A stretch of 57,013 bases of DNA, taken from assembly GCA_030619925.1 (NCBI GenBank), contig JAUXAL010000015.1, positions 1 through 57,013 of the forward strand, read 5' to 3'. Source of the stretch: Phycisphaerae bacterium (GTDB lineage: Bacteria; Planctomycetota; Phycisphaerae; Sedimentisphaerales; Anaerobacaceae). The translations under genes and the position numbers were made by a program. Each line of letters opens with the position of its first letter. Position 1 is the first letter of the stretch. A model generated the notes under the pieces. That model was not told the origin of the DNA. It made no database searches and was given only the letters and a program-made list of their open reading frames with translations. Below, piece after piece: positions 1 to 57,013 of this stretch.

Positions 1-69
1 GCAAAAACTTTGAGTGAAAAGTTTCGAGTGGAGAGATATTGTCTGGCCCCGCACTAATCTTTGGTGCTG

Positions 70-88
70 AAAAAGCCACCGGCTCTTT
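70..88 (-). terminator. Possible intrinsic terminator of the sigma/anti-sigma operon
   Basis: Read on the minus strand, an 8-bp stem (one G-T pair) closes a 3-nt loop, and its 3' arm ends in a run of five T. It lies about 37 nt past the anti-sigma stop codon, where a terminator is expected. The stem is short, so the call is moderate. Confidence 0.5.
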
Positions 89-124
89 CCCAGCCTGCCG
101 ATAGCCCCTTGGTGTCTCTGGGCT

Positions 125-550
125 TCACGCTATCGGTAACCTATCGCCCAATAATAAATCCACAAGACTATAAACAGCAAACCCAAACACCGCGCCCACG
201 ACCGTATAGAATTGCCACTCGCCGCGAACAGCTTCCATAGCTTGGGGGATTCCACCAATCAAGGCACTGCCCTGCTGCGTGAAACTTTCGGCAATACTCC
301 CAAAAATCCCTGTAACCCTGCCTGGAAAAAACACCACCACAACAATCGCAGCAATACCCAGTATAATACTGCCGGCAAGGGCAAGTCTTTCCTGCAGAAC
401 CACACGGGCCAGAACCTGCCGCTCTTCGGCTTCTTCAATCCGTCTCAACATCCTCTCGGCAAAATCAGCCGGCACCGGCTCCGAATGCCTCTGCAAAGCC
501 CGCCCCAACATCTGGTCAAACTTATCTTCATTCGGTCTATTTCTCAGCAT
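125..550 (-). CDS. Putative anti-sigma factor, membrane protein
   Basis: Small protein (141 aa from the chosen start). It has a charged N-terminal cytoplasmic region with a PADFAERMLRRIEE helix, a first hydrophobic segment at about residues 57-77 and a second near 114-130. The ATG at 550 is preferred over an upstream TTG because GGAGAAG lies 6 nt before it and the TTG falls inside that ribosome site. It overlaps the 3' end of the ECF sigma gene by 14 nt, which suggests translational coupling. Position and topology fit a membrane-bound anti-sigma factor that holds the sigma inactive. No zinc-binding H-x3-C-x2-C anti-sigma motif is visible, so the function is inferred mainly from gene order. 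Confidence 0.6.
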   Translation of the reverse strand: MLRNRPNEDKFDQMLGRALQRHSEPVPADFAERMLRRIEEAEERQVLARVVLQERLALAGSIILGIAAIVVVVFFPGRVTGIFGSIAESFTQQGSALIGGIPQAMEAVRGEWQFYTVVGAVFGFAVYSLVDLLLGDRLPIA

Positions 551-1124
551 CGATATCTTCTCCAAGAGCTGCGGCCAATACTTCCTTTAATCTGGCGCGT
601 GCCCTAAACAAATACGTCTTGACGGTATTTTCCTTCGCTTTCATTATCTTCGCAATATCAGCGATACTCTTTTGTTCCCGATAGTGCAGTATAACTGCCA
701 TAGCCCAAAGTCTCGGCAACCGCTCGACCGCTTCCCAAACGATTTCCTCTGTCTCCTTGCCCTGGGCTGTTGCCGCCGGCCCTCGCTCTTTACTACCGGC
801 AATCTGTTCATCCGGTTCAGCCTCAAGCTGCCATTGTCCTCTATTTTTCCGCAGGTAATTTACTCCCTGACGGTACGCTATACTCCACAGCCAGGTGCTC
901 AGCTCAGCCCGGCCACTATATCGGCTTAATCCGTTGTAAGCTGCCAGAAACGTCTCGCTCGCCACATCCTCGACCTGGTCTTCTCTCAGCCCCAGTCTCC
1001 GGCAGCACAGGAAAACCGTCTCTTTGTACTTATCAATGAACTCGGCAAACGCCTGATGGTCACCGCTGCGAAGCAGCCGTAACCAGTTGTCCTTTTGTTG
1101 CTGTTCCCATACGTTATCTACCAA
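537..1124 (-). CDS. RNA polymerase sigma factor, ECF (sigma-70) family
   Basis: 195-aa ECF sigma factor. Region 2 lies at about residues 20-95, with the DQVEDVASETFLAAY core helix and a following WLWSIAYRQGVNYLRK stretch. Region 4 is at about 125-180, with a helix-turn-helix ending in KENTVKTYLFRARARLKE. A TTG start is used: no in-frame ATG is nearby and AAGGGA sits 8 nt upstream. The downstream overlapping gene is the probable anti-sigma. A GAAACT-N16-CGACTA motif on the same strand just upstream suggests that it transcribes itself, and two similar motifs face the divergent DUF4097 genes. The inducing signal is not evident. Confidence 0.9.
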   Translation of the reverse strand: MVDNVWEQQQKDNWLRLLRSGDHQAFAEFIDKYKETVFLCCRRLGLREDQVEDVASETFLAAYNGLSRYSGRAELSTWLWSIAYRQGVNYLRKNRGQWQLEAEPDEQIAGSKERGPAATAQGKETEEIVWEAVERLPRLWAMAVILHYREQKSIADIAKIMKAKENTVKTYLFRARARLKEVLAAALGEDIDAEK

Positions 1125-1144
1125 GAAAATATCCCTTCACAGAT

Positions 1145-1172
1145 TAGTCGCACAAAAAGCACAGCAAGTTTC
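1145..1172 (-). promoter_or_regulatory. ECF-type promoter for the sigma operon
   Basis: On the minus strand: GAAACT (1172-1167), 16-nt spacer, CGACTA (1150-1145). Spacing and sequence resemble typical ECF promoters (GGAAC-like -35, CGTC-like -10). The start codon of the sigma gene is about 20 nt downstream. The same motif occurs twice on the other strand, which argues against chance. Confidence 0.65.
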
Positions 1173-1180
1173 AGTTTTTT

Positions 1181-1208
1181 GAAACCTATTTTACAAAAAC
1201 AGCAACCA
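1181..1208 (+). promoter_or_regulatory. ECF-type promoter motif 1 toward the DUF4097 genes
   Basis: GAAACC, 16-nt spacer, CAACCA. It is the upstream unit of an imperfect tandem duplication (about 1174-1239 and 1254-1317). Its -10 is weaker than that of motif 2. Confidence 0.5.
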
Positions 1209-1262
1209 ATCCATAAGAGACCATAATAATGCCAAAAACAAGGAAAAAATCACGTATTTTTT

Positions 1263-1290
1263 GAAACCTGTTGGGTAAAACCAGCGACTA
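1263..1290 (+). promoter_or_regulatory. ECF-type promoter motif 2 toward the DUF4097 genes
   Basis: GAAACC, 16-nt spacer, CGACTA: the same elements and spacing as the minus-strand motif before the sigma gene. It lies about 40 nt before the first small ORF of the divergent cluster. Confidence 0.65.
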
Positions 1291-1330
1291 ACTCATAAAA
1301 GACAACAAAAACTCCAAGGGAGACCAAAAA

Positions 1331-1516
1331 ATGAAGACGAACTGCTACTTAAAGCCAGCCCGGACACATAACGGCGCCATAAGAACGGACCTTCCCTTAA
1401 CGGTAATCGGAAAGGCAGGCAAGAAGAAATTGATGGAAATGGTAAGGCCGGGCCAGCTCTTTTGCGTCGGCAAAGTCTACGTGAAGACCCACAATGGTAC
1501 AGTAAGAATAAAATAA
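1331..1516 (+). pseudogene. Internally deleted copy of the downstream DUF4097 gene
   Basis: A 61-codon ORF with a good ribosome site (AAGGGAG, 8 nt). Its first residues (MKTN) resemble the start of the lipoprotein at 1544 (MKKN). From residue 11 it matches the last 50 or so residues of that protein, including THNGAIRTDLPLTV against THNGSVRTDLPVTV and a final THNG motif. The signal peptide, lipobox and most of the beta-repeat region are gone. It looks like a tandem duplicate reduced by an internal deletion. Frame and ribosome site survive, so a short cytoplasmic peptide could still be made. Confidence 0.75.
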
Positions 1517-1543
1517 TCAACCAAAAAGTAGAAAGGACCAAAA

Positions 1544-2377
1544 ATGAAGAAAAACTATCGAACAATCTTAGTCGTCGGCTTTTGCCTGTGCCCACTGTTG
1601 ATTCTCAGCGGTTGCGATATTTCGTTAGCCAAATACACAAGAGCTGTTCAACTATCAGCTCCGCTGTCAGCCGGGTCCACATTTACAGCCCAGACCCACA
1701 ACGGCTCGATCACAATCTACGGTGCCGATATTGCCGACTGCAATCTTACAGCCACGATCACCGCCCGCGCAGCAACCGAAGAAGCCGCCAAAAAATTGGC
1801 TGAGAAAACAAAAATAACACTCGAACCTCTGGGTAACAAGCTGACTGCCAAAATTGAAAAGCCCACCGTCCTTAGGATGGGCCAATCTGTGGCTGTAAGC
1901 CTGGATGTGCAGGTCCCGGATCACACCAGCTTAGAGCTTATAACCCACAATGGCTCTGTTGAGATTACAAATATCACCGGCAAGGTCGACGGGACAACAC
2001 ACAATGGCAAGGTGACCGCCGAAAAGGTTTGCGGTACTGCCAAACTTCGAACACATAACGGCTCAATTAGCTGTAAAGAAATTTCAGGCGACACACAGCT
2101 TAAGACCCACAATGGCAGCGTAAAGGTGTATTATGCCGAGGGTGCCCCACCTATCTGCAATGTGTCGCTAATCACCCACAACGGCGGCATAGACTTCACC
2201 GCCCCGCCGAACTTCTCCGCCGCGGTCGAAGCCTCTACCCACAATGGCTCAGTAAGAACCGACCTGCCCGTAACGGTAGTCGGAGAGGTAAGCAAAAGGA
2301 AACTTAAAGGCACAATCGGTACGGGCCAGGGCAAACTGCACCTTGAGACCCACAACGGCTCGATAAGAATACAATAA
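1544..2377 (+). CDS. DUF4097-family lipoprotein with eight THNG repeats
   Basis: 277 aa. The lipoprotein signal peptide has lipobox LSGC (Cys at residue 24), so the mature protein should be lipid-anchored. The rest is a beta-rich DUF4097 (putative adhesin) domain in which the tetrapeptide THNG recurs eight times, each followed by an alternating small/beta residue run, as expected for rungs of a beta-solenoid. Family members often sit beside ECF or other envelope-stress regulators; here the gene diverges from an ECF sigma and lies behind two matching promoter motifs. The downstream gene starts 33 nt after it, so the two probably form one transcript. Ligand and function are unknown. Confidence 0.8.
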   Translation: MKKNYRTILVVGFCLCPLLILSGCDISLAKYTRAVQLSAPLSAGSTFTAQTHNGSITIYGADIADCNLTATITARAATEEAAKKLAEKTKITLEPLGNKLTAKIEKPTVLRMGQSVAVSLDVQVPDHTSLELITHNGSVEITNITGKVDGTTHNGKVTAEKVCGTAKLRTHNGSISCKEISGDTQLKTHNGSVKVYYAEGAPPICNVSLITHNGGIDFTAPPNFSAAVEASTHNGSVRTDLPVTVVGEVSKRKLKGTIGTGQGKLHLETHNGSIRIQ

Positions 2378-2410
2378 AGTAATCAACCATAAAATCGAAA
2401 GGAGAAAAAA

Positions 2411-2824
2411 ATGGAAACTGTCCTATCCGGCCTTACAGCGTTGATAGTATTCCTGGGTATATCGACCCCCATACTTATCATCGGCCTGGTCTACTATTTT
2501 ATGAAACGGCTCGAGCACAAACAGATTATGGCGGCCATCGAAAAAGGTACACCACTATCGGAATTAAAACCTCCCAAACAGAAACAGAACGGCGCGCTTT
2601 GGATAAGGAGCCTCACCTTCGGCATTGCCCTGATTATCATCGGATTGGCATACTTAATAGTGGGACCGGGTCCGAGGGGTCCGATGCTGTTTGGGGCTTT
2701 TATTTTCTTAGGTATAGGCGTTGCCTACCTGATTCGCGGCCTGCTATATCGAAAATACCAGCCGCAAAGCCTAACTTCAGCTGAAAACAAGCCAGCAGAT
2801 GCAGAGAGTAAAGTCTCAGCCTAA
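2411..2824 (+). CDS. Small membrane protein, DUF6249-like
   Basis: 137 aa with an N-terminal membrane segment (about residues 10-32), a short charged loop containing EHKQIMAAIEKGTPLSEL, and two further hydrophobic segments at about 67-87 and 92-110. The loop motif is typical of the DUF6249 family often found with ECF sigma factors. AAGGAG lies 6 nt before the ATG. It is probably the last gene of the ECF-controlled unit; role unknown. Confidence 0.65.
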   Translation: METVLSGLTALIVFLGISTPILIIGLVYYFMKRLEHKQIMAAIEKGTPLSELKPPKQKQNGALWIRSLTFGIALIIIGLAYLIVGPGPRGPMLFGAFIFLGIGVAYLIRGLLYRKYQPQSLTSAENKPADAESKVSA

Positions 2825-2857
2825 TCACCAGTACAATGTCGCAATCTGCACGGATTA

Positions 2858-2886
2858 GCAGGGGCGATTCGTAAAATCGCCCCTGC
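2858..2886. repeat. REP-like palindrome
   Basis: A perfect 11-bp inverted repeat (GCAGGGGCGAT / ATCGCCCCTGC) with a 7-nt loop, 34 nt after the previous stop. There is no T run, so it is more likely a dispersed GGGGCG-type palindrome than a classical terminator. A related element lies at 6087-6140. Confidence 0.6.
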
Positions 2887-3043
2887 CCTCACATCTTGTC
2901 CTAATTCGGACAACAGGTTTTCCCGCCTGCCCAACAAGCCGCTAAGAGGCGTAAAGTTGATAACCGTGTAACCACCGAAATAAATTCTTGCGAAATCGCT
3001 GCGTAAAGGCTACCCTTTCGAGTGTGCGTTGGAGGTCGCAATA

Positions 3044-4042
3044 ATGAAACGCGGATTGATATTATTCATCTGCATCTTTGCCTTACCTGCGATTGGGCAA
3101 GGTAGTGAAAAATCAAAGCAAATCTTGATACCCCAAATTGACGGCCAGTGGTGGCAAGTGGCAGGCAACCCGATGGACCACAAATACGCCACCGAAAGGC
3201 AGGAGCCGGTCGACTTCGCCGTCTGGCAGGCAGCGGACGGCACCTGGCAGCTATGGTCCTGCATTCGCAATACAACCGCCGGCGGCAAAGACGGCAAGAC
3301 ACGATTCTTTTATCGTTGGGAAGGAAAGCGTCTGACAAACACCAACTGGAAACCGATGGGCATCGCTTTCGATGCTGACCCCTCACTGGGTGAAACCCCC
3401 GGCGGACTGCAAGCGCCACACGTAGTCAAGGTCGGCCAGACGTATTATATGTTCTACGGCGACTGGGTGAACATCTGCCATGCTACCAGCAAGGACGGCA
3501 AAAACTTCACACGCGTGATTCAGGACAACGGCAAAACAGGTATGTTCACCGAGGGCCCGGGCACAAACACGCGTGATGTGATGCTTTTGCCACACGCCGG
3601 CAAATGGTTTGCATACTACACCGCCTATCCCAACCGGCAGGGCATGGTCTATGTCCGAACCACCAAAGATTTCAAAACCTGGAGCCAATCGACCGTCGCT
3701 GCCTTCGGCGGGCAGGCCGGCACCAACCCCTTCTCCTCGGAGTGCCCCCACGTGGTGAAGCTGGGCCCCAGCGACTTCTACCTCTTCAAAACCCAGACCT
3801 ATGGCCCCTACAATCGGAGCAAAGGCGGTATCAGAAAAAGAGGTGCACCCAAAACCAGCATCTATTATTCGAAGGACCCCACTATGTTCGGAATCAACCA
3901 GGATGAAAGGTATTTCGTCTGCACCTTACCTGTTGCAGCACCGGAAATCATTTATTACAAAGGCCGGCATTACATCGCAGCCCTCAACCAGGGCGCTCTG
4001 GACGGAATCCGAATCGCAAAGCTAAGGTGGGTGAGAAAGTAA
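3044..4042 (+). CDS. Exported beta-propeller protein, glycosyl hydrolase-like
   Basis: 332 aa with a cleavable signal peptide (MKRGLILFICIFALPAIGQG). The ATG at 3044 is chosen because GGAGG lies 8 nt upstream; an upstream in-frame TTG would place that site inside the gene. The mature part has repeated short beta-strand blocks (FAVWQAADGTWQLWSCIR, PHVVKVGQTYYMFYGDW, PHVVKLGPSDFYLFKTQ, APEIIYYKGRHYIAAL), as in five-bladed propellers of the GH43/GH117 type. Acidic residues occur at blade starts, but I cannot assign a catalytic set, so substrate and activity are open. It converges with the DUF4038 protein at 4084. Confidence 0.7.
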   Translation: MKRGLILFICIFALPAIGQGSEKSKQILIPQIDGQWWQVAGNPMDHKYATERQEPVDFAVWQAADGTWQLWSCIRNTTAGGKDGKTRFFYRWEGKRLTNTNWKPMGIAFDADPSLGETPGGLQAPHVVKVGQTYYMFYGDWVNICHATSKDGKNFTRVIQDNGKTGMFTEGPGTNTRDVMLLPHAGKWFAYYTAYPNRQGMVYVRTTKDFKTWSQSTVAAFGGQAGTNPFSSECPHVVKLGPSDFYLFKTQTYGPYNRSKGGIRKRGAPKTSIYYSKDPTMFGINQDERYFVCTLPVAAPEIIYYKGRHYIAALNQGALDGIRIAKLRWVRK

Positions 4043-4083
4043 TCAGACTTCCAGCCTGTGCTCAGCGTCGCAAACGCTCACAG

Positions 4084-5979
4084 TCATCCGCCGCAAGGCG
4101 TCCTGCGGAGAGCATCCATCAACGTGAGCTTCAGAGCCCAATCAGTATTGGACCTTGTCGATTTGTCCGGGAAATTCGGCAAAGTAACTTTGCCCGCAGA
4201 ATCAACAACCAGAACACCTGCACTGATCCAATCACCGATGCGCGGGTTGAACCACAGGGCTTTATATTTGCCGTTCGGCAGCGCACCGGACAAGCTCGCC
4301 TGTGGGCAGTCCTTCTCGAAGTACAAAACAAACAAATCCTTCTCTGCGGTCCGGGCACAATAGGCCCACCCGAGGCACGATTTTTCCTTGCCCGACCTGC
4401 TCGGCTGGACCAGGTCCGCGCAGGGAACGAGCGCCTGGTATCTGCCGGCCTCGGACAGAATGAAGGTTCGCAGGTACCGCATCTGGTCCGCGGACCGCCA
4501 TTTTATGACCTCCCAGATAGGAGCTGGCGAGGCATCTTCAACCTCCCCGCTCCACAGTCCTCCCTGCCATCCGCCGCCTCCGTATATATGTCCACCAAGT
4601 CCCCCCGATAGCACACTGCCGTACATTGCCGACCGGCAATACAGGGCCGACTTCTCCGTCCCGCCGGCCGCGTCCAGCATTCCTGCATAATAAGGCTCTC
4701 CATTGATACCGGGCACAGGCGGCGAAGCATTGAATATCTCGGTCAGATAAGGATACAAATCGTGCGTCCGCCTGTTGCCTACCTGATGAAACGTCAGCCA
4801 CTTTGCCTTATCCGTATGGCCAAAGTTGCGCAGGGTCGAAGGGTTCGAGTTGGTACCCGCCGGCGTCCCGAACGGCGGATGCCCGTACTTCTCGATGACC
4901 TTGTTGGCCGCCTCGTTCCATTCCTCCGGCGGTATGGTCGCCCCCGTTGTATCCAGATGAATCGGACTGAACAAACAGATGTTTGCCTGGTAACGGCTCC
5001 AGATATATTGAATATAACGGGTATACGACCCCGGCCACTCGTAATACTTCTTCCACGCCTGCCCGATGTCACGCCGCGAGACTTCAATAAACGGAACAAA
5101 CCCCTGCGAATTCAAGTAGTCAATCTTCTTATCCATATTGCGAAAATATGCAGGATTGATCCGCTCGACGTCGGGAAAGTATTTCTCGTACCCCGGCACC
5201 TTACCGGGGAACAAAAATGCGCGATTGCCGTCCTCGTCGTGCATGTCCTTGGCACTTTCTGTCCCGGCCTGCTTCCACGCCATACGCAGCACCGTCCCAT
5301 CGGCCATCTTCAACCTCGACGGTTTATCGTCGTTGGCCCAGTTCCCAAGCGCCGCAATCATGGCAATGCAGTTGAACCCCTGCTTCCTGCGAAATCTCAG
5401 GTAATCTTTAATACCGGCATCCGGACCAATGGGGCGCTGCTTATCATCGTCATACCAGCGATACCGAAAAGTCGCCACCGGCCACCACGTATCGCCCAAA
5501 AGAAAAAAAGGCGTTCCATCGGCATATTCAAACGCGTGACCATTTGCCGAGGGCCTGATCATACCCCGCCGGCAGGGATTTTCTTCTTTCTCCGCTTGGG
5601 ACCAGGCTATAGCGGCAAAATCTCCTCTCCTGCCATTTAGGCCTGAGTCGGATTGGTTGGACCCGCTATGCCATCTCCACGTTCCGGCGGCGGTGGCCAG
5701 GACACGCACACGAAATACATTGTCACCATCCCAGAATCCATAGCACCGCTTCTCGAATCCCGGCCCTTTAAGGTCGACCCAGACCTTCACCTCTTTATAC
5801 GGATTTTTGTACGGCTTCTCGGCCTGCAGCGTAATCTCCACCTTCTCCCACACACGATGCGTCTGGGCAAAAACGGTGCTGAATGTGCACAGCAAAAAAA
5901 TACCCATCACGAACAAAGTCAGGAGCGATACCGCTCGCTGTCGTGACCCTCTTGATCGAAATATCGGCTCTTTATCCAC
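4084..5979 (-). CDS. Exported DUF5060/DUF4038 glycosidase (apiosidase-like)
   Basis: 631 aa. A long basic N-terminus precedes a hydrophobic signal segment ending near TVFAQ. A DUF5060 beta-sandwich (about residues 40-120) is followed by a DUF4038 TIM-barrel with FLLGDTWWPVATF at its start and DYLRFRRKQGFNCIAMI. Such proteins belong to the GH140-like group acting on pectic side chains; the exact substrate is inference. The start is a GTG without a clear ribosome site, and an internal ATG at 5907 before the hydrophobic segment is possible. The last codons (RRTPCGG) are made of a dispersed 23-bp palindromic repeat that also occurs at 10897. Confidence 0.8.
   Translation of the reverse strand: MDKEPIFRSRGSRQRAVSLLTLFVMGIFLLCTFSTVFAQTHRVWEKVEITLQAEKPYKNPYKEVKVWVDLKGPGFEKRCYGFWDGDNVFRVRVLATAAGTWRWHSGSNQSDSGLNGRRGDFAAIAWSQAEKEENPCRRGMIRPSANGHAFEYADGTPFFLLGDTWWPVATFRYRWYDDDKQRPIGPDAGIKDYLRFRRKQGFNCIAMIAALGNWANDDKPSRLKMADGTVLRMAWKQAGTESAKDMHDEDGNRAFLFPGKVPGYEKYFPDVERINPAYFRNMDKKIDYLNSQGFVPFIEVSRRDIGQAWKKYYEWPGSYTRYIQYIWSRYQANICLFSPIHLDTTGATIPPEEWNEAANKVIEKYGHPPFGTPAGTNSNPSTLRNFGHTDKAKWLTFHQVGNRRTHDLYPYLTEIFNASPPVPGINGEPYYAGMLDAAGGTEKSALYCRSAMYGSVLSGGLGGHIYGGGGWQGGLWSGEVEDASPAPIWEVIKWRSADQMRYLRTFILSEAGRYQALVPCADLVQPSRSGKEKSCLGWAYCARTAEKDLFVLYFEKDCPQASLSGALPNGKYKALWFNPRIGDWISAGVLVVDSAGKVTLPNFPDKSTRSNTDWALKLTLMDALRRTPCGG
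4087..4109. repeat. 23-bp palindromic repeat, copy 1
   Basis: Ends in TCCGC/GCGGA inverted arms. It matches the sequence at 10897-10919 with one mismatch. Here it forms the C-terminal codons and stop context of the DUF4038 gene. Confidence 0.65.
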
Positions 5980-5990
5980 AATTTCTCACT

Positions 5991-6018
5991 TATCTCCTAT
6001 TCTGTATCTGCTAAACTC
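5991..6018. repeat. Degenerate 7-bp tandem array
   Basis: Four units in register: TATCTCC, TATTCTG, TATCTGC, TAAACTC. It lies just upstream of the DUF4038 gene. Confidence 0.5.
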
Positions 6019-6086
6019 CAATCTATGAATTGCCAAGAGGCCCGGTACGGAACAGCCCGGCCTTTACACTCTTTCAGGTACTTTTG

Positions 6087-6140
6087 TGGGGGCAGGCCCA
6101 TGTGCCTGCCCAGGGCAACCACATCGGGTCGCCCCTACAT
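6087..6140. repeat. GC-rich dispersed repeat element
   Basis: GGGGGCAGGCCCATGTGCCTGCCC followed by a GGGTCGCCCCTAC end. The inner arms GGCAGGC/GCCTGCC pair, and the GGGCGACC-type end is a motif widely scattered in environmental genomes. It appears to truncate the hydrolase remnant next to it. Confidence 0.5.
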
Positions 6141-6230
6141 TGAGACCTTGCCTGCAAATTGTACCGCGATACTTCCGCCCAGAGACCTGCCGAATATAAC
6201 AATATTATCCGGCCGTATTTTCTTTTCCTT
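6140..6230 (-). pseudogene. Alpha/beta hydrolase remnant
   Basis: The minus strand encodes RPDNIVIFGRSLGGSIAVQF. This is the nucleophile elbow (G-x-S-x-G, here GRSLG) of the YfhR/ABHD13-like alpha/beta hydrolases. Nothing before or after it fits that fold: a GC-rich repeat starts at one side and the ispG-like copy at the other. About 28 codons remain, far below the usual 250 or so. Confidence 0.6.
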
Positions 6231-6256
6231 GCATCGAACATCAAATGTCCGACATT

Positions 6257-6344
6257 TTAATCTGCTCCAGAGTACAAAACAAGCTACAACTTTCGTGTGA
6301 TTAAAAGAAAGAAAACCATAACTGTCACGCCGGCTGCTGAATAA
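6257..6344 (+). pseudogene. Copy of the ispG 5' end (upstream region plus about 15 codons)
   Basis: The stretch from TTTAATCTGCTCC to the codons VIKRKKTITV resembles 7581-7660, the promoter region and start of ispG (MIKRRRTKTV). It includes the shared block AAAACAAGCTACAA and a GTG start. The frame stops after 15 codons. It is a decayed partial duplicate 1.3 kb from its parent, with glycerate kinase in between. Confidence 0.6.
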
Positions 6345-6370
6345 CATACCACTATTTTACGGAGTCGGAG

Positions 6371-7495
6371 TTATCGGGACAGATGTTCTTTTGCGAATTG
6401 TTGTGCGGCACGGCCAAGCAGGGCGCGGCAGTTTTTCAGTGCGTAGTCAAGGGACATATCATTTGTCCGGCAGCCGATGGCGGTGATAATTCCAAGCTTC
6501 CCATACTCCTGTTGCGGCACGGTGACCTGGCCTGCAAGGACGGCCAGGCGAGTGTGTGATTCCAAGGCCATTTTTGCAATTCCGGAGACGACCTTTCCTC
6601 GCAGAGACTGGCCGTCGAAGCAGCCTTCGCCGGTAATAATCCAATCGGCCGATTCCAGCTCGGCCTGAAGGTTACTGTGGGCCATTACCGTCTCTATACC
6701 GGATACGAGGGTGGCGTTCATAAAGGCCAGAGCACCTGCGGCCAGCCCTCCTGCTGCCCCTGCGCCAGGGACGTCGTTGATGTCACGTTGGAGATGTTTG
6801 AGGACAAGGGCGGCCAGGTGCGCAAGGTATTTTTCGAGTTGTTCTATCATCCGGGGGCTTGCGCCTTTTTGGCCGGCGTAAACCCTCGCTGCGCCGTGCT
6901 CGCCACAGAGAGGATTGTCAACGTCGCAGAGGACCTCTACCGGCGCAATGCTGAAGTCCCTGGGTTCGACTATTTTTGCGATTCGTTCGAGGCCAGCTCC
7001 GCCAAGCGCAATTGCATTTCCTTCGGCATCGAGGAACTTCCAGCCTAATGCCGCTGCGGCGCCGACGCCGCCGTCGACAGTTGCGCTTCCGCCTACAGCC
7101 AACAGAATTTTGCACGCACGGTATTCCAACGCGGCTTTGATAAGCTGCCCGGTTCCGTAAGTCGTCGTCTTCAGTGGATTCATCTGCTCTTTGGAAAGCA
7201 GTTCAAGACCGCTGGCTGAGGCCATTTCGACAAGAGCTGTTTTACTGTCGCCGAACCAGGCGAAGCCGGCCTCGACCTGCATATCAGGCAGAGGCCCCAT
7301 TACCGTTTGCCGAATCCATTGGCCGTTAGCTGCTTTAATCATTGCCCTTGCGGTGCCTTCACCTCCGTCGGCCATAGGTTTTATTACGAGGCGGGCGTCC
7401 GGCGCGCATTCGGCAATGGCCGCTGCGATAACTTCACACGCTTCATAGCTGGCCAGAGTCCCCTTGAACGAGTCCATTGCAATGACGACTTTCAT
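6371..7495 (-). CDS. glxK: Glycerate kinase
   Basis: 374 aa, close to the usual length for the GlxK/GarK-type glycerate kinase family (PF02595). The N-terminus KVVIAMDSFKGTLASYEA is the family signature; MADGGEGT (about 41-48) and a later GEGCFDGQSLRGKVVSGIA stretch are also typical. It phosphorylates D-glycerate with ATP to 2- or 3-phosphoglycerate, linking glyoxylate, serine or sugar-acid breakdown to glycolysis; which isomer is made cannot be told here. The gene diverges from ispG with an A/T-rich, 7-bp-periodic spacer between them. No strong ribosome site is seen. The symbol could equally be garK. Confidence 0.9.
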   Translation of the reverse strand: MKVVIAMDSFKGTLASYEACEVIAAAIAECAPDARLVIKPMADGGEGTARAMIKAANGQWIRQTVMGPLPDMQVEAGFAWFGDSKTALVEMASASGLELLSKEQMNPLKTTTYGTGQLIKAALEYRACKILLAVGGSATVDGGVGAAAALGWKFLDAEGNAIALGGAGLERIAKIVEPRDFSIAPVEVLCDVDNPLCGEHGAARVYAGQKGASPRMIEQLEKYLAHLAALVLKHLQRDINDVPGAGAAGGLAAGALAFMNATLVSGIETVMAHSNLQAELESADWIITGEGCFDGQSLRGKVVSGIAKMALESHTRLAVLAGQVTVPQQEYGKLGIITAIGCRTNDMSLDYALKNCRALLGRAAQQFAKEHLSR

Positions 7496-7524
7496 AAAAG
7501 TTAAACTCGATACTCGTAAGCGTT

Positions 7525-7582
7525 TAGCGTATAGCCTATAGCGCTTGTTTTTTTCTATCCGCTATCCGCTATATGCTAATTT
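7525..7582. repeat. Degenerate 7-bp tandem arrays
   Basis: Two runs: TAGCGTA, TAGCCTA, TAGCGCT (7525-7545), then after a T tract CTATCCG, CTATCCG, CTATATG, CTAATTT (7555-7582). The period is 7 bp throughout. It lies between the divergent glxK and ispG genes. Confidence 0.65.
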
Positions 7583-7586
7583 TAGT

Positions 7587-7615
7587 TTGCTCAGAAACAT
7601 AAAACAAGCTACAAT
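7587..7615 (+). promoter_or_regulatory. Probable sigma-70 promoter of ispG
   Basis: TTGCTC, 17-nt spacer, TACAAT. The -10 ends 6 nt before the GTG start, so transcription would begin at about the start codon. Confidence 0.45.
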
Positions 7616-7621
7616 TTTGGC

Positions 7622-8680
7622 GTGATTAAGAGAAGAAGAACGAAAACCGTCAAGGTCGGCCCGGTAAAAATCGGCTCATCCGCCCCGGTTGTCATCCAGT
7701 CGATGACGAAGGCCCCGACAGTCGATATCGCGCGTTGTGTCAAGCAGATAAATCAGCTTGTCCAGGCCGGCTGCCGGCTGGTCAGAATCGCCGTCCCCAG
7801 ACGGGCCGATACCGCTGCTTTTGCCAAAATTGTCCAAAAAGTAAATGTCCCTCTAATCGCCGACGTTCACTTCAGCGGCGCCCGAGCTATCGAAGCGATT
7901 GAAGCCGGGGCTGCCAAAGTAAGACTCAACCCCGGCAACATAAAAAATCGAAAAGACATCCTGCGAATAATAGACGCAGCCAAAATGCACAGGACCGCTA
8001 TCCGCATCGGCGTCAACGAAGCAAGTATTAGAGACCTCAAAAAGCGGCCTGTCCCACGTGAAAAACGCACTGCTTTAATGCTGACGGAAATGAAAAAGTA
8101 CGTCCGCATCTTTGAAAATCGCAATTTCAACCGATTGGTTCTCAGCGCAAAAAGCAGCGACGCCTTAAGAACCATCGAAATCAACCGCAGAATTGCCCAG
8201 ACTTTCCCCTATCCAATCCACCTCGGCCTCACTCACGCAGGTCTGCCCGAAGACGCCCAGGTACCTTCAGCCATTGCCCTTGGCACACTGCTGGCGGAAG
8301 GTATCGGTGACACCATCAGGGTAAGTGCCGCCGGCAGCCCCCTGATAGAAACGAAAATTGCAAAAGAGATTCTAATTGCGCTCGGCCTTTACCAGCGCTC
8401 GACGCCGGAGCTGATAGTTTGCCCGACTTGCGCCAGGGCCGAATTTGATGTGGTCAAGCTGGCCCGGCGGGTCGAAAAGGCCATATGCGAGATTGACAAA
8501 CCACTGCGTATCGCTGTGATGGGCTGTGTCGTCAACGGCCCCGGCGAAGCCGCCGACGCCGACCTGGCCATCTGCGCCGCAAAAAATAAAGCCTTTATCT
8601 ACCGCAACGGCCGAAAAATCTCAACGGTCCCCGAAAGCAAAACCATCCCGGCGCTACTGAAAGAGTTAAAGAAGCTGTGA
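7622..8680 (+). CDS. ispG: 4-hydroxy-3-methylbut-2-en-1-yl diphosphate synthase (IspG/GcpE)
   Basis: 352 aa, GTG start. IspG converts MEcPP to HMBPP in the MEP isoprenoid pathway, using a [4Fe-4S] cluster. The TIM-barrel part includes SMTKAPTVDIARCVKQI and IADVHFS. The cluster ligands are visible as CPTC (Cys267, Cys270) and Cys302 in GCVVNGPGE, with the essential Glu309. Length matches the short bacterial form without the plant-type insert. There is no Shine-Dalgarno sequence; a -10-like TACAAT ends 6 nt upstream, which suggests a leaderless message. The next enzyme of the pathway, ispH, is 5 kb away. Confidence 0.97.
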   Translation: MIKRRRTKTVKVGPVKIGSSAPVVIQSMTKAPTVDIARCVKQINQLVQAGCRLVRIAVPRRADTAAFAKIVQKVNVPLIADVHFSGARAIEAIEAGAAKVRLNPGNIKNRKDILRIIDAAKMHRTAIRIGVNEASIRDLKKRPVPREKRTALMLTEMKKYVRIFENRNFNRLVLSAKSSDALRTIEINRRIAQTFPYPIHLGLTHAGLPEDAQVPSAIALGTLLAEGIGDTIRVSAAGSPLIETKIAKEILIALGLYQRSTPELIVCPTCARAEFDVVKLARRVEKAICEIDKPLRIAVMGCVVNGPGEAADADLAICAAKNKAFIYRNGRKISTVPESKTIPALLKELKKL

Positions 8681-8684
8681 TTTT

Positions 8685-9386
8685 ATGTGCACACACCAAA
8701 CACCATCAGATACGTCTGGCGAGCTACTTGGAACAACACTCAAGCGATTTTGCATCGTTGTGGTTTTCGGTATAGCTTTCGCTTACTTTGAAGCGGCGGT
8801 GGTGGTTTATCTGCGGGAGATTTTTTATCCCGATGGTTTTACATTCCCCCTGACCGAATTCGGCATTGGTATAAGCCCGCTTTGGAGCCGACTTCTGATA
8901 ACTGAAATCGGCCGGGAAGCTGCCTCGATGGTCCTAATCTTCACTGCCGCCTGGCTGTTCGGCCGAAATCTCCAGCAGCAGTCTGCCTATTTTATGGTGA
9001 TTTTCGCCATCTGGGATATTTTCTATTATGTCTGGCTCAAAGTTCTACTCGACTGGCCCGCCTCTATCATGGACTGGGACATACTGTTTTTGATACCAAT
9101 CGCGTGGGCGTCACCCGTCCTTTACCCCGTCCTTATCTCGCTTACATTGCTGCTATTGGCAATAATAATACTCTACAGAGACTCTCGCGCCAGGCCCATT
9201 AAGCCAACCTTGCCGGACTGGGTTGGATTCGTCTTTGCCGGCCTTATCGTGGTTATCTCTTTCTGCATTGCCGGTCGGCACGTCACCGAGCCCGACTTCC
9301 AATCATATTTCTATTGGCCGTTGTTCGCCGCCGGTCTCTTATCGGCCATCGCGGTCTTCCTGAAATGTCTCTTGAAGTCTAAATAG
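8685..9386 (+). CDS. Polytopic membrane protein of unknown function
   Basis: 233 aa starting 4 nt after ispG, so probably co-transcribed. About six hydrophobic segments are visible (near residues 22-45, 78-96, 102-120, 130-160, 180-200, 208-230). No catalytic motif is recognised. It contains conserved-looking Trp/Tyr-rich stretches (FAIWDIFYYVWLKVLL, DWDILFLIPIAWASPV) between helices. Role unknown; the link to isoprenoid synthesis rests only on position. Confidence 0.75.
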   Translation: MCTHQTPSDTSGELLGTTLKRFCIVVVFGIAFAYFEAAVVVYLREIFYPDGFTFPLTEFGIGISPLWSRLLITEIGREAASMVLIFTAAWLFGRNLQQQSAYFMVIFAIWDIFYYVWLKVLLDWPASIMDWDILFLIPIAWASPVLYPVLISLTLLLLAIIILYRDSRARPIKPTLPDWVGFVFAGLIVVISFCIAGRHVTEPDFQSYFYWPLFAAGLLSAIAVFLKCLLKSK

Positions 9387-9410
9387 AGTATAAGAGCATA
9401 GTTGAAAAAG

Positions 9411-9471
9411 ACCAAAGACTAAGAACCTGAGTCCTTGGTCTTAGGTCTTGGGTCTTGAGTCTTGGGGCTTG
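9411..9471. repeat. 7-bp tandem array forming an inverted repeat
   Basis: ACCAAAG, ACTAAGA, ACCTGAG on one side and AGTCCTT, GGTCTTA, GGTCTTG, GGTCTTG, AGTCTTG, GGGCTTG on the other. The left units are near reverse complements of the right ones, so the array can fold. It lies between the convergent ends of the membrane protein gene and the PIN/TRAM gene, where it may serve as a two-way terminator. Confidence 0.6.
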
Positions 9472-9478
9472 TGCACTT

Positions 9479-10621
9479 TTAATTTCTACCGCTCTTTGAG
9501 GTATTCGTTCCGGTCGACTTTCTATACGATCGTCGCCGGTTGCTTCCGCCCGTCTCTTGCACAAACCCTTCGAATTTGCCGAAAATCATCTTACCAGCCG
9601 AGGTCTGAAGCGAGCTGGTTATGCTAATGACCAATTCCCGCCCAATCTTGTTCCGGGCGCCCTCAACAACAACCATCGTCCCGTCGTCCAGATAACCGAT
9701 ACCCTGCTCGGCCTCCTCGCCGGGCTTTATGATTCTAACCTCCATCGTCTCACCCGGCAAAGCGACTACCTTTAGCGAATTGGCCAAATCGTTTATATTC
9801 ACCACGTCAACCTCACGCACTAGTGCAACCTTGCTGAGGTTATAGTCCGTTGTTGCCAGCCGCCCGTTACAGATCTTGGTGAACACCATCAGTTTCTGAT
9901 CAACGCCTTTGGCCTCCTCGACCTCCGCAAACACAGTGTCATCAATCTCCACGTCAAAAACGGAACTGCCCTGCATCTTGTTAAGTATATCAAGCCCCCG
10001 TCTGCCCCGGTTACGCTTGAGCTTGTCAGCCGAATCGGCAATAAGCTGCAGCTCACTGAGAACAAAACGCGGAACAACCAATGGAGCGTCAAACAGCCTG
10101 CTCTGGCACAGGTCTGCAACCCGCCCGTCAATGATTGCCGACGTATCCAAAACCAACGGCCGAGCACCCTTGGTCTGTTTGGCAAACTCAACGTAAGGAA
10201 TCACAAAACGCACATCATCCTTGGTCCGCATCACAATACTAATGGTAAGATAACATACACATATCCCCAGCAGCCATTTGATTGCCGCAATCGCCGCCAG
10301 GTTTATATGAATACTGTAGGTATCCATTATCATGTCCACCACAGGTGCCAGTGCCCAACTGATAAGTATCCCGACCAACAGACCGAAAAACACCCCTGCC
10401 AGAGCGCTGAACTTCTTCTTCGGCGTAAGAACATCCAACAGAAAAACAAACACCGCCATCCCCAGACTGCTGAAAATGATTGCACGCAAATTCGCGCCGT
10501 GTGCCTCCTCCGAAACTTCGCCGTCCTCATCCTCGGCCATTATCGGTGAACTTATATTAACGAACACAACTGCCACAATAACAATAAGAAAGATGGCTCT
10601 GAAAATCCAAAGTAACTTCAT
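9479..10621 (-). CDS. PIN/TRAM-domain membrane protein (YacL-like)
   Basis: 380 aa. Four membrane segments lie in the first 130 residues or so. A PIN nuclease domain starts at PLVLDTSAIIDGRVADL (about residue 155), with acidic residues in DTSAIIDGR, SELQLIAD, RGRRGLD and TTDYNL as expected for a metal-dependent PIN site. A TRAM domain follows (about 290-345), then a basic tail. GGAGG lies 9 nt before the ATG. The architecture matches Bacillus YacL-type proteins, membrane-anchored putative ribonucleases. It is the last gene of the minus-strand block that includes rpsA, separated from it by a 1.07-kb gap. Confidence 0.88.
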   Translation of the reverse strand: MKLLWIFRAIFLIVIVAVVFVNISSPIMAEDEDGEVSEEAHGANLRAIIFSSLGMAVFVFLLDVLTPKKKFSALAGVFFGLLVGILISWALAPVVDMIMDTYSIHINLAAIAAIKWLLGICVCYLTISIVMRTKDDVRFVIPYVEFAKQTKGARPLVLDTSAIIDGRVADLCQSRLFDAPLVVPRFVLSELQLIADSADKLKRNRGRRGLDILNKMQGSSVFDVEIDDTVFAEVEEAKGVDQKLMVFTKICNGRLATTDYNLSKVALVREVDVVNINDLANSLKVVALPGETMEVRIIKPGEEAEQGIGYLDDGTMVVVEGARNKIGRELVISITSSLQTSAGKMIFGKFEGFVQETGGSNRRRSYRKSTGTNTSKSGRN

Positions 10622-10689
10622 AATTATTAACCTCCAGATTACGACATAATATTAATATCTATGACTGCCGCTATTATATCCTGCTTACG

Positions 10690-10724
10690 AACCATAATCA
10701 ATAACCATTAGCCAATAATCGATA
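10690..10724. repeat. Degenerate 7-bp tandem array
   Basis: Five units: AACCATA, ATCAATA, ACCATTA, GCCAATA, ATCGATA, followed by A and G runs. It lies upstream of the PIN/TRAM gene. Confidence 0.55.
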
Positions 10725-10729
10725 AAAAG

Positions 10730-10845
10730 GGGGCCCATACCGAATTAATGGGACCCCATCGGCGCTTTCGCGGGGACGAGTTTACCGCTGCCGCCAAAGC
10801 AAGGGCAAAAACTCGCAAAATGGGAACCCAATCGGTATAGGCCCC
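10730..10845. repeat. Large imperfect inverted repeat
   Basis: Outer arms (10730-10743 and 10832-10845) pair with one mismatch around CCATACCGA/TCGGTATAGG. Inner pairs include GGGACCCC/GGGAACCC-like blocks and CGAGTTT/AAACTCG. It shares GGGACCCC-ATGGGG style blocks with the element at 13727-13788. Confidence 0.5.
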
Positions 10846-10896
10846 GAACTAATACAAATTCACTGCTAACTAATAATTCTGGACAAAATCAGCGTT

Positions 10897-10919
10897 TCCG
10901 CCGTAAGGCGTCCTGCGGA
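10897..10919. repeat. 23-bp palindromic repeat, copy 2
   Basis: Matches 4087-4109 with one mismatch. Intergenic here. Confidence 0.65.
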
Positions 10920-11665
10920 CCGCAAAGCAGAGCCAATCCACCAAGACCCAGCAGAGCTATCTACGCATAACCCTCCTCCTCTTCAACAGTAGATTCGGTC
11001 TTCGCTCTGGCTAAAAGCTAAAACACCTGTTGCCCTCGACAAGCACGCAGAACTTTAGCGCCCGGCTGTGCCTGCCTTAAACAACCTTACAGAACAAGCG
11101 ACAAAAAGTCTTCACCAAACCCTGTGCTTGTCTCAAGACAGCTTTTTCTTAGAACTCGGCTTTTCTCGACGTCCTTGTGGAAGCCTACTGTGAGCTGTTA
11201 GTTGAAATGCAAAAAATACACTCCTGCCTCCAGCTCTATCTGTCACCCAATAATTCTTTAGGTGACTTGCCCAGGAACTATGGATATCTTACACGTCAGA
11301 AAGCCAAAATCCATAATAACTCACTGACGTCACACTTACCTACTTGTACCAAATTAGCTATATTCTCGTCAAGAAAAATACGGTAAAATATTACTAAATT
11401 CTCGAGTAAAATTGCTTAAGAAGCGTAAGTCCCGTATTTAGAAGCTCTTACAAACATTTTGTAGAGAAAAATTCATCTAAAAATCCCCGTTCCGGTATCT
11501 ATTTTTTACTTCCAAACGGTCGTTTTTGCCCGATAAAACACACCCAACAACCAGGCAAAACTCAGCCAGCCACCCTGCTGTCGAACCATCCAAACGACAC
11601 ATTACACACTACGAAACGTCATTGCCGACAGCACAATCGGCCTTGGGAGGAAAGCAACTTCTTGC

Positions 11666-11686
11666 TTAATTCTCAATTTTTAATTT
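11666..11686. repeat. Short 7-bp tandem array
   Basis: TTAATTC, TCAATTT, TTAATTT; it ends 1 nt before the last base of the rpsA stop codon (minus strand). Confidence 0.4.
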
Positions 11687-11687
11687 C

Positions 11688-13691
11688 CTACGCTCCCTCG
11701 GCCTTCTCCTCTGCACTATTATCGTCGCCGGCCCCAGCATCGGTCTCCTTACCCTCATCGGCCTTGTCTTCTACACCACTATCGTCGCCGGCCCCAGCAT
11801 CGGCCTCCTTGCCCTGGTCGGCCTTGTCTTCTGCACCACTATCGTCGCCGGCCCCAGCATCAGTCTCCTTGCCCTGGTCGGCCTTGTCTTCTGCACTACT
11901 ATCGTCGCCGGCCCCAGCATCGGCCTCCTTGCCCTGGTCAGCCTTGTCTTGCGGTTTTGCAAGCTGGCCCACATCAGCGTCAGAAAGGACCTTCTCAGTA
12001 TCCGCCAGTGCCTGCTGCTGACCGGCCCCGGCTGTTTGCTCCTCAGCAGCCCACTGAACCCTTCGCAAACTCAAACCGATTTTACGCGCATCAGTATCAA
12101 CCTTCAGAATCTTAACTTCAACTTCATCACCTACCCCGACAACGTCCTGAGGCTTATCAATCTTGTGGTCGGCAAGTTCAGAAATATGCAACAACCCCTC
12201 CAAATCCGGTTCAAGCTCAACGAACGCACCAAAATTAGTAAGTTTTGCCACCTTGCCTTTAATAATATGTCCCGGAATATATTTTTCAGGGATAGCACGT
12301 ATCCAGGGGTCCTCAGTCATTTGTTTTATCCCCAGCGATACCCGCCGTCTCTCTTCATTAACTTCCAGAACAATGCATTTGACTTCCTTACCCTTTTGCA
12401 GGGCCTCACCGGGATGGTTATATTTCCTTGTCCAACTTAAATCCGAAATATGTATCATACCATCAATACCCGGCTCTATCTCCACAAAGACGCCAAAATT
12501 GGTCAGGCTACGCACCTTGGCGCTAAGAATCGTTCCCGCAGGGTACTTTTGAGAAGCTATCGCCCATGGATTCACCTCGGTTTGCTTCAATCCTAACGAG
12601 ATTTCCTGCTTTTCCTTGTTAACATCCAATACAACTACTTCTATTTCGTCCCCGAGATTGACCATCTCGCCCGGATGTGCAAGGCGCCTCGTCCAGCTCA
12701 TCTCGCTGATATGCACCAGCCCTTCAACACCATCTTCAAGCCGAACAAACACGCCATAGCTCATCACATTTACAACCTTCCCTCTTACCCTCGCTTCGAT
12801 TGGATAACGCTCTTCAATGTTTTCCCACGGACTGGATGTCTTTTGTTTCAAACCCAGCGAAATCTTTTCCTTCTCCTTATCAACGCCAACAACAATGCAT
12901 TCTATCTCCTGGTCGAGCTCAACAACTTCTGAAGGGTGCGATATCCTGCCCCAGCTCAAATCAGAAATATGCAGCAAACCATCCAGACCACCCAGATCCA
13001 CGAACACACCGAAGTCAGCGATATTCTTCACGACACCTTTTCGCAATTGACCGACCTCGATTTCCGTCAGAACTTTTTCCTTGCTGCTCCTGCGTTCTTC
13101 TTCCACAAGCTTGCGCCTCGATATGACGATGTTGCGACCCTCCACATCGATCTTGAGAATCTTGCATGCCACTTCCTTGCCGATGAACCTGCTGATATCG
13201 CCCGGTTTTCTGATATCGACCTGTGAAGCCGGCAAAAAGACAGGTACCCCAATATCAACAAGCAAGCCGCCCTTGATCCGCCTTATCACCTTACCTTTAA
13301 CAACATCGCCCTCTTTTTTCGTATTGAGAATCGTTTCCCAGCCCCTGATGACGTCGGCTTTGCGCTTGTTCAACAGGACAAGTCCGCTTTCGGAGTCGGT
13401 ATCCTCAAGAAGAACCTCTATCTCTTTGCCGGGCACTATCTCCTCAGAGCTCTCAAAATCACTCGCATCGACAATCCCTTCGCTTTTCAGCCCCACTTCC
13501 ACAATAACATCATTGCCTATTTGCGATACGACTGTCCCTTTAAGAATAGTCCCCGGCAGACACGAATCCACCTTCGTCCGCAGAGCTTCTTCCAAAAACT
13601 CATTTTCTTGTTCACTGAACATCTCGCTGACCTGCTGGTCAAGCTTCTCTTGTGACAAACCCAATTTGTTAACTATATTTCTATCAACCAT
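11688..13691 (-). CDS. rpsA: 30S ribosomal protein S1 with acidic repeat tail
   Basis: 667 aa. Six S1 RNA-binding domains are visible (starting near residues 45, 128, 215, 300, 385 and 472). The last four have the usual GVFVxLxxGxxGLxHISxLSW pattern; the first two are the degenerate ribosome-docking type. S1 brings mRNA to the 30S subunit. After domain 6 (about residue 545) the protein carries an unusual tail of some 120 residues. Its core is about four copies of a 20-residue acidic unit built on KADQGKEADAGAGDDS, which makes the protein about 100 residues longer than E. coli S1. It lies 111 nt downstream of ispH on the same strand, a pairing known from other phyla. Confidence 0.95.
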   Translation of the reverse strand: MVDRNIVNKLGLSQEKLDQQVSEMFSEQENEFLEEALRTKVDSCLPGTILKGTVVSQIGNDVIVEVGLKSEGIVDASDFESSEEIVPGKEIEVLLEDTDSESGLVLLNKRKADVIRGWETILNTKKEGDVVKGKVIRRIKGGLLVDIGVPVFLPASQVDIRKPGDISRFIGKEVACKILKIDVEGRNIVISRRKLVEEERRSSKEKVLTEIEVGQLRKGVVKNIADFGVFVDLGGLDGLLHISDLSWGRISHPSEVVELDQEIECIVVGVDKEKEKISLGLKQKTSSPWENIEERYPIEARVRGKVVNVMSYGVFVRLEDGVEGLVHISEMSWTRRLAHPGEMVNLGDEIEVVVLDVNKEKQEISLGLKQTEVNPWAIASQKYPAGTILSAKVRSLTNFGVFVEIEPGIDGMIHISDLSWTRKYNHPGEALQKGKEVKCIVLEVNEERRRVSLGIKQMTEDPWIRAIPEKYIPGHIIKGKVAKLTNFGAFVELEPDLEGLLHISELADHKIDKPQDVVGVGDEVEVKILKVDTDARKIGLSLRRVQWAAEEQTAGAGQQQALADTEKVLSDADVGQLAKPQDKADQGKEADAGAGDDSSAEDKADQGKETDAGAGDDSGAEDKADQGKEADAGAGDDSGVEDKADEGKETDAGAGDDNSAEEKAEGA
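11700..11950 (-). repeat. 60-bp tandem repeats in the 3' end of rpsA
   Basis: About four copies of a 60-bp unit. The block GCCTTGTCTT recurs at 11761, 11821, 11881 and 11941 on the plus strand. Copies differ at a few positions. The unit encodes a 20-residue Asp/Glu/Ala/Gly-rich sequence. Confidence 0.9.
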
Positions 13692-13726
13692 AAATCCAAA
13701 ATCCCACTGTAGAGTCTACATTCCTG

Positions 13727-13788
13727 ACTTATTGGCGGAACCCCGCCCGGCATTTACGCGGGACAAAATGGGGTCGGCGCCAATAAGT
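13727..13788. repeat. Cruciform-like inverted repeat between ispH and rpsA
   Basis: Perfect 11-bp outer arms (ACTTATTGGCG / CGCCAATAAGT) enclose nested CCCC/GGGG and CCCG/CGGG pairs. It lies in the leader of rpsA, 36 nt before its start codon, and could be a terminator, a processing site or a dispersed element. Confidence 0.6.
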
Positions 13789-13802
13789 TAACAATCCCAT
13801 AT

Positions 13803-14687
13803 TCAACCCCCGCCTTTACCGGGGGGTTCCATATTCGCCCTCACGTCATTACAATTATCAAAAGCTTCTAAATTCTTCACAAACTCGGCAATTATCCATT
13901 CAGGCGTCGAAGCCCCTGCTGTAACGCCCGCTATATTCTTACCGAGAAGTATATTTTTATCAAGTTCATTCCAGTTTTGCAAATGAAACGTTTCACTATT
14001 ATATTTTTTGCAGAGTTCAGCCAACCTCCGCGTATTGGCGCTTTCCAGACCGCCGAGCACAAACATTATATCCACTTGCTTGCACAATTGCACAGCCGAT
14101 TCCTGTCTTTTTATTGCCTCCTTACACAAAGTGTTGATCACTTTCAACTCACTAAAGCCGCCCCGTCCTATAGCCCCAAGCATCTTGCCGAAGTGCTCGG
14201 GGCTTTGCGTAGTCTGACAAACGACCCCCAACTTGGCATTTTGGGGCAGCTTATGCAAATCCGACTCGTCAGCAATCACAACAACATCCTTGGCACAGCC
14301 CATAACCGCCCGGACCTCAGGATGATTTTCCTCGCCGATAATTACAACTTTATAACCATCCTTTTCGAGCTCACTGGCTATGTGCTGCACCCTCTTAACC
14401 AATATACAAGTGGCATCAACAATATTGAGCCCTTTCTCTCTCAGCTTCGCTATCTGTTCAGGGGCAGCCCCGTGAGAACGGATAAGAACCGTCCCTGACT
14501 GAATTTCTTCTACCTTACCTACGGTTTTTAGCCCAATGTTGGCCAACTGCTCTACCTCGTCTCTGTTATGAATAATGGGACCGAGACTATAGACATCATT
14601 TTTTTCCGCCAGAACTTGTTCAGCCACACTGATAGCATTTTTGACGCCATGGCAAAATCCACACTTTTCCGCAACTACAACTTTCAT
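13803..14687 (-). CDS. ispH: 4-hydroxy-3-methylbut-2-enyl diphosphate reductase (IspH/LytB)
   Basis: 294 aa from the ATG at 14687 (an upstream in-frame GTG would add five residues not seen in the family). IspH reduces HMBPP to IPP and DMAPP as the last MEP-pathway step, with a [4Fe-4S] cluster. Family features: VVVAEKCGFCHGVKNAI at the N-terminus with cluster Cys12, IIHNRDEVEQL, RSHGAAPE, DATCILVKR, GEENHPEV, TTQSP, NTLCKEA and VTAGASTPEWII. The final residues are proline- and glycine-rich. In Clostridia ispH is fused to or next to rpsA and follows cmk and plsC; here rpsA follows directly but the upstream neighbours are a sugar cassette. Confidence 0.96.
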   Translation of the reverse strand: MKVVVAEKCGFCHGVKNAISVAEQVLAEKNDVYSLGPIIHNRDEVEQLANIGLKTVGKVEEIQSGTVLIRSHGAAPEQIAKLREKGLNIVDATCILVKRVQHIASELEKDGYKVVIIGEENHPEVRAVMGCAKDVVVIADESDLHKLPQNAKLGVVCQTTQSPEHFGKMLGAIGRGGFSELKVINTLCKEAIKRQESAVQLCKQVDIMFVLGGLESANTRRLAELCKKYNSETFHLQNWNELDKNILLGKNIAGVTAGASTPEWIIAEFVKNLEAFDNCNDVRANMEPPGKGGG

Positions 14688-14760
14688 AAGTAACGGACAC
14701 ACATATCAAACCAATGCTCTAACTTATTATTTAGGTCCCTTGCAAACCGCATCTGTTTAC

Positions 14761-16032
14761 TCACTTCCGCGGCAACAATATTTCAACATCCTTAAACATC
14801 ACGTGCACATCCTGGCTCCCGTGAAGTTGAAGCGCCAGGTGACCCTCCAGACGCCCCTCATCCTTCTTCAATTCCGCTGACTTCAGCCCGTTTACAAACA
14901 CTACGATCCTTCGCCCATGGGCCGAGACCGTCATCTGATTCCACTGGCCCGGCTCGAACCACTTTTTCACATCCTCGCCGGCCGGCTGGGCCACCCATCC
15001 TCTACCGCCGGTCTCGTAAAGCCCACCGACATCCTTGCTCTGGTCTATCTCCGCCTGGAAGCCGTGAACTCCGACTCCGCCTCCTATCTCGTCCACGCGG
15101 AAGTAGAAGCCGCTGTTACCCTCCAGCGCCTTGAACTTCAGCCGCACGGTAAGGTCCTTGTAGCGCTTATCACTTACCAAAAGGCCGTGACGTTTATCAC
15201 TGCTGGTATTGGAGCCATCGATGATACCCTCGCGCACTTCCCACTTGCCGCCCGGCAGCGTATGCCATCCCGCAAAGCTCCTACCATCAAACAGCGGTTT
15301 CCATACGTGCCGGCCCAGCTCCTTGATGCGGATGTTGCGCCAGCGCACCTGTGCTGGCCTGTCACCCTTGAACCCGTGGACCTGAAGGCCGATGAATCCC
15401 GTCAGCGTCATCGAGTCCATCACATCTGCGCATGGCACACTATTGATCCACGTCTTTATTGAATCACCAATACAAACAACACGGAATTTGTTCCATTGAC
15501 CGCTCTTAAAAGCCTTTCTGCCCGCTGCGTTGTCTTTTAGGTCGTTAAGCCAACCACGGCGAGCCTCATCATATATACCTCCGCTCCAGGCTCGTTCCGA
15601 CGGATCGATCTCCACCTGGTATCCATAGACCCTGTCGGTCTTATGCACACTCTTTCTTTTCTGGTTATTTCTCCACATCCATGTCGTCGTATCAGTTTCA
15701 TAGGCACTACTGCGAATCTGCACGCCGGAGTTGAGCACGGGATCGACCTTGACTTCGAATTCGAGGATGAAATCACCGTACCGCTTCCTGGTACACAGGA
15801 ATGTATTGGGACTGCCTTCGACGGTGGTGCCGACTATCACGCCGTCTTCGACGTGATACTTGGCAAAGCCGCTACGAACCTCCCATCCGTTCAGCGTTTT
15901 GCCATCAAAGATCGCCTTCCATCTGACGTTCTCACCTGCGCTGGGCTCCGCGCTTGTGTTCGTACAGATGGTAACGACAACAAACAAAACTACCTGCAGA
16001 AATATAATCAGCTTTCTCGAAAAATCGTTCAT
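14761..16032 (-). CDS. Exported protein with two DUF1080 domains
   Basis: 423 aa with a signal peptide (hydrophobic stretch at about residues 8-24). Two DUF1080 (3-keto-disaccharide hydrolase, PF06439) domains lie in tandem. The first begins at WKAIFDGKTLNGWEVRSG, the second at WKPLFDGRSFAGWHTLPG. Each has the GGIYDEARRGW or GGLYETGGRGW block and an FRVVCIGDSIKTWINS or MTVSAHGRRIVVFVNG strand pair. Concanavalin-like folds of this family hydrolyse 3-keto-glycosides made by Gfo/Idh/MocA oxidoreductases, and two such enzymes lie upstream on the same strand. The split into two domains suggests an internal duplication. Confidence 0.85.
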   Translation of the reverse strand: MNDFSRKLIIFLQVVLFVVVTICTNTSAEPSAGENVRWKAIFDGKTLNGWEVRSGFAKYHVEDGVIVGTTVEGSPNTFLCTRKRYGDFILEFEVKVDPVLNSGVQIRSSAYETDTTTWMWRNNQKRKSVHKTDRVYGYQVEIDPSERAWSGGIYDEARRGWLNDLKDNAAGRKAFKSGQWNKFRVVCIGDSIKTWINSVPCADVMDSMTLTGFIGLQVHGFKGDRPAQVRWRNIRIKELGRHVWKPLFDGRSFAGWHTLPGGKWEVREGIIDGSNTSSDKRHGLLVSDKRYKDLTVRLKFKALEGNSGFYFRVDEIGGGVGVHGFQAEIDQSKDVGGLYETGGRGWVAQPAGEDVKKWFEPGQWNQMTVSAHGRRIVVFVNGLKSAELKKDEGRLEGHLALQLHGSQDVHVMFKDVEILLPRK

Positions 16033-16279
16033 AGCTACGCCTTTCCTTCTAAAATCTTTCCACTGGTAAAACGTATTAACGATTGAATTCTACACCAATA
16101 TTCTGATACAATCTACCTAAACTTTTGTGTGGAAGAAGCAAGAATATTTTCGGAGCGCACGTGCTCCGCATTGGGAGTCCGCCCAAAGCCAAAGAACTGC
16201 TTACACCGGGCTAACAAAAACAATCTTAATACTCAGCCCTGTGTTTTACACGGCGTTGCTCTTCCAAAACAACAGCATC

Positions 16280-16978
16280 TCACTCGAGCGGTTCGATATA
16301 GATGTTACGGAACTCAACCGGCGTCCCTTCGCTCTGCAGGCAGATTTTGCCCGAAGTTATCGAGCACTTGGTCGCCACATTTTGCAGGACGCCGTTCACC
16401 AGCACCACTACCCAGTCGTCCTTGCAAATGATATCGTATGCGTTCCACTGGCCCAGCGGCTTTTCGCTGCTGGTTTTCAGCTTTACAACCCTGCGACCCT
16501 TAACGCGCTCGTCACCTTTGGCGTGCTCGGCCGTCTCGATATTCCTCAAATACTTCCGTCCCTCGCCAATGAGCCAAAAGTCGCCGGCGTTTCCCGAATA
16601 CAACTGGCATTCGAGGCTCTTCGGCCAGACATTGTCCGGGCCGCTCATATGAACAAGGGCGCCGCTGTTGCCGCCTTTTCCGGGCCAGCGCCACTCCACA
16701 TGAAACAAATAATTGGCGTAGTCTTTCTCGGTGCGCATATAGCCGGACGGCTTGCCCTGGCAGCGAACAACGCCGTTCCTGACCGACCATGTCTTTGTAA
16801 GGTCGTACTCAGGATCGCGCCCGAAAAGCTTCCAGCCGGCAAAATCCTTACCGTTCCAGAGAACGATTTTCTCTTTTGGGACAATCGGTTCATTCTTCTT
16901 TACCGGCGCCCCTGCCTGCGCAGCCAATAACACCGTCATTACCACTACGCCTACGATTGCAATCACATAGCGTTTCAT
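16280..16978 (-). CDS. Exported single-domain DUF1080 protein
   Basis: 232 aa with a signal peptide (IVGVVVMTVLLAAQAGA). One DUF1080 domain starts at IVLWNGKDFAGWKLFG; a GNSGALVHMSG block and a DWVVVLVNGVLQN strand pair are typical. It starts 17 nt after the stop of the Gfo/Idh/MocA gene upstream, so the two are likely co-transcribed and act in sequence in the periplasm: oxidation at C3 of a glycoside, then cleavage of the keto-glycoside. The substrate is not deducible. Confidence 0.85.
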   Translation of the reverse strand: MKRYVIAIVGVVVMTVLLAAQAGAPVKKNEPIVPKEKIVLWNGKDFAGWKLFGRDPEYDLTKTWSVRNGVVRCQGKPSGYMRTEKDYANYLFHVEWRWPGKGGNSGALVHMSGPDNVWPKSLECQLYSGNAGDFWLIGEGRKYLRNIETAEHAKGDERVKGRRVVKLKTSSEKPLGQWNAYDIICKDDWVVVLVNGVLQNVATKCSITSGKICLQSEGTPVEFRNIYIEPLE

Positions 16979-16995
16979 AAAATTCTCCTTTCGTT

Positions 16996-18297
16996 TCAGA
17001 CCAATCTTGTCTTACCGGGAATTGCGACCGATCTGGTCGGCAGATCGCCAAACCCATACCTCGGCGGTCTCAGATCCAGTTTCGACGCATTCATTGCCCA
17101 GTCCCATTTCAGCGCCCGGCCGGTATAAGCGCTCATTCGGCCCATAATCGACGTCAGCGTACTTTCAGCGATGCGCTTACCTTCGTTCAGCCGCTTACCC
17201 TCACGAATCGCTGCAATTTGATCGGCATGTTGCTTTATGCACGGATCCACCTCGTCCCACTCATATTTGAACGGGTTCTGACCTTCAGCTACAATTCTAC
17301 CAAAGTCCGCATAAGCCCGCCCCTTCGTCCCGACCAGGCGTTGGTCATTGCGATCCGAAACCTTGTCAATCTGCGCTCCCATATACTCAATCCGCACGCC
17401 GTTGGGATACTCGTACTCGACCGCAAAATGGTCATAAACATTGCCGTACTCCGGAGCTGTTCGCACTTCTCGACCACCCATACCAATACATTGGACCGGA
17501 TGCGCACCCAGCGCCCAGTTCATTACGTCCAGGTTATGCACGTGCATCTCGACTATAAAGTCCCCGGAAAGCCAGGTTAAAAACAGCCACCGTCGCAGAT
17601 GCCATTCCATATCCGACCAGTTGGGCTGTCGCTGCTTCTGGCCCCAGGTCAACATCCCGCCGCCGATTCTCACGCACTGGCCGCCCACAATCTCACCCAA
17701 AGCACCGTCATGGATACTCTTGATACCTTCCACCAAATGCGATATCCGCCGCATCTGCGTACCGGCCACTATCGTCAGCTTTTTCCTGTCCGCCAGCTCC
17801 GACGACGCAATCACAGAGCGAACACCAACAGGATCCACCGCCACGGGCTTTTCCATAAACACATGTTTGCCTGCTCTTATCGCCGCCTTGAGATGCCCGG
17901 GGCGAAAGTGCGGCGGCTCCGTCAGTATTACCATGTCCACATCATCACATGCGATCACCTTCTTATAGGCATCCCAACCTGCAAAGCACCTATCGTTTGT
18001 CACCTTCACCTTCTTGCCCAGCCTCTCCTTAAGGCGCCCTCGCGAACTATCCAAACGGTCCTTAAAAAGATCGCCCATCGCTACAAGCTCTACGCTCTCA
18101 GCTGAGCTTAGGCACTTTGTTGTATCATGCGTGCCCCGGCCGCCGCAGCCGATCAAACCAACGCGAACCGTATCAGAACCTGCAGCATAGATACGGCTTG
18201 TTCCCAACGCCAACGCTCCAACACCGACCGCCGCTGACGTCCGCATGAAATCTCTCCGCGATAATCCCTGCGTTTCTTGCATTGCTTCCTTTTTCAT
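16996..18297 (-). CDS. Exported Gfo/Idh/MocA-family oxidoreductase, paralogue A
   Basis: 433 aa. A twin-arginine export signal (LSRRDFMRTSAAVGVGALAL) precedes a Rossmann fold with VGLIGCGGRGTHD (about residues 47-59). EKPVAVDPVG carries the conserved EKP lysine. The C-terminal domain has GQKQRQPNWSDMEWHLRRW and EMHVHNLDVMNWALGAHPVQ with the usual catalytic His-Asp type pattern. Enzymes of this family use tightly bound NAD(P) to oxidise or reduce sugars. It is about 60% alike, by eye, to its neighbour at 18341, with which it probably arose by tandem duplication. Confidence 0.88.
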   Translation of the reverse strand: MKKEAMQETQGLSRRDFMRTSAAVGVGALALGTSRIYAAGSDTVRVGLIGCGGRGTHDTTKCLSSAESVELVAMGDLFKDRLDSSRGRLKERLGKKVKVTNDRCFAGWDAYKKVIACDDVDMVILTEPPHFRPGHLKAAIRAGKHVFMEKPVAVDPVGVRSVIASSELADRKKLTIVAGTQMRRISHLVEGIKSIHDGALGEIVGGQCVRIGGGMLTWGQKQRQPNWSDMEWHLRRWLFLTWLSGDFIVEMHVHNLDVMNWALGAHPVQCIGMGGREVRTAPEYGNVYDHFAVEYEYPNGVRIEYMGAQIDKVSDRNDQRLVGTKGRAYADFGRIVAEGQNPFKYEWDEVDPCIKQHADQIAAIREGKRLNEGKRIAESTLTSIMGRMSAYTGRALKWDWAMNASKLDLRPPRYGFGDLPTRSVAIPGKTRLV

Positions 18298-18340
18298 GAA
18301 TTACCCTTTCAACTTATTAAAGCTAAATACCACAGATTTC

Positions 18341-19663
18341 TCAAACAAGTTTCGTCTTACCCGGAACGGCTACCGGCCGCACCGGCAGATCGCCAAACTC
18401 ATATCTCGGAGGGCTCAGGTCAAGCTTGGACGCCTTCATTGCCCAATCCCACTTTAGTGCTCTGCCCGTATAAGCGCTCATACGGCCCATAATCGCCGTC
18501 ATCGTACTTTCAGCGACCTGTCTGCCTTCGTTCAACGCCTTACCCTCACGAATGCTCGCTATCAGGTCGGCATGTTCCTGCACGTACGGGTTGGGTGCAG
18601 GCCCGTCATATTTGAACGGATTTTGTCCTTCGATGAAGCCGACGGTCTGGTCCGTGTATGTCGAACCCTTCGTGCCGACCACCCGTTCCGATACGCGGTC
18701 GGTACACCCGGCCATCTGCCGGCACATACTCATCACCCGCACGCCGTTGGGATACTCGTACTCGACGGCGAAATGGTCGAAAATATTACCGTGCTCCGGA
18801 CCGGTCCGTACCTCTCGTCCGCCCATGCCCATACATTGGACAGGATGTGCCCGTAACGCCCAGTTGATGATGTCAAGGTTGTGCACGTGTTGTTCGCAGG
18901 GCTGGCCGCCGGACAGCCAGGTAAAATACAGCCAGTTTCGAATCTGCCATTCCATATCCGACCAGCCCGGCTCTCTTTTCTTCACCCACAGCAAGCCCAT
19001 ATTCCAGGAGCACTGCGCAGCCCTGATTTGGCCGATTTCTCCGCTATGAACCCGCCTCATAATCTCTATGTAATGTGCCTGATGCCGCCGCTGCGTGCCC
19101 GCCACGACGGACAGCCCTTTGCGTTTAGCCAGCTCTGACGATTCAATCACCGAACGAACACCGACAGGGTCAACAGCTACGGGCTTTTCCATAAACACGT
19201 GTTTGCCCGCTTCCACGGCAGCCTTGAAATGCCTCGGCCTAAAGTGCGGCGGGCAGGCTAAGATAACGATATCGACGCCGCTTTCGATGACCTTTTTGTA
19301 AGCGTCGAAGCCGGCGAACTGCCGTCTCCTCGGTACATTCATTTTATTCGACAGCGATGGAAAGGCCTCGCGGTCGTACCTCGGCTCGGCACCTTTGCTG
19401 AGCATATCGAGACTCGCTTTGACCTGGTCGCCGAACACATCGCCCACAGCCCAGAGCTTGACGCCCCTTCTGGTACAGGTCAGAGCCTGCGAGGCCGCAC
19501 CGGTCCCGCGACCGCCGCAGCCGATAAGACCAATGCGCAGCTCGTCAGAGCCGGCTGCAAAGATACGATTTGTGCTCGATGCCAAAACCGCCCCTGCCGC
19601 CGAGGTCTTGATGAAATCTCTACGTGATAGCTGACGTGTTTTTTCCCTCACTTTCTTTTTCAT
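18341..19663 (-). CDS. Exported Gfo/Idh/MocA-family oxidoreductase, paralogue B
   Basis: 440 aa. Twin-arginine signal LSRRDFIKTSAAGAVL, nucleotide-binding IGLIGCGGRGTGAASQ, EKPVAVDPVGVRS and a C-terminal block EQHVHNLDIINWALRAHPVQ. It has a slightly longer segment after the first beta unit than paralogue A. It stands first in the four-gene sugar cassette. Cofactor is presumably NAD(P), carried through the Tat route. The specific sugar is unknown. Confidence 0.88.
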   Translation of the reverse strand: MKKKVREKTRQLSRRDFIKTSAAGAVLASSTNRIFAAGSDELRIGLIGCGGRGTGAASQALTCTRRGVKLWAVGDVFGDQVKASLDMLSKGAEPRYDREAFPSLSNKMNVPRRRQFAGFDAYKKVIESGVDIVILACPPHFRPRHFKAAVEAGKHVFMEKPVAVDPVGVRSVIESSELAKRKGLSVVAGTQRRHQAHYIEIMRRVHSGEIGQIRAAQCSWNMGLLWVKKREPGWSDMEWQIRNWLYFTWLSGGQPCEQHVHNLDIINWALRAHPVQCMGMGGREVRTGPEHGNIFDHFAVEYEYPNGVRVMSMCRQMAGCTDRVSERVVGTKGSTYTDQTVGFIEGQNPFKYDGPAPNPYVQEHADLIASIREGKALNEGRQVAESTMTAIMGRMSAYTGRALKWDWAMKASKLDLSPPRYEFGDLPVRPVAVPGKTKLV

Positions 19664-19915
19664 GGATAATTCCTTCCGATTAGTTTATGTGTGCAAAATC
19701 ACCAACAAACAAAAACACTCGGCCCAAAAGCCGTTGCAAACCGGATAAATTTCCATCACCACAAATGACAGTGCAATCGCAGTACAAAAATACCTGTAAT
19801 CACCCGAGCAGTCAAGCGCAATTTCGACACCAATTTTGCAGATGTCCTGCCCTATCCTTGCAGCCGAAAAACGCTTTTTCGCAACACTCAATACGAGCAA
19901 GGAGTATCGAGACAC

Positions 19916-20569
19916 TCAATAATCGTACGGCTTTTTGCCCTGTTCCATGCGGCATTCGTTCTGCATCCGCCGAAGCGTGTCGGTCAAGACTTCCGCCAGT
20001 TTCCTATCGCCCATATTCTTTACCTGTTCAGCCGTTATCACTTTGCCGTAGCAGACCGAAATCGAACCGGGCGAGAAAATCTTTTTATGCCTCGGCCAAC
20101 ATTCAAATGCCCCGTCAATCACTACCGGCACAACAGTCGCATCCCCTCGTCTGCACAGAAAACCAACACCGCTCTTGAAAGGCGCAATTTTCCCATCGCT
20201 CGTGCGCGTGCCTTCTGGGAAAAGACAAAACCCCCCACCTTTTTTGAGCTTACCGATGACCTTCCTCATCGCAGATATGTCCGCTTTACCCTGCTTTACT
20301 GGTATTGCATCCACCGAAGAAATCAGCGGGCCGAAAAACCAATTGGAAAAAAGCGAATCACGCGCAACAAAGCTCGAAGGCCTCTTCAAAGGACCCACGC
20401 AAAATATCGGGTCAAGATAGCTCTGGTGGTTACTGACCAGTATAAAAGCCCCTTTAGCAGGGATATTTTCTTTGCCGTAAACACGCACTCGAAAAAACAG
20501 AATGCAAAAAACTCTGCATATCCAGCGCGCAAGCCAGAACCATCCTGCTTTCAGTTTTTCTTTAAGCAT
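19916..20569 (-). CDS. plsC: 1-acyl-sn-glycerol-3-phosphate acyltransferase (PlsC family)
   Basis: 217 aa. The acyltransferase motif H-x4-D is NHQSYLD (His48, Asp53); the second block FPEGTRTSDG (about 117-126) binds the phosphate. A hydrophobic N-terminus (about residues 8-28) anchors it at the inner face of the membrane. It makes phosphatidic acid from lysophosphatidic acid. The start overlaps the end of cmk by 19 nt, a typical cmk-plsC arrangement. A gap of 250 nt follows on the downstream side before the sugar cassette. Confidence 0.92.
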   Translation of the reverse strand: MLKEKLKAGWFWLARWICRVFCILFFRVRVYGKENIPAKGAFILVSNHQSYLDPIFCVGPLKRPSSFVARDSLFSNWFFGPLISSVDAIPVKQGKADISAMRKVIGKLKKGGGFCLFPEGTRTSDGKIAPFKSGVGFLCRRGDATVVPVVIDGAFECWPRHKKIFSPGSISVCYGKVITAEQVKNMGDRKLAEVLTDTLRRMQNECRMEQGKKPYDY

Positions 20570-21234
20570 TTTTCTTTCACACAGCTCAAAAGCTTTTCCA
20601 CAACCTCTTTTATACTCAAATCTGTGGTGTCAACAACAATAGCATCGCCGGCCGGCTTCAATGGTCCGACTGTTCTGTTCTCGTCGCTTTTGTCCCTTTC
20701 TTCGATGGCTCTTTGTATTTTCTCAAGGCTCTCACTGACGCCTTTAGCCCGCAGCTCAGCTTGTCTTCTTCCGGCCCTCTCGCTTGGCTCAGCCGTCAGG
20801 TAAAATTTTATATCTGCGTCCCCAAATGCCACTGTCCCCTGGTCTCTTCCCTCGGTAACTATTTTTTCCTCACCTGCTGCAAATTGTCTCTGCATTTCTA
20901 CTAATTTTTCTCGCACTCTCGGCGCAGAGGCGATATGCCGGGCATTGGCGGTTATTTCCGGATTGCGCAACTGCTCGCTGACATCAGCCCCGTTGATGCC
21001 GACCACCATTTTGCCTTCTTTGACCGAGAATTGAAAATCGCTCGTTTCCATAACGCCAAGCAGCTTCTCTTGGTCGCTCATATCCACGCCGGCTCGTATC
21101 GCAGCCAGCGTGACAGCTCGATACATCGCACCGGTATCGAGAAAGCTCGCCCCCAGCCTCTCAGCTAACAGCCGAGCCACGGTACTCTTACCGCTGGCCG
21201 CAGGGCCATCAATTGTAATAACCAGATTCGCCAT
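20551..21234 (-). CDS. cmk: Cytidylate kinase
   Basis: 227 aa, typical length. The P-loop GPAASGKSTVARLLAERLG is at residues 10-28, followed by FLDTGAMYRAVTLAA; GRDQGTVAFGDADIKFYLTA and ERAGRRQAEL are also family signatures. It phosphorylates CMP and dCMP with ATP. It starts 1 nt after the VOC gene's stop and overlaps plsC, so it sits in a tight minus-strand operon. Confidence 0.96.
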   Translation of the reverse strand: MANLVITIDGPAASGKSTVARLLAERLGASFLDTGAMYRAVTLAAIRAGVDMSDQEKLLGVMETSDFQFSVKEGKMVVGINGADVSEQLRNPEITANARHIASAPRVREKLVEMQRQFAAGEEKIVTEGRDQGTVAFGDADIKFYLTAEPSERAGRRQAELRAKGVSESLEKIQRAIEERDKSDENRTVGPLKPAGDAIVVDTTDLSIKEVVEKLLSCVKEKCLKKN

Positions 21235-21235
21235 C

Positions 21236-21667
21236 TCATTGAGGTTTCCATTCGGCGTTCTCTTTATACTCCATTAACTCCACAACCGCACCGTCTTGGG
21301 TTTTATAAAAACCAACGACAGCAAATCCAACATCGAAAGGCTCTATAAGCACCTCCATACCCTTACCGGCTTGCGCCAGATCGGGAACCGAAAAGGCTAT
21401 GTGCGGCTGGGTGCGGACAGGACCCTCAACAGGTGAGTCCAGCTCAAATCTTAGCCACTCGATTCTGAACGGGTGTTCGTTAGGATTGGTTACCCATACA
21501 CGCGTCGCTGCAACAAAATCTTCGCCCTTATGCTTCTGATCCGTAACCAGACCAACATGGTCAAATTTCAGCATATTATTTCTCCCAATTTCCTGGTTCG
21601 ACTGATTTATACTACAAGCTGCAAACATTACGACACCGCATACTAATATAAATACAAGTCTATTCAT
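21236..21667 (-). CDS. VOC (glyoxalase-like) lipoprotein
   Basis: 143 aa. The signal ends in a lipobox-like MFAAC (Cys18). The domain from LKFDHVGLVTDQKH onward has the beta-alpha-beta-beta-beta pattern of the vicinal oxygen chelate fold, including PHIAFSVPDL and VGFYKTQDGAVVELMEY. A metal site of the usual His/Glu type may be formed by His in FDHVG and Glu in VELME. AAAGG lies 7 nt before the chosen ATG. A lipid-anchored VOC protein is unusual; its substrate is unknown. It is co-oriented with cmk and the phosphatase gene, with gaps of 1-3 nt. Confidence 0.7.
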   Translation of the reverse strand: MNRLVFILVCGVVMFAACSINQSNQEIGRNNMLKFDHVGLVTDQKHKGEDFVAATRVWVTNPNEHPFRIEWLRFELDSPVEGPVRTQPHIAFSVPDLAQAGKGMEVLIEPFDVGFAVVGFYKTQDGAVVELMEYKENAEWKPQ

Positions 21668-21670
21668 TTC

Positions 21671-22963
21671 TCAACCTTTCCAGACACCGTTCTGCTTTTT
21701 GATTTTTTCAGTCTTGACCACAACGATACTCGTATCATCGATCTGCCTGGCAAGTCCCACAAACCGCCTTCTGTATCCGAGCATATTTTTAATCATCTGC
21801 TCTGCTGAACCCGCGATAAACTTCTTTGCGGCCTCAAGCATCCTTTCCCTGCCCCACAATTCACCATCGAAGTTGGCTGCGTCAATCAGTCCGTCGGTAT
21901 AGAACAGCAGACAATCGCCATCTCTCAGCTCGACGGTTTCAATTTCGTATTCGGCCTGTGGGTCCACTCCGAGCACGAGACCACCTTTTTCCAATTCCAT
22001 AATTTGCCCGTCTCTTATCAGCACCGTCGGCTCATGTCCGCAATTGCAATAGGTTATAGTCTCTTGCTCAGCATCGATGATTGCGTAGAAAAACGTGATA
22101 AACTCACCGTCGCTGCACTCACTGCACGCCATTTTATTGAGCTTACTCGTAATTATCCGTATGGCCTTGCTGCCACGTTCAATGTCCGCATAAGCCCGCA
22201 CGGCGCTTCTAAAACAACTCATCATAAGCGCCGCGGGAACTCCTTTGCCTATCACATCGGCAATCAACACGACAATGCAATTCTCACTTATCCGAAGAAA
22301 ATCGTAAAAGTCACCACCTACATCAAAACACGGAATATAAGTAGCCGCGATATCCAGCCCTGGTATCTGCGGAGCCTTTTTCGGAATCATTTTTCGCTGA
22401 ACAAGCCCTGCCAGCCGGACCTGCTCGGCCATACGTGCGCCTTCAACCGCCTCTGCATAGAGCTTGGCGTTCGTTATCGCCACCGCACACTGTGAAGCAA
22501 CCGCCCTGGCCAGCTGTATATCATCCTCGTCAAAGCGTCTCGGCCTCGGACTATAAAGCCGAAGCACGCCAATCGCCCTGCCTCTAAACTGCATCGCAAC
22601 GGTAAGCTGGCTGACAAGACCCTCTTTGATTGTTGCCTCTTTATATTTCACTCTGCCATCAACCCGCATATCGTCCAGCACCACCGCTTTGCCTGCAAAA
22701 GCAGCCTTAACCACGGTGTCGTTTTTTGAAACCACTCCCTTGTTGCGGTATTGCTCACTGAGTCCGTATGTGCTTCGCATTTTCAAATCGACGGCCTCTC
22801 CATCCAGCAGCCGAATCGAGCAGGCCTTAACGGCGACAATCTTCACCGCCGCTTCAGCCAACTTATCCAGCACCTCCTGAAGCGAAAACTCCCCCGCCAC
22901 CAGCGTGGTAAGCTGATAAATTTGCTCATCTCTTTCGATTTGTCTCTTTGTCCTTTTTGCCAT
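21671..22963 (-). CDS. GAF-domain SpoIIE/RsbU-type serine phosphatase
   Basis: 430 aa from the ATG at 22963 (an in-frame TTG lies two codons upstream). A GAF sensor domain covers about residues 25-175, with LFSPRPRRFDEDDIQLARAVASQCAVAITNA-like connecting helix features (described, not quoted in full). The PP2C-like phosphatase (about 200-425) has FDVGGDFYDF, LIADVIGKGVPAALMMS and LFYTDGLIDAAN, which hold the metal-binding acidic residues. Such proteins dephosphorylate anti-sigma antagonists in partner-switching systems; no antagonist or anti-sigma kinase is encoded nearby. It is first in the unit leading to cmk. Confidence 0.9.
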   Translation of the reverse strand: MAKRTKRQIERDEQIYQLTTLVAGEFSLQEVLDKLAEAAVKIVAVKACSIRLLDGEAVDLKMRSTYGLSEQYRNKGVVSKNDTVVKAAFAGKAVVLDDMRVDGRVKYKEATIKEGLVSQLTVAMQFRGRAIGVLRLYSPRPRRFDEDDIQLARAVASQCAVAITNAKLYAEAVEGARMAEQVRLAGLVQRKMIPKKAPQIPGLDIAATYIPCFDVGGDFYDFLRISENCIVVLIADVIGKGVPAALMMSCFRSAVRAYADIERGSKAIRIITSKLNKMACSECSDGEFITFFYAIIDAEQETITYCNCGHEPTVLIRDGQIMELEKGGLVLGVDPQAEYEIETVELRDGDCLLFYTDGLIDAANFDGELWGRERMLEAAKKFIAGSAEQMIKNMLGYRRRFVGLARQIDDTSIVVVKTEKIKKQNGVWKG

Positions 22964-23086
22964 AATCAACCACTACTGCAAATCCGTCGGATTATACTCA
23001 ACTTGCCGCTCCTGGTGAACCTTAATTTATTCTACTGCTGCAGCTTGCGTTAAGAGCTGCTTAAGGTTACTATACATGCCGATGTC

Positions 23087-23113
23087 CCAATCTTGACTGT
23101 CGTCAGACAAGTT
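23087..23113. repeat. 27-bp exact repeat, intergenic copy
   Basis: Identical over 27 bp to 25609-25635, which lies inside the coding region of the beta-lactamase/glycosidase fusion. The copy here is intergenic, just before a 7-bp array and acyP. Confidence 0.8.
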
Positions 23114-23122
23114 AGTTCGAAC

Positions 23123-23157
23123 ACGCAATACGATATACGCATTACGCAATACGAAAT
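23123..23157. repeat. 7-bp tandem array abutting the acyP start
   Basis: Five units: ACGCAAT, ACGATAT, ACGCATT, ACGCAAT, ACGAAAT, then directly the ATG of acyP. Confidence 0.75.
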
Positions 23158-23427
23158 ATGGTCGCCAAACATATAATTTTCACCGGTCGTGTCCAGGGCG
23201 TCGGCTTTCGCTTTACCGCATATAATATAGCCCATCGCTATCAGCTAACCGGCCTCGTCCGCAACCTGCCGGATGGCACTGTTGAGATGCTCGCTCAGGG
23301 TCGGCCTGAAGATATAGATGACTGCATACGGGATATAAAGGAGTCTTTTGTCGATTACATGAGAGAGGCCAAAATCGAAGAAATCGGCCCCGACCCCCAA
23401 CACACGGATTTCAAAATCACCTTTTAA
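23158..23427 (+). CDS. acyP: Acylphosphatase
   Basis: 89 aa, full length. GRVQGVGFRFTAYNIA holds the catalytic Arg (residue 18) and the phosphate-binding loop; the catalytic Asn is in GLVRNLPDGTVEMLAQG. It hydrolyses acyl phosphates. The ATG follows directly on a 7-bp repeat array, and no Shine-Dalgarno sequence is visible. It stands alone, divergent from the phosphatase gene. Confidence 0.93.
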   Translation: MVAKHIIFTGRVQGVGFRFTAYNIAHRYQLTGLVRNLPDGTVEMLAQGRPEDIDDCIRDIKESFVDYMREAKIEEIGPDPQHTDFKITF

Positions 23428-23479
23428 TCTACCCTCTCCACTATACTAATGCCGTTTCCAATAAATAAGTTTAACTCTT

Positions 23480-23575
23480 TGATTCGCCTTCGGCGAAGCT
23501 ATTAAAACAGATTCCTCCGCTCCGGCACGACAAAGCCGTGCCTCCCGTCGGAATGACAGTACGTATAGAATGTTA
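23480..23575. repeat. Dispersed palindromic repeat cluster
   Basis: Contains TTCGCC-TTC-GGCGAA and GGCACG/CGTGCC hairpins, then GTCGGAATGACAG. This phrase is common in intergenic regions of many environmental bacteria. Confidence 0.5.
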
Positions 23576-23602
23576 CACTCACTTTTTAGAAAGGGCACTA
23601 CA

Positions 23603-23630
23603 TACGAAATACGAGATACGCAATACGATA
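23603..23630. repeat. 7-bp tandem array
   Basis: Four units: TACGAAA, TACGAGA, TACGCAA, TACGATA, ending at the stop codon of the next minus-strand gene. Motif related to that at 23123. Confidence 0.7.
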
Positions 23631-24395
23631 TTATTCTCCAAGATGCCGAATGACGCCGCGTTTGCGAGGCACTACAAGGTCTGCCGTTCTGGCCGGCTGG
23701 TCTTCTTTAACCTTGTAATTGACGTCCATTATCTCGACAAACTCCGCCGTGTACTCCTTCAACACACCGCAGTATTCAAACATTTTATCACCCTTAATCA
23801 GCTCAAGCACAACCTTATGGCCGATATATCTTTCCAACAAAGGCTCAAAAGATGCTCCCACCGAGCCCACCAGTTCTTGTTTCATCTGGGAGACATATTT
23901 ATCTTGAGAAGTCAGTACCGCCCCGCCGGGGGTAGCTTTTTTAGCCTGACTCATTAAGAGATTCACTATCTCCATCACCGAATCTCTTATCGTTTTGAAA
24001 ACATTCTTTACTTTTCTTTTAAGTCTTCGCAGCAGTGTCGGATGATATGTCCTTTTTAATTCTTTCTCTCTTTCCGTTTTATTAGATTCGCTAAGCTCAT
24101 CGTGAAAACGAACCAACGCCCCAATATTAGGGTATTCGTACTTATATAAGATATAGCTTGTCTCATCGTGTCCTTCCTCGTCTTTATGTTTTTTCGGATA
24201 GACAAATTCCAGCCCTGTATTTTCCACCCTCAACCTGCCCCATATCGCCTTGCCGGATATATCCTCCAGCGTCACCATATTCTGCTCGAAATCTCTCAGG
24301 CACTTATCTCTGCTTCTTTTTCTAATAAAGGCACCAACAGCCGCAGCAAAGATAATAAAAAGTATTGTTATAGCAGTTGCACTTTCACCAAACAT
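23631..24395 (-). CDS. Membrane-anchored protein of unknown function
   Basis: 254 aa. One N-terminal membrane segment (about residues 6-24) is followed by a basic stretch, so the bulk should be cytoplasmic. Residues 40-75 look like a small beta-barrel (EDISGKAIWGRLRVENTGLE). The middle is helical and highly charged (SNKTEREKELKRTYHPTLL), and the C-terminal 70 residues are again beta-rich (GHKVVLELIKGDKMFEYCG). I do not recognise a family. It is preceded on its strand by a palindrome (24409-24428) that overlaps the only purine-rich ribosome-like site. Confidence 0.75.
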   Translation of the reverse strand: MFGESATAITILFIIFAAAVGAFIRKRSRDKCLRDFEQNMVTLEDISGKAIWGRLRVENTGLEFVYPKKHKDEEGHDETSYILYKYEYPNIGALVRFHDELSESNKTEREKELKRTYHPTLLRRLKRKVKNVFKTIRDSVMEIVNLLMSQAKKATPGGAVLTSQDKYVSQMKQELVGSVGASFEPLLERYIGHKVVLELIKGDKMFEYCGVLKEYTAEFVEIMDVNYKVKEDQPARTADLVVPRKRGVIRHLGE

Positions 24396-24408
24396 GATAT
24401 TTATTTAG

Positions 24409-24428
24409 CCCCTCAATTTATTGAGGGG
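24409..24428. repeat. Palindrome upstream of the 23631 gene
   Basis: CCCCTCAAT / ATTGAGGGG with a 2-nt centre. On the minus strand its GAGGGG arm lies 13 nt before the start codon of the downstream gene, so folding could hide a ribosome site or end transcription from the upstream gene. Confidence 0.5.
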
Positions 24429-24465
24429 TTCTCTCCTTTCGAATTCATTAGAGGCGGGGTGTAAT

Positions 24466-24951
24466 TCAAACCTTCGCCAATATAACGGTGTAATTCTTGC
24501 CGTAAAACTCAGCGCATTTCGGGCAGGTGGTATAGAAAAAGTACATCTTCTCAATCTTCCTGGCCTTCGATTCGACGTAGGCCTTCATCTCTTTAATCCA
24601 GTTTCTAATATCCTTGTATGGCCCTTCAAAAACCTTGGTCAAGAAAGTCCCTGACACTTTCGCCATCTCTGCCCCTGGCACTTCCTTGGCCACTGCAATG
24701 TAGATATCAGCTCCCCAAAGAGATTTCTCATCCGAAAGCATAACAGGTACTGGCACAAGAGCGCCCGCCTCTTTAATCCTTTCCATATTCCTCACCATCA
24801 CCTTCCCGAAGTTCAGCGGAATGTGGAAAAAACTTCTGACATGGTCCTTAACGAATAGTTTATCCTGAAAAGTTACTTCTTTTTCGTCCCACGGCTCAGG
24901 ATTAAACCTTGGGCAGCAGCCCGTCTCTGACTCTTCATAAAGTTTGTCCAT
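24466..24951 (-). CDS. Conserved protein, possibly GyrI-like effector-binding fold
   Basis: 161 aa from the ATG at 24951 (GAGG 8 nt upstream; two further in-frame starts lie just before). Sequence blocks RSFFHIPLNFGKVMVRN, KVFEGPYKDIRNWIKEMKAY and YTTCPKCAEFYGKN recall stand-alone SRPBCC/GyrI-like proteins that bind small molecules, but I would not assign it firmly. The C-P-K-C pair could bind metal. It is a single gene, with YbjQ 120 nt upstream on the same strand. Confidence 0.65.
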   Translation of the reverse strand: MDKLYEESETGCCPRFNPEPWDEKEVTFQDKLFVKDHVRSFFHIPLNFGKVMVRNMERIKEAGALVPVPVMLSDEKSLWGADIYIAVAKEVPGAEMAKVSGTFLTKVFEGPYKDIRNWIKEMKAYVESKARKIEKMYFFYTTCPKCAEFYGKNYTVILAKV

Positions 24952-25074
24952 AACCATCACCTCACTTTCTATAATAACAACAGTTTCACAAAAGTGTAGT
25001 TCCTATTTGGCTTGAACGTCAAATTTAATCCTCAAAAAATGTGGCCAATAAATCCTCGCATCTGCCGCTACTAC

Positions 25075-25407
25075 CTATTCTATGACGACCGCCGTACCTT
25101 TGGCAGAGGCCATCAAAAGTGACTTGTTTTTGGAGCCGACGTTATCGTAGTCCAGAGCAAAACCAACAATCGCGTTTGCACCCAATCTCCTCGCTTCGTC
25201 TTTGGCCTCGGCAATAACATCATCCTGCATCGACTTCATAACTTCCTGATACGACTCCGACCGTCCACCGAAGATGTCACGAAATAACGTAAAGAAATCG
25301 CGGATAATATTGACGGCCCGAACGTTCCGCACAATCACAATACCTTTATATTCCTTGATCTTAATCCCGTCCAGAATCGGCGTCGTGAAGATTTGAACAT
25401 CATCCAT
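25075..25407 (-). CDS. YbjQ-family (DUF74) protein
   Basis: 110 aa. It matches the YbjQ pattern: IFTTPILDGIKIKEYKGIV with the conserved start, then RNVRAVNIIRDFF, ARRLGANAIVGFALDYD and a final GTAVVIE. The family forms pentamers and is annotated as heavy-metal binding; its function is unproven. The ATG at 25407 is preferred because AAGGAG lies a little over 8 nt upstream; the ATG seven codons earlier has no spaced ribosome site. Confidence 0.85.
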   Translation of the reverse strand: MDDVQIFTTPILDGIKIKEYKGIVIVRNVRAVNIIRDFFTLFRDIFGGRSESYQEVMKSMQDDVIAEAKDEARRLGANAIVGFALDYDNVGSKNKSLLMASAKGTAVVIE

Positions 25408-25439
25408 TGGACTTCGCTCTCCTTTCATCCTTCATAACA

Positions 25440-27722
25440 TTATTTATCAATGCGTCTGATATACACCGCTAATTCGTCGCCGATGCCATCAGGCTTCTTC
25501 CAGCTTTGGCTTCCAGCCGCGACATTTACTTTCGTTTGCGCAACCTCTTTTCCGGTTACACAATCAAACCAGCGAAATTCGTAGCTCCCTGCCTTCATAT
25601 CTTTCAATCCAATCTTGACTGTCGTCAGACAAGTTTTGCCCCGCAGCTCCGGCGCATAAGCAATGTAACTGGACCCCGGCAGCGCCAACACATATTTTGT
25701 CCCTGCAAATCTGAGCTCATCATGTGGCGACATTTCATTAAAATCGGTCGACTCCAAAAAACGCACCAGCCGCCCGCAATCTTCGAGGTCGCCTTTCGCC
25801 GTGGCAGCGATGTCCATCTCTAAAATCATTACGTACGCCCCGCCCATCGCACACGCCCAGCTTTTCTTACGTGCCTCCCGCCCGCTCCCATAGTCGGCCG
25901 CTTCAGACATATTAAGATTGTACTTTCCCTGTGCCCGCTCCCAGGCATCGATCATACCCTTATGCAGAGCATCGGCACTTGAGACGTTATACTGGATGGC
26001 AAACTGGTCGATGTTCGGCTCATCGGCCAACTCCGAAAAATCCAGCCCATTAAGCTTGTGCACAGCTATCACGTGGTCATAATCATCAGCAGCGCGAATC
26101 TCTGCTGCAATGTTTTTCACTCTTTCGGCGCTGAACGCCTCCTGGTATTCCTCTGCGATGCACCATATCAGATTTCTATGATGTTCGAATCGGTCGACGA
26201 GCGTATGGATAAAATCCTTTTCTTCTTTGCCTACCCTGTCACCCGTATTCCATATCCGTGCACTGTCGTCGTAGAAAAACAAATAGATAACTATGCCGTT
26301 CTTATCCATCTGGGTAAACCACCGGTCCCACTGCGCGAGCACCTTCGAATTGATGCCTTTACGCGGGTCGTTATTCACAAATGGATTGTGCGTTTTATCC
26401 CCATCGCCGCCGTGTGAGCGCACCGCCATAAGGTAAATGCAGTTGGCGCCGGTGCCTTTTAGTTTCTCAATCAAAGCCATTTGGTCGCCGTGGCGAGTCC
26501 CATCCGGCTTTAACTTACCGCGATAAAGGAAATCCTCCGGGTCGCCCGGCCCGCACATAAAGAAAGGCCCGCCGCCCTTGCGTTTGAGCCACTGCGGATG
26601 CTCGGGATCAACAATAATTTGGCCGCTTCGAGGCCCGGATGCTATCACGGAATCTTCCAGCAGCTTCAACGCATGATTTTCCATTTCGCTTGCCCGGATT
26701 TTAGTGTCGTTCCAACTCACAATCAAATCCAGGCTCGGCATAACAACCATGGCTCGAATACCGCCATGTCCGAAGCAGCCGTATGTATCTACTGGCACAT
26801 CCGGCCAGTGTCTTCTGCCGTCCCGGCCAACACCATTTGTCCACCAGAGCCAGCTATAGCTGCCGAGGTGGTCACACTGATTGTCCGGGATTCTTTTTGA
26901 GCCCATTGAACGCTGACCTGGTATCATTTCTGCTTCCTGGCCGGCCGTCCGTGGAATCGAATTTGGCAGTGGCGATGTCACCGCCAAAGCTGCATGCTCG
27001 GCACTGATAAGCTGCCTGGCTCTCCATTTGCCTTTGCGCAGATACAAAAGTCCGAAACGTGAAAAGTCACGCGGCGAAATCGCCAAACGTCCGGGTCTAT
27101 CCTTGAGGCCGAAGGCCATAAAGGTCGGTTTATCCTGGCATTGAAGCTGGTCGGTAAGTTTAGGATGCAAAACATCACGGTCTACCGTCTCGTAGCTGAC
27201 GCCGTAGACCTTCTTAAAGAGCGTATCCCAGAACAGCGCCATCTGCCAGTCGTTGTAGGCATAGGCTGTCCCGGGCGCTTCAGTAAGACCATAGCATGAT
27301 ATCTGGTTCGCAAGGTCTCGCCATCTGATATCGCGGTCCTTATAGTCAAGGTCTTTGTTAATTTGATTCAGCCGCGGCTCCCACTTGTTCACCCGCTCGT
27401 CCACGCCGGCAATTTTGTCATCCTCTACGGCCTTAAACAGAAAGTGCGAGTAAAAAGGTTTTGCCGCTGACGCAACATCTTTTCGCCTACTCGCATCGCC
27501 CCAGCTATAAACCATATACCCATACCGCACCACACATCCAAATCCGCCGGCATAATCGCTTAATTCTTTCAATTTGCGCACATCCAGCCCAACTTCACCT
27601 GGCCTTTTTGCAGCCCACTTCTTTCCGGGATACACCAATTTCGGCTCGCCCGCCCTCGCTTCTGCAATTCCCATCCCCACACTGACCAAAAGCACCACTA
27701 CCAGTATCTTTGTTAGCTTCAT
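25440..27722 (-). CDS. Exported serine hydrolase (beta-lactamase fold) fused to a glycosidase-like domain
   Basis: 760 aa with a signal peptide (MKLTKILVVVLLVSVGMG). Residues 30-365 are a class C beta-lactamase/transpeptidase-like domain: SAAK gives the S-x-x-K serine, YAYND the Y-x-N, and FGHGG stands where K-T-G is usual. From about residue 370 (VDPEHPQWLKRKGG) to the end it follows the pattern of DUF4038-like TIM-barrel glycosidases (LKPDGTRHGDQMALIEKLKG, NLIWCIAEEYQEAF), with a C-terminal beta-sandwich. AGGAG lies about 11 nt before the ATG. It follows the beta-helix gene by 32 nt. Joint esterase and glycosidase action on a decorated polysaccharide is a guess. Confidence 0.78.
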   Translation of the reverse strand: MKLTKILVVVLLVSVGMGIAEARAGEPKLVYPGKKWAAKRPGEVGLDVRKLKELSDYAGGFGCVVRYGYMVYSWGDASRRKDVASAAKPFYSHFLFKAVEDDKIAGVDERVNKWEPRLNQINKDLDYKDRDIRWRDLANQISCYGLTEAPGTAYAYNDWQMALFWDTLFKKVYGVSYETVDRDVLHPKLTDQLQCQDKPTFMAFGLKDRPGRLAISPRDFSRFGLLYLRKGKWRARQLISAEHAALAVTSPLPNSIPRTAGQEAEMIPGQRSMGSKRIPDNQCDHLGSYSWLWWTNGVGRDGRRHWPDVPVDTYGCFGHGGIRAMVVMPSLDLIVSWNDTKIRASEMENHALKLLEDSVIASGPRSGQIIVDPEHPQWLKRKGGGPFFMCGPGDPEDFLYRGKLKPDGTRHGDQMALIEKLKGTGANCIYLMAVRSHGGDGDKTHNPFVNNDPRKGINSKVLAQWDRWFTQMDKNGIVIYLFFYDDSARIWNTGDRVGKEEKDFIHTLVDRFEHHRNLIWCIAEEYQEAFSAERVKNIAAEIRAADDYDHVIAVHKLNGLDFSELADEPNIDQFAIQYNVSSADALHKGMIDAWERAQGKYNLNMSEAADYGSGREARKKSWACAMGGAYVMILEMDIAATAKGDLEDCGRLVRFLESTDFNEMSPHDELRFAGTKYVLALPGSSYIAYAPELRGKTCLTTVKIGLKDMKAGSYEFRWFDCVTGKEVAQTKVNVAAGSQSWKKPDGIGDELAVYIRRIDK

Positions 27723-27754
27723 TTTTTCCCTTTCTCCTCGCTTTCGCCTCGCTC

Positions 27755-28978
27755 TTAACGCGCCGCCTCAAGGTTATCTTTGACCAACGATGCGTCGAAC
27801 TTCTCGTGGTCACTGGCCACATCGGCCAGAACATTATCAGCGAACAGCACACGTGTGCTCGGCTTACTTTTGATGGTTATCGCCTTCGGCCGCACGCTCG
27901 AAAACAGGTTACCCACCACCGTGATATCAGAGGTACCGTTGAGGACCATACCTGCTGCCGTCAGGTCACTGCCCGCACGTTTTACCTTGCCATCACCGAT
28001 GTAGCTGTTGGAGAAGTTGTTGCCGGTAACTGTAATGCGCCCGCTGTTGGGCCCGATACTAAGAGCATCTCTACCGGAAATAGTAAACGTGTTGGCGCTA
28101 ACGGCGCAGCCGTGCGCATCGCGCAGATCTATCCCACCGGAACTGTTGTGCGCAATTACATTGGCACTAAGTGCGATGCCGTAGCAGTCCCTATCGAGCA
28201 CGATAGCCGTCCCCTTGCACTCCTCTATCATATTGCCCGAGACAACCGACCCGTACGTATTCTCTATCACAACACCATCACCAAGATGGTCGTCGAGGTT
28301 ATTGCCCGTCATACAGAGGTTGAAGCCATCGATGAATCTCACAGCATCGTCGTTCTCCTCAAACTGGTTCGCCGCCACGACAACATCGTGGCAGCCGATC
28401 ACGTTCAGCCCTGCCTTTTTGTTATAGGTCATCAGCGAGTCGCATATCCGCGGGTCCTCGTAGCAGTAGTACAGCCGGACGCCGTCGCCGCCGTGATAGC
28501 TGACGGTAACACCGTCGATGAAAATTTCGTTAATCCGCCGCGCCTCGATACCGTGGCCGCTCTTCTCATTGCCGGTGATACGGAAGTTGGCCAGCCGAAT
28601 CCGCCACAACTCAGCTTTCCGGCTGTCCCGGCCACTTGGGTGCTGAAGTACCAGGGCGCTCTCGCCTTCGGTGTTGACATTCTTGATATGCGTTGCGGTG
28701 CCGGCCCCCTCAATGAGCACATCGGCCTTAGTGACCTTCAACGCCTTAGTAATCTCAAACGTACCCGGCGGCAAACGCACAACACCACCGTCATCCGGCA
28801 ACGCGTCTATCGCAGCCTGAATACTCGCATAACAGCTTGCATCGATAATACGCCGCGCCCCCGGCAGCCGTGGACCAGCCGGCTCGTTCTCTCGCACCTG
28901 CCCACCTGCGACACAAAAGACGCTCACAGTCGCCACAGCGACTATTATCATAACTCCAACCTGGCATGTTCGTTTCAT
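27755..28978 (-). CDS. Exported right-handed beta-helix protein (pectate-lyase-like)
   Basis: 407 aa with a signal peptide (IIVAVATVSVFCVAGG). From residue 45 on it shows the pectate-lyase-3 style start ASCYASIQAAIDALPDDGG and then many parallel beta-helix turns with NxF/NNF ladders (VVAANQFEENDDAVRF, VTGNNFSNSYIGDG, VVGNLFSSVRPKAI). Proteins of this type bind or cleave polyuronic or related polysaccharides; catalytic residues cannot be assigned. AGGAGAG lies 5 nt before the ATG. It is probably an operon with the downstream hydrolase fusion. Confidence 0.82.
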   Translation of the reverse strand: MKRTCQVGVMIIVAVATVSVFCVAGGQVRENEPAGPRLPGARRIIDASCYASIQAAIDALPDDGGVVRLPPGTFEITKALKVTKADVLIEGAGTATHIKNVNTEGESALVLQHPSGRDSRKAELWRIRLANFRITGNEKSGHGIEARRINEIFIDGVTVSYHGGDGVRLYYCYEDPRICDSLMTYNKKAGLNVIGCHDVVVAANQFEENDDAVRFIDGFNLCMTGNNLDDHLGDGVVIENTYGSVVSGNMIEECKGTAIVLDRDCYGIALSANVIAHNSSGGIDLRDAHGCAVSANTFTISGRDALSIGPNSGRITVTGNNFSNSYIGDGKVKRAGSDLTAAGMVLNGTSDITVVGNLFSSVRPKAITIKSKPSTRVLFADNVLADVASDHEKFDASLVKDNLEAAR

Positions 28979-29060
28979 TTCATCTCTCCTGATTAAGATT
29001 TTGATTTAATCCTCAACTTTTTTGCGCTTTGTGTAGTCCCCCCTACCTAAGAAGTGCAAA

Positions 29061-30101
29061 CTATGCCATCTTCATTACCTCGCCCAGCGCCTTCACTGTC
29101 AAATCGATGTCTTCTGCACTGATGCCGTAGTGAGTCACCGCCCTAAACCGCGACGGCCCCACACGCAATATCTTGATTCCTTTCTTACCAAGTTCTGTCA
29201 CCAGCTCATCAGCCGTCAGCCGGTTACCGGCCAGCTCGAAATAAACGATGTCCGTTTGCACTCTCTCCGGGTCAATCGATAGTCCTCCGATAGCAGCAAT
29301 GCCTTTGGCCAAACGCCGAGCATTTTTATGGTCTTCTGCTAATCTATCCACCATCTCCTCCAGTGCTGTAATACCTGCCGCCGCGATAATCCCAGCCTGG
29401 CGCATACCACCGCCCAGAACCTTACGGCTTCGCCGCGCCTCAGCTATGAATTCGCTCGTGCCGCAGACCACCGAACCCACCGGCGCCGAAAGCCCCTTTG
29501 ACAGGCAAAAGCTCACTGAATCGACACTGCGCGTCAGCTCTTTGGCGTCCACCCCCAAAGCAACAGCGGCATTAAATATCCGGGCGCCATCAAGATGCAC
29601 CGAAAGGCCGTGCTCTTTTGCCAGTGCCGCCACCGCATCGATGTACTCAGGCGGCAGCGCAGAGCCATAGCAGCGGTTATGAGTATTTTCTAAGCAGATC
29701 AGCCGGGTCCGCGGGAAGTGCACATTAGGGCCGCGAATAGCCGCCTCGATATCCTCCAGCCGCATTGTACCGTCAGGTTGATTGCTTATCGTATGCGGGT
29801 GTATCCCGCCCAGAGCCGACATACCGCCCGATTCATAAAGAAACGTATGCGACCGGTCGCCCAGGATTACCTCTTCCCCACGCGCACAATGAGTAAGGAT
29901 ACACACCAGATTTGCCATCGTTCCGCTGGCGACCAGAAGCGACGCTTGCTTTCCTATTCGTTCGGCAGCCATCTGCTCAAACCGATTCACTGTCGGGTCC
30001 TCGCCGAACACATCATCGCCCAGCTCAGCGTTATAGACAGCCTCTCGCATCGCCGGTGTCGGCAGAGTAACGGTGTCACTGCGTAAATCAATTGTCCTCA
30101 T
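29061..30101 (-). CDS. ltaE: Low-specificity L-threonine aldolase
   Basis: 346 aa, typical of the fold-type I PLP enzymes GLY1/LtaE. Signature start DLRSDTVTLPTPAMREA, then GDDVFGEDPTVNRFE, LVASGTMANLVCIL, LENTHNRCYGS, HLDGARIFNAAVALG and the PLP lysine in SFCLSKGLSAPVGS. It splits L-threonine or L-allo-threonine into glycine and acetaldehyde. It stands alone; its flanks hold no related gene. Confidence 0.93.
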   Translation of the reverse strand: MRTIDLRSDTVTLPTPAMREAVYNAELGDDVFGEDPTVNRFEQMAAERIGKQASLLVASGTMANLVCILTHCARGEEVILGDRSHTFLYESGGMSALGGIHPHTISNQPDGTMRLEDIEAAIRGPNVHFPRTRLICLENTHNRCYGSALPPEYIDAVAALAKEHGLSVHLDGARIFNAAVALGVDAKELTRSVDSVSFCLSKGLSAPVGSVVCGTSEFIAEARRSRKVLGGGMRQAGIIAAAGITALEEMVDRLAEDHKNARRLAKGIAAIGGLSIDPERVQTDIVYFELAGNRLTADELVTELGKKGIKILRVGPSRFRAVTHYGISAEDIDLTVKALGEVMKMA

Positions 30102-30582
30102 CGGTCAGCTCCCACACGAAAATACCATAAATAAAAGATAGTTTTCCCACTTGCGATTAGCACCATAACCCAAACCACAGCCCCCGTCAAACCAGATTTT
30201 GCAGGTTTCTCGTAAATAGGAAAATCTGTCCTGAGCACTGTCTAAGGACTTCCCTCCATCACTGAACATCCCGAGCGAGGCCCAGCCAAGCGCAACAATC
30301 TCAAAAATATTTAACCATCAATTTTATTTAGGGCTCCAACTACCGCCGTCCACAATACCGCAAACAAAAACCCGGAAAAAAATCCCAAAAATTTTCTACT
30401 TAAGTGTTGAAGAAAGCACGGCAATTTGATATTATAAAAATGAAGGTATTTGCAATCTACTTACGCGTTTAGTGTTATAAGGAGGATAAAAGTCATAACA
30501 GCGCCAAGCTGTGGCATGTGGTAAATATCACCATGAAAAAACCGCCGATTTAACCTTACACAAATTTATGAAAGGAAAAACG
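30102..30582. other. Intergenic region before the pseudopilin gene
   Basis: No gene is recognised. It holds a probable promoter (30407-30435), a consensus-like GGAGG at 30481 with no start codon at proper spacing, and short phrases (CATCCCGAGCGAGGC) of a dispersed repeat also seen near 31755. Two ORFs of 6-10 codons are too short to call. Confidence 0.45.
30407..30435 (+). promoter_or_regulatory. Probable sigma-70 promoter of the pseudopilin gene
   Basis: TTGAAG, 17-nt spacer, TATTAT. It implies a leader of about 140 nt before the start codon at 30583. Confidence 0.5.
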
Positions 30583-31371
30583 ATGAATTACAGAGAAAAA
30601 CGCATTAGGCACAAGGCAAGAGCGTTTACGTTAATTGAACTATTGGTGGTGATTGCTATCATCGCTGTATTGTTGGCGATCCTACTGCCTGCCATGCGAA
30701 AGATCAAGGAGACGGGACGGGAAGCAGTCTGCAAATCGAATTTACGGAATATTGGATTGGCTGTACACTTGTACCTCGACGACTACGACCGTAAATTGCC
30801 TCATACTGGCAGCTCCAACAAATTTCTGTGGTTCGAGGCAGACGGCGTTACTTATCGAAAACCCGGTTCCAGCGGTAGTTATTGGGGTCTTTGGTACAAA
30901 GATTACCTGAAAGAGACAAAGATCTTTGGCTGTCCGAGCTTACAACGTGTTCCCAGACTGATATATGATGTTCCCGACCCTTCTAAAGCAATTCAGCACG
31001 CAGCGCTCGGTATGAATCATCATCCCAGAGCCAGAGGCCGGAATACAAATGATATATATCGTCTTGATGAATTCATTTTTTGCACCGACCACTCTGAACC
31101 AAGACCGGAAAATGGACTCAACGATGGGTTTCATAATGACGACATACCTGGTGCTATGAATCTAAGGAAGTATCGAAAAAGTTTAGGGGGCAGTCGTTGG
31201 TACAGCTATCGGCAAATTTTCAGACATAATATAAGGCGTTTTGAAGACGAGAGAACCGGGGGACGAGCCAATGTCTTATGGCTGGACGGACATGTCAGTT
31301 CCATCGAAGAAACTACGGGAGACGATGTGGAGAAAAGGTGGTATACAGGCGATAAGCCGGTAGAAAGATAA
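30583..31371 (+). CDS. Type II secretion-like pseudopilin (prepilin with H-X9-DG type tail)
   Basis: 262 aa from the ATG at 30583, supported by AAAGGA upstream; longer in-frame starts lack a site and would bury the prepilin signal. The N-methylation/prepilin motif is [20 protein letters not shown], preceded by a short basic leader. The C-terminal part ends in the planctomycete-type [13 protein letters not shown]. Such proteins are exported and assembled by a PulG/PilA-type machine and are greatly expanded in Planctomycetes. The next 110 nt hold a partial copy of its own 3' end. Confidence 0.9.
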
Positions 31372-31396
31372 AGGAATAGGCACAAGCTCCGACCAT

Positions 31397-31483
31397 TGGC
31401 TGGACGGACATGTCACCTCTATAGAAGAAACCACAGGAGACGATGTGGCGAGCAGGTGGTACTCGGGCGAAAGGAAAAGCTGA
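31397..31483 (+). pseudogene. Duplicate of the pseudopilin C-terminus
   Basis: The 28 codons [20 protein letters not shown] and following, plus a stop, repeat the last residues of the pseudopilin ([20 protein letters not shown]). The copy differs in many synonymous and some coding positions, and no start codon precedes it. It is probably what remains of a second tandem pseudopilin gene. Confidence 0.85.
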
Positions 31484-31583
31484 GAGTTTGGCCAAGTTAC
31501 GGATTCATTCGTCTGCGTAAGTGCTATTGAATTTCTCGTTCTCGAACCCTTGCTTTTACGCACACTCATTCCCGCATTTATTA

Positions 31584-31604
31584 TTCACGAGCGACGAGTC
31601 ACGA
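31584..31604. repeat. Short 7-bp tandem array
   Basis: TTCACGA, GCGACGA, GTCACGA. Confidence 0.45.
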
Positions 31605-31857
31605 ATTTCCCTCCCGGCCCGCGCGCCGCCGAGCCGCTAAAACTGGTAATGGGAAGGTCTTCTTCCTTACCTGCCCGCTTATTGTTTTCTTCCTCGGCCT
31701 CGCTCATCCGTATGTCACTTTCACACTATATAATCCCCAAAACTGCGAGTCCGTTTGCGAGCATCCCGAGCGCAGCCGAGGGACCTCTTTCCCAGTCGGT
31801 TTCACTGACAGAATCCCACAAAGAAAACCCGAAAGCCCAGCCTGACCCGTGCGCCGA

Positions 31858-31892
31858 GTATCGAGCATTCAGTATCGAGCATCCAACATCGA
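31858..31892. repeat. 7-bp tandem array
   Basis: GTATCGA, GCATTCA, GTATCGA, GCATCCA, ACATCGA in exact register. Confidence 0.65.
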
Positions 31893-32165
31893 GCAGCTGC
31901 CACGCACAAATTACGGTGTTTGTCACCCCTTAGAAACCCCCAAAATCTTAAGAGGAGGTTGACTACCCGAAATGTCTTTTTATTTTTGCTCGAAAAGCGC
32001 GCATTTTTGACAATTTTTGCAAATTTTTTGAAATTTTTACGAAAAAATGGAAAAAAAATGCATATTTTTGAATTCGCCCTCAAATCATTGTAAGTATCTG
32101 CGTAGAAGAACCTTACAAAAATTATTACCAAAAGCCCCAAAAACTAAATGTCCGCTTTCAACAGT

Positions 32166-33563
32166 TCAGAGTTCAAACTCCCTATTAGTTAAGAGTTGCC
32201 CAATTGCTCCATTTTCGCTATTTTTAATCAATTTGACCCTCACCAGCTCGTTTTTTCCCAGCTTTTTGCCTGCTTTTTCGAGATAGACCATAAAATATCT
32301 TTCGCTTCGTCCGCAAAGTTGCCCGTTGTTATTTTCCACTAAAATTTCAGTGGTCTCGCCAACAAATTGCTGCCGATACTTCAGCCCTAACTTGATATTC
32401 AAATTATGCAATATTTGTGAGCGTCTCTTTATAACTCTATTATCTACAGTATCTTGCATATCCGCCGCAGCGGTGCCTTTACGCGGCGAAAAGCTGAAAA
32501 TGTGCATTTTTGCAAAGCCTGCGTCTTTCGCCAGGTTGACGGTTTGCTCAAAGTCAGCGTCCGTTTCACCGGGAAAACCAACGATTATATCGGTCGTTAT
32601 AGCAGGCCTGTCGAGCTGGGATTTGATTGACTCAATCTTTTCTCTAAATTCACCGGCTTTGTATTGTCTGCACATCTTTTTCAGGACCGCATCTGAACCT
32701 GACTGCAGCGACAAGTGCAGATGCGGCATAATGTTACGGTGTCTGCAGAAAGTATCAAGCAGTCGCGACGTTACGTCAGCCGGCTCCAGCGAGCTTAATC
32801 TTATCCTTGCAAGATTTGGTATTTCCGCCATTTTATCGAGTAAATCAGCTAATTTGTCGTTTCGCTGATTAGCCCAGTTTTTTCGTCTAACGGTTTCTTG
32901 GCCGTAAGCTCCGAGAAATACTCCTGTTACAACGATTTCCCTATGGCCTGCTTCAACAAGGGCCTGGGCCTCCTGGAGAACCGCCTCGGCTGGATTACTG
33001 CGAACAAAAGGACGGGTTTGGGGTACAATACAATAGCTGCAGTATCCATCACAGCCGTCCTGGATCTTTAGAAAAGCTCTGGTTTTGCCCGTGAAGGAGG
33101 TTAATTGTGGCAGTTTCGGCTGATTGGTCAATTCGTTTTTACACTTGATTTTAGCGCCATTTTTTGTTCTAATTATAGTATCTGAGCAGGATTGAAGGCT
33201 TTGTGAATCCGAGGCGGTAGCTTTGCCGCTGACTATTTGGCTTAACGCAGCAGCAAGGTTGTTCCGATAACTAATTAGATGGACATTTCCGCCCGGCTCG
33301 TTTAATTCGCCGATATGTACAGTTGGCAGGCAGCCGCAGACAACTATAACAGCATCAGGACTCAGCTTTTGAGCTTTTCGGATGTACTGTCGGCTCTTGG
33401 CTGAGGCAGTATGAGTTACGCAGCAGGTATTGATAACGGCCAAGTCGGGTTTTTTAAGCGGTTCGACCTTGTGGAGTCCGAGCCGTTCGAGCAGTTCTCG
33501 AACCTGCTGGCTTTCGTACTGATTAACTTTGCAGCCAAGGGTATTTATGGAAAAAGTCTTCAT
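32166..33563 (-). CDS. mtaB: tRNA t6A37 methylthiotransferase MtaB
   Basis: 465 aa. N-terminal MTTase domain with cluster Cys11 (TLGCKVNQYES), NTCCVTHTA and VVCGCLPT; the radical SAM core has CDGYCSYCIVP (C-x3-C-x2-C); a C-terminal TRAM domain follows (about residues 395-455). TLGCKVN at the N-terminus is typical of MtaB rather than MiaB or RimO. It converts t6A to ms2t6A at position 37 of tRNAs reading ANN codons. Residues 110-150 include a spacer with little conservation. It is divergent from the pilM operon. Confidence 0.92.
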   Translation of the reverse strand: MKTFSINTLGCKVNQYESQQVRELLERLGLHKVEPLKKPDLAVINTCCVTHTASAKSRQYIRKAQKLSPDAVIVVCGCLPTVHIGELNEPGGNVHLISYRNNLAAALSQIVSGKATASDSQSLQSCSDTIIRTKNGAKIKCKNELTNQPKLPQLTSFTGKTRAFLKIQDGCDGYCSYCIVPQTRPFVRSNPAEAVLQEAQALVEAGHREIVVTGVFLGAYGQETVRRKNWANQRNDKLADLLDKMAEIPNLARIRLSSLEPADVTSRLLDTFCRHRNIMPHLHLSLQSGSDAVLKKMCRQYKAGEFREKIESIKSQLDRPAITTDIIVGFPGETDADFEQTVNLAKDAGFAKMHIFSFSPRKGTAAADMQDTVDNRVIKRRSQILHNLNIKLGLKYRQQFVGETTEILVENNNGQLCGRSERYFMVYLEKAGKKLGKNELVRVKLIKNSENGAIGQLLTNREFEL

Positions 33564-33567
33564 AATA

Positions 33568-33576
33568 TGGTATAAT
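33568..33576 (+). promoter_or_regulatory. Extended -10 promoter of the pilM operon
   Basis: TGGTATAAT, an extended -10 with perfect TATAAT hexamer, 85 nt before pilM. A -35 at the right distance is poor. The same TGGTATAAT occurs in the promoters at 39856 and 51775. Confidence 0.5.
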
Positions 33577-33660
33577 CTATATTTGTTGAGACGGATTTAC
33601 AAGGCTAATTGAGTTCATAGACCACGAACTCATAACTAAAAACTGAGTGAGAGGTTTGTT

Positions 33661-35961
33661 ATGGCGACAGCAACCGGTACGGTTTGGGCAATCGATATAG
33701 GTAATAATTCCCTAAAAGCATTGCACTTAAGCACGGAGCGTGGGGTTGTTGAAGTGATCGGCTTCGACAATATCCAGCACGGCAGAATTCTTAGCGGAAG
33801 CAACGTGGGGGATGCCGAGAGAGACGAGCTTGTAGCATTAAGTTTGCGCAAGTTTGTAAGCAGGCACGATTTGAGCATGGACGATATTATTGTTTCTGTG
33901 CCCAGCCAGAATAGTTTTGCACGGTTCGTGAACCTGCCGCCGGTTGAGCAGAAGCGCATCCCCGAACTGGTTAAGTTTGAAGCGGTTCAGCAGATTCCTT
34001 TTGATATTAACAATGTCCAGTGGGACTGGCAGATAATGACAGAGGCCGACAGCCCTGAAATTAAGGTAGGTATTTTTGCGATCAAAAATGAAGTGGTCAA
34101 CTCGGCATTGGAGCATTTTGGCAGGGAAGAGGTGCAGGTTAGCTACGTACAGATGTCACCTATGGCTCTGTACAACTACGTGCTGTACGACCGTCCTGAT
34201 CTGGTCACTTCCGATAGTGAAGCGACCGTTGTTCTTAACGTAGGGGCGGACAATACCGATTTGGTCGTCTGCACAAACTCGACAGTTTGGCAAAGATGTA
34301 TTCTTATAGGGGGTAATGCCTTTACGAAGGCGATAGCAGATACATTCAAGCTTAATTTTGACAAGGCTGAAAAACTAAAACGTACAGCTCCGGTGAGCAA
34401 ATATGCCCGTCAGATATTCCAGGCGATGCGGCCGGTTTTTACGGATTTAGCCTCTGAGGTACAGCGGTCGCTGGGCTTTTATAAAAGCTCGAACCCCAAC
34501 ACTAAAATAGTGAAGATTATTGGCATGGGCGGGGGAACAAAACTTCGCGGCCTACTCAAATATCTACAGCAGACGCTTCAGATACCCGTTGAAAGGCCGG
34601 ATGCGTTTAAAAGGCTGGCGATAGGTCCAGGTGTCTCGCCAGCGAAATTCCACGAGAGTGTCTGCGATTTTGGTATTGTTTACGGTCTTGCGCTGCAGGG
34701 TTTGGGCCTGGCCAGGATAGAGAGCAACCTGCTGCCCCGCAGTATTGCCCGGTCGATGGCCTGGGCAGGTAAGGGCAGGTACTTTATTGCCGCAGCGTGT
34801 ATGCTGCTTGCGGTTTCACTTTTGTGCTTTGCGAGAACCGGTCTGGATAGAATGAATTATGCCAAGAACGGTCAGGTGCGACAAAGAACTGGAAACGTTC
34901 TTAATGAAATTCAGCAGACAAATCAGAAGCTCCAAGAGATTGAACGTCAAGGTTCTGAATATGAGGCGAAAATAGAAAAGGAGTTTAAGCCTTTCGAATA
35001 TCGTGAAGTTATTCCGTCGCTGCATGAAACCATCATCTCAGCCTTGCCGAACGAGAAGAACAATCCCGGACAAGCGAAGCTCTATAGGGCTTTTGCCAAT
35101 GGTGACGTGGAAGGAGTTTTTGAGACCCCCCGCAAGCAGCGAAAGCAGCTATTTGTAACGAATATGTCGGTTTACTTTTCCGTTGATCTTGCCGCTGCGC
35201 CGTTTGGCGGTGCAGATTTGTGGAGGAGGAGCCGTGGTACTCCCGGAATTGGCGACGAGTATGAAGACGAGTACGGTGAGTACGAGGACTACGAAATGAT
35301 GGAGATGATGGGGGCATACGAGTATGGTCTGCCTTTCGGATTCGACGCCCCACTTGTAGAGGAAAAGAAGCCCGGATTTGTGATAACCATAGCCGGTTAT
35401 AGTCCCTATGAAAACATAGATGAATTGATATACCCAGCCGGAGTGGGAAATAGGCAGGATCAATGGGGATTTGTTACTCGATTGTTGCACCTTGACGACT
35501 TTGTTGACGGCAATAGCCCCTTCGAGCTTTACGAGCCGACCGACCCCAATCAATTCAACCTGGAAACAAACGAAGTAAGTTTGGATGCTCAAATGCCTTC
35601 GGGGATAGGCGTTGACGATTTCAGGGAGACAAAACTGGTCCAGCCTGGGCAGAGTGAAGCTGTTGAGTGGATTTTGATTGACCCTATGACAAAAGAAACC
35701 ATCAGTAAGGTCGCTGTGCTGGGCGAGGATGGAAAGCCAGTGCTTTATCGCGGCAAGGAAGTTTATGAAGTCAATGACCATTGGTTCGTATTAAATGTTA
35801 AATTTATCTGGAGAGATGTACCTGAGTCTATTAAAGAGGCTGCGCAACCTCAACTACCGGGGCAGCTGATGGGACAAACTTATCCGGGAGCGGGATTAGC
35901 TGCGCCGCCGATTTCCCAGCCCGCAGGGGGTGGAAAGCAGGTGCCCGAATTTGAAATGTGA
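33661..35961 (+). CDS. pilM: PilM-like assembly ATPase fused to a membrane-anchored C-terminal domain
   Basis: 766 aa. Residues 5-345 are a PilM/FtsA-like actin fold: VWAIDIGNNSLKALHL (phosphate 1), VSVPSQNSFARFVNLP, VVLNVGADNTDLVVC (phosphate 2) and IIGMGGGTKLRGLLKYL (adenosine). A membrane segment at about 380-397 follows, then a coiled coil (QQTNQKLQEIERQGSEYEAKIE) and a periplasmic part with an acidic Tyr/Glu-rich insert. In other bacteria PilM is a separate cytoplasmic protein bound to the short tail of PilN; here one chain seems to carry both. GAGAGG lies 6 nt before the ATG. Two large membrane proteins follow in an operon. Confidence 0.82.
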   Translation: MATATGTVWAIDIGNNSLKALHLSTERGVVEVIGFDNIQHGRILSGSNVGDAERDELVALSLRKFVSRHDLSMDDIIVSVPSQNSFARFVNLPPVEQKRIPELVKFEAVQQIPFDINNVQWDWQIMTEADSPEIKVGIFAIKNEVVNSALEHFGREEVQVSYVQMSPMALYNYVLYDRPDLVTSDSEATVVLNVGADNTDLVVCTNSTVWQRCILIGGNAFTKAIADTFKLNFDKAEKLKRTAPVSKYARQIFQAMRPVFTDLASEVQRSLGFYKSSNPNTKIVKIIGMGGGTKLRGLLKYLQQTLQIPVERPDAFKRLAIGPGVSPAKFHESVCDFGIVYGLALQGLGLARIESNLLPRSIARSMAWAGKGRYFIAAACMLLAVSLLCFARTGLDRMNYAKNGQVRQRTGNVLNEIQQTNQKLQEIERQGSEYEAKIEKEFKPFEYREVIPSLHETIISALPNEKNNPGQAKLYRAFANGDVEGVFETPRKQRKQLFVTNMSVYFSVDLAAAPFGGADLWRRSRGTPGIGDEYEDEYGEYEDYEMMEMMGAYEYGLPFGFDAPLVEEKKPGFVITIAGYSPYENIDELIYPAGVGNRQDQWGFVTRLLHLDDFVDGNSPFELYEPTDPNQFNLETNEVSLDAQMPSGIGVDDFRETKLVQPGQSEAVEWILIDPMTKETISKVAVLGEDGKPVLYRGKEVYEVNDHWFVLNVKFIWRDVPESIKEAAQPQLPGQLMGQTYPGAGLAAPPISQPAGGGKQVPEFEM

Positions 35962-35969
35962 GCTAAAAA

Positions 35970-37358
35970 ATGGATATACCGAATTTTAGAGATATCGTAC
36001 AGAAATTAAGCGTTTTCAAGAATAATGTACCGCTGCTGGTGTCGGTAATCATAGCGCTGGTCAGTGTACTTCTTTTTGTCCCTACGCAGCTAATGAGCGG
36101 TAGGCTCAAGGAGCAGATACAGCAGGCAAGCATTACTAAGGGCACAATAGTTCAAACTCTGCCACCCGTCTCCCGTGAGCAATGGAGAGAGGCGGAAAAG
36201 CGTCAGATAGAGTACGCAAACGATGCCAATGAGATAGCAAAGTTAGCGAAGCAAAGCACCCAGAGAGAGTTATTAAGCTATGAAATATTTCCTGAGCCGA
36301 AAGACCGCTCTACGTTGATTTTCAAGAAATTTGGCCAGCGGTTTCGCGAGGGGGTGGACGAACTAATTGCTCGCGTTAATGCCGGTGATTGTCCTTCAGA
36401 TGCCGAGATAGAAAGAGGTTTGGAGAACTCATCAGGAATTCGGCGTACGAGGGGGGGGAGGATGGGACTTTCGATGGGACCTTCGATGAGGCCTTCGATG
36501 AGGTCTCCGAGAAGTCCTTTGATGAACCCGTATGGAGGGATGTATGGCATGATGGGCGAGGTCAGGCGTACGATAATTGACGAGATTTGCCTGGAGAGAG
36601 CGCAATCTTGTTCTGTTTATGTCAATCCGGTTGATTTAGCTGGATACGAATTCTGGGCAGATTATAAACTTGCGGTTGATCCGAATAAGGCCATCGAGGA
36701 CTGCTGGTATAACCAGCTGGGTTACTGGGTCATCGAAGATATTTTCGATACGATAGAGGCTATGAATTCCGCGTATGATAGCGTTCTGACAGCCCCGGTC
36801 AAACGGCTTCAGCGCGTAACTTTCACTATGGGCCTAAAGAGGCCCGGTGCGGGGGGCAGGGTGTTTACGGGGCGCAGCAGGCGGCGCAGCGGAAGAAAGA
36901 GAGACGAAGCTGACAAGCCCGCCTATGTCTTTTCTATGGATGATGGGCTGACAGAATCCTGCACGGGAAGGTTTACCGATGATGATATTGATGTCACACA
37001 TTTTAACGTTGCTGTTGTTATTAGTACAAAGGCGGTTCTGCCGTTTATGCAGGAGCTTTGCAGTGCCAAGCAGCATGTAGTTCGTGACGCCGGCTCCCTA
37101 GCCGGTGATCCGAATCCGCAAGACGCGGGACTCAGCAAGCACAATCAGATAACGATCTTAGAAAATAAGATCAGGTCGATTGACCAAGCTGAGCAAGAAG
37201 GCATAGATCACCGTTTTTACCGTTATGGGGAAGATATTGTGGTGGAATTGGATTTAATTTGCGAATATATCTTCAACAAAGAAGGCTACGATGAAATCAA
37301 ACCGGAATCGGCTAAAAAAGTGCCGGAGGTAATCGATACCAGGAGCCGCAGATGGTAA
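35970..37358 (+). CDS. Membrane-anchored protein of the PilM operon, PilO-like position
   Basis: 462 aa, starting 8 nt after pilM. One membrane segment (about residues 22-40) near the N-terminus, then a helical periplasmic region. A low-complexity stretch is built from the tetrads SMGP, SMRP, SMRS (encoded by 12-bp repeats near 36469-36504) and MNPYGGMYGMM. The C-terminal 200 residues are mixed alpha/beta. Topology and order resemble PilO after PilM-PilN, but sequence similarity is not evident to me. It probably forms part of an inner-membrane platform for pseudopili. Confidence 0.6.
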   Translation: MDIPNFRDIVQKLSVFKNNVPLLVSVIIALVSVLLFVPTQLMSGRLKEQIQQASITKGTIVQTLPPVSREQWREAEKRQIEYANDANEIAKLAKQSTQRELLSYEIFPEPKDRSTLIFKKFGQRFREGVDELIARVNAGDCPSDAEIERGLENSSGIRRTRGGRMGLSMGPSMRPSMRSPRSPLMNPYGGMYGMMGEVRRTIIDEICLERAQSCSVYVNPVDLAGYEFWADYKLAVDPNKAIEDCWYNQLGYWVIEDIFDTIEAMNSAYDSVLTAPVKRLQRVTFTMGLKRPGAGGRVFTGRSRRRSGRKRDEADKPAYVFSMDDGLTESCTGRFTDDDIDVTHFNVAVVISTKAVLPFMQELCSAKQHVVRDAGSLAGDPNPQDAGLSKHNQITILENKIRSIDQAEQEGIDHRFYRYGEDIVVELDLICEYIFNKEGYDEIKPESAKKVPEVIDTRSRRW

Positions 37359-37413
37359 GATAGTCAGCCAAAGGTGAAATCAGACGTGAAATAGCAGATA
37401 GGGAATCTAAGAT

Positions 37414-39525
37414 ATGAACAGGATAATCAACTTTTTAGAAGAGCATGTCGAGAAGATCATATTGGTCATTGTTGGGCTTGTGTGCGTCTGGATTTTGATT
37501 ACGCGTGTTCTTTTCAGTCCCAATATGGTCAGCTACGATAACGGGAAGTTCAGCCCTGGTGCCATTGATGATTATGTGTACGAACAGGCTGAGCTTTTGA
37601 GGCAGAAGCTGAACGACCCGCCCGAGCCGCTGGAACCTTATGAAGCGAGGTTTGGTGAATTCCTTGCTCTGGTTGATTCGGCTATAAGTGATATTGACGT
37701 TAGTCTCTGGCCCCCGCGGCCTTATGTCAGTTCGATGGTCGCGACTACTACTGAAAGAGCAGGAGAATACGTTCTTCCTCGTATCCCTGAAGTCAACGAT
37801 GTAGCGGCCGAGCACATCAGGGCGGTGGCTTATATGCCTACCCAAGAGATTACCGGGCAAATTCTCTATGACAAAGCCAGTAATGAGCCGAATGATCTCG
37901 ACTTTGTAACGGTGGAAGCGAAGTTTGATACTGCGGAATTATACGACAGGTTTTATGAAAGTTTTGCCGGTTATGATGTCAAAGAACAGTACCGTGACCC
38001 GTGCCTTGCGAGGCCGATCTTTGTGGCTGTGCACTTGCAAAGGCAAGAGCTGAATGGTGACGGCCGCTGGAGTGATTGGCAAGATGTGCCTCGAACCCGG
38101 ATCGACCATAACAGGAGACTGTTTGAGATTATAGAAGATGCTAAAGACTTGCCGCCGGGCGGGTTAAAGGTGCGGATACTCCGATTTGATGACTGGCAAG
38201 CCCAAACAGATCTGTTGCAGCCGCAGCCCTATCAAATCGGATCTCCCAAGGAAGAGTGGTTTCCTCCTTCGCTGCATAAGAAGTTTGTGGTGCTGCGGAC
38301 AAGTGAAGAAAGGGAAGAGAGGCGCACAGCCCGAGAGGAAGAACTGGAGGAGGGGCGTAGGGACAGAACGGAATATCGTCGCCGCAGGGCACCAGATGGA
38401 AGAATGCGTGGGGCACCACCTGCCGGTGAGGCGTATGACGGGCTCGCCGGTATCGAGGGGCTTTATGGTGACGCAGAAACGCGGACAACAAGAAGAAGAA
38501 GCCGAAGTGGTCGCCAGACCGAAGGAGGACTATATGGCGATAGAGGGGGTCCTGCGATTGGAGGGCGTTCTTCACGGAGAAGAACAAGCCGTGCCGAGGG
38601 CGACATCGACAGAGAGAGAGAGCTTGCAATAAGAAGAAGAGAGCTTACAAGGAAACCATCGACAAATGATGTCTATCGTGAATATTATAAGATTCAGATA
38701 AACTACAGAACGGATCTTGCCAAGATGCGCGAACCCCTGCTGTTCTGGGCGCACGATGATACTGTTGAGCCGATGAAGAGCTACCAATACAGAATCCGGT
38801 TAGGCGTTTTTAATCCGGTAGCTGGAGCCAAGAAGAACGATGTTATTTTATGGAGTGAGTTTTCCGACACGACCGAGACAATAACGGTTCCGGGAATGCA
38901 GTACTTCTTCGCGAAGGATGTACAAGAGGCCGCCAAGACTGTCACGGTGACGGTCTGCAAATACGTGTTGGGTTATTGGTACAGTGAGGACTTTGCGGTC
39001 AGGCAGGGAGAAATGATAGGTAAGGTTGTAGAGTCCGAGCCTGAGGAGGACGAGCCTTTTGCTCTTGGAACATATGGTGGACAATATGGTGGACCATATG
39101 GTGGACCATATGGTGGACAATATGGCCAATTTGCGGGTAGTGTCGCAGCTGGGAATCAGTTTACAGAACCCGAGACAATCGATTATGGTACCGGAGCAGT
39201 TTTGGTGGATATTATAGCTGTAAATGATTGGCTGAGTGGAAGGAACATGCGTGCCAGACGTTACTTTGATATGCTTTACAGTTTTAATGGGACCGATATT
39301 GAGCATATGCCTATTAACAGGAGATACTGGGCCAAAGGATTGCAGACTGCGTTTGGTGAAATCGCACGATTACTAAACGAGCCGAAGGAACCTTTGCGGG
39401 CTTGGGGCAGCAAACGAGCCGGTCCAAGGCGTCCAGATTTAGGTTATGAGGAATATCCGGACGAATATGATGAGGAGTATATGTATGATGAGGAGATGAT
39501 GATGATGGAGGGGAGGCGTTATTAG
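37414..39525 (+). CDS. Large membrane-anchored protein of the PilM operon
   Basis: 703 aa, 55 nt after the previous gene. A single N-terminal membrane helix (about residues 14-33) precedes a large extracytoplasmic region. A basic/acidic stretch at about 295-415 is rich in Arg-Glu runs, followed by a beta-rich part (YQYRIRLGVFNP, TVTVCKYVLGYWY). A YGGQ/YGGP tetrad repeat comes from four 12-bp units, and the tail is Asp/Glu/Met/Tyr-rich. No family recognised. Position as third gene after pilM suggests a structural or alignment role in the same machine. Confidence 0.6.
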   Translation: MNRIINFLEEHVEKIILVIVGLVCVWILITRVLFSPNMVSYDNGKFSPGAIDDYVYEQAELLRQKLNDPPEPLEPYEARFGEFLALVDSAISDIDVSLWPPRPYVSSMVATTTERAGEYVLPRIPEVNDVAAEHIRAVAYMPTQEITGQILYDKASNEPNDLDFVTVEAKFDTAELYDRFYESFAGYDVKEQYRDPCLARPIFVAVHLQRQELNGDGRWSDWQDVPRTRIDHNRRLFEIIEDAKDLPPGGLKVRILRFDDWQAQTDLLQPQPYQIGSPKEEWFPPSLHKKFVVLRTSEEREERRTAREEELEEGRRDRTEYRRRRAPDGRMRGAPPAGEAYDGLAGIEGLYGDAETRTTRRRSRSGRQTEGGLYGDRGGPAIGGRSSRRRTSRAEGDIDRERELAIRRRELTRKPSTNDVYREYYKIQINYRTDLAKMREPLLFWAHDDTVEPMKSYQYRIRLGVFNPVAGAKKNDVILWSEFSDTTETITVPGMQYFFAKDVQEAAKTVTVTVCKYVLGYWYSEDFAVRQGEMIGKVVESEPEEDEPFALGTYGGQYGGPYGGPYGGQYGQFAGSVAAGNQFTEPETIDYGTGAVLVDIIAVNDWLSGRNMRARRYFDMLYSFNGTDIEHMPINRRYWAKGLQTAFGEIARLLNEPKEPLRAWGSKRAGPRRPDLGYEEYPDEYDEEYMYDEEMMMMEGRRY
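39073..39120 (+). repeat. 12-bp tandem repeat within the coding sequence
   Basis: Four units of TATGGTGGACMA, coding for YGGQ or YGGP. Confidence 0.9.
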
Positions 39526-39570
39526 TCCGGCCTTGCGATGTCCGCCTGGGCGGGCACAAGCTTAAGTGAG

Positions 39571-39602
39571 CCCTGTTAGAAGGACGTCGACTTCTAACGG
39601 GG
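39571..39602. other. Strong hairpin after the PilM operon
   Basis: CCCTGTTAGAAG pairs with CTTCTAACGGGG (12 bp with one G-T) around an 8-nt loop, 46 nt after the operon's last stop. No T run follows. It may be the 3' end of the message or part of a structured RNA. Confidence 0.5.
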
Positions 39603-39855
39603 TGAGCACATCTGAAGTACCGATTCAATTGAGGGGGACGAGCCGAGGAAACCTGGTGCTCACGGTCGATTGTTATCACAGACTTATCGGGGGTTATCAA
39701 GTCAAAAAAAGTTGTTACTGAACTGTGCGGACATGTGCATCTTTACCAAATCCACGAGAAAAACACAGATTGATTTTCTCGTGGGAAACCTCTCTATTTG
39801 AGGCAGTCAAGACTGCGGATACGCAAGTTGCCCCCGTGTAGAGGTAAAGTTCTTA

Positions 39856-39885
39856 TTGACAAAAGCCCAGCCGAGTTGGTATAAT
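39856..39885 (+). promoter_or_regulatory. Sigma-70 promoter of the C10 peptidase gene
   Basis: TTGACA, 18-nt spacer, TATAAT: both hexamers perfect, with a TGG extension before the -10. Confidence 0.75.
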
Positions 39886-40034
39886 CTGATAGTATCCTAA
39901 TTAGCCATTATACTCTTTTCAGGAGGAGTACAAATACGCCAAAGCGCAAATCTAAAGGCACAGCTGGCTATTTCGACATTTTTAGCAAGGCTGTTTTCGT
40001 GCCGAAAGACTAAAAGAAAGGTAGGGTTCCTGTG

Positions 40035-43000
40035 ATGCATCCCTTTAACCAAAGAAAATCAGTTGCTGTTATATCGATTGGGTTGTGCTTATGTATCTGT
40101 TATGCGAGCTTAGCCGAGCCTGTTAATGTTGAGCAGGTACGAAAGGCCTCGGATACGTTTCTAAAATTGCAGCATATCCGTCAGGGAAAACAAATAAGGC
40201 TGTTTTCAGTGCCGGGTGAACAGAAAGTACCTGTCAGAGAATCGACCGCTGTAGGCCTGAGAGAAATACGTGGTGATGATGGAACTGTTCTTGCATACAT
40301 TACCGAGCTGGAGCCGCGCGGGTTCGTCGCGACCTCTGCAGATACAGATATCACTCCGATTGTCGCTTATTCTTTCAGGAGCTCCTTTCCGGCTGACGAG
40401 AACAGAAACAACCCCCTGTACCGCCTGTTGAAAGAGGACATGAAGCTAAGAGCAAAGGCGCTGGCCGAAGATGATAAATTCAAGAAGATGGAAAACAACA
40501 ACCTATGGAATTTGTATGCCAATGAAGATACAAGACATTTTGCGAGCCAGACATTCCAGGAGTGGCCGCAAGAGAGCACGACTTCCACCGACGGGTGGCT
40601 GGAGACCACGTGGGACCAGGAGCCACCTTACAACGACTTTTGTCCGCTCGACCCGGTTGATGCCAACAGATGTTATGTGGGCTGTGTGGCGACGGCGATG
40701 GCACAGGTCGTCAATTATCATCAGCAAAGTAACGTACATTTCGATGAGGACGATTCGTATTCAATGTACAGCGGCATCGATATCGACGGTGACAGCAGCT
40801 TGTACGATTTCCCCTCTTTTGAGGAGCTGAACGAGTATCTTGCCGCCCTGCGGTTTAAATACAGTAGACTGACAGAACTGGATGATATAGATGTCGCCGC
40901 ACTTAGTTTTGCTTGTGGTGTTGCTGCCCAAATGAATTATTCCAGTGAAGGCTCATCTGCTTCACCCTATGCTGCGCAGGATGCGTTGCTCAATAAGTTC
41001 GGCTTTTATTCGGCGGACATGACCGGTGGTCTGTCATGCGAGTCTTATCACACGCTGCAAGAGAATATAATTAATCAACTCCCTGCCCTGATAGGTATTG
41101 GCCCGCCGGATGGTTACGGCGGACACTTCATTGTTTGTGACGGCTATAACACAAACGGTGAGTATCACCTTAATTTCGGCTGGGGTTCCCCTCATCCTGA
41201 CGAAATAACCGAGGCATGGTATCGTTTACCAATGGGCATGCCGACTGATGATGTCATCTCGGAGGCAATACTGAATGTTCGACCTGTTCCGTCGGGTATT
41301 GATGTTGACCCGGCCCCATCTATTTTTTATAGCGTTCCGGGTCAGGAAACTGAGCCTAAAACGCTGTTTATCAAAAACAATACCGCGGGAAGCATTTTGA
41401 TAAACTCGATATCCAGTCCGGAAGGATTTGTCGTCTCCGGCGCAGATGACAGCTACTCGAACCATATAGGCTCGTTTGAAATACAGCGTCCGGGACAGGA
41501 AGCTTCGATAAATTTGAAGTTCCACCCGGATGAGGCGCGGGGCTATTATGAAACACTTACGATTAACTACGGCGATGGAAATACGAAGCATGTGATTCTA
41601 AAAGGGAACTCCTTCTCGGGTGGGACCCAAATCCCGGAGGGCGAAGTGTCCGGAACCTGGTCAGATGCCAATTCACCCTATTTTGTGGACGGGGACATTG
41701 AAGTGCCGGAGGACGGCGAGCTGGTTATCGAACCGGGGGTCAAAGTCATGTTCTTAGGCCCCTATGGCATGACCATCGGCAAAAATGCGAGGTTGGTTGC
41801 CGAGGGAAATGAGAATCACCCGATAGAATTTACGGCCTGGAATAGAGACATGGGTTGGGGCGGGCTGCGATTTATCGACTCGGGTGCCGATGACATATTG
41901 AGCTATTGTTCAATTACTTTCTCGAAGAAAAACACCGGTTCAATGGTCTATATTCCGGACATAGACCGCAATGGAGGAGCGATTTATTGCAACTCTTCGA
42001 GTCCGACCATCACGAATTGCAAAATCTCCAACAATATAGGAGACAAAGGCGGTGCAATCTATTGCTTTGAAAGCTATCCTGTGATAAGCAATACCGTGAT
42101 AGCGAACAATGCTTCGATGGGAGGCATTTCTCAGTGCGGCGGGATATACACTACGGGATGGGGTGCACCTGAAATCAAGAACTGTACGATAGTAAACAAT
42201 TTGCCCGGCGGTATTTTCACAATGTCGGGGGACGGCGTGGACATGACAAACACAATTGTGTGGGGCAATCACATGTACCAGATACGAACGGACGAATCCG
42301 TGCCGGTAGTGTCGTATTGTGATGTCCAGGACGGTTATCCCGGCCAGGGCAATATAGATGCCGACCCTTGTTTCTTTGCTCCAAGCTCTGGTGCCGGGCC
42401 GGATTATGACGGGGCATCGGCCAATTGGACCCTGCAGAGCTGTTCACCATGCATAAATTCCGGTACAGAAATATATCTTCCGGAAACCGACCTGGCGGGC
42501 AGTCAAAGGATTTATAGTGATATTGTTGATATGGGGGCTTATGAGAATCAATCAGACTTGCCTTTGATTACTGTCGCCCCATCAGGTACAGCCGATGCGG
42601 GCTTCGTAGCTCTTGCTACAGACTCGACTACCGGCCTTGATATTACGAACACGGGTAAGATAGACTTCAAAGTAGAAAGTCTGAGCATTTCCGATGAGAA
42701 CGGTGTTTTTTCGATAGTTACCGACGTACAGGATCATCTTCTGGTGCCGGGTGATTCGGTCCAGGTAGAGATTGGATTTACGCCGACAGAAGAAGGATTC
42801 TATACCGGCAGTGTTTATGTTCATTCAACCAGCAGTAATGACCCGAACAAACAAATTACTCTCAATGGAGTGGGGGTCTCAGGAATGATTATCGCTGGTG
42901 GTGAAGTCAGAGGTACGTGGACGAAGGCTGAGAGCCCCTATACAATTACAGGAGATATTCATATTCCAAGAGGGCGAACGTTGACCATCGAGCCGGGAGT

Positions 43001-44012
43001 GGTGGTCAAATTCGCAGGTCATTTCGGATTGACGGCCGGTTATAGAGCGACTTTGCGTGCGGAAGGCACGGAGCAAGAGCATATCGTCTTTACTCCGATA
43101 GATAGCAACGAGGGATGGTTCGGCATACGTTTTGTCAATAGTGGGGCCGATGACGTATTGAAATATTGCACTGTCGAATACGCCAGGAAGCCTTACAACG
43201 CAGGAAGCGGTTATCTGGACCTGTTAGGCGGAGGGATTCTTTGCTGTAGCTCACGGGAAGCCGAACCAAGCTACGGCGTTCCTTCCAGCCCAACGATTGA
43301 CCACTGTCTGATTGCCAATAACCATGCATTATCCGGTGGCGGGATTTTTTGCATGGATGAATCGGAAGCGCAAATTACGTATAACACGATTGTTAATAAC
43401 TCAGCATTTATGGACGGTGGTGCTATTTACGTCGAAGACTCCTCCCCCACGATCACCAACAATGTCATTGCTCATAATTCTGCGTGGGCCTCCGGGGGCA
43501 TTTTAACCTGGTATGCAACTCCTTCGATTACAAACAATACCTTCGTTCACAACAGACCCAACGGGCTGTATCTGGGACCGACGCCGTTCGTCTGGGACTC
43601 AGAGGGCGGCACGCCTGTCTTGAATAATATTATCTGGCAGAACGAAATATATGTGTCTCGGCATGTCGAGCCTGGAGATTATGATATTAACTTCAACAAC
43701 ATTCAGGGCGGTTTTGAAATAGTAGGATATGACTGGTTGACTGGAGAAGAGGAAAAGCAAGAGGGCCAGGGCAATATCGATGTCGACCCCTGCTTTGCAG
43801 ACCCTGAAAACAGGGACTACCATCTCAAATCAGAAGCCGGCCGATGGGACCCCGGCAGCCAAACCTGGGTGCAGGATGATATAACAAGCCCATGTATCGA
43901 TGCAGGGCAGCCAGATACTCCAATTGGTTCAGAGCCATCACCCAACGGGGACATAATTAACATGGGCGCGTATGGCGGCACTGATGAGGCGAGCAAAAGC
44001 CCCGGAAACTGA
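40035..44012 (+). CDS. Giant exported C10 (streptopain-type) peptidase with two beta-helix modules
   Basis: 1325 aa from the ATG at 40035 (a GTG one codon earlier is possible). Signal peptide (VAVISIGLCLCICYASLA), propeptide (about 30-125), then a C10 papain-like domain: CYVGCVATAMAQVVNYH with the catalytic Cys near 217 and GGHFIVCDGYNTNGEYHLNF with the catalytic His near 364. A beta-sandwich (about 425-530) precedes a first parallel beta-helix (540-845); a second sandwich (850-950, choice-of-anchor D-like) precedes a second helix (955-1320). The two helix modules begin alike (GEVSGTW / GEVRGTW, then IEPGV), so they arose by internal duplication. No sorting signal is seen. Likely cleaves proteins outside the cell or at its surface. 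Confidence 0.85.
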   Translation: MHPFNQRKSVAVISIGLCLCICYASLAEPVNVEQVRKASDTFLKLQHIRQGKQIRLFSVPGEQKVPVRESTAVGLREIRGDDGTVLAYITELEPRGFVATSADTDITPIVAYSFRSSFPADENRNNPLYRLLKEDMKLRAKALAEDDKFKKMENNNLWNLYANEDTRHFASQTFQEWPQESTTSTDGWLETTWDQEPPYNDFCPLDPVDANRCYVGCVATAMAQVVNYHQQSNVHFDEDDSYSMYSGIDIDGDSSLYDFPSFEELNEYLAALRFKYSRLTELDDIDVAALSFACGVAAQMNYSSEGSSASPYAAQDALLNKFGFYSADMTGGLSCESYHTLQENIINQLPALIGIGPPDGYGGHFIVCDGYNTNGEYHLNFGWGSPHPDEITEAWYRLPMGMPTDDVISEAILNVRPVPSGIDVDPAPSIFYSVPGQETEPKTLFIKNNTAGSILINSISSPEGFVVSGADDSYSNHIGSFEIQRPGQEASINLKFHPDEARGYYETLTINYGDGNTKHVILKGNSFSGGTQIPEGEVSGTWSDANSPYFVDGDIEVPEDGELVIEPGVKVMFLGPYGMTIGKNARLVAEGNENHPIEFTAWNRDMGWGGLRFIDSGADDILSYCSITFSKKNTGSMVYIPDIDRNGGAIYCNSSSPTITNCKISNNIGDKGGAIYCFESYPVISNTVIANNASMGGISQCGGIYTTGWGAPEIKNCTIVNNLPGGIFTMSGDGVDMTNTIVWGNHMYQIRTDESVPVVSYCDVQDGYPGQGNIDADPCFFAPSSGAGPDYDGASANWTLQSCSPCINSGTEIYLPETDLAGSQRIYSDIVDMGAYENQSDLPLITVAPSGTADAGFVALATDSTTGLDITNTGKIDFKVESLSISDENGVFSIVTDVQDHLLVPGDSVQVEIGFTPTEEGFYTGSVYVHSTSSNDPNKQITLNGVGVSGMIIAGGEVRGTWTKAESPYTITGDIHIPRGRTLTIEPGVVVKFAGHFGLTAGYRATLRAEGTEQEHIVFTPIDSNEGWFGIRFVNSGADDVLKYCTVEYARKPYNAGSGYLDLLGGGILCCSSREAEPSYGVPSSPTIDHCLIANNHALSGGGIFCMDESEAQITYNTIVNNSAFMDGGAIYVEDSSPTITNNVIAHNSAWASGGILTWYATPSITNNTFVHNRPNGLYLGPTPFVWDSEGGTPVLNNIIWQNEIYVSRHVEPGDYDINFNNIQGGFEIVGYDWLTGEEEKQEGQGNIDVDPCFADPENRDYHLKSEAGRWDPGSQTWVQDDITSPCIDAGQPDTPIGSEPSPNGDIINMGAYGGTDEASKSPGN

Positions 44013-44067
44013 GCACTACTGGTTGATTTGGGTGGGGGCAGACATATAATAACCTCGAAATAAATTT

Positions 44068-44103
44068 GGGGGGGAAAGAAAACCCCCAGGGTAAACCTGG
44101 GGG
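44068..44103. other. Mutually exclusive hairpins upstream of ahcY
   Basis: A perfect 8-bp hairpin CCCCCAGG-GTAAA-CCTGGGGG (44083-44103) competes with an alternative in which the same C run pairs with GGGGGGG at 44068-44074. No T run follows. It could end the peptidase message or control ahcY; it does not match the SAH riboswitch that I know. Confidence 0.4.
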
Positions 44104-44222
44104 CTAAACAAACCCTGTATTTACCCAAATAAAAGGTTGCAAATTCCGCCGATTGGCTTTATAGTTGCCATTCTTGTTTACCCGCCAACCCACGGCGGGT
44201 TTACCTTTGAAAGGGTTGATAA

Positions 44223-45482
44223 ATGAAGTACGACGTAGCTGATTTGTCGTTGGCGGCGGAGGGCAAGAGGCGCATTCTTTGGGCTGATAATGATATGCCG
44301 GTTCTGGCGGCGTTTCGTAAGAGACTCGCGAAAAGCAAGCCGTTAAAGGGTAAAAACATCTCAGCTTGTTTGCATATAACTGCTGAGACAGCTAATTTAG
44401 GCAGGACGCTGAAAGCGGGCGGAGCAAATGTCGTTCTCTGCGCATCCAACCCGCTTAGTACCCAGGACGATGTGGCTGCTTCGCTGGTGAAGGACTTCAA
44501 AATAGCGGTCTTTGCTATTTGCGGTGAAAATCGCAGCACCTATTACAAACATATTAACGCAGCAATCGACCATAAGCCCGTTATTACGTTTGACGATGGT
44601 GCCGATTTGGTCAATGAGTTACATACTCGCAGAAAAAAAGAGGCACATCGGATTATTGCAAGCATGGAAGAGACCACCACGGGGGTCATTCGTCTCCGGG
44701 CGCTGGCAAACGAAGGCAAGTTAAAATTTCCGGTCATTGCGGTAAATGATGCTGCGACCAAATACCTGTTCGACAATCGCTACGGCACAGGTCAATCAAC
44801 GGTTGACGGTGTTATTCGAGCGACTGATTTTTTAATGGCCGGCAAAAAGGTCGTTGCGGCAGGGTACGGCTGGTGTGGTCGCGGCTTTGCCATGCGAGCG
44901 AGAGGAATGGGAGCAATCGTTATAGTCACGGAAGTGGACGCAATCAAGGCCCTTGAAGCGGCTATGGACGGCTTTGAGGTTATGCCGATGGCGCAGGCGG
45001 TGAAAGTCGGTGAGCTGTTCGTGACGCTTACGGGTAATAAAAGCGTTATACGAGCTGAGCACTTCCGTGCGATGAAAGACAGAGCGGTTGTTGCCAACAG
45101 CGGGCATTTCAATGTTGAGATAGATATACCTGCTCTGAAACGGCTCAGCAAGAAGGTGACCCGTAATGTGCGCAACCATGTTGATGAATATATCCTGAAG
45201 AATAACAAGCGCATTTACCTTCTGGCTGAAGGGCGGTTAATTAACCTTGCAGCGGCTGAGGGGCATCCTGCAAGTGTGATGGATATGAGCTTTGCGACAC
45301 AGGCGTTAGAGGCTGAATATGTGATAAAAAAACAGGGCAAGCTTGCCGTTGCCGTCCACGACGTCCCGATGGAGATAGAGCAGCAAGTAAGCAAGCTCAA
45401 ACTCAAATCAATGTCGATTGGAATAGACAAACTTACAACCGAACAGGTTACCTATCTTGCTTCCAGCGGCGAAGGGACGTAA
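44223..45482 (+). CDS. ahcY: Adenosylhomocysteinase
   Basis: 419 aa, the shorter bacterial/archaeal form without the 40-residue insert. Catalytic and family blocks: CLHITAETANLGRTLKAGGA, CASNPLSTQDDVAASL, DDGADLVNELH, EETTTGVIRL, NDAATKYLFDNRYGTGQST, NAD-binding VVAAGYGWCGRGFAMRARG and the C-terminal NLAAAEGHPASVMDMSF. It splits S-adenosylhomocysteine to adenosine and homocysteine with bound NAD, clearing the product of methylation. AAAGGG lies 7 nt before the ATG. A TTGATTA array starts right after its stop. Confidence 0.97.
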   Translation: MKYDVADLSLAAEGKRRILWADNDMPVLAAFRKRLAKSKPLKGKNISACLHITAETANLGRTLKAGGANVVLCASNPLSTQDDVAASLVKDFKIAVFAICGENRSTYYKHINAAIDHKPVITFDDGADLVNELHTRRKKEAHRIIASMEETTTGVIRLRALANEGKLKFPVIAVNDAATKYLFDNRYGTGQSTVDGVIRATDFLMAGKKVVAAGYGWCGRGFAMRARGMGAIVIVTEVDAIKALEAAMDGFEVMPMAQAVKVGELFVTLTGNKSVIRAEHFRAMKDRAVVANSGHFNVEIDIPALKRLSKKVTRNVRNHVDEYILKNNKRIYLLAEGRLINLAAAEGHPASVMDMSFATQALEAEYVIKKQGKLAVAVHDVPMEIEQQVSKLKLKSMSIGIDKLTTEQVTYLASSGEGT

Positions 45483-45486
45483 GAAT

Positions 45487-45514
45487 TGATTATTGATTAT
45501 TGATTATTGAATTT
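45487..45514. repeat. 7-bp tandem array after ahcY
   Basis: TTGATTA three times, then TTGAATT. Confidence 0.75.
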
Positions 45515-45544
45515 TTTCAATTATCGATTGTCAAATTCAGGCTT

Positions 45545-47392
45545 ATGGATAATAAAGAGACAGAGAAGGCGCCGATAGTGGTCTCGAAGTCTTTTATGAC
45601 TGCTGGTCCTACGCTGCACTACAGCCATAAAAATGTTCAGAGGTGCTGGCTTCTTGCTGTTGTGGCCTTTGGTATAAGCTGTCTTTTCTGGTCGAAAATA
45701 GTAACGGGCACATTCTGGTCGTTCAACTTTGAGGCGGTAACTTCCCCGGAATTTTGGCGTTTGGGCCAGTCCCTTGTGACAGGCGTGAGCATATTTGAAT
45801 ATCCCTGGCAGATTCTTATCTTAGGGCTGCTTATGGGTATTCTGGCAATTGTGCCGGTGTTGATATCGCAACTTATGAGTTTCCGCTACAGTTTGCTTCT
45901 TATATTGGGGGCGTTTTTTTTAGCAAATCTACCGGGTTTTGCGATTTGTCTGTTGGTAAGTTGTATTGCCGCGGCGTGTCGTCCGCTTCGTTTTCGCTCG
46001 CGTTTTATTGCGATAGCACTATGCACAGCCCCACAGCTTCTTTATTGGGGATGTTTCGGTGGTGCCAGAGGGGTGGAACCTATTCAATGGGGATTTTCTT
46101 TTGCGCCCTGGATTTGTGCCTGGATTATTGGCTTAAGCATAGCGGCGTTGGTCCTCGGTATAGGTCATTTTACGCGTTATCGGCCCGGCCTGGTCTGGAT
46201 TTTTACCTCTATTTTCCTTTTGTTGGCTATCGTGACTTTTGAAATAAGGATAGGCTTTGATGAATTAGACTATCAGCTTTACGTCGCCAAGAATAATCCG
46301 GAGCAGACAAGCGAATTTCACGACCACAGCATCACAGAAGCGCTGAACGAAACGACTAAAGACCCTGTTATCAAGAAATACCTGGAAGATTTCTTTTACC
46401 CTGCCGACCAAATAGCGCGGCGCCAAGAGCTAAAAAGGGAGATCGAGATTGGGTTAAGCTACGACCGTTGGCCAAGCTGGTTTATAGTGCCCCAGGAGCT
46501 GAATTATCAGATGAAAAAACAATTGCTCCTCGAGCAGTACGACGCGTTTATAAGCCGGAGATTCAAAAGTCATCGGATGCCAATAGCGCTCTACTACAAG
46601 GCGCTTCTGAGCGAGTACAGCCCGGATGTCAAGATGCTTAGACAAAGAGAAGTATTGCATTTCTACAGCGATTATCCATACGAAAGGTCACGGGAGATAT
46701 GGTATCGACTGTACAGCAAATTCGGCAACAGTCCCGAATCACTTGAGGCACGATGGCGGATTGCAAAGCATTGGGCCGGTCAGGGTAATTTTGAGCAGGC
46801 CGATGCGCTTCTTGCCGAAGCACAGAAGATGGTGAGTGAGAAACAACAAACGCAAAGTGATACACTCTTTAAGCTGTTTCATCCACCGGCCAATTCGGCA
46901 ATGACGGAGTTTAAGTTAACCGAGCTGCAAAGAAGATTAAATCAGTTGCGGACTCTTATAGGAGCTGAAAACCGAACCGGCGAGCCGGCTTCAACCCAGT
47001 GTTTGGCGAGATTTGTTATGCTGAACCCACACGTCTCCGATTATGCCCGGCAGCTCGACGAATTGTTGGAACAAATAGGCGCCGATGACCCTCTCCGTGA
47101 CAACATCGTGTTGGCCCAGGCAAAGCTTGTTGCCGACGAGCAGCTTCGGGCTGAACGACTAAGCGAGCTGCACAAAGGATTCCCAGAAACTGATGGCGGG
47201 ATGCAGGCATTGTATGAACTGGGGCTTTTGAAGATTAGTCTGTGGCGTCAGCAAGATGAGTCGAACCTGGAGCTGAAGAAGAAGTATTTAGCTCAGGCGA
47301 GAGCAACTCTGGAGCGCTTTATCGGCTTGTATCCGGATAGCTTCTGTGCCGAGCAAGTCAAAAAGAATCTGGATGGCCTGCCCACTAATTAA
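45545..47392 (+). CDS. Membrane protein with long helical C-terminal region
   Basis: 615 aa from the ATG at 45545. A start at 45500 would translate the 7-bp repeat array, so the inner ATG is preferred, although its ribosome site is weak. About seven hydrophobic segments fill residues 30-235. The remaining 380 residues are helical and TPR-like (NSPESLEARWRIAKHWAGQG, FEQADALLAEAQKM, ARATLERFIGLYPDSFCAEQ), suggestive of Tol-Pal/YbgF-style repeats. No enzyme motif is visible. Role unknown; possibly a membrane scaffold. Confidence 0.65.
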   Translation: MDNKETEKAPIVVSKSFMTAGPTLHYSHKNVQRCWLLAVVAFGISCLFWSKIVTGTFWSFNFEAVTSPEFWRLGQSLVTGVSIFEYPWQILILGLLMGILAIVPVLISQLMSFRYSLLLILGAFFLANLPGFAICLLVSCIAAACRPLRFRSRFIAIALCTAPQLLYWGCFGGARGVEPIQWGFSFAPWICAWIIGLSIAALVLGIGHFTRYRPGLVWIFTSIFLLLAIVTFEIRIGFDELDYQLYVAKNNPEQTSEFHDHSITEALNETTKDPVIKKYLEDFFYPADQIARRQELKREIEIGLSYDRWPSWFIVPQELNYQMKKQLLLEQYDAFISRRFKSHRMPIALYYKALLSEYSPDVKMLRQREVLHFYSDYPYERSREIWYRLYSKFGNSPESLEARWRIAKHWAGQGNFEQADALLAEAQKMVSEKQQTQSDTLFKLFHPPANSAMTEFKLTELQRRLNQLRTLIGAENRTGEPASTQCLARFVMLNPHVSDYARQLDELLEQIGADDPLRDNIVLAQAKLVADEQLRAERLSELHKGFPETDGGMQALYELGLLKISLWRQQDESNLELKKKYLAQARATLERFIGLYPDSFCAEQVKKNLDGLPTN

Positions 47393-47395
47393 TGA

Positions 47396-47412
47396 ATCCG
47401 CCACAGGCGGAT
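47396..47412. repeat. Short dispersed hairpin
   Basis: ATCCGCC-ACA-GGCGGAT, a perfect 7-bp stem right after the previous gene's stop; a phrase common in environmental genomes. Confidence 0.5.
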
Positions 47413-47479
47413 CTCCGATATTTTTGACGTCTTTTCCAATTATTGACCGTCAACAATCAATTCTCTGCCGGGATTAGAG

Positions 47480-47507
47480 TTGACTTTTTCACAGATTTTG
47501 TTATCAT
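47480..47507 (+). promoter_or_regulatory. Probable sigma-70 promoter of the receiver-like/GGDEF pair
   Basis: TTGACT, 16-nt spacer, TATCAT; about 55 nt of leader to the ATG at 47568. Confidence 0.5.
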
Positions 47508-47567
47508 AAAGAACGGCTGGAGGCATTTTCTTTGCGCTTTTTAGGCCTTTTTATCGCTATTAATTAA

Positions 47568-48071
47568 ATGAGAACAATAACCGTGGCAAAGGCTGATTCC
47601 AATTTACCTTTACAGGCGATAGTAGTCGGCAGGTCGGCTGATGAGTTTGTCGCCCATACGATAAATTTGCTTGGCGACTACGGTGTTGAGTTTGTGCTTT
47701 GTGATGATGTGTATTCTGCTGTCGGTAAATTGGCAAAAAGCGAAAGCCGAAATGTATTGGTCATCGGCCGACTCGGGCAACTAAGCAAAGAACAAGGGCG
47801 ATTATTCCATATGGCCCGCGAGAACGGCTACACCTGCTGCTGCCTTGCGGATGCCGATTTAGTCCGGAAGCGAAAGCAAATCCTCACTGCAATCGAGACC
47901 GGAGCTTTTGTCATAAACGAGCCGGCAGAGATTGGCCAAGTAGTAACGAAATTGTTGGCGGGCGGCGCCGATTGCCCGCTGGGAAAAAAGGCCAATGACA
48001 GGGCGACAGCCTCTATCAAGGCCGAATTTCTCACTACCAAGGCTGAACTCGATGCTTTGCTTGGGGTTTAG
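47568..48071 (+). CDS. Degenerate receiver-like protein
   Basis: 167 aa. Residues 14-130 show the alternating beta/alpha order of a response-regulator receiver (LQAIVVGRS, VEFVLCDDVYSAVGKL, NVLVIGRLGQL, GYTCCCLADAD, AFVINEPAEIGQVVTKLL), but the acidic pocket and phospho-acceptor Asp are not recognisable. It probably does not accept phosphate. The next gene, a GGDEF protein with an N-terminal domain of the same style, starts 4 nt after its stop, so the two are co-translated and may work as partners. Confidence 0.6.
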   Translation: MRTITVAKADSNLPLQAIVVGRSADEFVAHTINLLGDYGVEFVLCDDVYSAVGKLAKSESRNVLVIGRLGQLSKEQGRLFHMARENGYTCCCLADADLVRKRKQILTAIETGAFVINEPAEIGQVVTKLLAGGADCPLGKKANDRATASIKAEFLTTKAELDALLGV

Positions 48072-48075
48072 GCAG

Positions 48076-49200
48076 ATGAAAAACTATAATTCATCCTCTG
48101 ACCGAGAGACCCGGAAAATTCTGCTTGTAGGCGATATTAGCAAGGTCTTCTTAGATGCCGGCTCGGTCACAAACAAGCACTGTGAAGTTTACGCCAATAT
48201 GCTTGATGCAATCGATGCTGCAGCGAAGAACAACTTTGCAGCAATCGCCGTTGTGATGTTCGGAATCTCGGCCAAATTAAGTTCGGCTCTGAAAACCCTT
48301 AGAAAGGTTAATTCGGAGGCGAAAATTATTCTTCTGGCACAAATGTACGAAGAGCCGATAGCGGTACGACTCGTCGGCTCGGCTGACAACGGTACAAGTG
48401 TGGCGGATGATTATTTGATTTGTCCGGTCCAGGCGGATAGATTTTACGAATCCATTATGACCCCCCAAGGCCGCACGGCCGCTGCCGCTGTCGATGCAAC
48501 AGTAGAAATGAAAATCAAACAGCTTGAAAGATTAGCTACGGAGGATGATTTAACGGGCTTGAAGAACAGAAGATATATCTGGGAATTCTCCCGGCAGATT
48601 ATAGAACATGCCGGAAAAGTAAGTGGACGGGTAACATTGCTTGTCTTTGATATTGATAATCTCAAACATTACAACGATGTTTATGGTCATTCCGCCGGCG
48701 ATGAGGTCTTAAAGCAAGCCGCCGTTTTGATTCGGCGCTGCTGCCGTGGACATGACGTTGTCGGCAGGATCGGCGGCGACGAGTTTGCGGTCGTTTTCTG
48801 GGACGACCCCCAGCGAAAAGCCCCTGGCGTGCCCCGAACCGCAATGGTTCAGGGCGTGCCCGCCAAGGGCGCCGAAAGACGCTCGGCGCGGGCCGACCAT
48901 CCTAAAGAAGCCATCTTTATAGCAAAGCGATTTGTAAGAGAATTAGAAAAAGCGGAATTGGGACCTCATTTTGTCCACCGGCAGACAGACAATATAGGAA
49001 CCCAACTGCATTTGTTAGGCCCGGAAGGCAAGGGGGTCCTGACAATAAGCGGCGGCCTGGCAAGCTTCCCACGTGACGGTTCGACAATACAGGAACTTTT
49101 TCAGCAGGCAGACAAGGCACTGTTAGAGGCCAAACGCAGCGGAAAAAACAGAATCTATCTGGTCGGCAAGCCCCAAAGCGACATCGCTGACATAAATTAG
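48076..49200 (+). CDS. Diguanylate cyclase (receiver-like + GGDEF)
   Basis: 374 aa. N-terminal receiver-like domain (about residues 12-125). The GGDEF domain (about 150-370) has DDLTGLKNRRYIWEFSRQI, FDIDNLKHYNDVYGHSAGDEVL and an intact GGDEF active-site loop (RIGGDEFAVVFWDD). It makes cyclic di-GMP from GTP. An insertion at about residues 248-275 (PGVPRTAMVQGVPAKGAERR) is GC-rich and palindromic at DNA level; the loop is known to vary in planctomycete relatives. The ATG at 48076 fits the 4-nt gap after the upstream gene. Confidence 0.88.
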   Translation: MKNYNSSSDRETRKILLVGDISKVFLDAGSVTNKHCEVYANMLDAIDAAAKNNFAAIAVVMFGISAKLSSALKTLRKVNSEAKIILLAQMYEEPIAVRLVGSADNGTSVADDYLICPVQADRFYESIMTPQGRTAAAAVDATVEMKIKQLERLATEDDLTGLKNRRYIWEFSRQIIEHAGKVSGRVTLLVFDIDNLKHYNDVYGHSAGDEVLKQAAVLIRRCCRGHDVVGRIGGDEFAVVFWDDPQRKAPGVPRTAMVQGVPAKGAERRSARADHPKEAIFIAKRFVRELEKAELGPHFVHRQTDNIGTQLHLLGPEGKGVLTISGGLASFPRDGSTIQELFQQADKALLEAKRSGKNRIYLVGKPQSDIADIN

Positions 49201-49273
49201 GGTTGTTCCGAACATTTAACCGCAGATTTCGCAGATTGCGCTGATTTATTAGCCACGAATTAACACGAATTTA

Positions 49274-49303
49274 ACTAATCACTAATTCACTAATACTCTA
49301 ATT
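49274..49303. repeat. Short imperfect 7/8-bp array
   Basis: CTAAT recurs at 49275, 49282, 49290 and 49298. Just upstream a CGCAGATTT phrase recurs at 9-bp steps (49221-49247). Confidence 0.4.
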
Positions 49304-49327
49304 CCCCCCCAAGGTCATTCCCATATT

Positions 49328-51286
49328 TCAGTCGGAGGGCTCCTCTACAATCCCATGCCGCGAGCAGATGTACTGGAAGAGTAAATCCCCGCCGAGAAGA
49401 GGACGAACCTGATCTAAGGGGATGCGTGTCCATGACTGTGCGCATTCTGGATGGCTGCAACAGACCGAGAGTTCCTTGCCGAGCCCGATCGCCAGATTCG
49501 AATCCCCACCGAGCACAAATCGGGTCTCGTCCGGCTTGAGCCGGTTGAAGACCTGGAGGATCTTGAACCGTGTTTCGGTCAGTTCCTCGCCAACCTCGCC
49601 GACAATGAAGACCTTTGGTTTCACGCGTTGGAGCAGGCGAAAGCAGCCCTTCGTCCCGAGGTGGTTCTTCAAATCCGTCTTCAGAAATCCACTTGTGTCT
49701 ACGTCCTTGCCTGTGTCCACCGCCTTTTCTTCACCGACCTCGATAGTCCCCAGGTGGGCGACCATCACGTCGCAACCGCTGAAGCTCTTGGGAAGCGACT
49801 CGATCCATTTCGAATCCGACGTGATTCCAACGCGCGCGACCGGTCCGTTCTCGTCCTTCAGCACGAAGACTAACCCAATCGCCTCCTCATCGCGTCCGTT
49901 GATGTCCACGTGTTGTGCGGGAACCGCCTGGACGTCGATAAAGTCGGCAATCGGATTGGTGCCACCACCGCGCACCAGTTGCATGGGATTGCGGCAGCAG
50001 CCCGAGGTCTTGAGGTACTCGCTGTATTTCGTTAGCGCTGGGTCGCAGAGATGGAACTGAAGCTGGCGGAAATCCATATTTGGCGGATGGGGTTTGAATC
50101 CTTTTGACTGGTTGCAACGATAGTTCAGATCGACCAGCGACTCCACATCGCGCGTATGATCCAGATGACAATGGGTGATAATGACGGTGTCCACGTCGGC
50201 GATGGACAAGCCTTTCCGATAGAGCTGGGTGACGAAGTCCACGCCGGGATCGATCACAATCCCGTGTCCTTTCCACGCGAGGAAGTAGCCGCCCCCGAGT
50301 CGCTCGTCCGGTCCCGGCTTGCCCCGACCGCGCAGTTCTTGGCGTAAAATGGGAGAGAAGGAGTTCCAGTCTCGAAGCACGACCAGCATGTCATCCGCAC
50401 CACCCTCGCCGGTGATCCGGGATACACCAACTGTCTCCGCGATCTGTTTCTTAAACTCCATCTTCTTCTTCAGAATATCCGGCAGGTCGTCCTTAATCGC
50501 CTCGAACAAATCGGTGATGAGAGCTTCGTCGGACGATCGGTCTGCCTGCTCGCGTTCCTCGCTCGACTTGCCGGCTTCCTCTGATTTGGTCATCCGGCTT
50601 GCGCGCTCGATCCAGATCCCTGCTGCCTCCTTCAATGGCGATTCGAGTCCCAACTCAATTGCACGACGAAACGCCTCTGCACTATCACTAGGTATTCCTT
50701 GCAGCCAGCGCAGCAGGCCAAGTCCGTAATACGGATTTGGGAATCCAGGATCGAGCGTGATAGCCTTCTCGTACGCCACCAGCGCCTCGTCGTAACGCTT
50801 CTGGAAACTCAGGACGCTGCCCTTGCCGTTCCAAGGATGTGGTAATTCGGAATCGAGCGTAATCGACTTGTCGTACGCCGCCAGCGCCTCGTCGTAGCGA
50901 TTCTGGGTACGCAGGGCGTTGCCCTTGCCGTTCCAAGGATAGGAGAATACGGGATCGAGCGCGATCGACTTGTCGTACGCCGCCAGCGCCTCGTCGTAGC
51001 GCTTCTGATCACTCAGGACATTGCCCTTGCCGTACCAAGGATAGGAGAATTCGGGATCGAGCGCGATCGCCTCTTCGTAGAGCGCGAGTGCGCCTTCCAA
51101 ATCCTCCCGCAGCCAAGTGGTCGTTCCGTCGGCGAATTTCTTCCAGGCCGAAGCGTCCGCCGCTACGGCTATTTCCCCAATCTCCTCCAAGAACGCGATG
51201 CGTTCGCCTTTCTTTTGAATATACCTGTATTCATGCAGATACCGTTGACGCATCGCTTCAATAGTCTTGGATCGTTTGCTTGTCAT
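49328..51286 (-). CDS. TPR protein with metallo-beta-lactamase-fold domain
   Basis: 652 aa from the ATG at 51286, chosen for a strong GAGGGAG site 8 nt upstream; an in-frame TTG at 51406 would add 40 residues. Residues 63-200 hold four tetratricopeptide repeats (DEALAAYDKSIALDP type). A charged linker follows. From about residue 300 there is a metallo-beta-lactamase fold: GHGIVIDPGVDFV and the metal motif THCHLDH (371-377), with later His/Asp candidates (PAQHVDI, ITSDSKW, VAHLGT). The C-terminus has Cys/His pairs (CCSHPEC, YICSRHG) that may bind zinc. No partner gene is adjacent. The TPR part would bind a protein; the MBL part would hydrolyse a nucleic acid, nucleotide or small molecule. Confidence 0.82.
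   Translation of the reverse strand: MTSKRSKTIEAMRQRYLHEYRYIQKKGERIAFLEEIGEIAVAADASAWKKFADGTTTWLREDLEGALALYEEAIALDPEFSYPWYGKGNVLSDQKRYDEALAAYDKSIALDPVFSYPWNGKGNALRTQNRYDEALAAYDKSITLDSELPHPWNGKGSVLSFQKRYDEALVAYEKAITLDPGFPNPYYGLGLLRWLQGIPSDSAEAFRRAIELGLESPLKEAAGIWIERASRMTKSEEAGKSSEEREQADRSSDEALITDLFEAIKDDLPDILKKKMEFKKQIAETVGVSRITGEGGADDMLVVLRDWNSFSPILRQELRGRGKPGPDERLGGGYFLAWKGHGIVIDPGVDFVTQLYRKGLSIADVDTVIITHCHLDHTRDVESLVDLNYRCNQSKGFKPHPPNMDFRQLQFHLCDPALTKYSEYLKTSGCCRNPMQLVRGGGTNPIADFIDVQAVPAQHVDINGRDEEAIGLVFVLKDENGPVARVGITSDSKWIESLPKSFSGCDVMVAHLGTIEVGEEKAVDTGKDVDTSGFLKTDLKNHLGTKGCFRLLQRVKPKVFIVGEVGEELTETRFKILQVFNRLKPDETRFVLGGDSNLAIGLGKELSVCCSHPECAQSWTRIPLDQVRPLLGGDLLFQYICSRHGIVEEPSD
50755..51075 (-). 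repeat. 102-bp tandem repeats encoding TPR units
   Basis: About three near-identical 102-bp units (34 codons) with recurring CGCCAGCGCCTCGTCGTA and CTTGCCGTTCCAAGGAT blocks. High nucleotide identity between units points to recent expansion or gene conversion. Confidence 0.85.
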
Positions 51287-51582
51287 CGTCGGATCTCCCT
51301 CGTAAATAAACGGGGGCATTAAATAGCCCCGATACATTTTATTGACATAATCTACATCTCGCTTGAAAAACTCGCATTTGTACATCCGCCTTTTTTGCTT
51401 CTTCAAGATTGCTGTTTCATATTATAACCATTGGTCCAGCCCGGAACAAGCACACTTCGTCCCTTTTGTTTTATAAACTGTACATCACAGAGGTTCACCC
51501 CGTGAGATAGATCCCCGACGAAGACATTCGAGGGCAGGGTGGCGGGGGCTAAAAATAACGGCATAAATGACCAAAAAAAGTG

Positions 51583-51687
51583 CGTAGGGTGGGGCTTCCG
51601 GCCTTCGCAGCCGCTTCGGCGGAGTAGGCTGCCCCACCTTCAAGAATACCACGGGCTTTGATCGGTGGGCTAAAGCCCACCCTACAT
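51583..51687. repeat. Dispersed inverted repeat element
   Basis: Ends GTAGGGTGGG and CCCACCCTAC pair with each other. Inside are GGTGGGCTAAAGCCCACC and GCCGCTTCGGCGG hairpins. This phrase is widespread in planctomycete and other environmental genomes. Confidence 0.6.
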
Positions 51688-51774
51688 GATTATTGATTAA
51701 TTACTCTGTGTTCTCTGTCCGGCTACGGCTCGCGCCTGCGCCGAGACGAGTGCTCTCTGCGGCTCAAAAAATCC

Positions 51775-51803
51775 TTGAAATCTAATCTGTTTTATGGTAT
51801 AAT
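51775..51803 (+). promoter_or_regulatory. Strong sigma-70 promoter facing the repeat region
   Basis: TTGAAA, 17-nt spacer, TATAAT with TGG extension. The first sequence downstream is the heptamer array; the first real gene is the HEAT protein 717 nt further. Confidence 0.65.
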
Positions 51804-51826
51804 GTATTTAACTATGGACGGTTCAT

Positions 51827-51910
51827 AGACAATAGACAACAGACAACAGACAACAGACAACAGACAACAGACAACAGACAACAGACATCAGACTTCAGAT
51901 AACAGACATC
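51827..51910 (+). repeat. Heptanucleotide array, 12 units
   Basis: AGACAAT, then AGACAAC seven times, then AGACATC, AGACTTC, AGATAAC, AGACATC. It is the longest and purest of the 7-bp arrays here, with degenerate ends. Confidence 0.95.
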
Positions 51911-52020
51911 AGGAGGTTACCCAAATTGCCATCGTTTCACAAAACGGCGGAAAACAGTGCTTTTTTGTCATATCAGCAGAAATCAGCGGAAAAACTACGA
52001 AGTTTTGACTACTTTTTATG

Positions 52021-52355
52021 CAAAACAAAGCCAATTTTTGAAAAAGTCAAATGGATATAAAGTTAAATATATCAAGGGATTATGAAAATAAATCCAATTG
52101 GACATTTGGTGAAAACAAAGCCAATTCAAACCCAATCAAAGCCAATTTCCGAAAAGCCCAAATGAATGTAAACTCACTTATAACAAAGGATTACAGAAAA
52201 AAAGATGTTTTCGCAGTCCAAAAAAACAAACCCAATTCAAACCCAATTCCCAGGATGTCCAAAATGAATGTAAACTCTCTTATAACAAAGGATTACAGAA
52301 AAAATGATACTTTCGCAGTCCAAAAAAACAAACCCAATTCAAAGCCAATTTCAAA
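52021..52355 (+). repeat. 102-bp interspersed repeat array
   Basis: Units of 102 bp recur from ATGAATGTAAACTC at 52162 to the same at 52264; a degenerate unit precedes and a partial one follows. Each contains CAAAGCCAATT-like runs, TATAACAAAGGATTACAG and TTTCGCAGTCCAAAAAAAC. All units keep one open frame (34 codons, MNVNSLITKDYRK type). Such sequences recur in Phycisphaerae assemblies in my memory, but that is not checked here. Confidence 0.8.
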
Positions 52356-52519
52356 CGAGGCGCCCATGCTACTCTGCGTAGTATCAACGCTACGAAGCAC
52401 GAGCTCATGGACAGCAGGAAGCACAAATAATAGTTGACTACATAATATGGATAAGATAGAATACCACACGATTGAGGAGCTATCTTTCGAGGTCTAAGTA
52501 ACGAGAAAGGGTTTCAAAT

Positions 52520-53161
52520 ATGTCTATGAACAACCTTAAAAAGGCGTCCCTTGCAGCGGCGGCCACCGGCGTGATGGTTGGAACGGCCGATGCCGCAAGG
52601 CGGAGAAGGGTGGACAGACTAATCGGCAAGATCAAAGACAGCAGTGACAAGGTGCGAACAGAAGGCTGGCTGAGTGCCGGGGAGGTTGGAGCCCCGGCGG
52701 TCGAGCCCTTGGCCAAAGTGATGACCGACGAGGATCTGGAGGTTGCCCGTGCGGCCAAGCGTGCATTATGGAAGATCGTCCGCCACACCGGCCGTCCCAG
52801 GGCCGCCAAAGAGAAAAGGGCGGTCCAGACCAAGCTGCTTGAACTACTGGGCGACGGTCAGCCGGTGTCGGTCCGACGCGAAGTGCTGTGGATGCTTTCC
52901 GAGATCGGCTCCTTTAAGTCCGTCAAGCCGATTGCCGGGTTGCTATCGAACAAGCAGCTGCGCGAGGACGCCCGGATGGCTCTGGAGCGCATCCCCGGCC
53001 GCGGGGCCGTTAAAGCGCTCAAAGCCGGACTCAAGGCGGCACCCGAAGACTTCAAACTTAATATCGCACAATCGCTGCGAAAACGCGGCACCGATGTGCC
53101 GGGGCTTGCGTGCGTGAAGCTGGTGCCCACAAAGAAGACGAATGTCAAGCCGGCCAGGTAG
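52520..53161 (+). CDS. HEAT-repeat protein
   Basis: 213 aa. From residue 30 on it shows HEAT-like helix pairs (RTEGWLSAGEVGAPAVEPLA, VARAAKRALWKIVRHTGRP, VRREVLWMLSEIGSFKSVKP, LREDARMALERIPGRGAVKA). The N-terminal 25 residues (LKKASLAAAATGVMVGTADA) resemble a weak signal peptide. AAAGGG lies 8 nt before the ATG. It comes 152 nt before an exported Gfo/Idh/MocA gene on the same strand; HEAT proteins and such oxidoreductases are often neighbours in Planctomycetes. It is clearly more GC-rich than the repeats before it. Confidence 0.8.
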   Translation: MSMNNLKKASLAAAATGVMVGTADAARRRRVDRLIGKIKDSSDKVRTEGWLSAGEVGAPAVEPLAKVMTDEDLEVARAAKRALWKIVRHTGRPRAAKEKRAVQTKLLELLGDGQPVSVRREVLWMLSEIGSFKSVKPIAGLLSNKQLREDARMALERIPGRGAVKALKAGLKAAPEDFKLNIAQSLRKRGTDVPGLACVKLVPTKKTNVKPAR

Positions 53162-53313
53162 CCTGTGGCGGCGAGCAACCGAGGCTTGTAAGTGATTACG
53201 AAAGCAAAAGCAGCATCGGGGCGCAGCAACCGTGCCGTGGAGTCTCAATTTGACCACTGCTTTTTAGCACCTTATTCAATATAGCCGAATTAGAGCAGAA
53301 AGGTGATAGAACG

Positions 53314-54663
53314 ATGAAACAATCAAACCAACTCAACAGGCGTGAATTTCTGGCGGCCGCGGGCGCGGCAGCAAGCATACCGTATTTTATTCCATCTACT
53401 GTGTTAGCAGCGCCGGGCCGAACTGGAGCGAATGAACGGTTGATAATGGCCCACGTCGGCGTGGGTGGAAGGGGCGGGAGGCTCTTCCGCGAGATGAAGA
53501 AGTTCCGAGACACCGGTGCTGTGAAGGTCGCGGCGGTCTGTGACGTGGATGAAACCCGGCTTGCTAAGGCGGCCAAAGAAGCCGGAGCCGACGTGGCTGC
53601 CTATCGCGACTACCGTTATATCCTCGAACGCCGTGACATCGATGCGGTGGTCATTGGCACACCGGACCACTGGCATGGTGTTCAGACGGTGCATATGGCC
53701 GAGTGCGACAAGCACATGTACCTCGAAAAGCCGGCCTCCTGCACCATCGAGGAAGGCAAGGCGATGGTGGCGGCGGTCAAGGAGAACAGAGTGTCAGTCC
53801 AGGTCGGCTCCCAGGGCCGCTCTCAACCAGAGGCCTATCTGGCTCACCGGTATCTTGTCAACGGCAATATCGGCCACATCAGCCGCGTCGATTGCTTCCA
53901 CTACCCCAGCCCCGAAGACAACAATCCCGTTCCGGACAGTGATCCACCGCCCGAGCTGGACTGGGACATGTGGTTAGGCCCGCTGCGATGGAGACCGTAC
54001 AACAAGAGGTATTGCCACGGCACGTTCCGTTGGTTATTGGAGTCCGGTGGCGGGCAGATCCGCGACCGAGGTGCTCATGTAATGAGTTGTGCCATGTGGT
54101 GGATGGGCGCCGACGGCACCGGCCCGGTTACCGTCGAGGCAACCGGTACGCCACCGACCAAAGGCCTGTGGGACAGCGCCGTGCTGATGGAAGTGACCTA
54201 CACGTTCAAGAATCCGGACTGGACGTTGACCTGGACGCAAATGCCCAACGAGGAGATACCGCCAGCGGAAGAAAGGACCGGCAAGGAGCCGGGAGGCAGG
54301 ATCGTCCGTCCCGGCTACGGCGCGATTTACCGCGGCGACAAGGGACAGTTCATCCACTGGGGCGGTGACGGCGGTACATGGGCCGAGAAAAAGGCCCGCG
54401 AGTGGGTGCCGCCCTCCGGTGCCAAGGATGTCTACAAGAGTCCGGGCCATATGGAAGACTGGTTCAAGGGTATCAAGACCGGTGCCAAGACCATTATGAA
54501 CATCGAAGCGGCAGTCGGTGCGGCCAACCTGTGCATCTTGGGCAACCTGTCCTATATCCTGGGCCGAAAGCTCAAGTGGGACCAGGCCAAGCAGGAGATA
54601 GTCGGCGACGAACAGGCGCGGCGGATGATGTCTCGGCCACAGCGCCATCCGTATCACTTATAG
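53314..54663 (+). CDS. Exported Gfo/Idh/MocA-family oxidoreductase
   Basis: 449 aa. Twin-arginine signal LNRREFLAAAGAAASIPYFI, nucleotide-binding MAHVGVGGRGGRLF, then VGSQGRSQPEAYLAH and the family motif EKPASCTIEEGKAM. The C-terminal domain includes RWLLESGGGQIRDRGAHVMS and ends in KWDQAKQEIVGDEQARRM. It belongs to a different branch from the two paralogues at 17-19.6 kb and is likely a periplasmic sugar oxidoreductase. AAAGGTG lies 9 nt before the ATG. Confidence 0.88.
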   Translation: MKQSNQLNRREFLAAAGAAASIPYFIPSTVLAAPGRTGANERLIMAHVGVGGRGGRLFREMKKFRDTGAVKVAAVCDVDETRLAKAAKEAGADVAAYRDYRYILERRDIDAVVIGTPDHWHGVQTVHMAECDKHMYLEKPASCTIEEGKAMVAAVKENRVSVQVGSQGRSQPEAYLAHRYLVNGNIGHISRVDCFHYPSPEDNNPVPDSDPPPELDWDMWLGPLRWRPYNKRYCHGTFRWLLESGGGQIRDRGAHVMSCAMWWMGADGTGPVTVEATGTPPTKGLWDSAVLMEVTYTFKNPDWTLTWTQMPNEEIPPAEERTGKEPGGRIVRPGYGAIYRGDKGQFIHWGGDGGTWAEKKAREWVPPSGAKDVYKSPGHMEDWFKGIKTGAKTIMNIEAAVGAANLCILGNLSYILGRKLKWDQAKQEIVGDEQARRMMSRPQRHPYHL

Positions 54664-54768
54664 CGGTCTTGCGAACTTGCCGGCGGTATAGCCGGCGCAC
54701 GACGCCGGCAAAGGCCATGCACGGAAATTGGTCGAGATGCGCTTGGGTTCCCGCAAAGCGGGGTCCCT

Positions 54769-55617
54769 TCACGGAATGGAAGGCAACGGCGCTATCGAGT
54801 CAATTAGCTGCTCAACAGTATAAGATTCTGCCAGGCTGATCGAAAGCAGACAGCCGTGGTCGTGGTCGGAGGCAATAATTATCAGATTTTTGCCGGCCTG
54901 GCACCATCCTTCCTCCTGCCATTGGTGGCCGAGAATAAAAATATCAACATCAAATAGCTTTGCCATTTTATCAAGCAGCGTCTGACTGTGTTTTCTGCCC
55001 CAGGTTAAAAGGTAAGCTGAGCCTGGTCTGACCACATCGTTAATCTTTAATTGTCTGTCCAGAATATTTGGGTCGAATTTATCGATATAACGGTCGCCGG
55101 GGAGCGAATGCGACACCCATATTCTGTTGTCGCATCTGACGGCTAACGGTTGCGAAAATAGAAATTGTCTTATAGCCAGTTCGACGTCACTGCCGGCCCC
55201 CCGGAATTCTCGATCCAGGGCCAAACGCATTGCACGATTCATTTCCTTGCCGTTTTTCATCACCTCGCTGTTATTGATGAAAGCGGTGTCATGATTTCCC
55301 ATAATGATATGGACGTGGTCGGGAAAGCTTAGTTTGTAGCGGACAACGTCAAACAACAATTTATACGATAAACAACCTCCCTGGGAATCTTCCGGACCTC
55401 CGTGTATAATCTCCTGCAGGACAATATGCCTATCGGGATTGTTGGCCAAATCGGCAAAAGCAACTACTCTTTCAAAATTTCGCCGATGTCCGTGAATGTC
55501 GCCGGCTATAGTCAGGCTGCCCTCAGCGGGCAAATGAATCAAATTACCACGTCGGAACTTATCCGCATTACTGGCTTTTATACCATTACTTAGCAAATCA
55601 ATTATTGTTTGAGGCAT
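54769..55617 (-). CDS. Calcineurin-like metallophosphoesterase
   Basis: 282 aa. GDIHGHRRNFERVV (39-52) and GNHD (107-110) supply metal ligands; later HSLPGDRY and LGHQWQEEG give the His ligands. The usual GD-x-x-DRG block is replaced by IIHGGPEDSQGG, as in some PrpA/PP1-like bacterial enzymes. Its start overlaps the end of the protein kinase gene by 20 nt, so it is likely the phosphatase that reverses the kinase's action. Confidence 0.85.
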   Translation of the reverse strand: MPQTIIDLLSNGIKASNADKFRRGNLIHLPAEGSLTIAGDIHGHRRNFERVVAFADLANNPDRHIVLQEIIHGGPEDSQGGCLSYKLLFDVVRYKLSFPDHVHIIMGNHDTAFINNSEVMKNGKEMNRAMRLALDREFRGAGSDVELAIRQFLFSQPLAVRCDNRIWVSHSLPGDRYIDKFDPNILDRQLKINDVVRPGSAYLLTWGRKHSQTLLDKMAKLFDVDIFILGHQWQEEGWCQAGKNLIIIASDHDHGCLLSISLAESYTVEQLIDSIAPLPSIP

Positions 55618-56458
55618 TTCTGTTTGTTTTTATCTTGACGCTAAATATAGCGTGTACCATCAGGTCCAGCCTCGATACGACGGTCATCATATTATGGGGG
55701 CGCTTGGCAGGATCGTCTTCGATACACTCCATTACGAGTTTTGAGATTTCTATGGGTAGTTGTTTTTTTATTTCGTGCGGTGCTCGGCGGGGCTTGGTTA
55801 TAGGAAAGCCAAACTTGTCCTTTTTCGGTATCAAGGTCGGGGCGTGCTTTCCGGTAAGAGCCCAGTACATCGTGGCACCAAGATTAAAGATGTCCGTTTT
55901 TGGGCCGAGCGGCTTGCGCCTTACCTGCTCAGGCGCGATGTAGTCCGGCGTGCCCTGAATCCTTGGTTTTACAGTTCCGATTCTGCAGCTCTGACCGAGA
56001 TCTATAATTTTTATCGAGCCGGCCTTGCTCAGAAGGATATTATTGGGCTTTATATCGCAGTGAACAAACCCGTGCTGATGCATAGCGTTGAGACCGCTCG
56101 CGACCATCCTGAATACAAGCAGCACATCACCCAAACTCAATGCTGGGCCATCCTCGAGATTTTGGCCGTCAAAGTATTCCATAGAAAGCAAAATCTCTTT
56201 CGTTCTAAACATCCTGCGTATTTTCTTCAGTTCGTAGCACTTGCGGACGTAGGGATGGTCTATCTGCCGGGCAACTTTGTATTCGGTCTCCATCTGCTTG
56301 AAGACCCTTATATCTTCCGGCCTTTCAAATATAACCCGTTTTAGAGCAAGTTTAGTATTGTCCTCCTCGTTGGTTGCCAGATAGATTGTGCTGCGAGCGC
56401 CGGCTCCGATGCGCTGGAGTATGGTAAAACCGCCGACGTCGAGTATATCTTTAGCCAT
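55598..56458 (-). CDS. Serine/threonine protein kinase
   Basis: 286 aa, a single kinase domain without membrane or sensor region. Gly-rich loop IGAGARST (17-24), ATP lysine in LALKRV (Lys40), catalytic loop HCDIKPNN (133-140, where HRD is usual), and DLG (153-155) in place of DFG, followed by GTPDYIAPEQ and SDIFNLG-like DIFNLGATMYWALTG. All catalytic residues are present, so it should be active. It precedes and overlaps a metallophosphoesterase gene. Confidence 0.92.
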   Translation of the reverse strand: MAKDILDVGGFTILQRIGAGARSTIYLATNEEDNTKLALKRVIFERPEDIRVFKQMETEYKVARQIDHPYVRKCYELKKIRRMFRTKEILLSMEYFDGQNLEDGPALSLGDVLLVFRMVASGLNAMHQHGFVHCDIKPNNILLSKAGSIKIIDLGQSCRIGTVKPRIQGTPDYIAPEQVRRKPLGPKTDIFNLGATMYWALTGKHAPTLIPKKDKFGFPITKPRRAPHEIKKQLPIEISKLVMECIEDDPAKRPHNMMTVVSRLDLMVHAIFSVKIKTNRNASNNN

Positions 56459-56874
56459 ATTATTAACGATAACCTAAGATTTAATAACCGACCGATATTT
56501 CACCGCATTATAGTACAAGATGCGCGAAATAGGCCCCCTGTTCCGTTAATTCCGCCATTTAGCAGTAGAACTGCTGTTGATATAGGACGCAAAACAGCCC
56601 AAAGTCCCATAAGGTTCTTTCCTAAAATTGCCAAAAAAATATATTACAAATCATTTTTATATCGAACCGTAGACCGACTCACTTGAGTTTTATGAAGCCG
56701 GAAGTATACAGTAGAGCTGGTCATTTATCCAGTATTAGGACGATTTTTCCTGATATTAGCTCAAAAAAAATGAACCTTGACAAAGTTGTTGAAGTTTGGA
56801 TAATGCTCTAAAATGATTTAGACGAAAATGGCTTTTGGAATGCAACGTGTTGATTTGCTCTGATTCATCGGGAT
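56459..56874. other. Intergenic region before tRNA-Asn
   Basis: A/T-rich. Apart from the tRNA promoter I see no gene, repeat or known RNA. Confidence 0.5.
56777..56804 (+). promoter_or_regulatory. Sigma-70 promoter of tRNA-Asn
   Basis: TTGACA, 16-nt spacer, GATAAT. It would give a leader of about 65 nt before the tRNA. Confidence 0.7.
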
Positions 56875-56947
56875 TCCCCGATAGCTCAACTGGTAGAGCG
56901 AGCGGCTGTTAACCGCTAGGTTGTAGGTTCGAGTCCTACTCGGGGAG
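56875..56947 (+). tRNA. tRNA-Asn (GTT)
   Basis: 73 nt with a full cloverleaf: acceptor TCCCCGA/TCGGGGA, D arm GCTC/GAGC, anticodon arm AGCGG-CTGTTAA-CCGCT with anticodon GTT, T arm GTAGG-TTCGAGT-CCTAC, discriminator G as expected for Asn. The CCA end is not encoded. Confidence 0.97.
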
Positions 56948-56949
56948 TT

Positions 56950-56983
56950 AAAAGGATTTTGGCCTTCTGGTCAAAATCCTTTT
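56950..56983 (+). terminator. Terminator of tRNA-Asn
   Basis: A 15-bp stem (AAAAGGATTTTG pairs with CAAAATCCTTTT plus three inner pairs) and a 4-nt loop, ending in TTTT. It begins 3 nt after the tRNA. Confidence 0.85.
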
Positions 56984-57013
56984 AATTGTCTCGATAGGTG
57001 AGAGCCTATGTGA

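Follow-up and report, generated by a model that had tools for sequence, protein, structure and literature searches.

How can tandem arrays keep a repeat length of exactly seven bases while their sequence changes from one site to the next? This question is raised by the window studied here (the whole 57,013-nucleotide stretch of a Phycisphaerae contig), in which a preliminary description had listed twelve noncoding sites of heptamer repeats. Autocorrelation in 120,575 bases of noncoding DNA from this genome yields z=17.1 at lag 7, z=12.5 at lag 14 and z=15.3 at lag 21; coding DNA of the same genome lacks the lag-7 excess, and after masking of the discrete arrays the noncoding lag-7 signal is gone (z=0.0). 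With a motif-blind search of 798 kb of the genome we obtained 151 period-7 arrays against at most 15 for any other period (multiples of 7 and 3 aside), which places period 7 about tenfold above every period outside multiples of 7 and the codon rhythm. Shuffled sequence gave one period-7 array and 100 kb of Escherichia coli none.

The window shows the same tendency. Its noncoding set comprises 7,440 bases according to a simple longest-ORF caller, to which 5980-6024, 31550-31933 and 45483-45560 were added by hand as they hold sites of the preliminary description. Seven local lag-7 segments are found here (mean of 0.05 in 20 shuffles), against 0, 0, 1 and 1 at lags 5, 6, 8 and 9 and none at lag 7 in the coding DNA of the window, where gene calls are longest ORFs and coding counts take in some spurious ORFs. 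The lag-7 autocorrelation amounts to z=4.5, or z=3.3 without the array at 51827. The strict 7-bp period thus stands up to the check proposed for it, autocorrelation of intergenic DNA, because lag 7 exceeds lags 5, 6, 8 and 9, the shuffles and the coding DNA.

All twelve sites were scored at lag 7 against Markov shuffles. Eight hold strong arrays (7525, 7555, 9411, 23123, 23603, 31858, 45487 and 51827) and two hold weak ones (10690 and 11666), whereas 5991 (P=0.35) and 31584 (P=0.073) lack support. The features are:

7519..7542, + strand: heptamer array TAGCGTA (lag-7 score 12, 0 of 300 Markov shuffles as high)
7555..7578, + strand: heptamer array CTATCCG, forming the right arm of the hairpin that precedes ispG/gcpE
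9431..9471, + strand: heptamer array GGTCTTG, between convergent ORFs (lag-7 score 19)
10694..10725, + strand: weak degenerate heptamer array of AATAACC/AATAATC type (score 7.5, P=0.020)
11665..11686, + strand: weak degenerate heptamer array of TTAATTC type (score 7.5, P=0.007)
23120..23158, + strand: heptamer array ACGCAAT/ACGAAAT (score 12)
23602..23628, + strand: heptamer array ATACGAA, between the acylphosphatase gene and the convergent ORF 23631-24395
31857..31895, + strand: heptamer array AGTATCG/AGCATCC, best at lag 14
45485..45510, + strand: pure heptamer array ATTGATT (score 19)
51825..51912, + strand: heptamer array AGACAAC of about 12 units, within the dispersed leader element (score 61)
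51770..52359, + strand: dispersed leader element, its core matching elsewhere in the genome

The TAGCGTA array is the left arm of the hairpin (arm 20 nt, loop 16 nt) upstream of ispG/gcpE, which is ORF 7622-8680 with a GcpE match (PF04551). The GGTCTTG array has an inverted partner immediately upstream (arm 19 nt, loop 4 nt), and the ATTGATT array begins two bases past the AdoHcyase stop codon (PF05221/PF00670) and is followed by an inverted partner. The ACGCAAT/ACGAAAT array adjoins the ATG of the acylphosphatase gene 23158-23427 (PF00708 for 23158-23424). At site 31858 the score is 17.5 at lag 14 (P=0.010 for lag 7 alone), and the 127-aa ORF around this array has no Pfam match. Rfam at gathering scores finds only the tRNA in the window. 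Arrays had been placed in most large intergenic spaces, which proves too broad: only two of the ten noncoding stretches of at least 200 bases hold a strong array (three when the unsupported ORF 31550-31933 is taken as spacer), and one holds weak arrays only.

Genome-wide, arrays show no preference for spacer type (0.63 per kb in divergent, 0.73 in tandem and 0.82 in convergent spacers), and their distance from starts or stops follows no clear rule. Of 172 array clusters, 36 have an inverted partner scoring at least 9 and 136 lack one; such partners occur at 3.5% in shuffles and at 7.8% elsewhere in noncoding DNA. Given the absent spacer-type preference and the minority with inverted partners, we discarded a general role as terminators or promoters.

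The dispersed leader element reveals how arrays change in length. It consists of a promoter-like TTGAAA-17-TATAAT (by eye), the heptamer array, a AGGAGGTTACCC block and then CAAACCCAATT repeats, and its core is matched at at least 40 places in the genome at E < 1e-28 (scoring covered 40 of 95 candidates). In all eight copies of one tail type in which both typed anchors are matched, one of them containing the 51825..51912 array, the array spacers (43, 57, 57, 64, 85, 85, 85 and 127 bases) are 1 mod 7, even though their motifs differ; by our arithmetic the chance of such agreement is about 1e-6. Among the copies with the second tail, one of three is out of phase due to an unrelated insertion. 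Element bodies show 50 indel events in 25 copies of about 200 bases, a frequency at which about 6 non-unit indels are expected in the 603 bases of leader arrays; none was seen. Arrays change length by whole 7-bp units. Units also degenerate within arrays, in line with the earlier picture of arrays that expand and decay. For arrays up to 60 bp the ratio of substitutions to indels is 13.9 in heptamer arrays against 1.9 in arrays of other periods, although the contrast with ordinary element DNA of this genome (8.7) is modest. Transition/transversion ratios also differ modestly (0.73 in noncoding arrays, 0.55 in ORFs, 1.03 in element bodies).

The sequences of the arrays are varied, yet not free. 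In this genome 259 arrays fall into 108 distinct motif classes, and the motif drifts along arrays. The loci behind the 84 arrays of relatives partly overlap (for example L081 with L112/L113, and L097 with L099/L100), so distinct classes rather than arrays were compared: 30 of the relatives' 60 classes recur in this genome, with 5.9 expected and a maximum of 11 in 200 permutations. Likewise, 27 of 47 classes from 20 further stretches of the own genome recur (5.9 expected, maximum 15 in 500 permutations). The family had been called motif-free, which does not hold; the arrays use a partly shared vocabulary across related genera. The word TACGAWA has at least one hit in 49 of 61 genomes (many with one or two) and at least 20 in 17, while its reversed control never exceeds 10 in any of the 61. 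The word CAGAAGA is found in 29 of 246 genomes of the phylum, where the control column is not a valid background because the reversed pattern is nearly the same word. Unit-position bias is mild (16 of 124 arrays beyond P 0.05). The trimers CGA, CTC, ATA and ATC are enriched in the own genome.

Arrays were also said to be absent from genes, in keeping with a period out of frame with codons. Both statements had to be given up: in-frame arrays occur inside Mur ligases, MnmE, ArgJ, LpxK, UvrC and others, and the frame argument is reversed, as 7 is coprime to 3 and a stop-free heptamer is therefore open in all three frames with the same peptide in each. There are 35 array-bearing ORFs of at least 250 aa, 20 of which were put to Pfam and 19 matched (MurE and MurF being our reading of the Mur-ligase matches). 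Motifs are open on both strands in 36 of 40 well-internal genic arrays and in 105 of 192 intergenic ones, although the search within ORFs in part guarantees openness on one strand.

Three gene families were compared with their orthologs, comprising 24 genic arrays of score 11 or higher (in 6 of 23 MurE loci, 3 of 22 MnmE loci including a G038 ORF that looks unrelated in alignment, and 4 of 24 ArgJ loci). A gain was considered clean with at least 19 un-arrayed comparators and at least 70% agreeing. This applies to 11 of the 24 arrays, with gains of 5-16 residues: +11, +7 and +7 (20/20 comparators each) and +6 (23/23) in ArgJ; +12 (19/20), +11 (19/20), +5 (20/21, twice) and +5 (16/22) in MurE; +16 (19/21) and +11 (15/20) in MnmE. 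In the remaining 13 the comparators disagree (for example +5 in 8/19 for the first MurE loop of G009 and +8 in 5/19 for its MnmE) or are too few (1, 2, 2, 1, 1 and 7). Nine of the 11 clean gains are not multiples of 7 nt (15, 15, 15, 18, 33, 33, 33, 36 and 48 nt), whereas ArgJ of G014 and G007 gained exactly 21 nt, or three units. At some sites part of the local loop seems replaced, and a net gain not divisible by 7 is compatible with local growth plus loss of loop bases.

Orthologs contain little seed of the array unit (mean percentile 0.533 over 375 comparisons, in a test that is weak at 20-50% divergence). Different genera carry different words in the ArgJ loop (G000, G014, G007), in the first (G000, G009) and late (G009, G003, G007) MurE loops and in the C-terminal MnmE loop (one word in G000 and G009, another in G004). 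The same kind of word occurs in two genera in two loops, MurE near residue 290 (G009, G004) and the MnmE C-terminal loop (G000, G009), which may reflect inheritance. In G014 the 21 nt of the ArgJ array lie next to local codons of similar sequence, which fits growth in place as well as it fits copying-in. No donor array was identified for any genic insert, inspection of 11 sites by eye established no junction rule or target duplication, and no same-genus relative able to catch a recent event was found.

In line with the preliminary description, no account of such a family in Planctomycetes was found in the open-access literature; the named relatives are Phycisphaerae, Phycisphaerales, Sedimentisphaerales and Planctomycetota MAGs. 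Exact 7-bp tandem units in excess over other periods are shared with heptameric SSRs and STRRs, but neither a restriction to one or few motifs per genome nor a motif kept within the array is seen here. Cyanobacterial STRRs are tandem heptanucleotides as well, with three repeats reported against the 108 classes here. In-frame insertion into conserved protein genes is a trait common to the arrays and the Rickettsia palindromic elements, reportedly described by Ogata in 2000. The latter, according to the excerpted text of PMC2229807, are dispersed and also intergenic but measure 105-146 bp with terminal inverted repeats, whereas the present tandem heptamers span about 17-150 bp without a fixed sequence, and 36 of 172 clusters have an inverted partner while 136 do not; the element size does not match, the 11 clean genic gains being 15-48 nt with several motifs.

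The heptameric SSRs of Xanthomonas and Nostoc (GGGAATC/GGGNATC type), as far as the available parts of Rehm et al. 2015 (PMC4692102, which also mentions the Calothrix STRR heptanucleotides) describe them, resemble our arrays in having units with fixed and variable positions, strong intergenic over-representation, some inverted pairs and unit numbers that vary between relatives. They differ in having one G-rich motif type per genus, against many non-G-rich motifs in one genome here, a vocabulary that genera partly share and that extends into conserved enzymes. The TAACTGA direct repeats of Beggiatoaceae, cyanobacteria and Bacteroidetes are, in the portions at hand of MacGregor 2015 (PMC4679880), likewise patchy over distant lineages and found in some ORFs; there, a single motif dominates with related heptamers rare and ORF copies mostly at protein ends, against many motifs and inserts within domains here. 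Identity with these repeats was rejected, the TAACTGA class (AACTGAT) being missing from the classes of 41 own stretches and from the 30 classes shared with relatives.

We propose, at about even chances, that the arrays are genome-wide, near-neutral (selfish-like) short tandem heptamers that lengthen in whole units and spread by copying to new sites. Length changes by whole units while units mutate by substitution, which preserves the phase and lets the motif shift from one end of an array to the other. Arrays also seem to arise at new sites, at positions where orthologs have no unit copy and with words known elsewhere in the genome and in related genera. Seeding would occur when a piece of another array is copied during replication or gap repair, by template switching at short homology, after which slippage would proceed in steps of 7. 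Inserts survive where tolerated, including loops of essential enzymes, as seen in three gene families and probably in general, since a heptamer without stops can be read through in every frame.

Pure local replication slippage, in which any 7-mer expands in place with a polymerase-set 7-nt step and the shared vocabulary reflects the easiest expanders, is doubtful. It would account for the whole-unit changes in leader copies, the pure core and degenerate edges of the 51827 array and the 21-nt ArgJ gains, and heptameric over-representation in many bacteria with the idea of polymerase contacts (excerpts of PMC4692102) agrees with it. The nine clean gains off the multiples of 7, the scarcity of seeds in orthologs and the recurrence of half of the relatives' classes speak against it. 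It is very unlikely that the arrays are functional, each unit contacting a repeat-binding protein or RNA-binding ring. Phase would then be under selection because 21 bp (three units) equal two helical turns; phase is indeed kept as sequence drifts, in the leader copies a promoter-like block and a conserved AGGAGG-type block flank the array, and a regulatory role has been proposed for TAACTGA repeats upstream of start codons (MacGregor 2015, in part). Nonetheless, motifs differ widely, spacer type and distance to start or stop show no preference or clear rule, and unrelated enzymes contain arrays. At the ispG site, among 13 of 30 loci compared by eye, the own genome and G019 have arrays that differ in motif next to one conserved promoter block, and six other relatives show this block without an array; the loci are too divergent for unit-by-unit alignment.

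A dedicated enzyme laying heptamer tracts (a telomerase-like or retron-like reverse transcriptase, or error-prone end joining) would suit the rigid step and the seedless insertion, and three relatives that have many arrays (G004, G010 and G042) carry RVT_1. We consider it highly improbable. Array richness was judged by one motif pattern (12 of 61 genomes with at least 50 TACGAWA hits) and, for 28 relatives, by samples of 4 to 40 kb, which makes the association tests coarse: G010 has 4 TACGAWA hits, yet 6 lag-7/14 arrays in 20 kb. Six one-contig relatives (G001, G011, G017, G039, G044, G048) have 0-1 such array each, which may be a lineage or assembly effect. RVT_1 has no match in the own genome (92.8% complete) and is absent from nine of the 12 array-rich genomes, own included (present in G004, G016 and G035), yet occurs in 25 of 49 others; a reverse transcriptase is therefore not required, and telomerase-like or DRT tandem-repeat synthesis was set aside. 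Among the 12, Ku is seen only in the own genome, as a partial match over 50 positions; MutS occurs in 11 of 12 (58 of 61 overall), and Y1_Tnp in 10 of 12 against 43 of 49 others, with weak matches only in the own genome, which speaks against REP/RAYT. None of these four is associated with arrays across the 61 genomes.

For near-neutral heptamers that are copied to new sites, the simplest candidate for the 7-nt step is a polymerase-linked slippage length, as others proposed for bacterial heptameric repeats. A bolder idea, which we regard as rather unlikely, is an undescribed DNA-copying activity in a lineage of Planctomycetota, with a built-in step of 7 nt, that would extend arrays and also insert array segments at new places. 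If true, this activity would spread a shared heptamer vocabulary through the genome and into loops of essential proteins, and would generate peptide inserts that are in frame and independent of the reading frame.

An excess of heptameric repeats in bacteria was reportedly noted in 2007 (Mrazek 2007, via PMC4692102), and by the account of the latter detailed literature was still lacking in 2015. Known bacterial counterparts lie mostly between genes, while the arrays described here also lie inside essential genes. Annotators should treat AIRNTQYAIR, QDRRQKTEDRRQ and similar peptides of these genomes as repeat-derived. The leader copies offer a natural experiment on array length change, and tests now come within reach of what fixes the step at 7 nt and of whether new protein loops can originate from stop-free heptamers.

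The heptamer period of this genome (GCA_030619925.1) is genuine and the pattern is unusual. In the noncoding DNA of the window (to which three stretches holding sites of the preliminary description were added by hand) there are 7 segments at lag 7 against 0.05 expected, 0, 0, 1 and 1 at lags 5, 6, 8 and 9, and no lag-7 segment in coding DNA. About a dozen degenerate 7-bp arrays, every one with a motif of its own, had been reported there: 8 of the 12 sites are strong, 2 are weak and 2 find no support. The sample of 41 stretches (798,082 bases, window included; the 40 fetched ones come from contigs with a motif hit) shows the same excess: lag 7 is the best period for 151 local arrays and lag 14 for 44, lags that are multiples of neither 7 nor 3 reach at most 15 arrays each, and a shuffle control (one first-order Markov copy per stretch) yields a single lag-7 array in total. 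Across 120,575 noncoding bases the autocorrelation is highest at lags 7 (z=17.1), 14 (12.5) and 21 (15.3), and the lag-7 signal is gone once arrays are masked; no lag-7 peak was seen in coding DNA of the genome. The proposal of a conserved period stands. As the first 40 stretches are biased to hit-bearing contigs, 20 further ones were chosen irrespective of motif hits; their 335,904 bases contain 65 lag-7/14 arrays, a density of 1.94 per 10 kb. The 100,000 bases of E. coli K-12 used for comparison contain none.

Contrary to the suggestion made earlier, the arrays are not motif-free; they draw on a partly shared vocabulary. One word family, tandem TACGAWA, has 123 occurrences in this genome of 4.02 Mb, the reversed control 2, and at least 20 hits are found in 17 of 61 genomes (own included), the reversed control never exceeding 10. 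When units are grouped into classes by rotation and strand, 30 of the 60 classes of the relatives are also present in our genome, against 5.9 with permuted letters (maximum 11, 200 permutations). Likewise, 27 of 47 classes from the 20 additional stretches recur in the first set (5.9 expected; maximum 15, 500 permutations), and twenty classes cover 143 of the 259 arrays. The named relatives are MAGs of Phycisphaerae, Phycisphaerales, Sedimentisphaerales and Planctomycetota. Array richness is patchy: six of 28 sampled relatives (G003, G004, G010, G019, G023 and G042) have at least 4 lag-7/14 arrays in 20-40 kb, and the remaining ones 0-2 each, some from just 4-20 kb. Upstream of ispG in G019 (stretch L052, 1349-1451) a period-7 array shares its spacer with periods 15, 8 and 16.

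Arrays gain and lose whole 7-bp units, as can be followed in a dispersed leader element whose core has strong matches at no fewer than 40 places in the genome (L-numbers denote fetched stretches):

Leader element, about 0.5 kb: window 51770-52359, containing the array at 51827
Further leader copies: L036 7833-8361; L026 12034-12503; L046 10965-11432; L047 9094-9551; L033 676-1026; L040 1618-1911; and others

Its layout is a promoter-like TTGAAA-TATAAT block, then the array, a AGGAGGTTACCC block and CAAACCCAATT repeats. Copies share these flanks but differ in array unit (GTTCATA, AGACAAC, GATACTC, TCGTATA or ATAGCGT). Eight copies match both anchors of one tail type; their spacers (43 to 127 bases) are all 1 mod 7, where by our own arithmetic, from the indel frequency in 25 element bodies (50 events), about 6 other indels are expected. 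Of three copies with another tail, two agree in phase and one holds an unrelated insertion. Substitutions are 13.9 times as frequent as indels in arrays of up to 60 bp, compared with 1.9 times in arrays of other non-codon periods, with ordinary element DNA of this genome already at 8.7. The element also has a short ORF beginning near GCCATCGTTT, 11-bp CAAACCCAATT/CAAAGCCAATT repeats and 102-bp units, and several copies lie close to contig ends.

Other repeats were seen as well:

MITE-like dispersed repeat, about 70-100 bp, palindromic core (CACCCCCAAACAAGTTTGTACTACTCTGCGAAGC...): L017 8733-8803; L018 16665-16765; L022 2576-2677; L032 11253-11341 and 14554-14655
Imperfect long hairpin, about 110-140 bp, arms of degenerate heptamers (AAATCCTAAAC ... 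GTTTAGTATTTCG): L017 543-673; L022 5186-5308; L031 3784-3919; L040 11162-11273; L046 5488-5617
AAAGTG-type unit arrays, a second repeat style of mixed periods (not 7) with inverted arms: L042 4742-4877, 6178-6282 and 7344-7438; L038 3121-3191

The window further encodes a 1326-aa protein (40032-44012) with a C10 peptidase, a Spi inhibitor domain, Ig-like domains and a right-handed beta-helix, a TPR protein (49328-51406) that has a metallo-beta-lactamase domain and contains coding repeats of 102 bp at 50741-51069, and a separate 60-bp coding repeat (11698-11950) in ORF 11688-13691.

Absence from genes, also part of the preliminary description, does not hold: 55 of 172 array clusters lie within ORFs of at least 150 aa, and ORFs of at least 250 aa hold 40 of 260 arrays at a depth of 20 aa or more. 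The first set has 35 array-bearing ORFs of the latter size; 20 were searched against Pfam and 19 matched, among them two Mur ligases (MurE and MurF in our own reading of the matches), MnmE, LpxK, ArgJ, UvrA, UvrC, ComEC, DnaX, AddA- and AddB-like nucleases and a histidine kinase. The array falls inside the matched Pfam stretch in LpxK, ArgJ, MnmE, UvrC, the HisKA kinase, ComEC and the AddA-like protein, and beside or between the best-matched stretches in most of the remaining matched ORFs. Two adjacent methyltransferase/PQQ-like paralogs (L033 12680-15991 and 15957-19301) carry different array motifs at the same position; two adjacent radical-SAM paralogs (L027 5176-6396 and 8076-9308) carry similar ones, again at the same position.

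As 7 shares no factor with 3, every reading frame of a tandem heptamer gives the same seven-residue peptide, and on a given strand the heptamer is open in all frames or in none. Of 40 genic arrays, 36 have a motif that is open on both strands, compared with 105 of 192 intergenic ones. This frame-independent reading would let genes tolerate arrays.

Orthologs were compared for MurE, MnmE and ArgJ (24 arrays of score at least 11; arrays at 6 of 23, 3 of 22 and 4 of 24 loci, respectively). A clean residue gain, with at least 19 un-arrayed comparators of which at least 70% agree on the extra residues, is seen for 11 arrays; for the other 13 the comparators are discordant or too few. ArgJ gains +11, +7 and +7 (20/20 orthologs each) and +6 (23/23), MurE +12 and +11 (19/20 each), +5 (20/21, in two genera) and +5 (16/22), and MnmE +16 (19/21) and +11 (15/20). 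Aligned to ArgJ, the chain of the solved structure 1vz6 is shorter near the ILVASTG-side loop (gaps of 4 and 7 residues). The loop ahead of ILVASTG holds TCGCTCG, AATCGAC and CGTCCAT arrays in different genera, and the first MurE loop CAGAAGA versus CGAGCAT; at two loops the same kind of word occurs in two genera, which may reflect inheritance.

All 11 clean gains are necessarily multiples of 3, but nine of them (15, 15, 15, 18, 33, 33, 33, 36 and 48 nt) are not multiples of 7, and two measure 21 nt. A weak test (mean percentile 0.533, 375 comparisons) also gives no clear sign that the unit pre-exists in orthologs. Together with the shared vocabulary, these observations favour a copying step, which we infer: array segments would be copied into new sites, where the copied-in segment would then grow in steps of 7. 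Neither a donor nor a junction rule or target duplication emerged for the inserts, and array position relative to genes revealed no regulatory preference. Several candidate causes, set against the 12 genomes with at least 50 TACGAWA hits, do not track the arrays. Reverse transcriptase is present in three of them (G004, G016 and G035) and absent from the other 9, our genome included; it also occurs in G010 and G042, whose arrays use other words. Ku gives just a partial match, in our own genome, and MutS is kept in 11 of the 12. Y1 transposase is present in 10 of the 12 and in 43 of the 49 others.

According to PMC4692102, which cites Mrazek 2007, heptameric repeats are over-represented in many bacteria and a polymerase-contact cause has been proposed. 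The TAACTGA repeats (PMC4679880) and the GGGNATC repeats are single-motif cases. Rickettsia palindromic elements (PMC2229807) are also dispersed repeats in frame inside conserved genes, but differ in their greater length and their terminal inverted repeats. In the open-access literature searched, we found no description of heptamer arrays in Planctomycetota, nor of enzymes carrying heptamer inserts of several motifs. We place the arrays as heptameric repeats that behave like a selfish genic insert.
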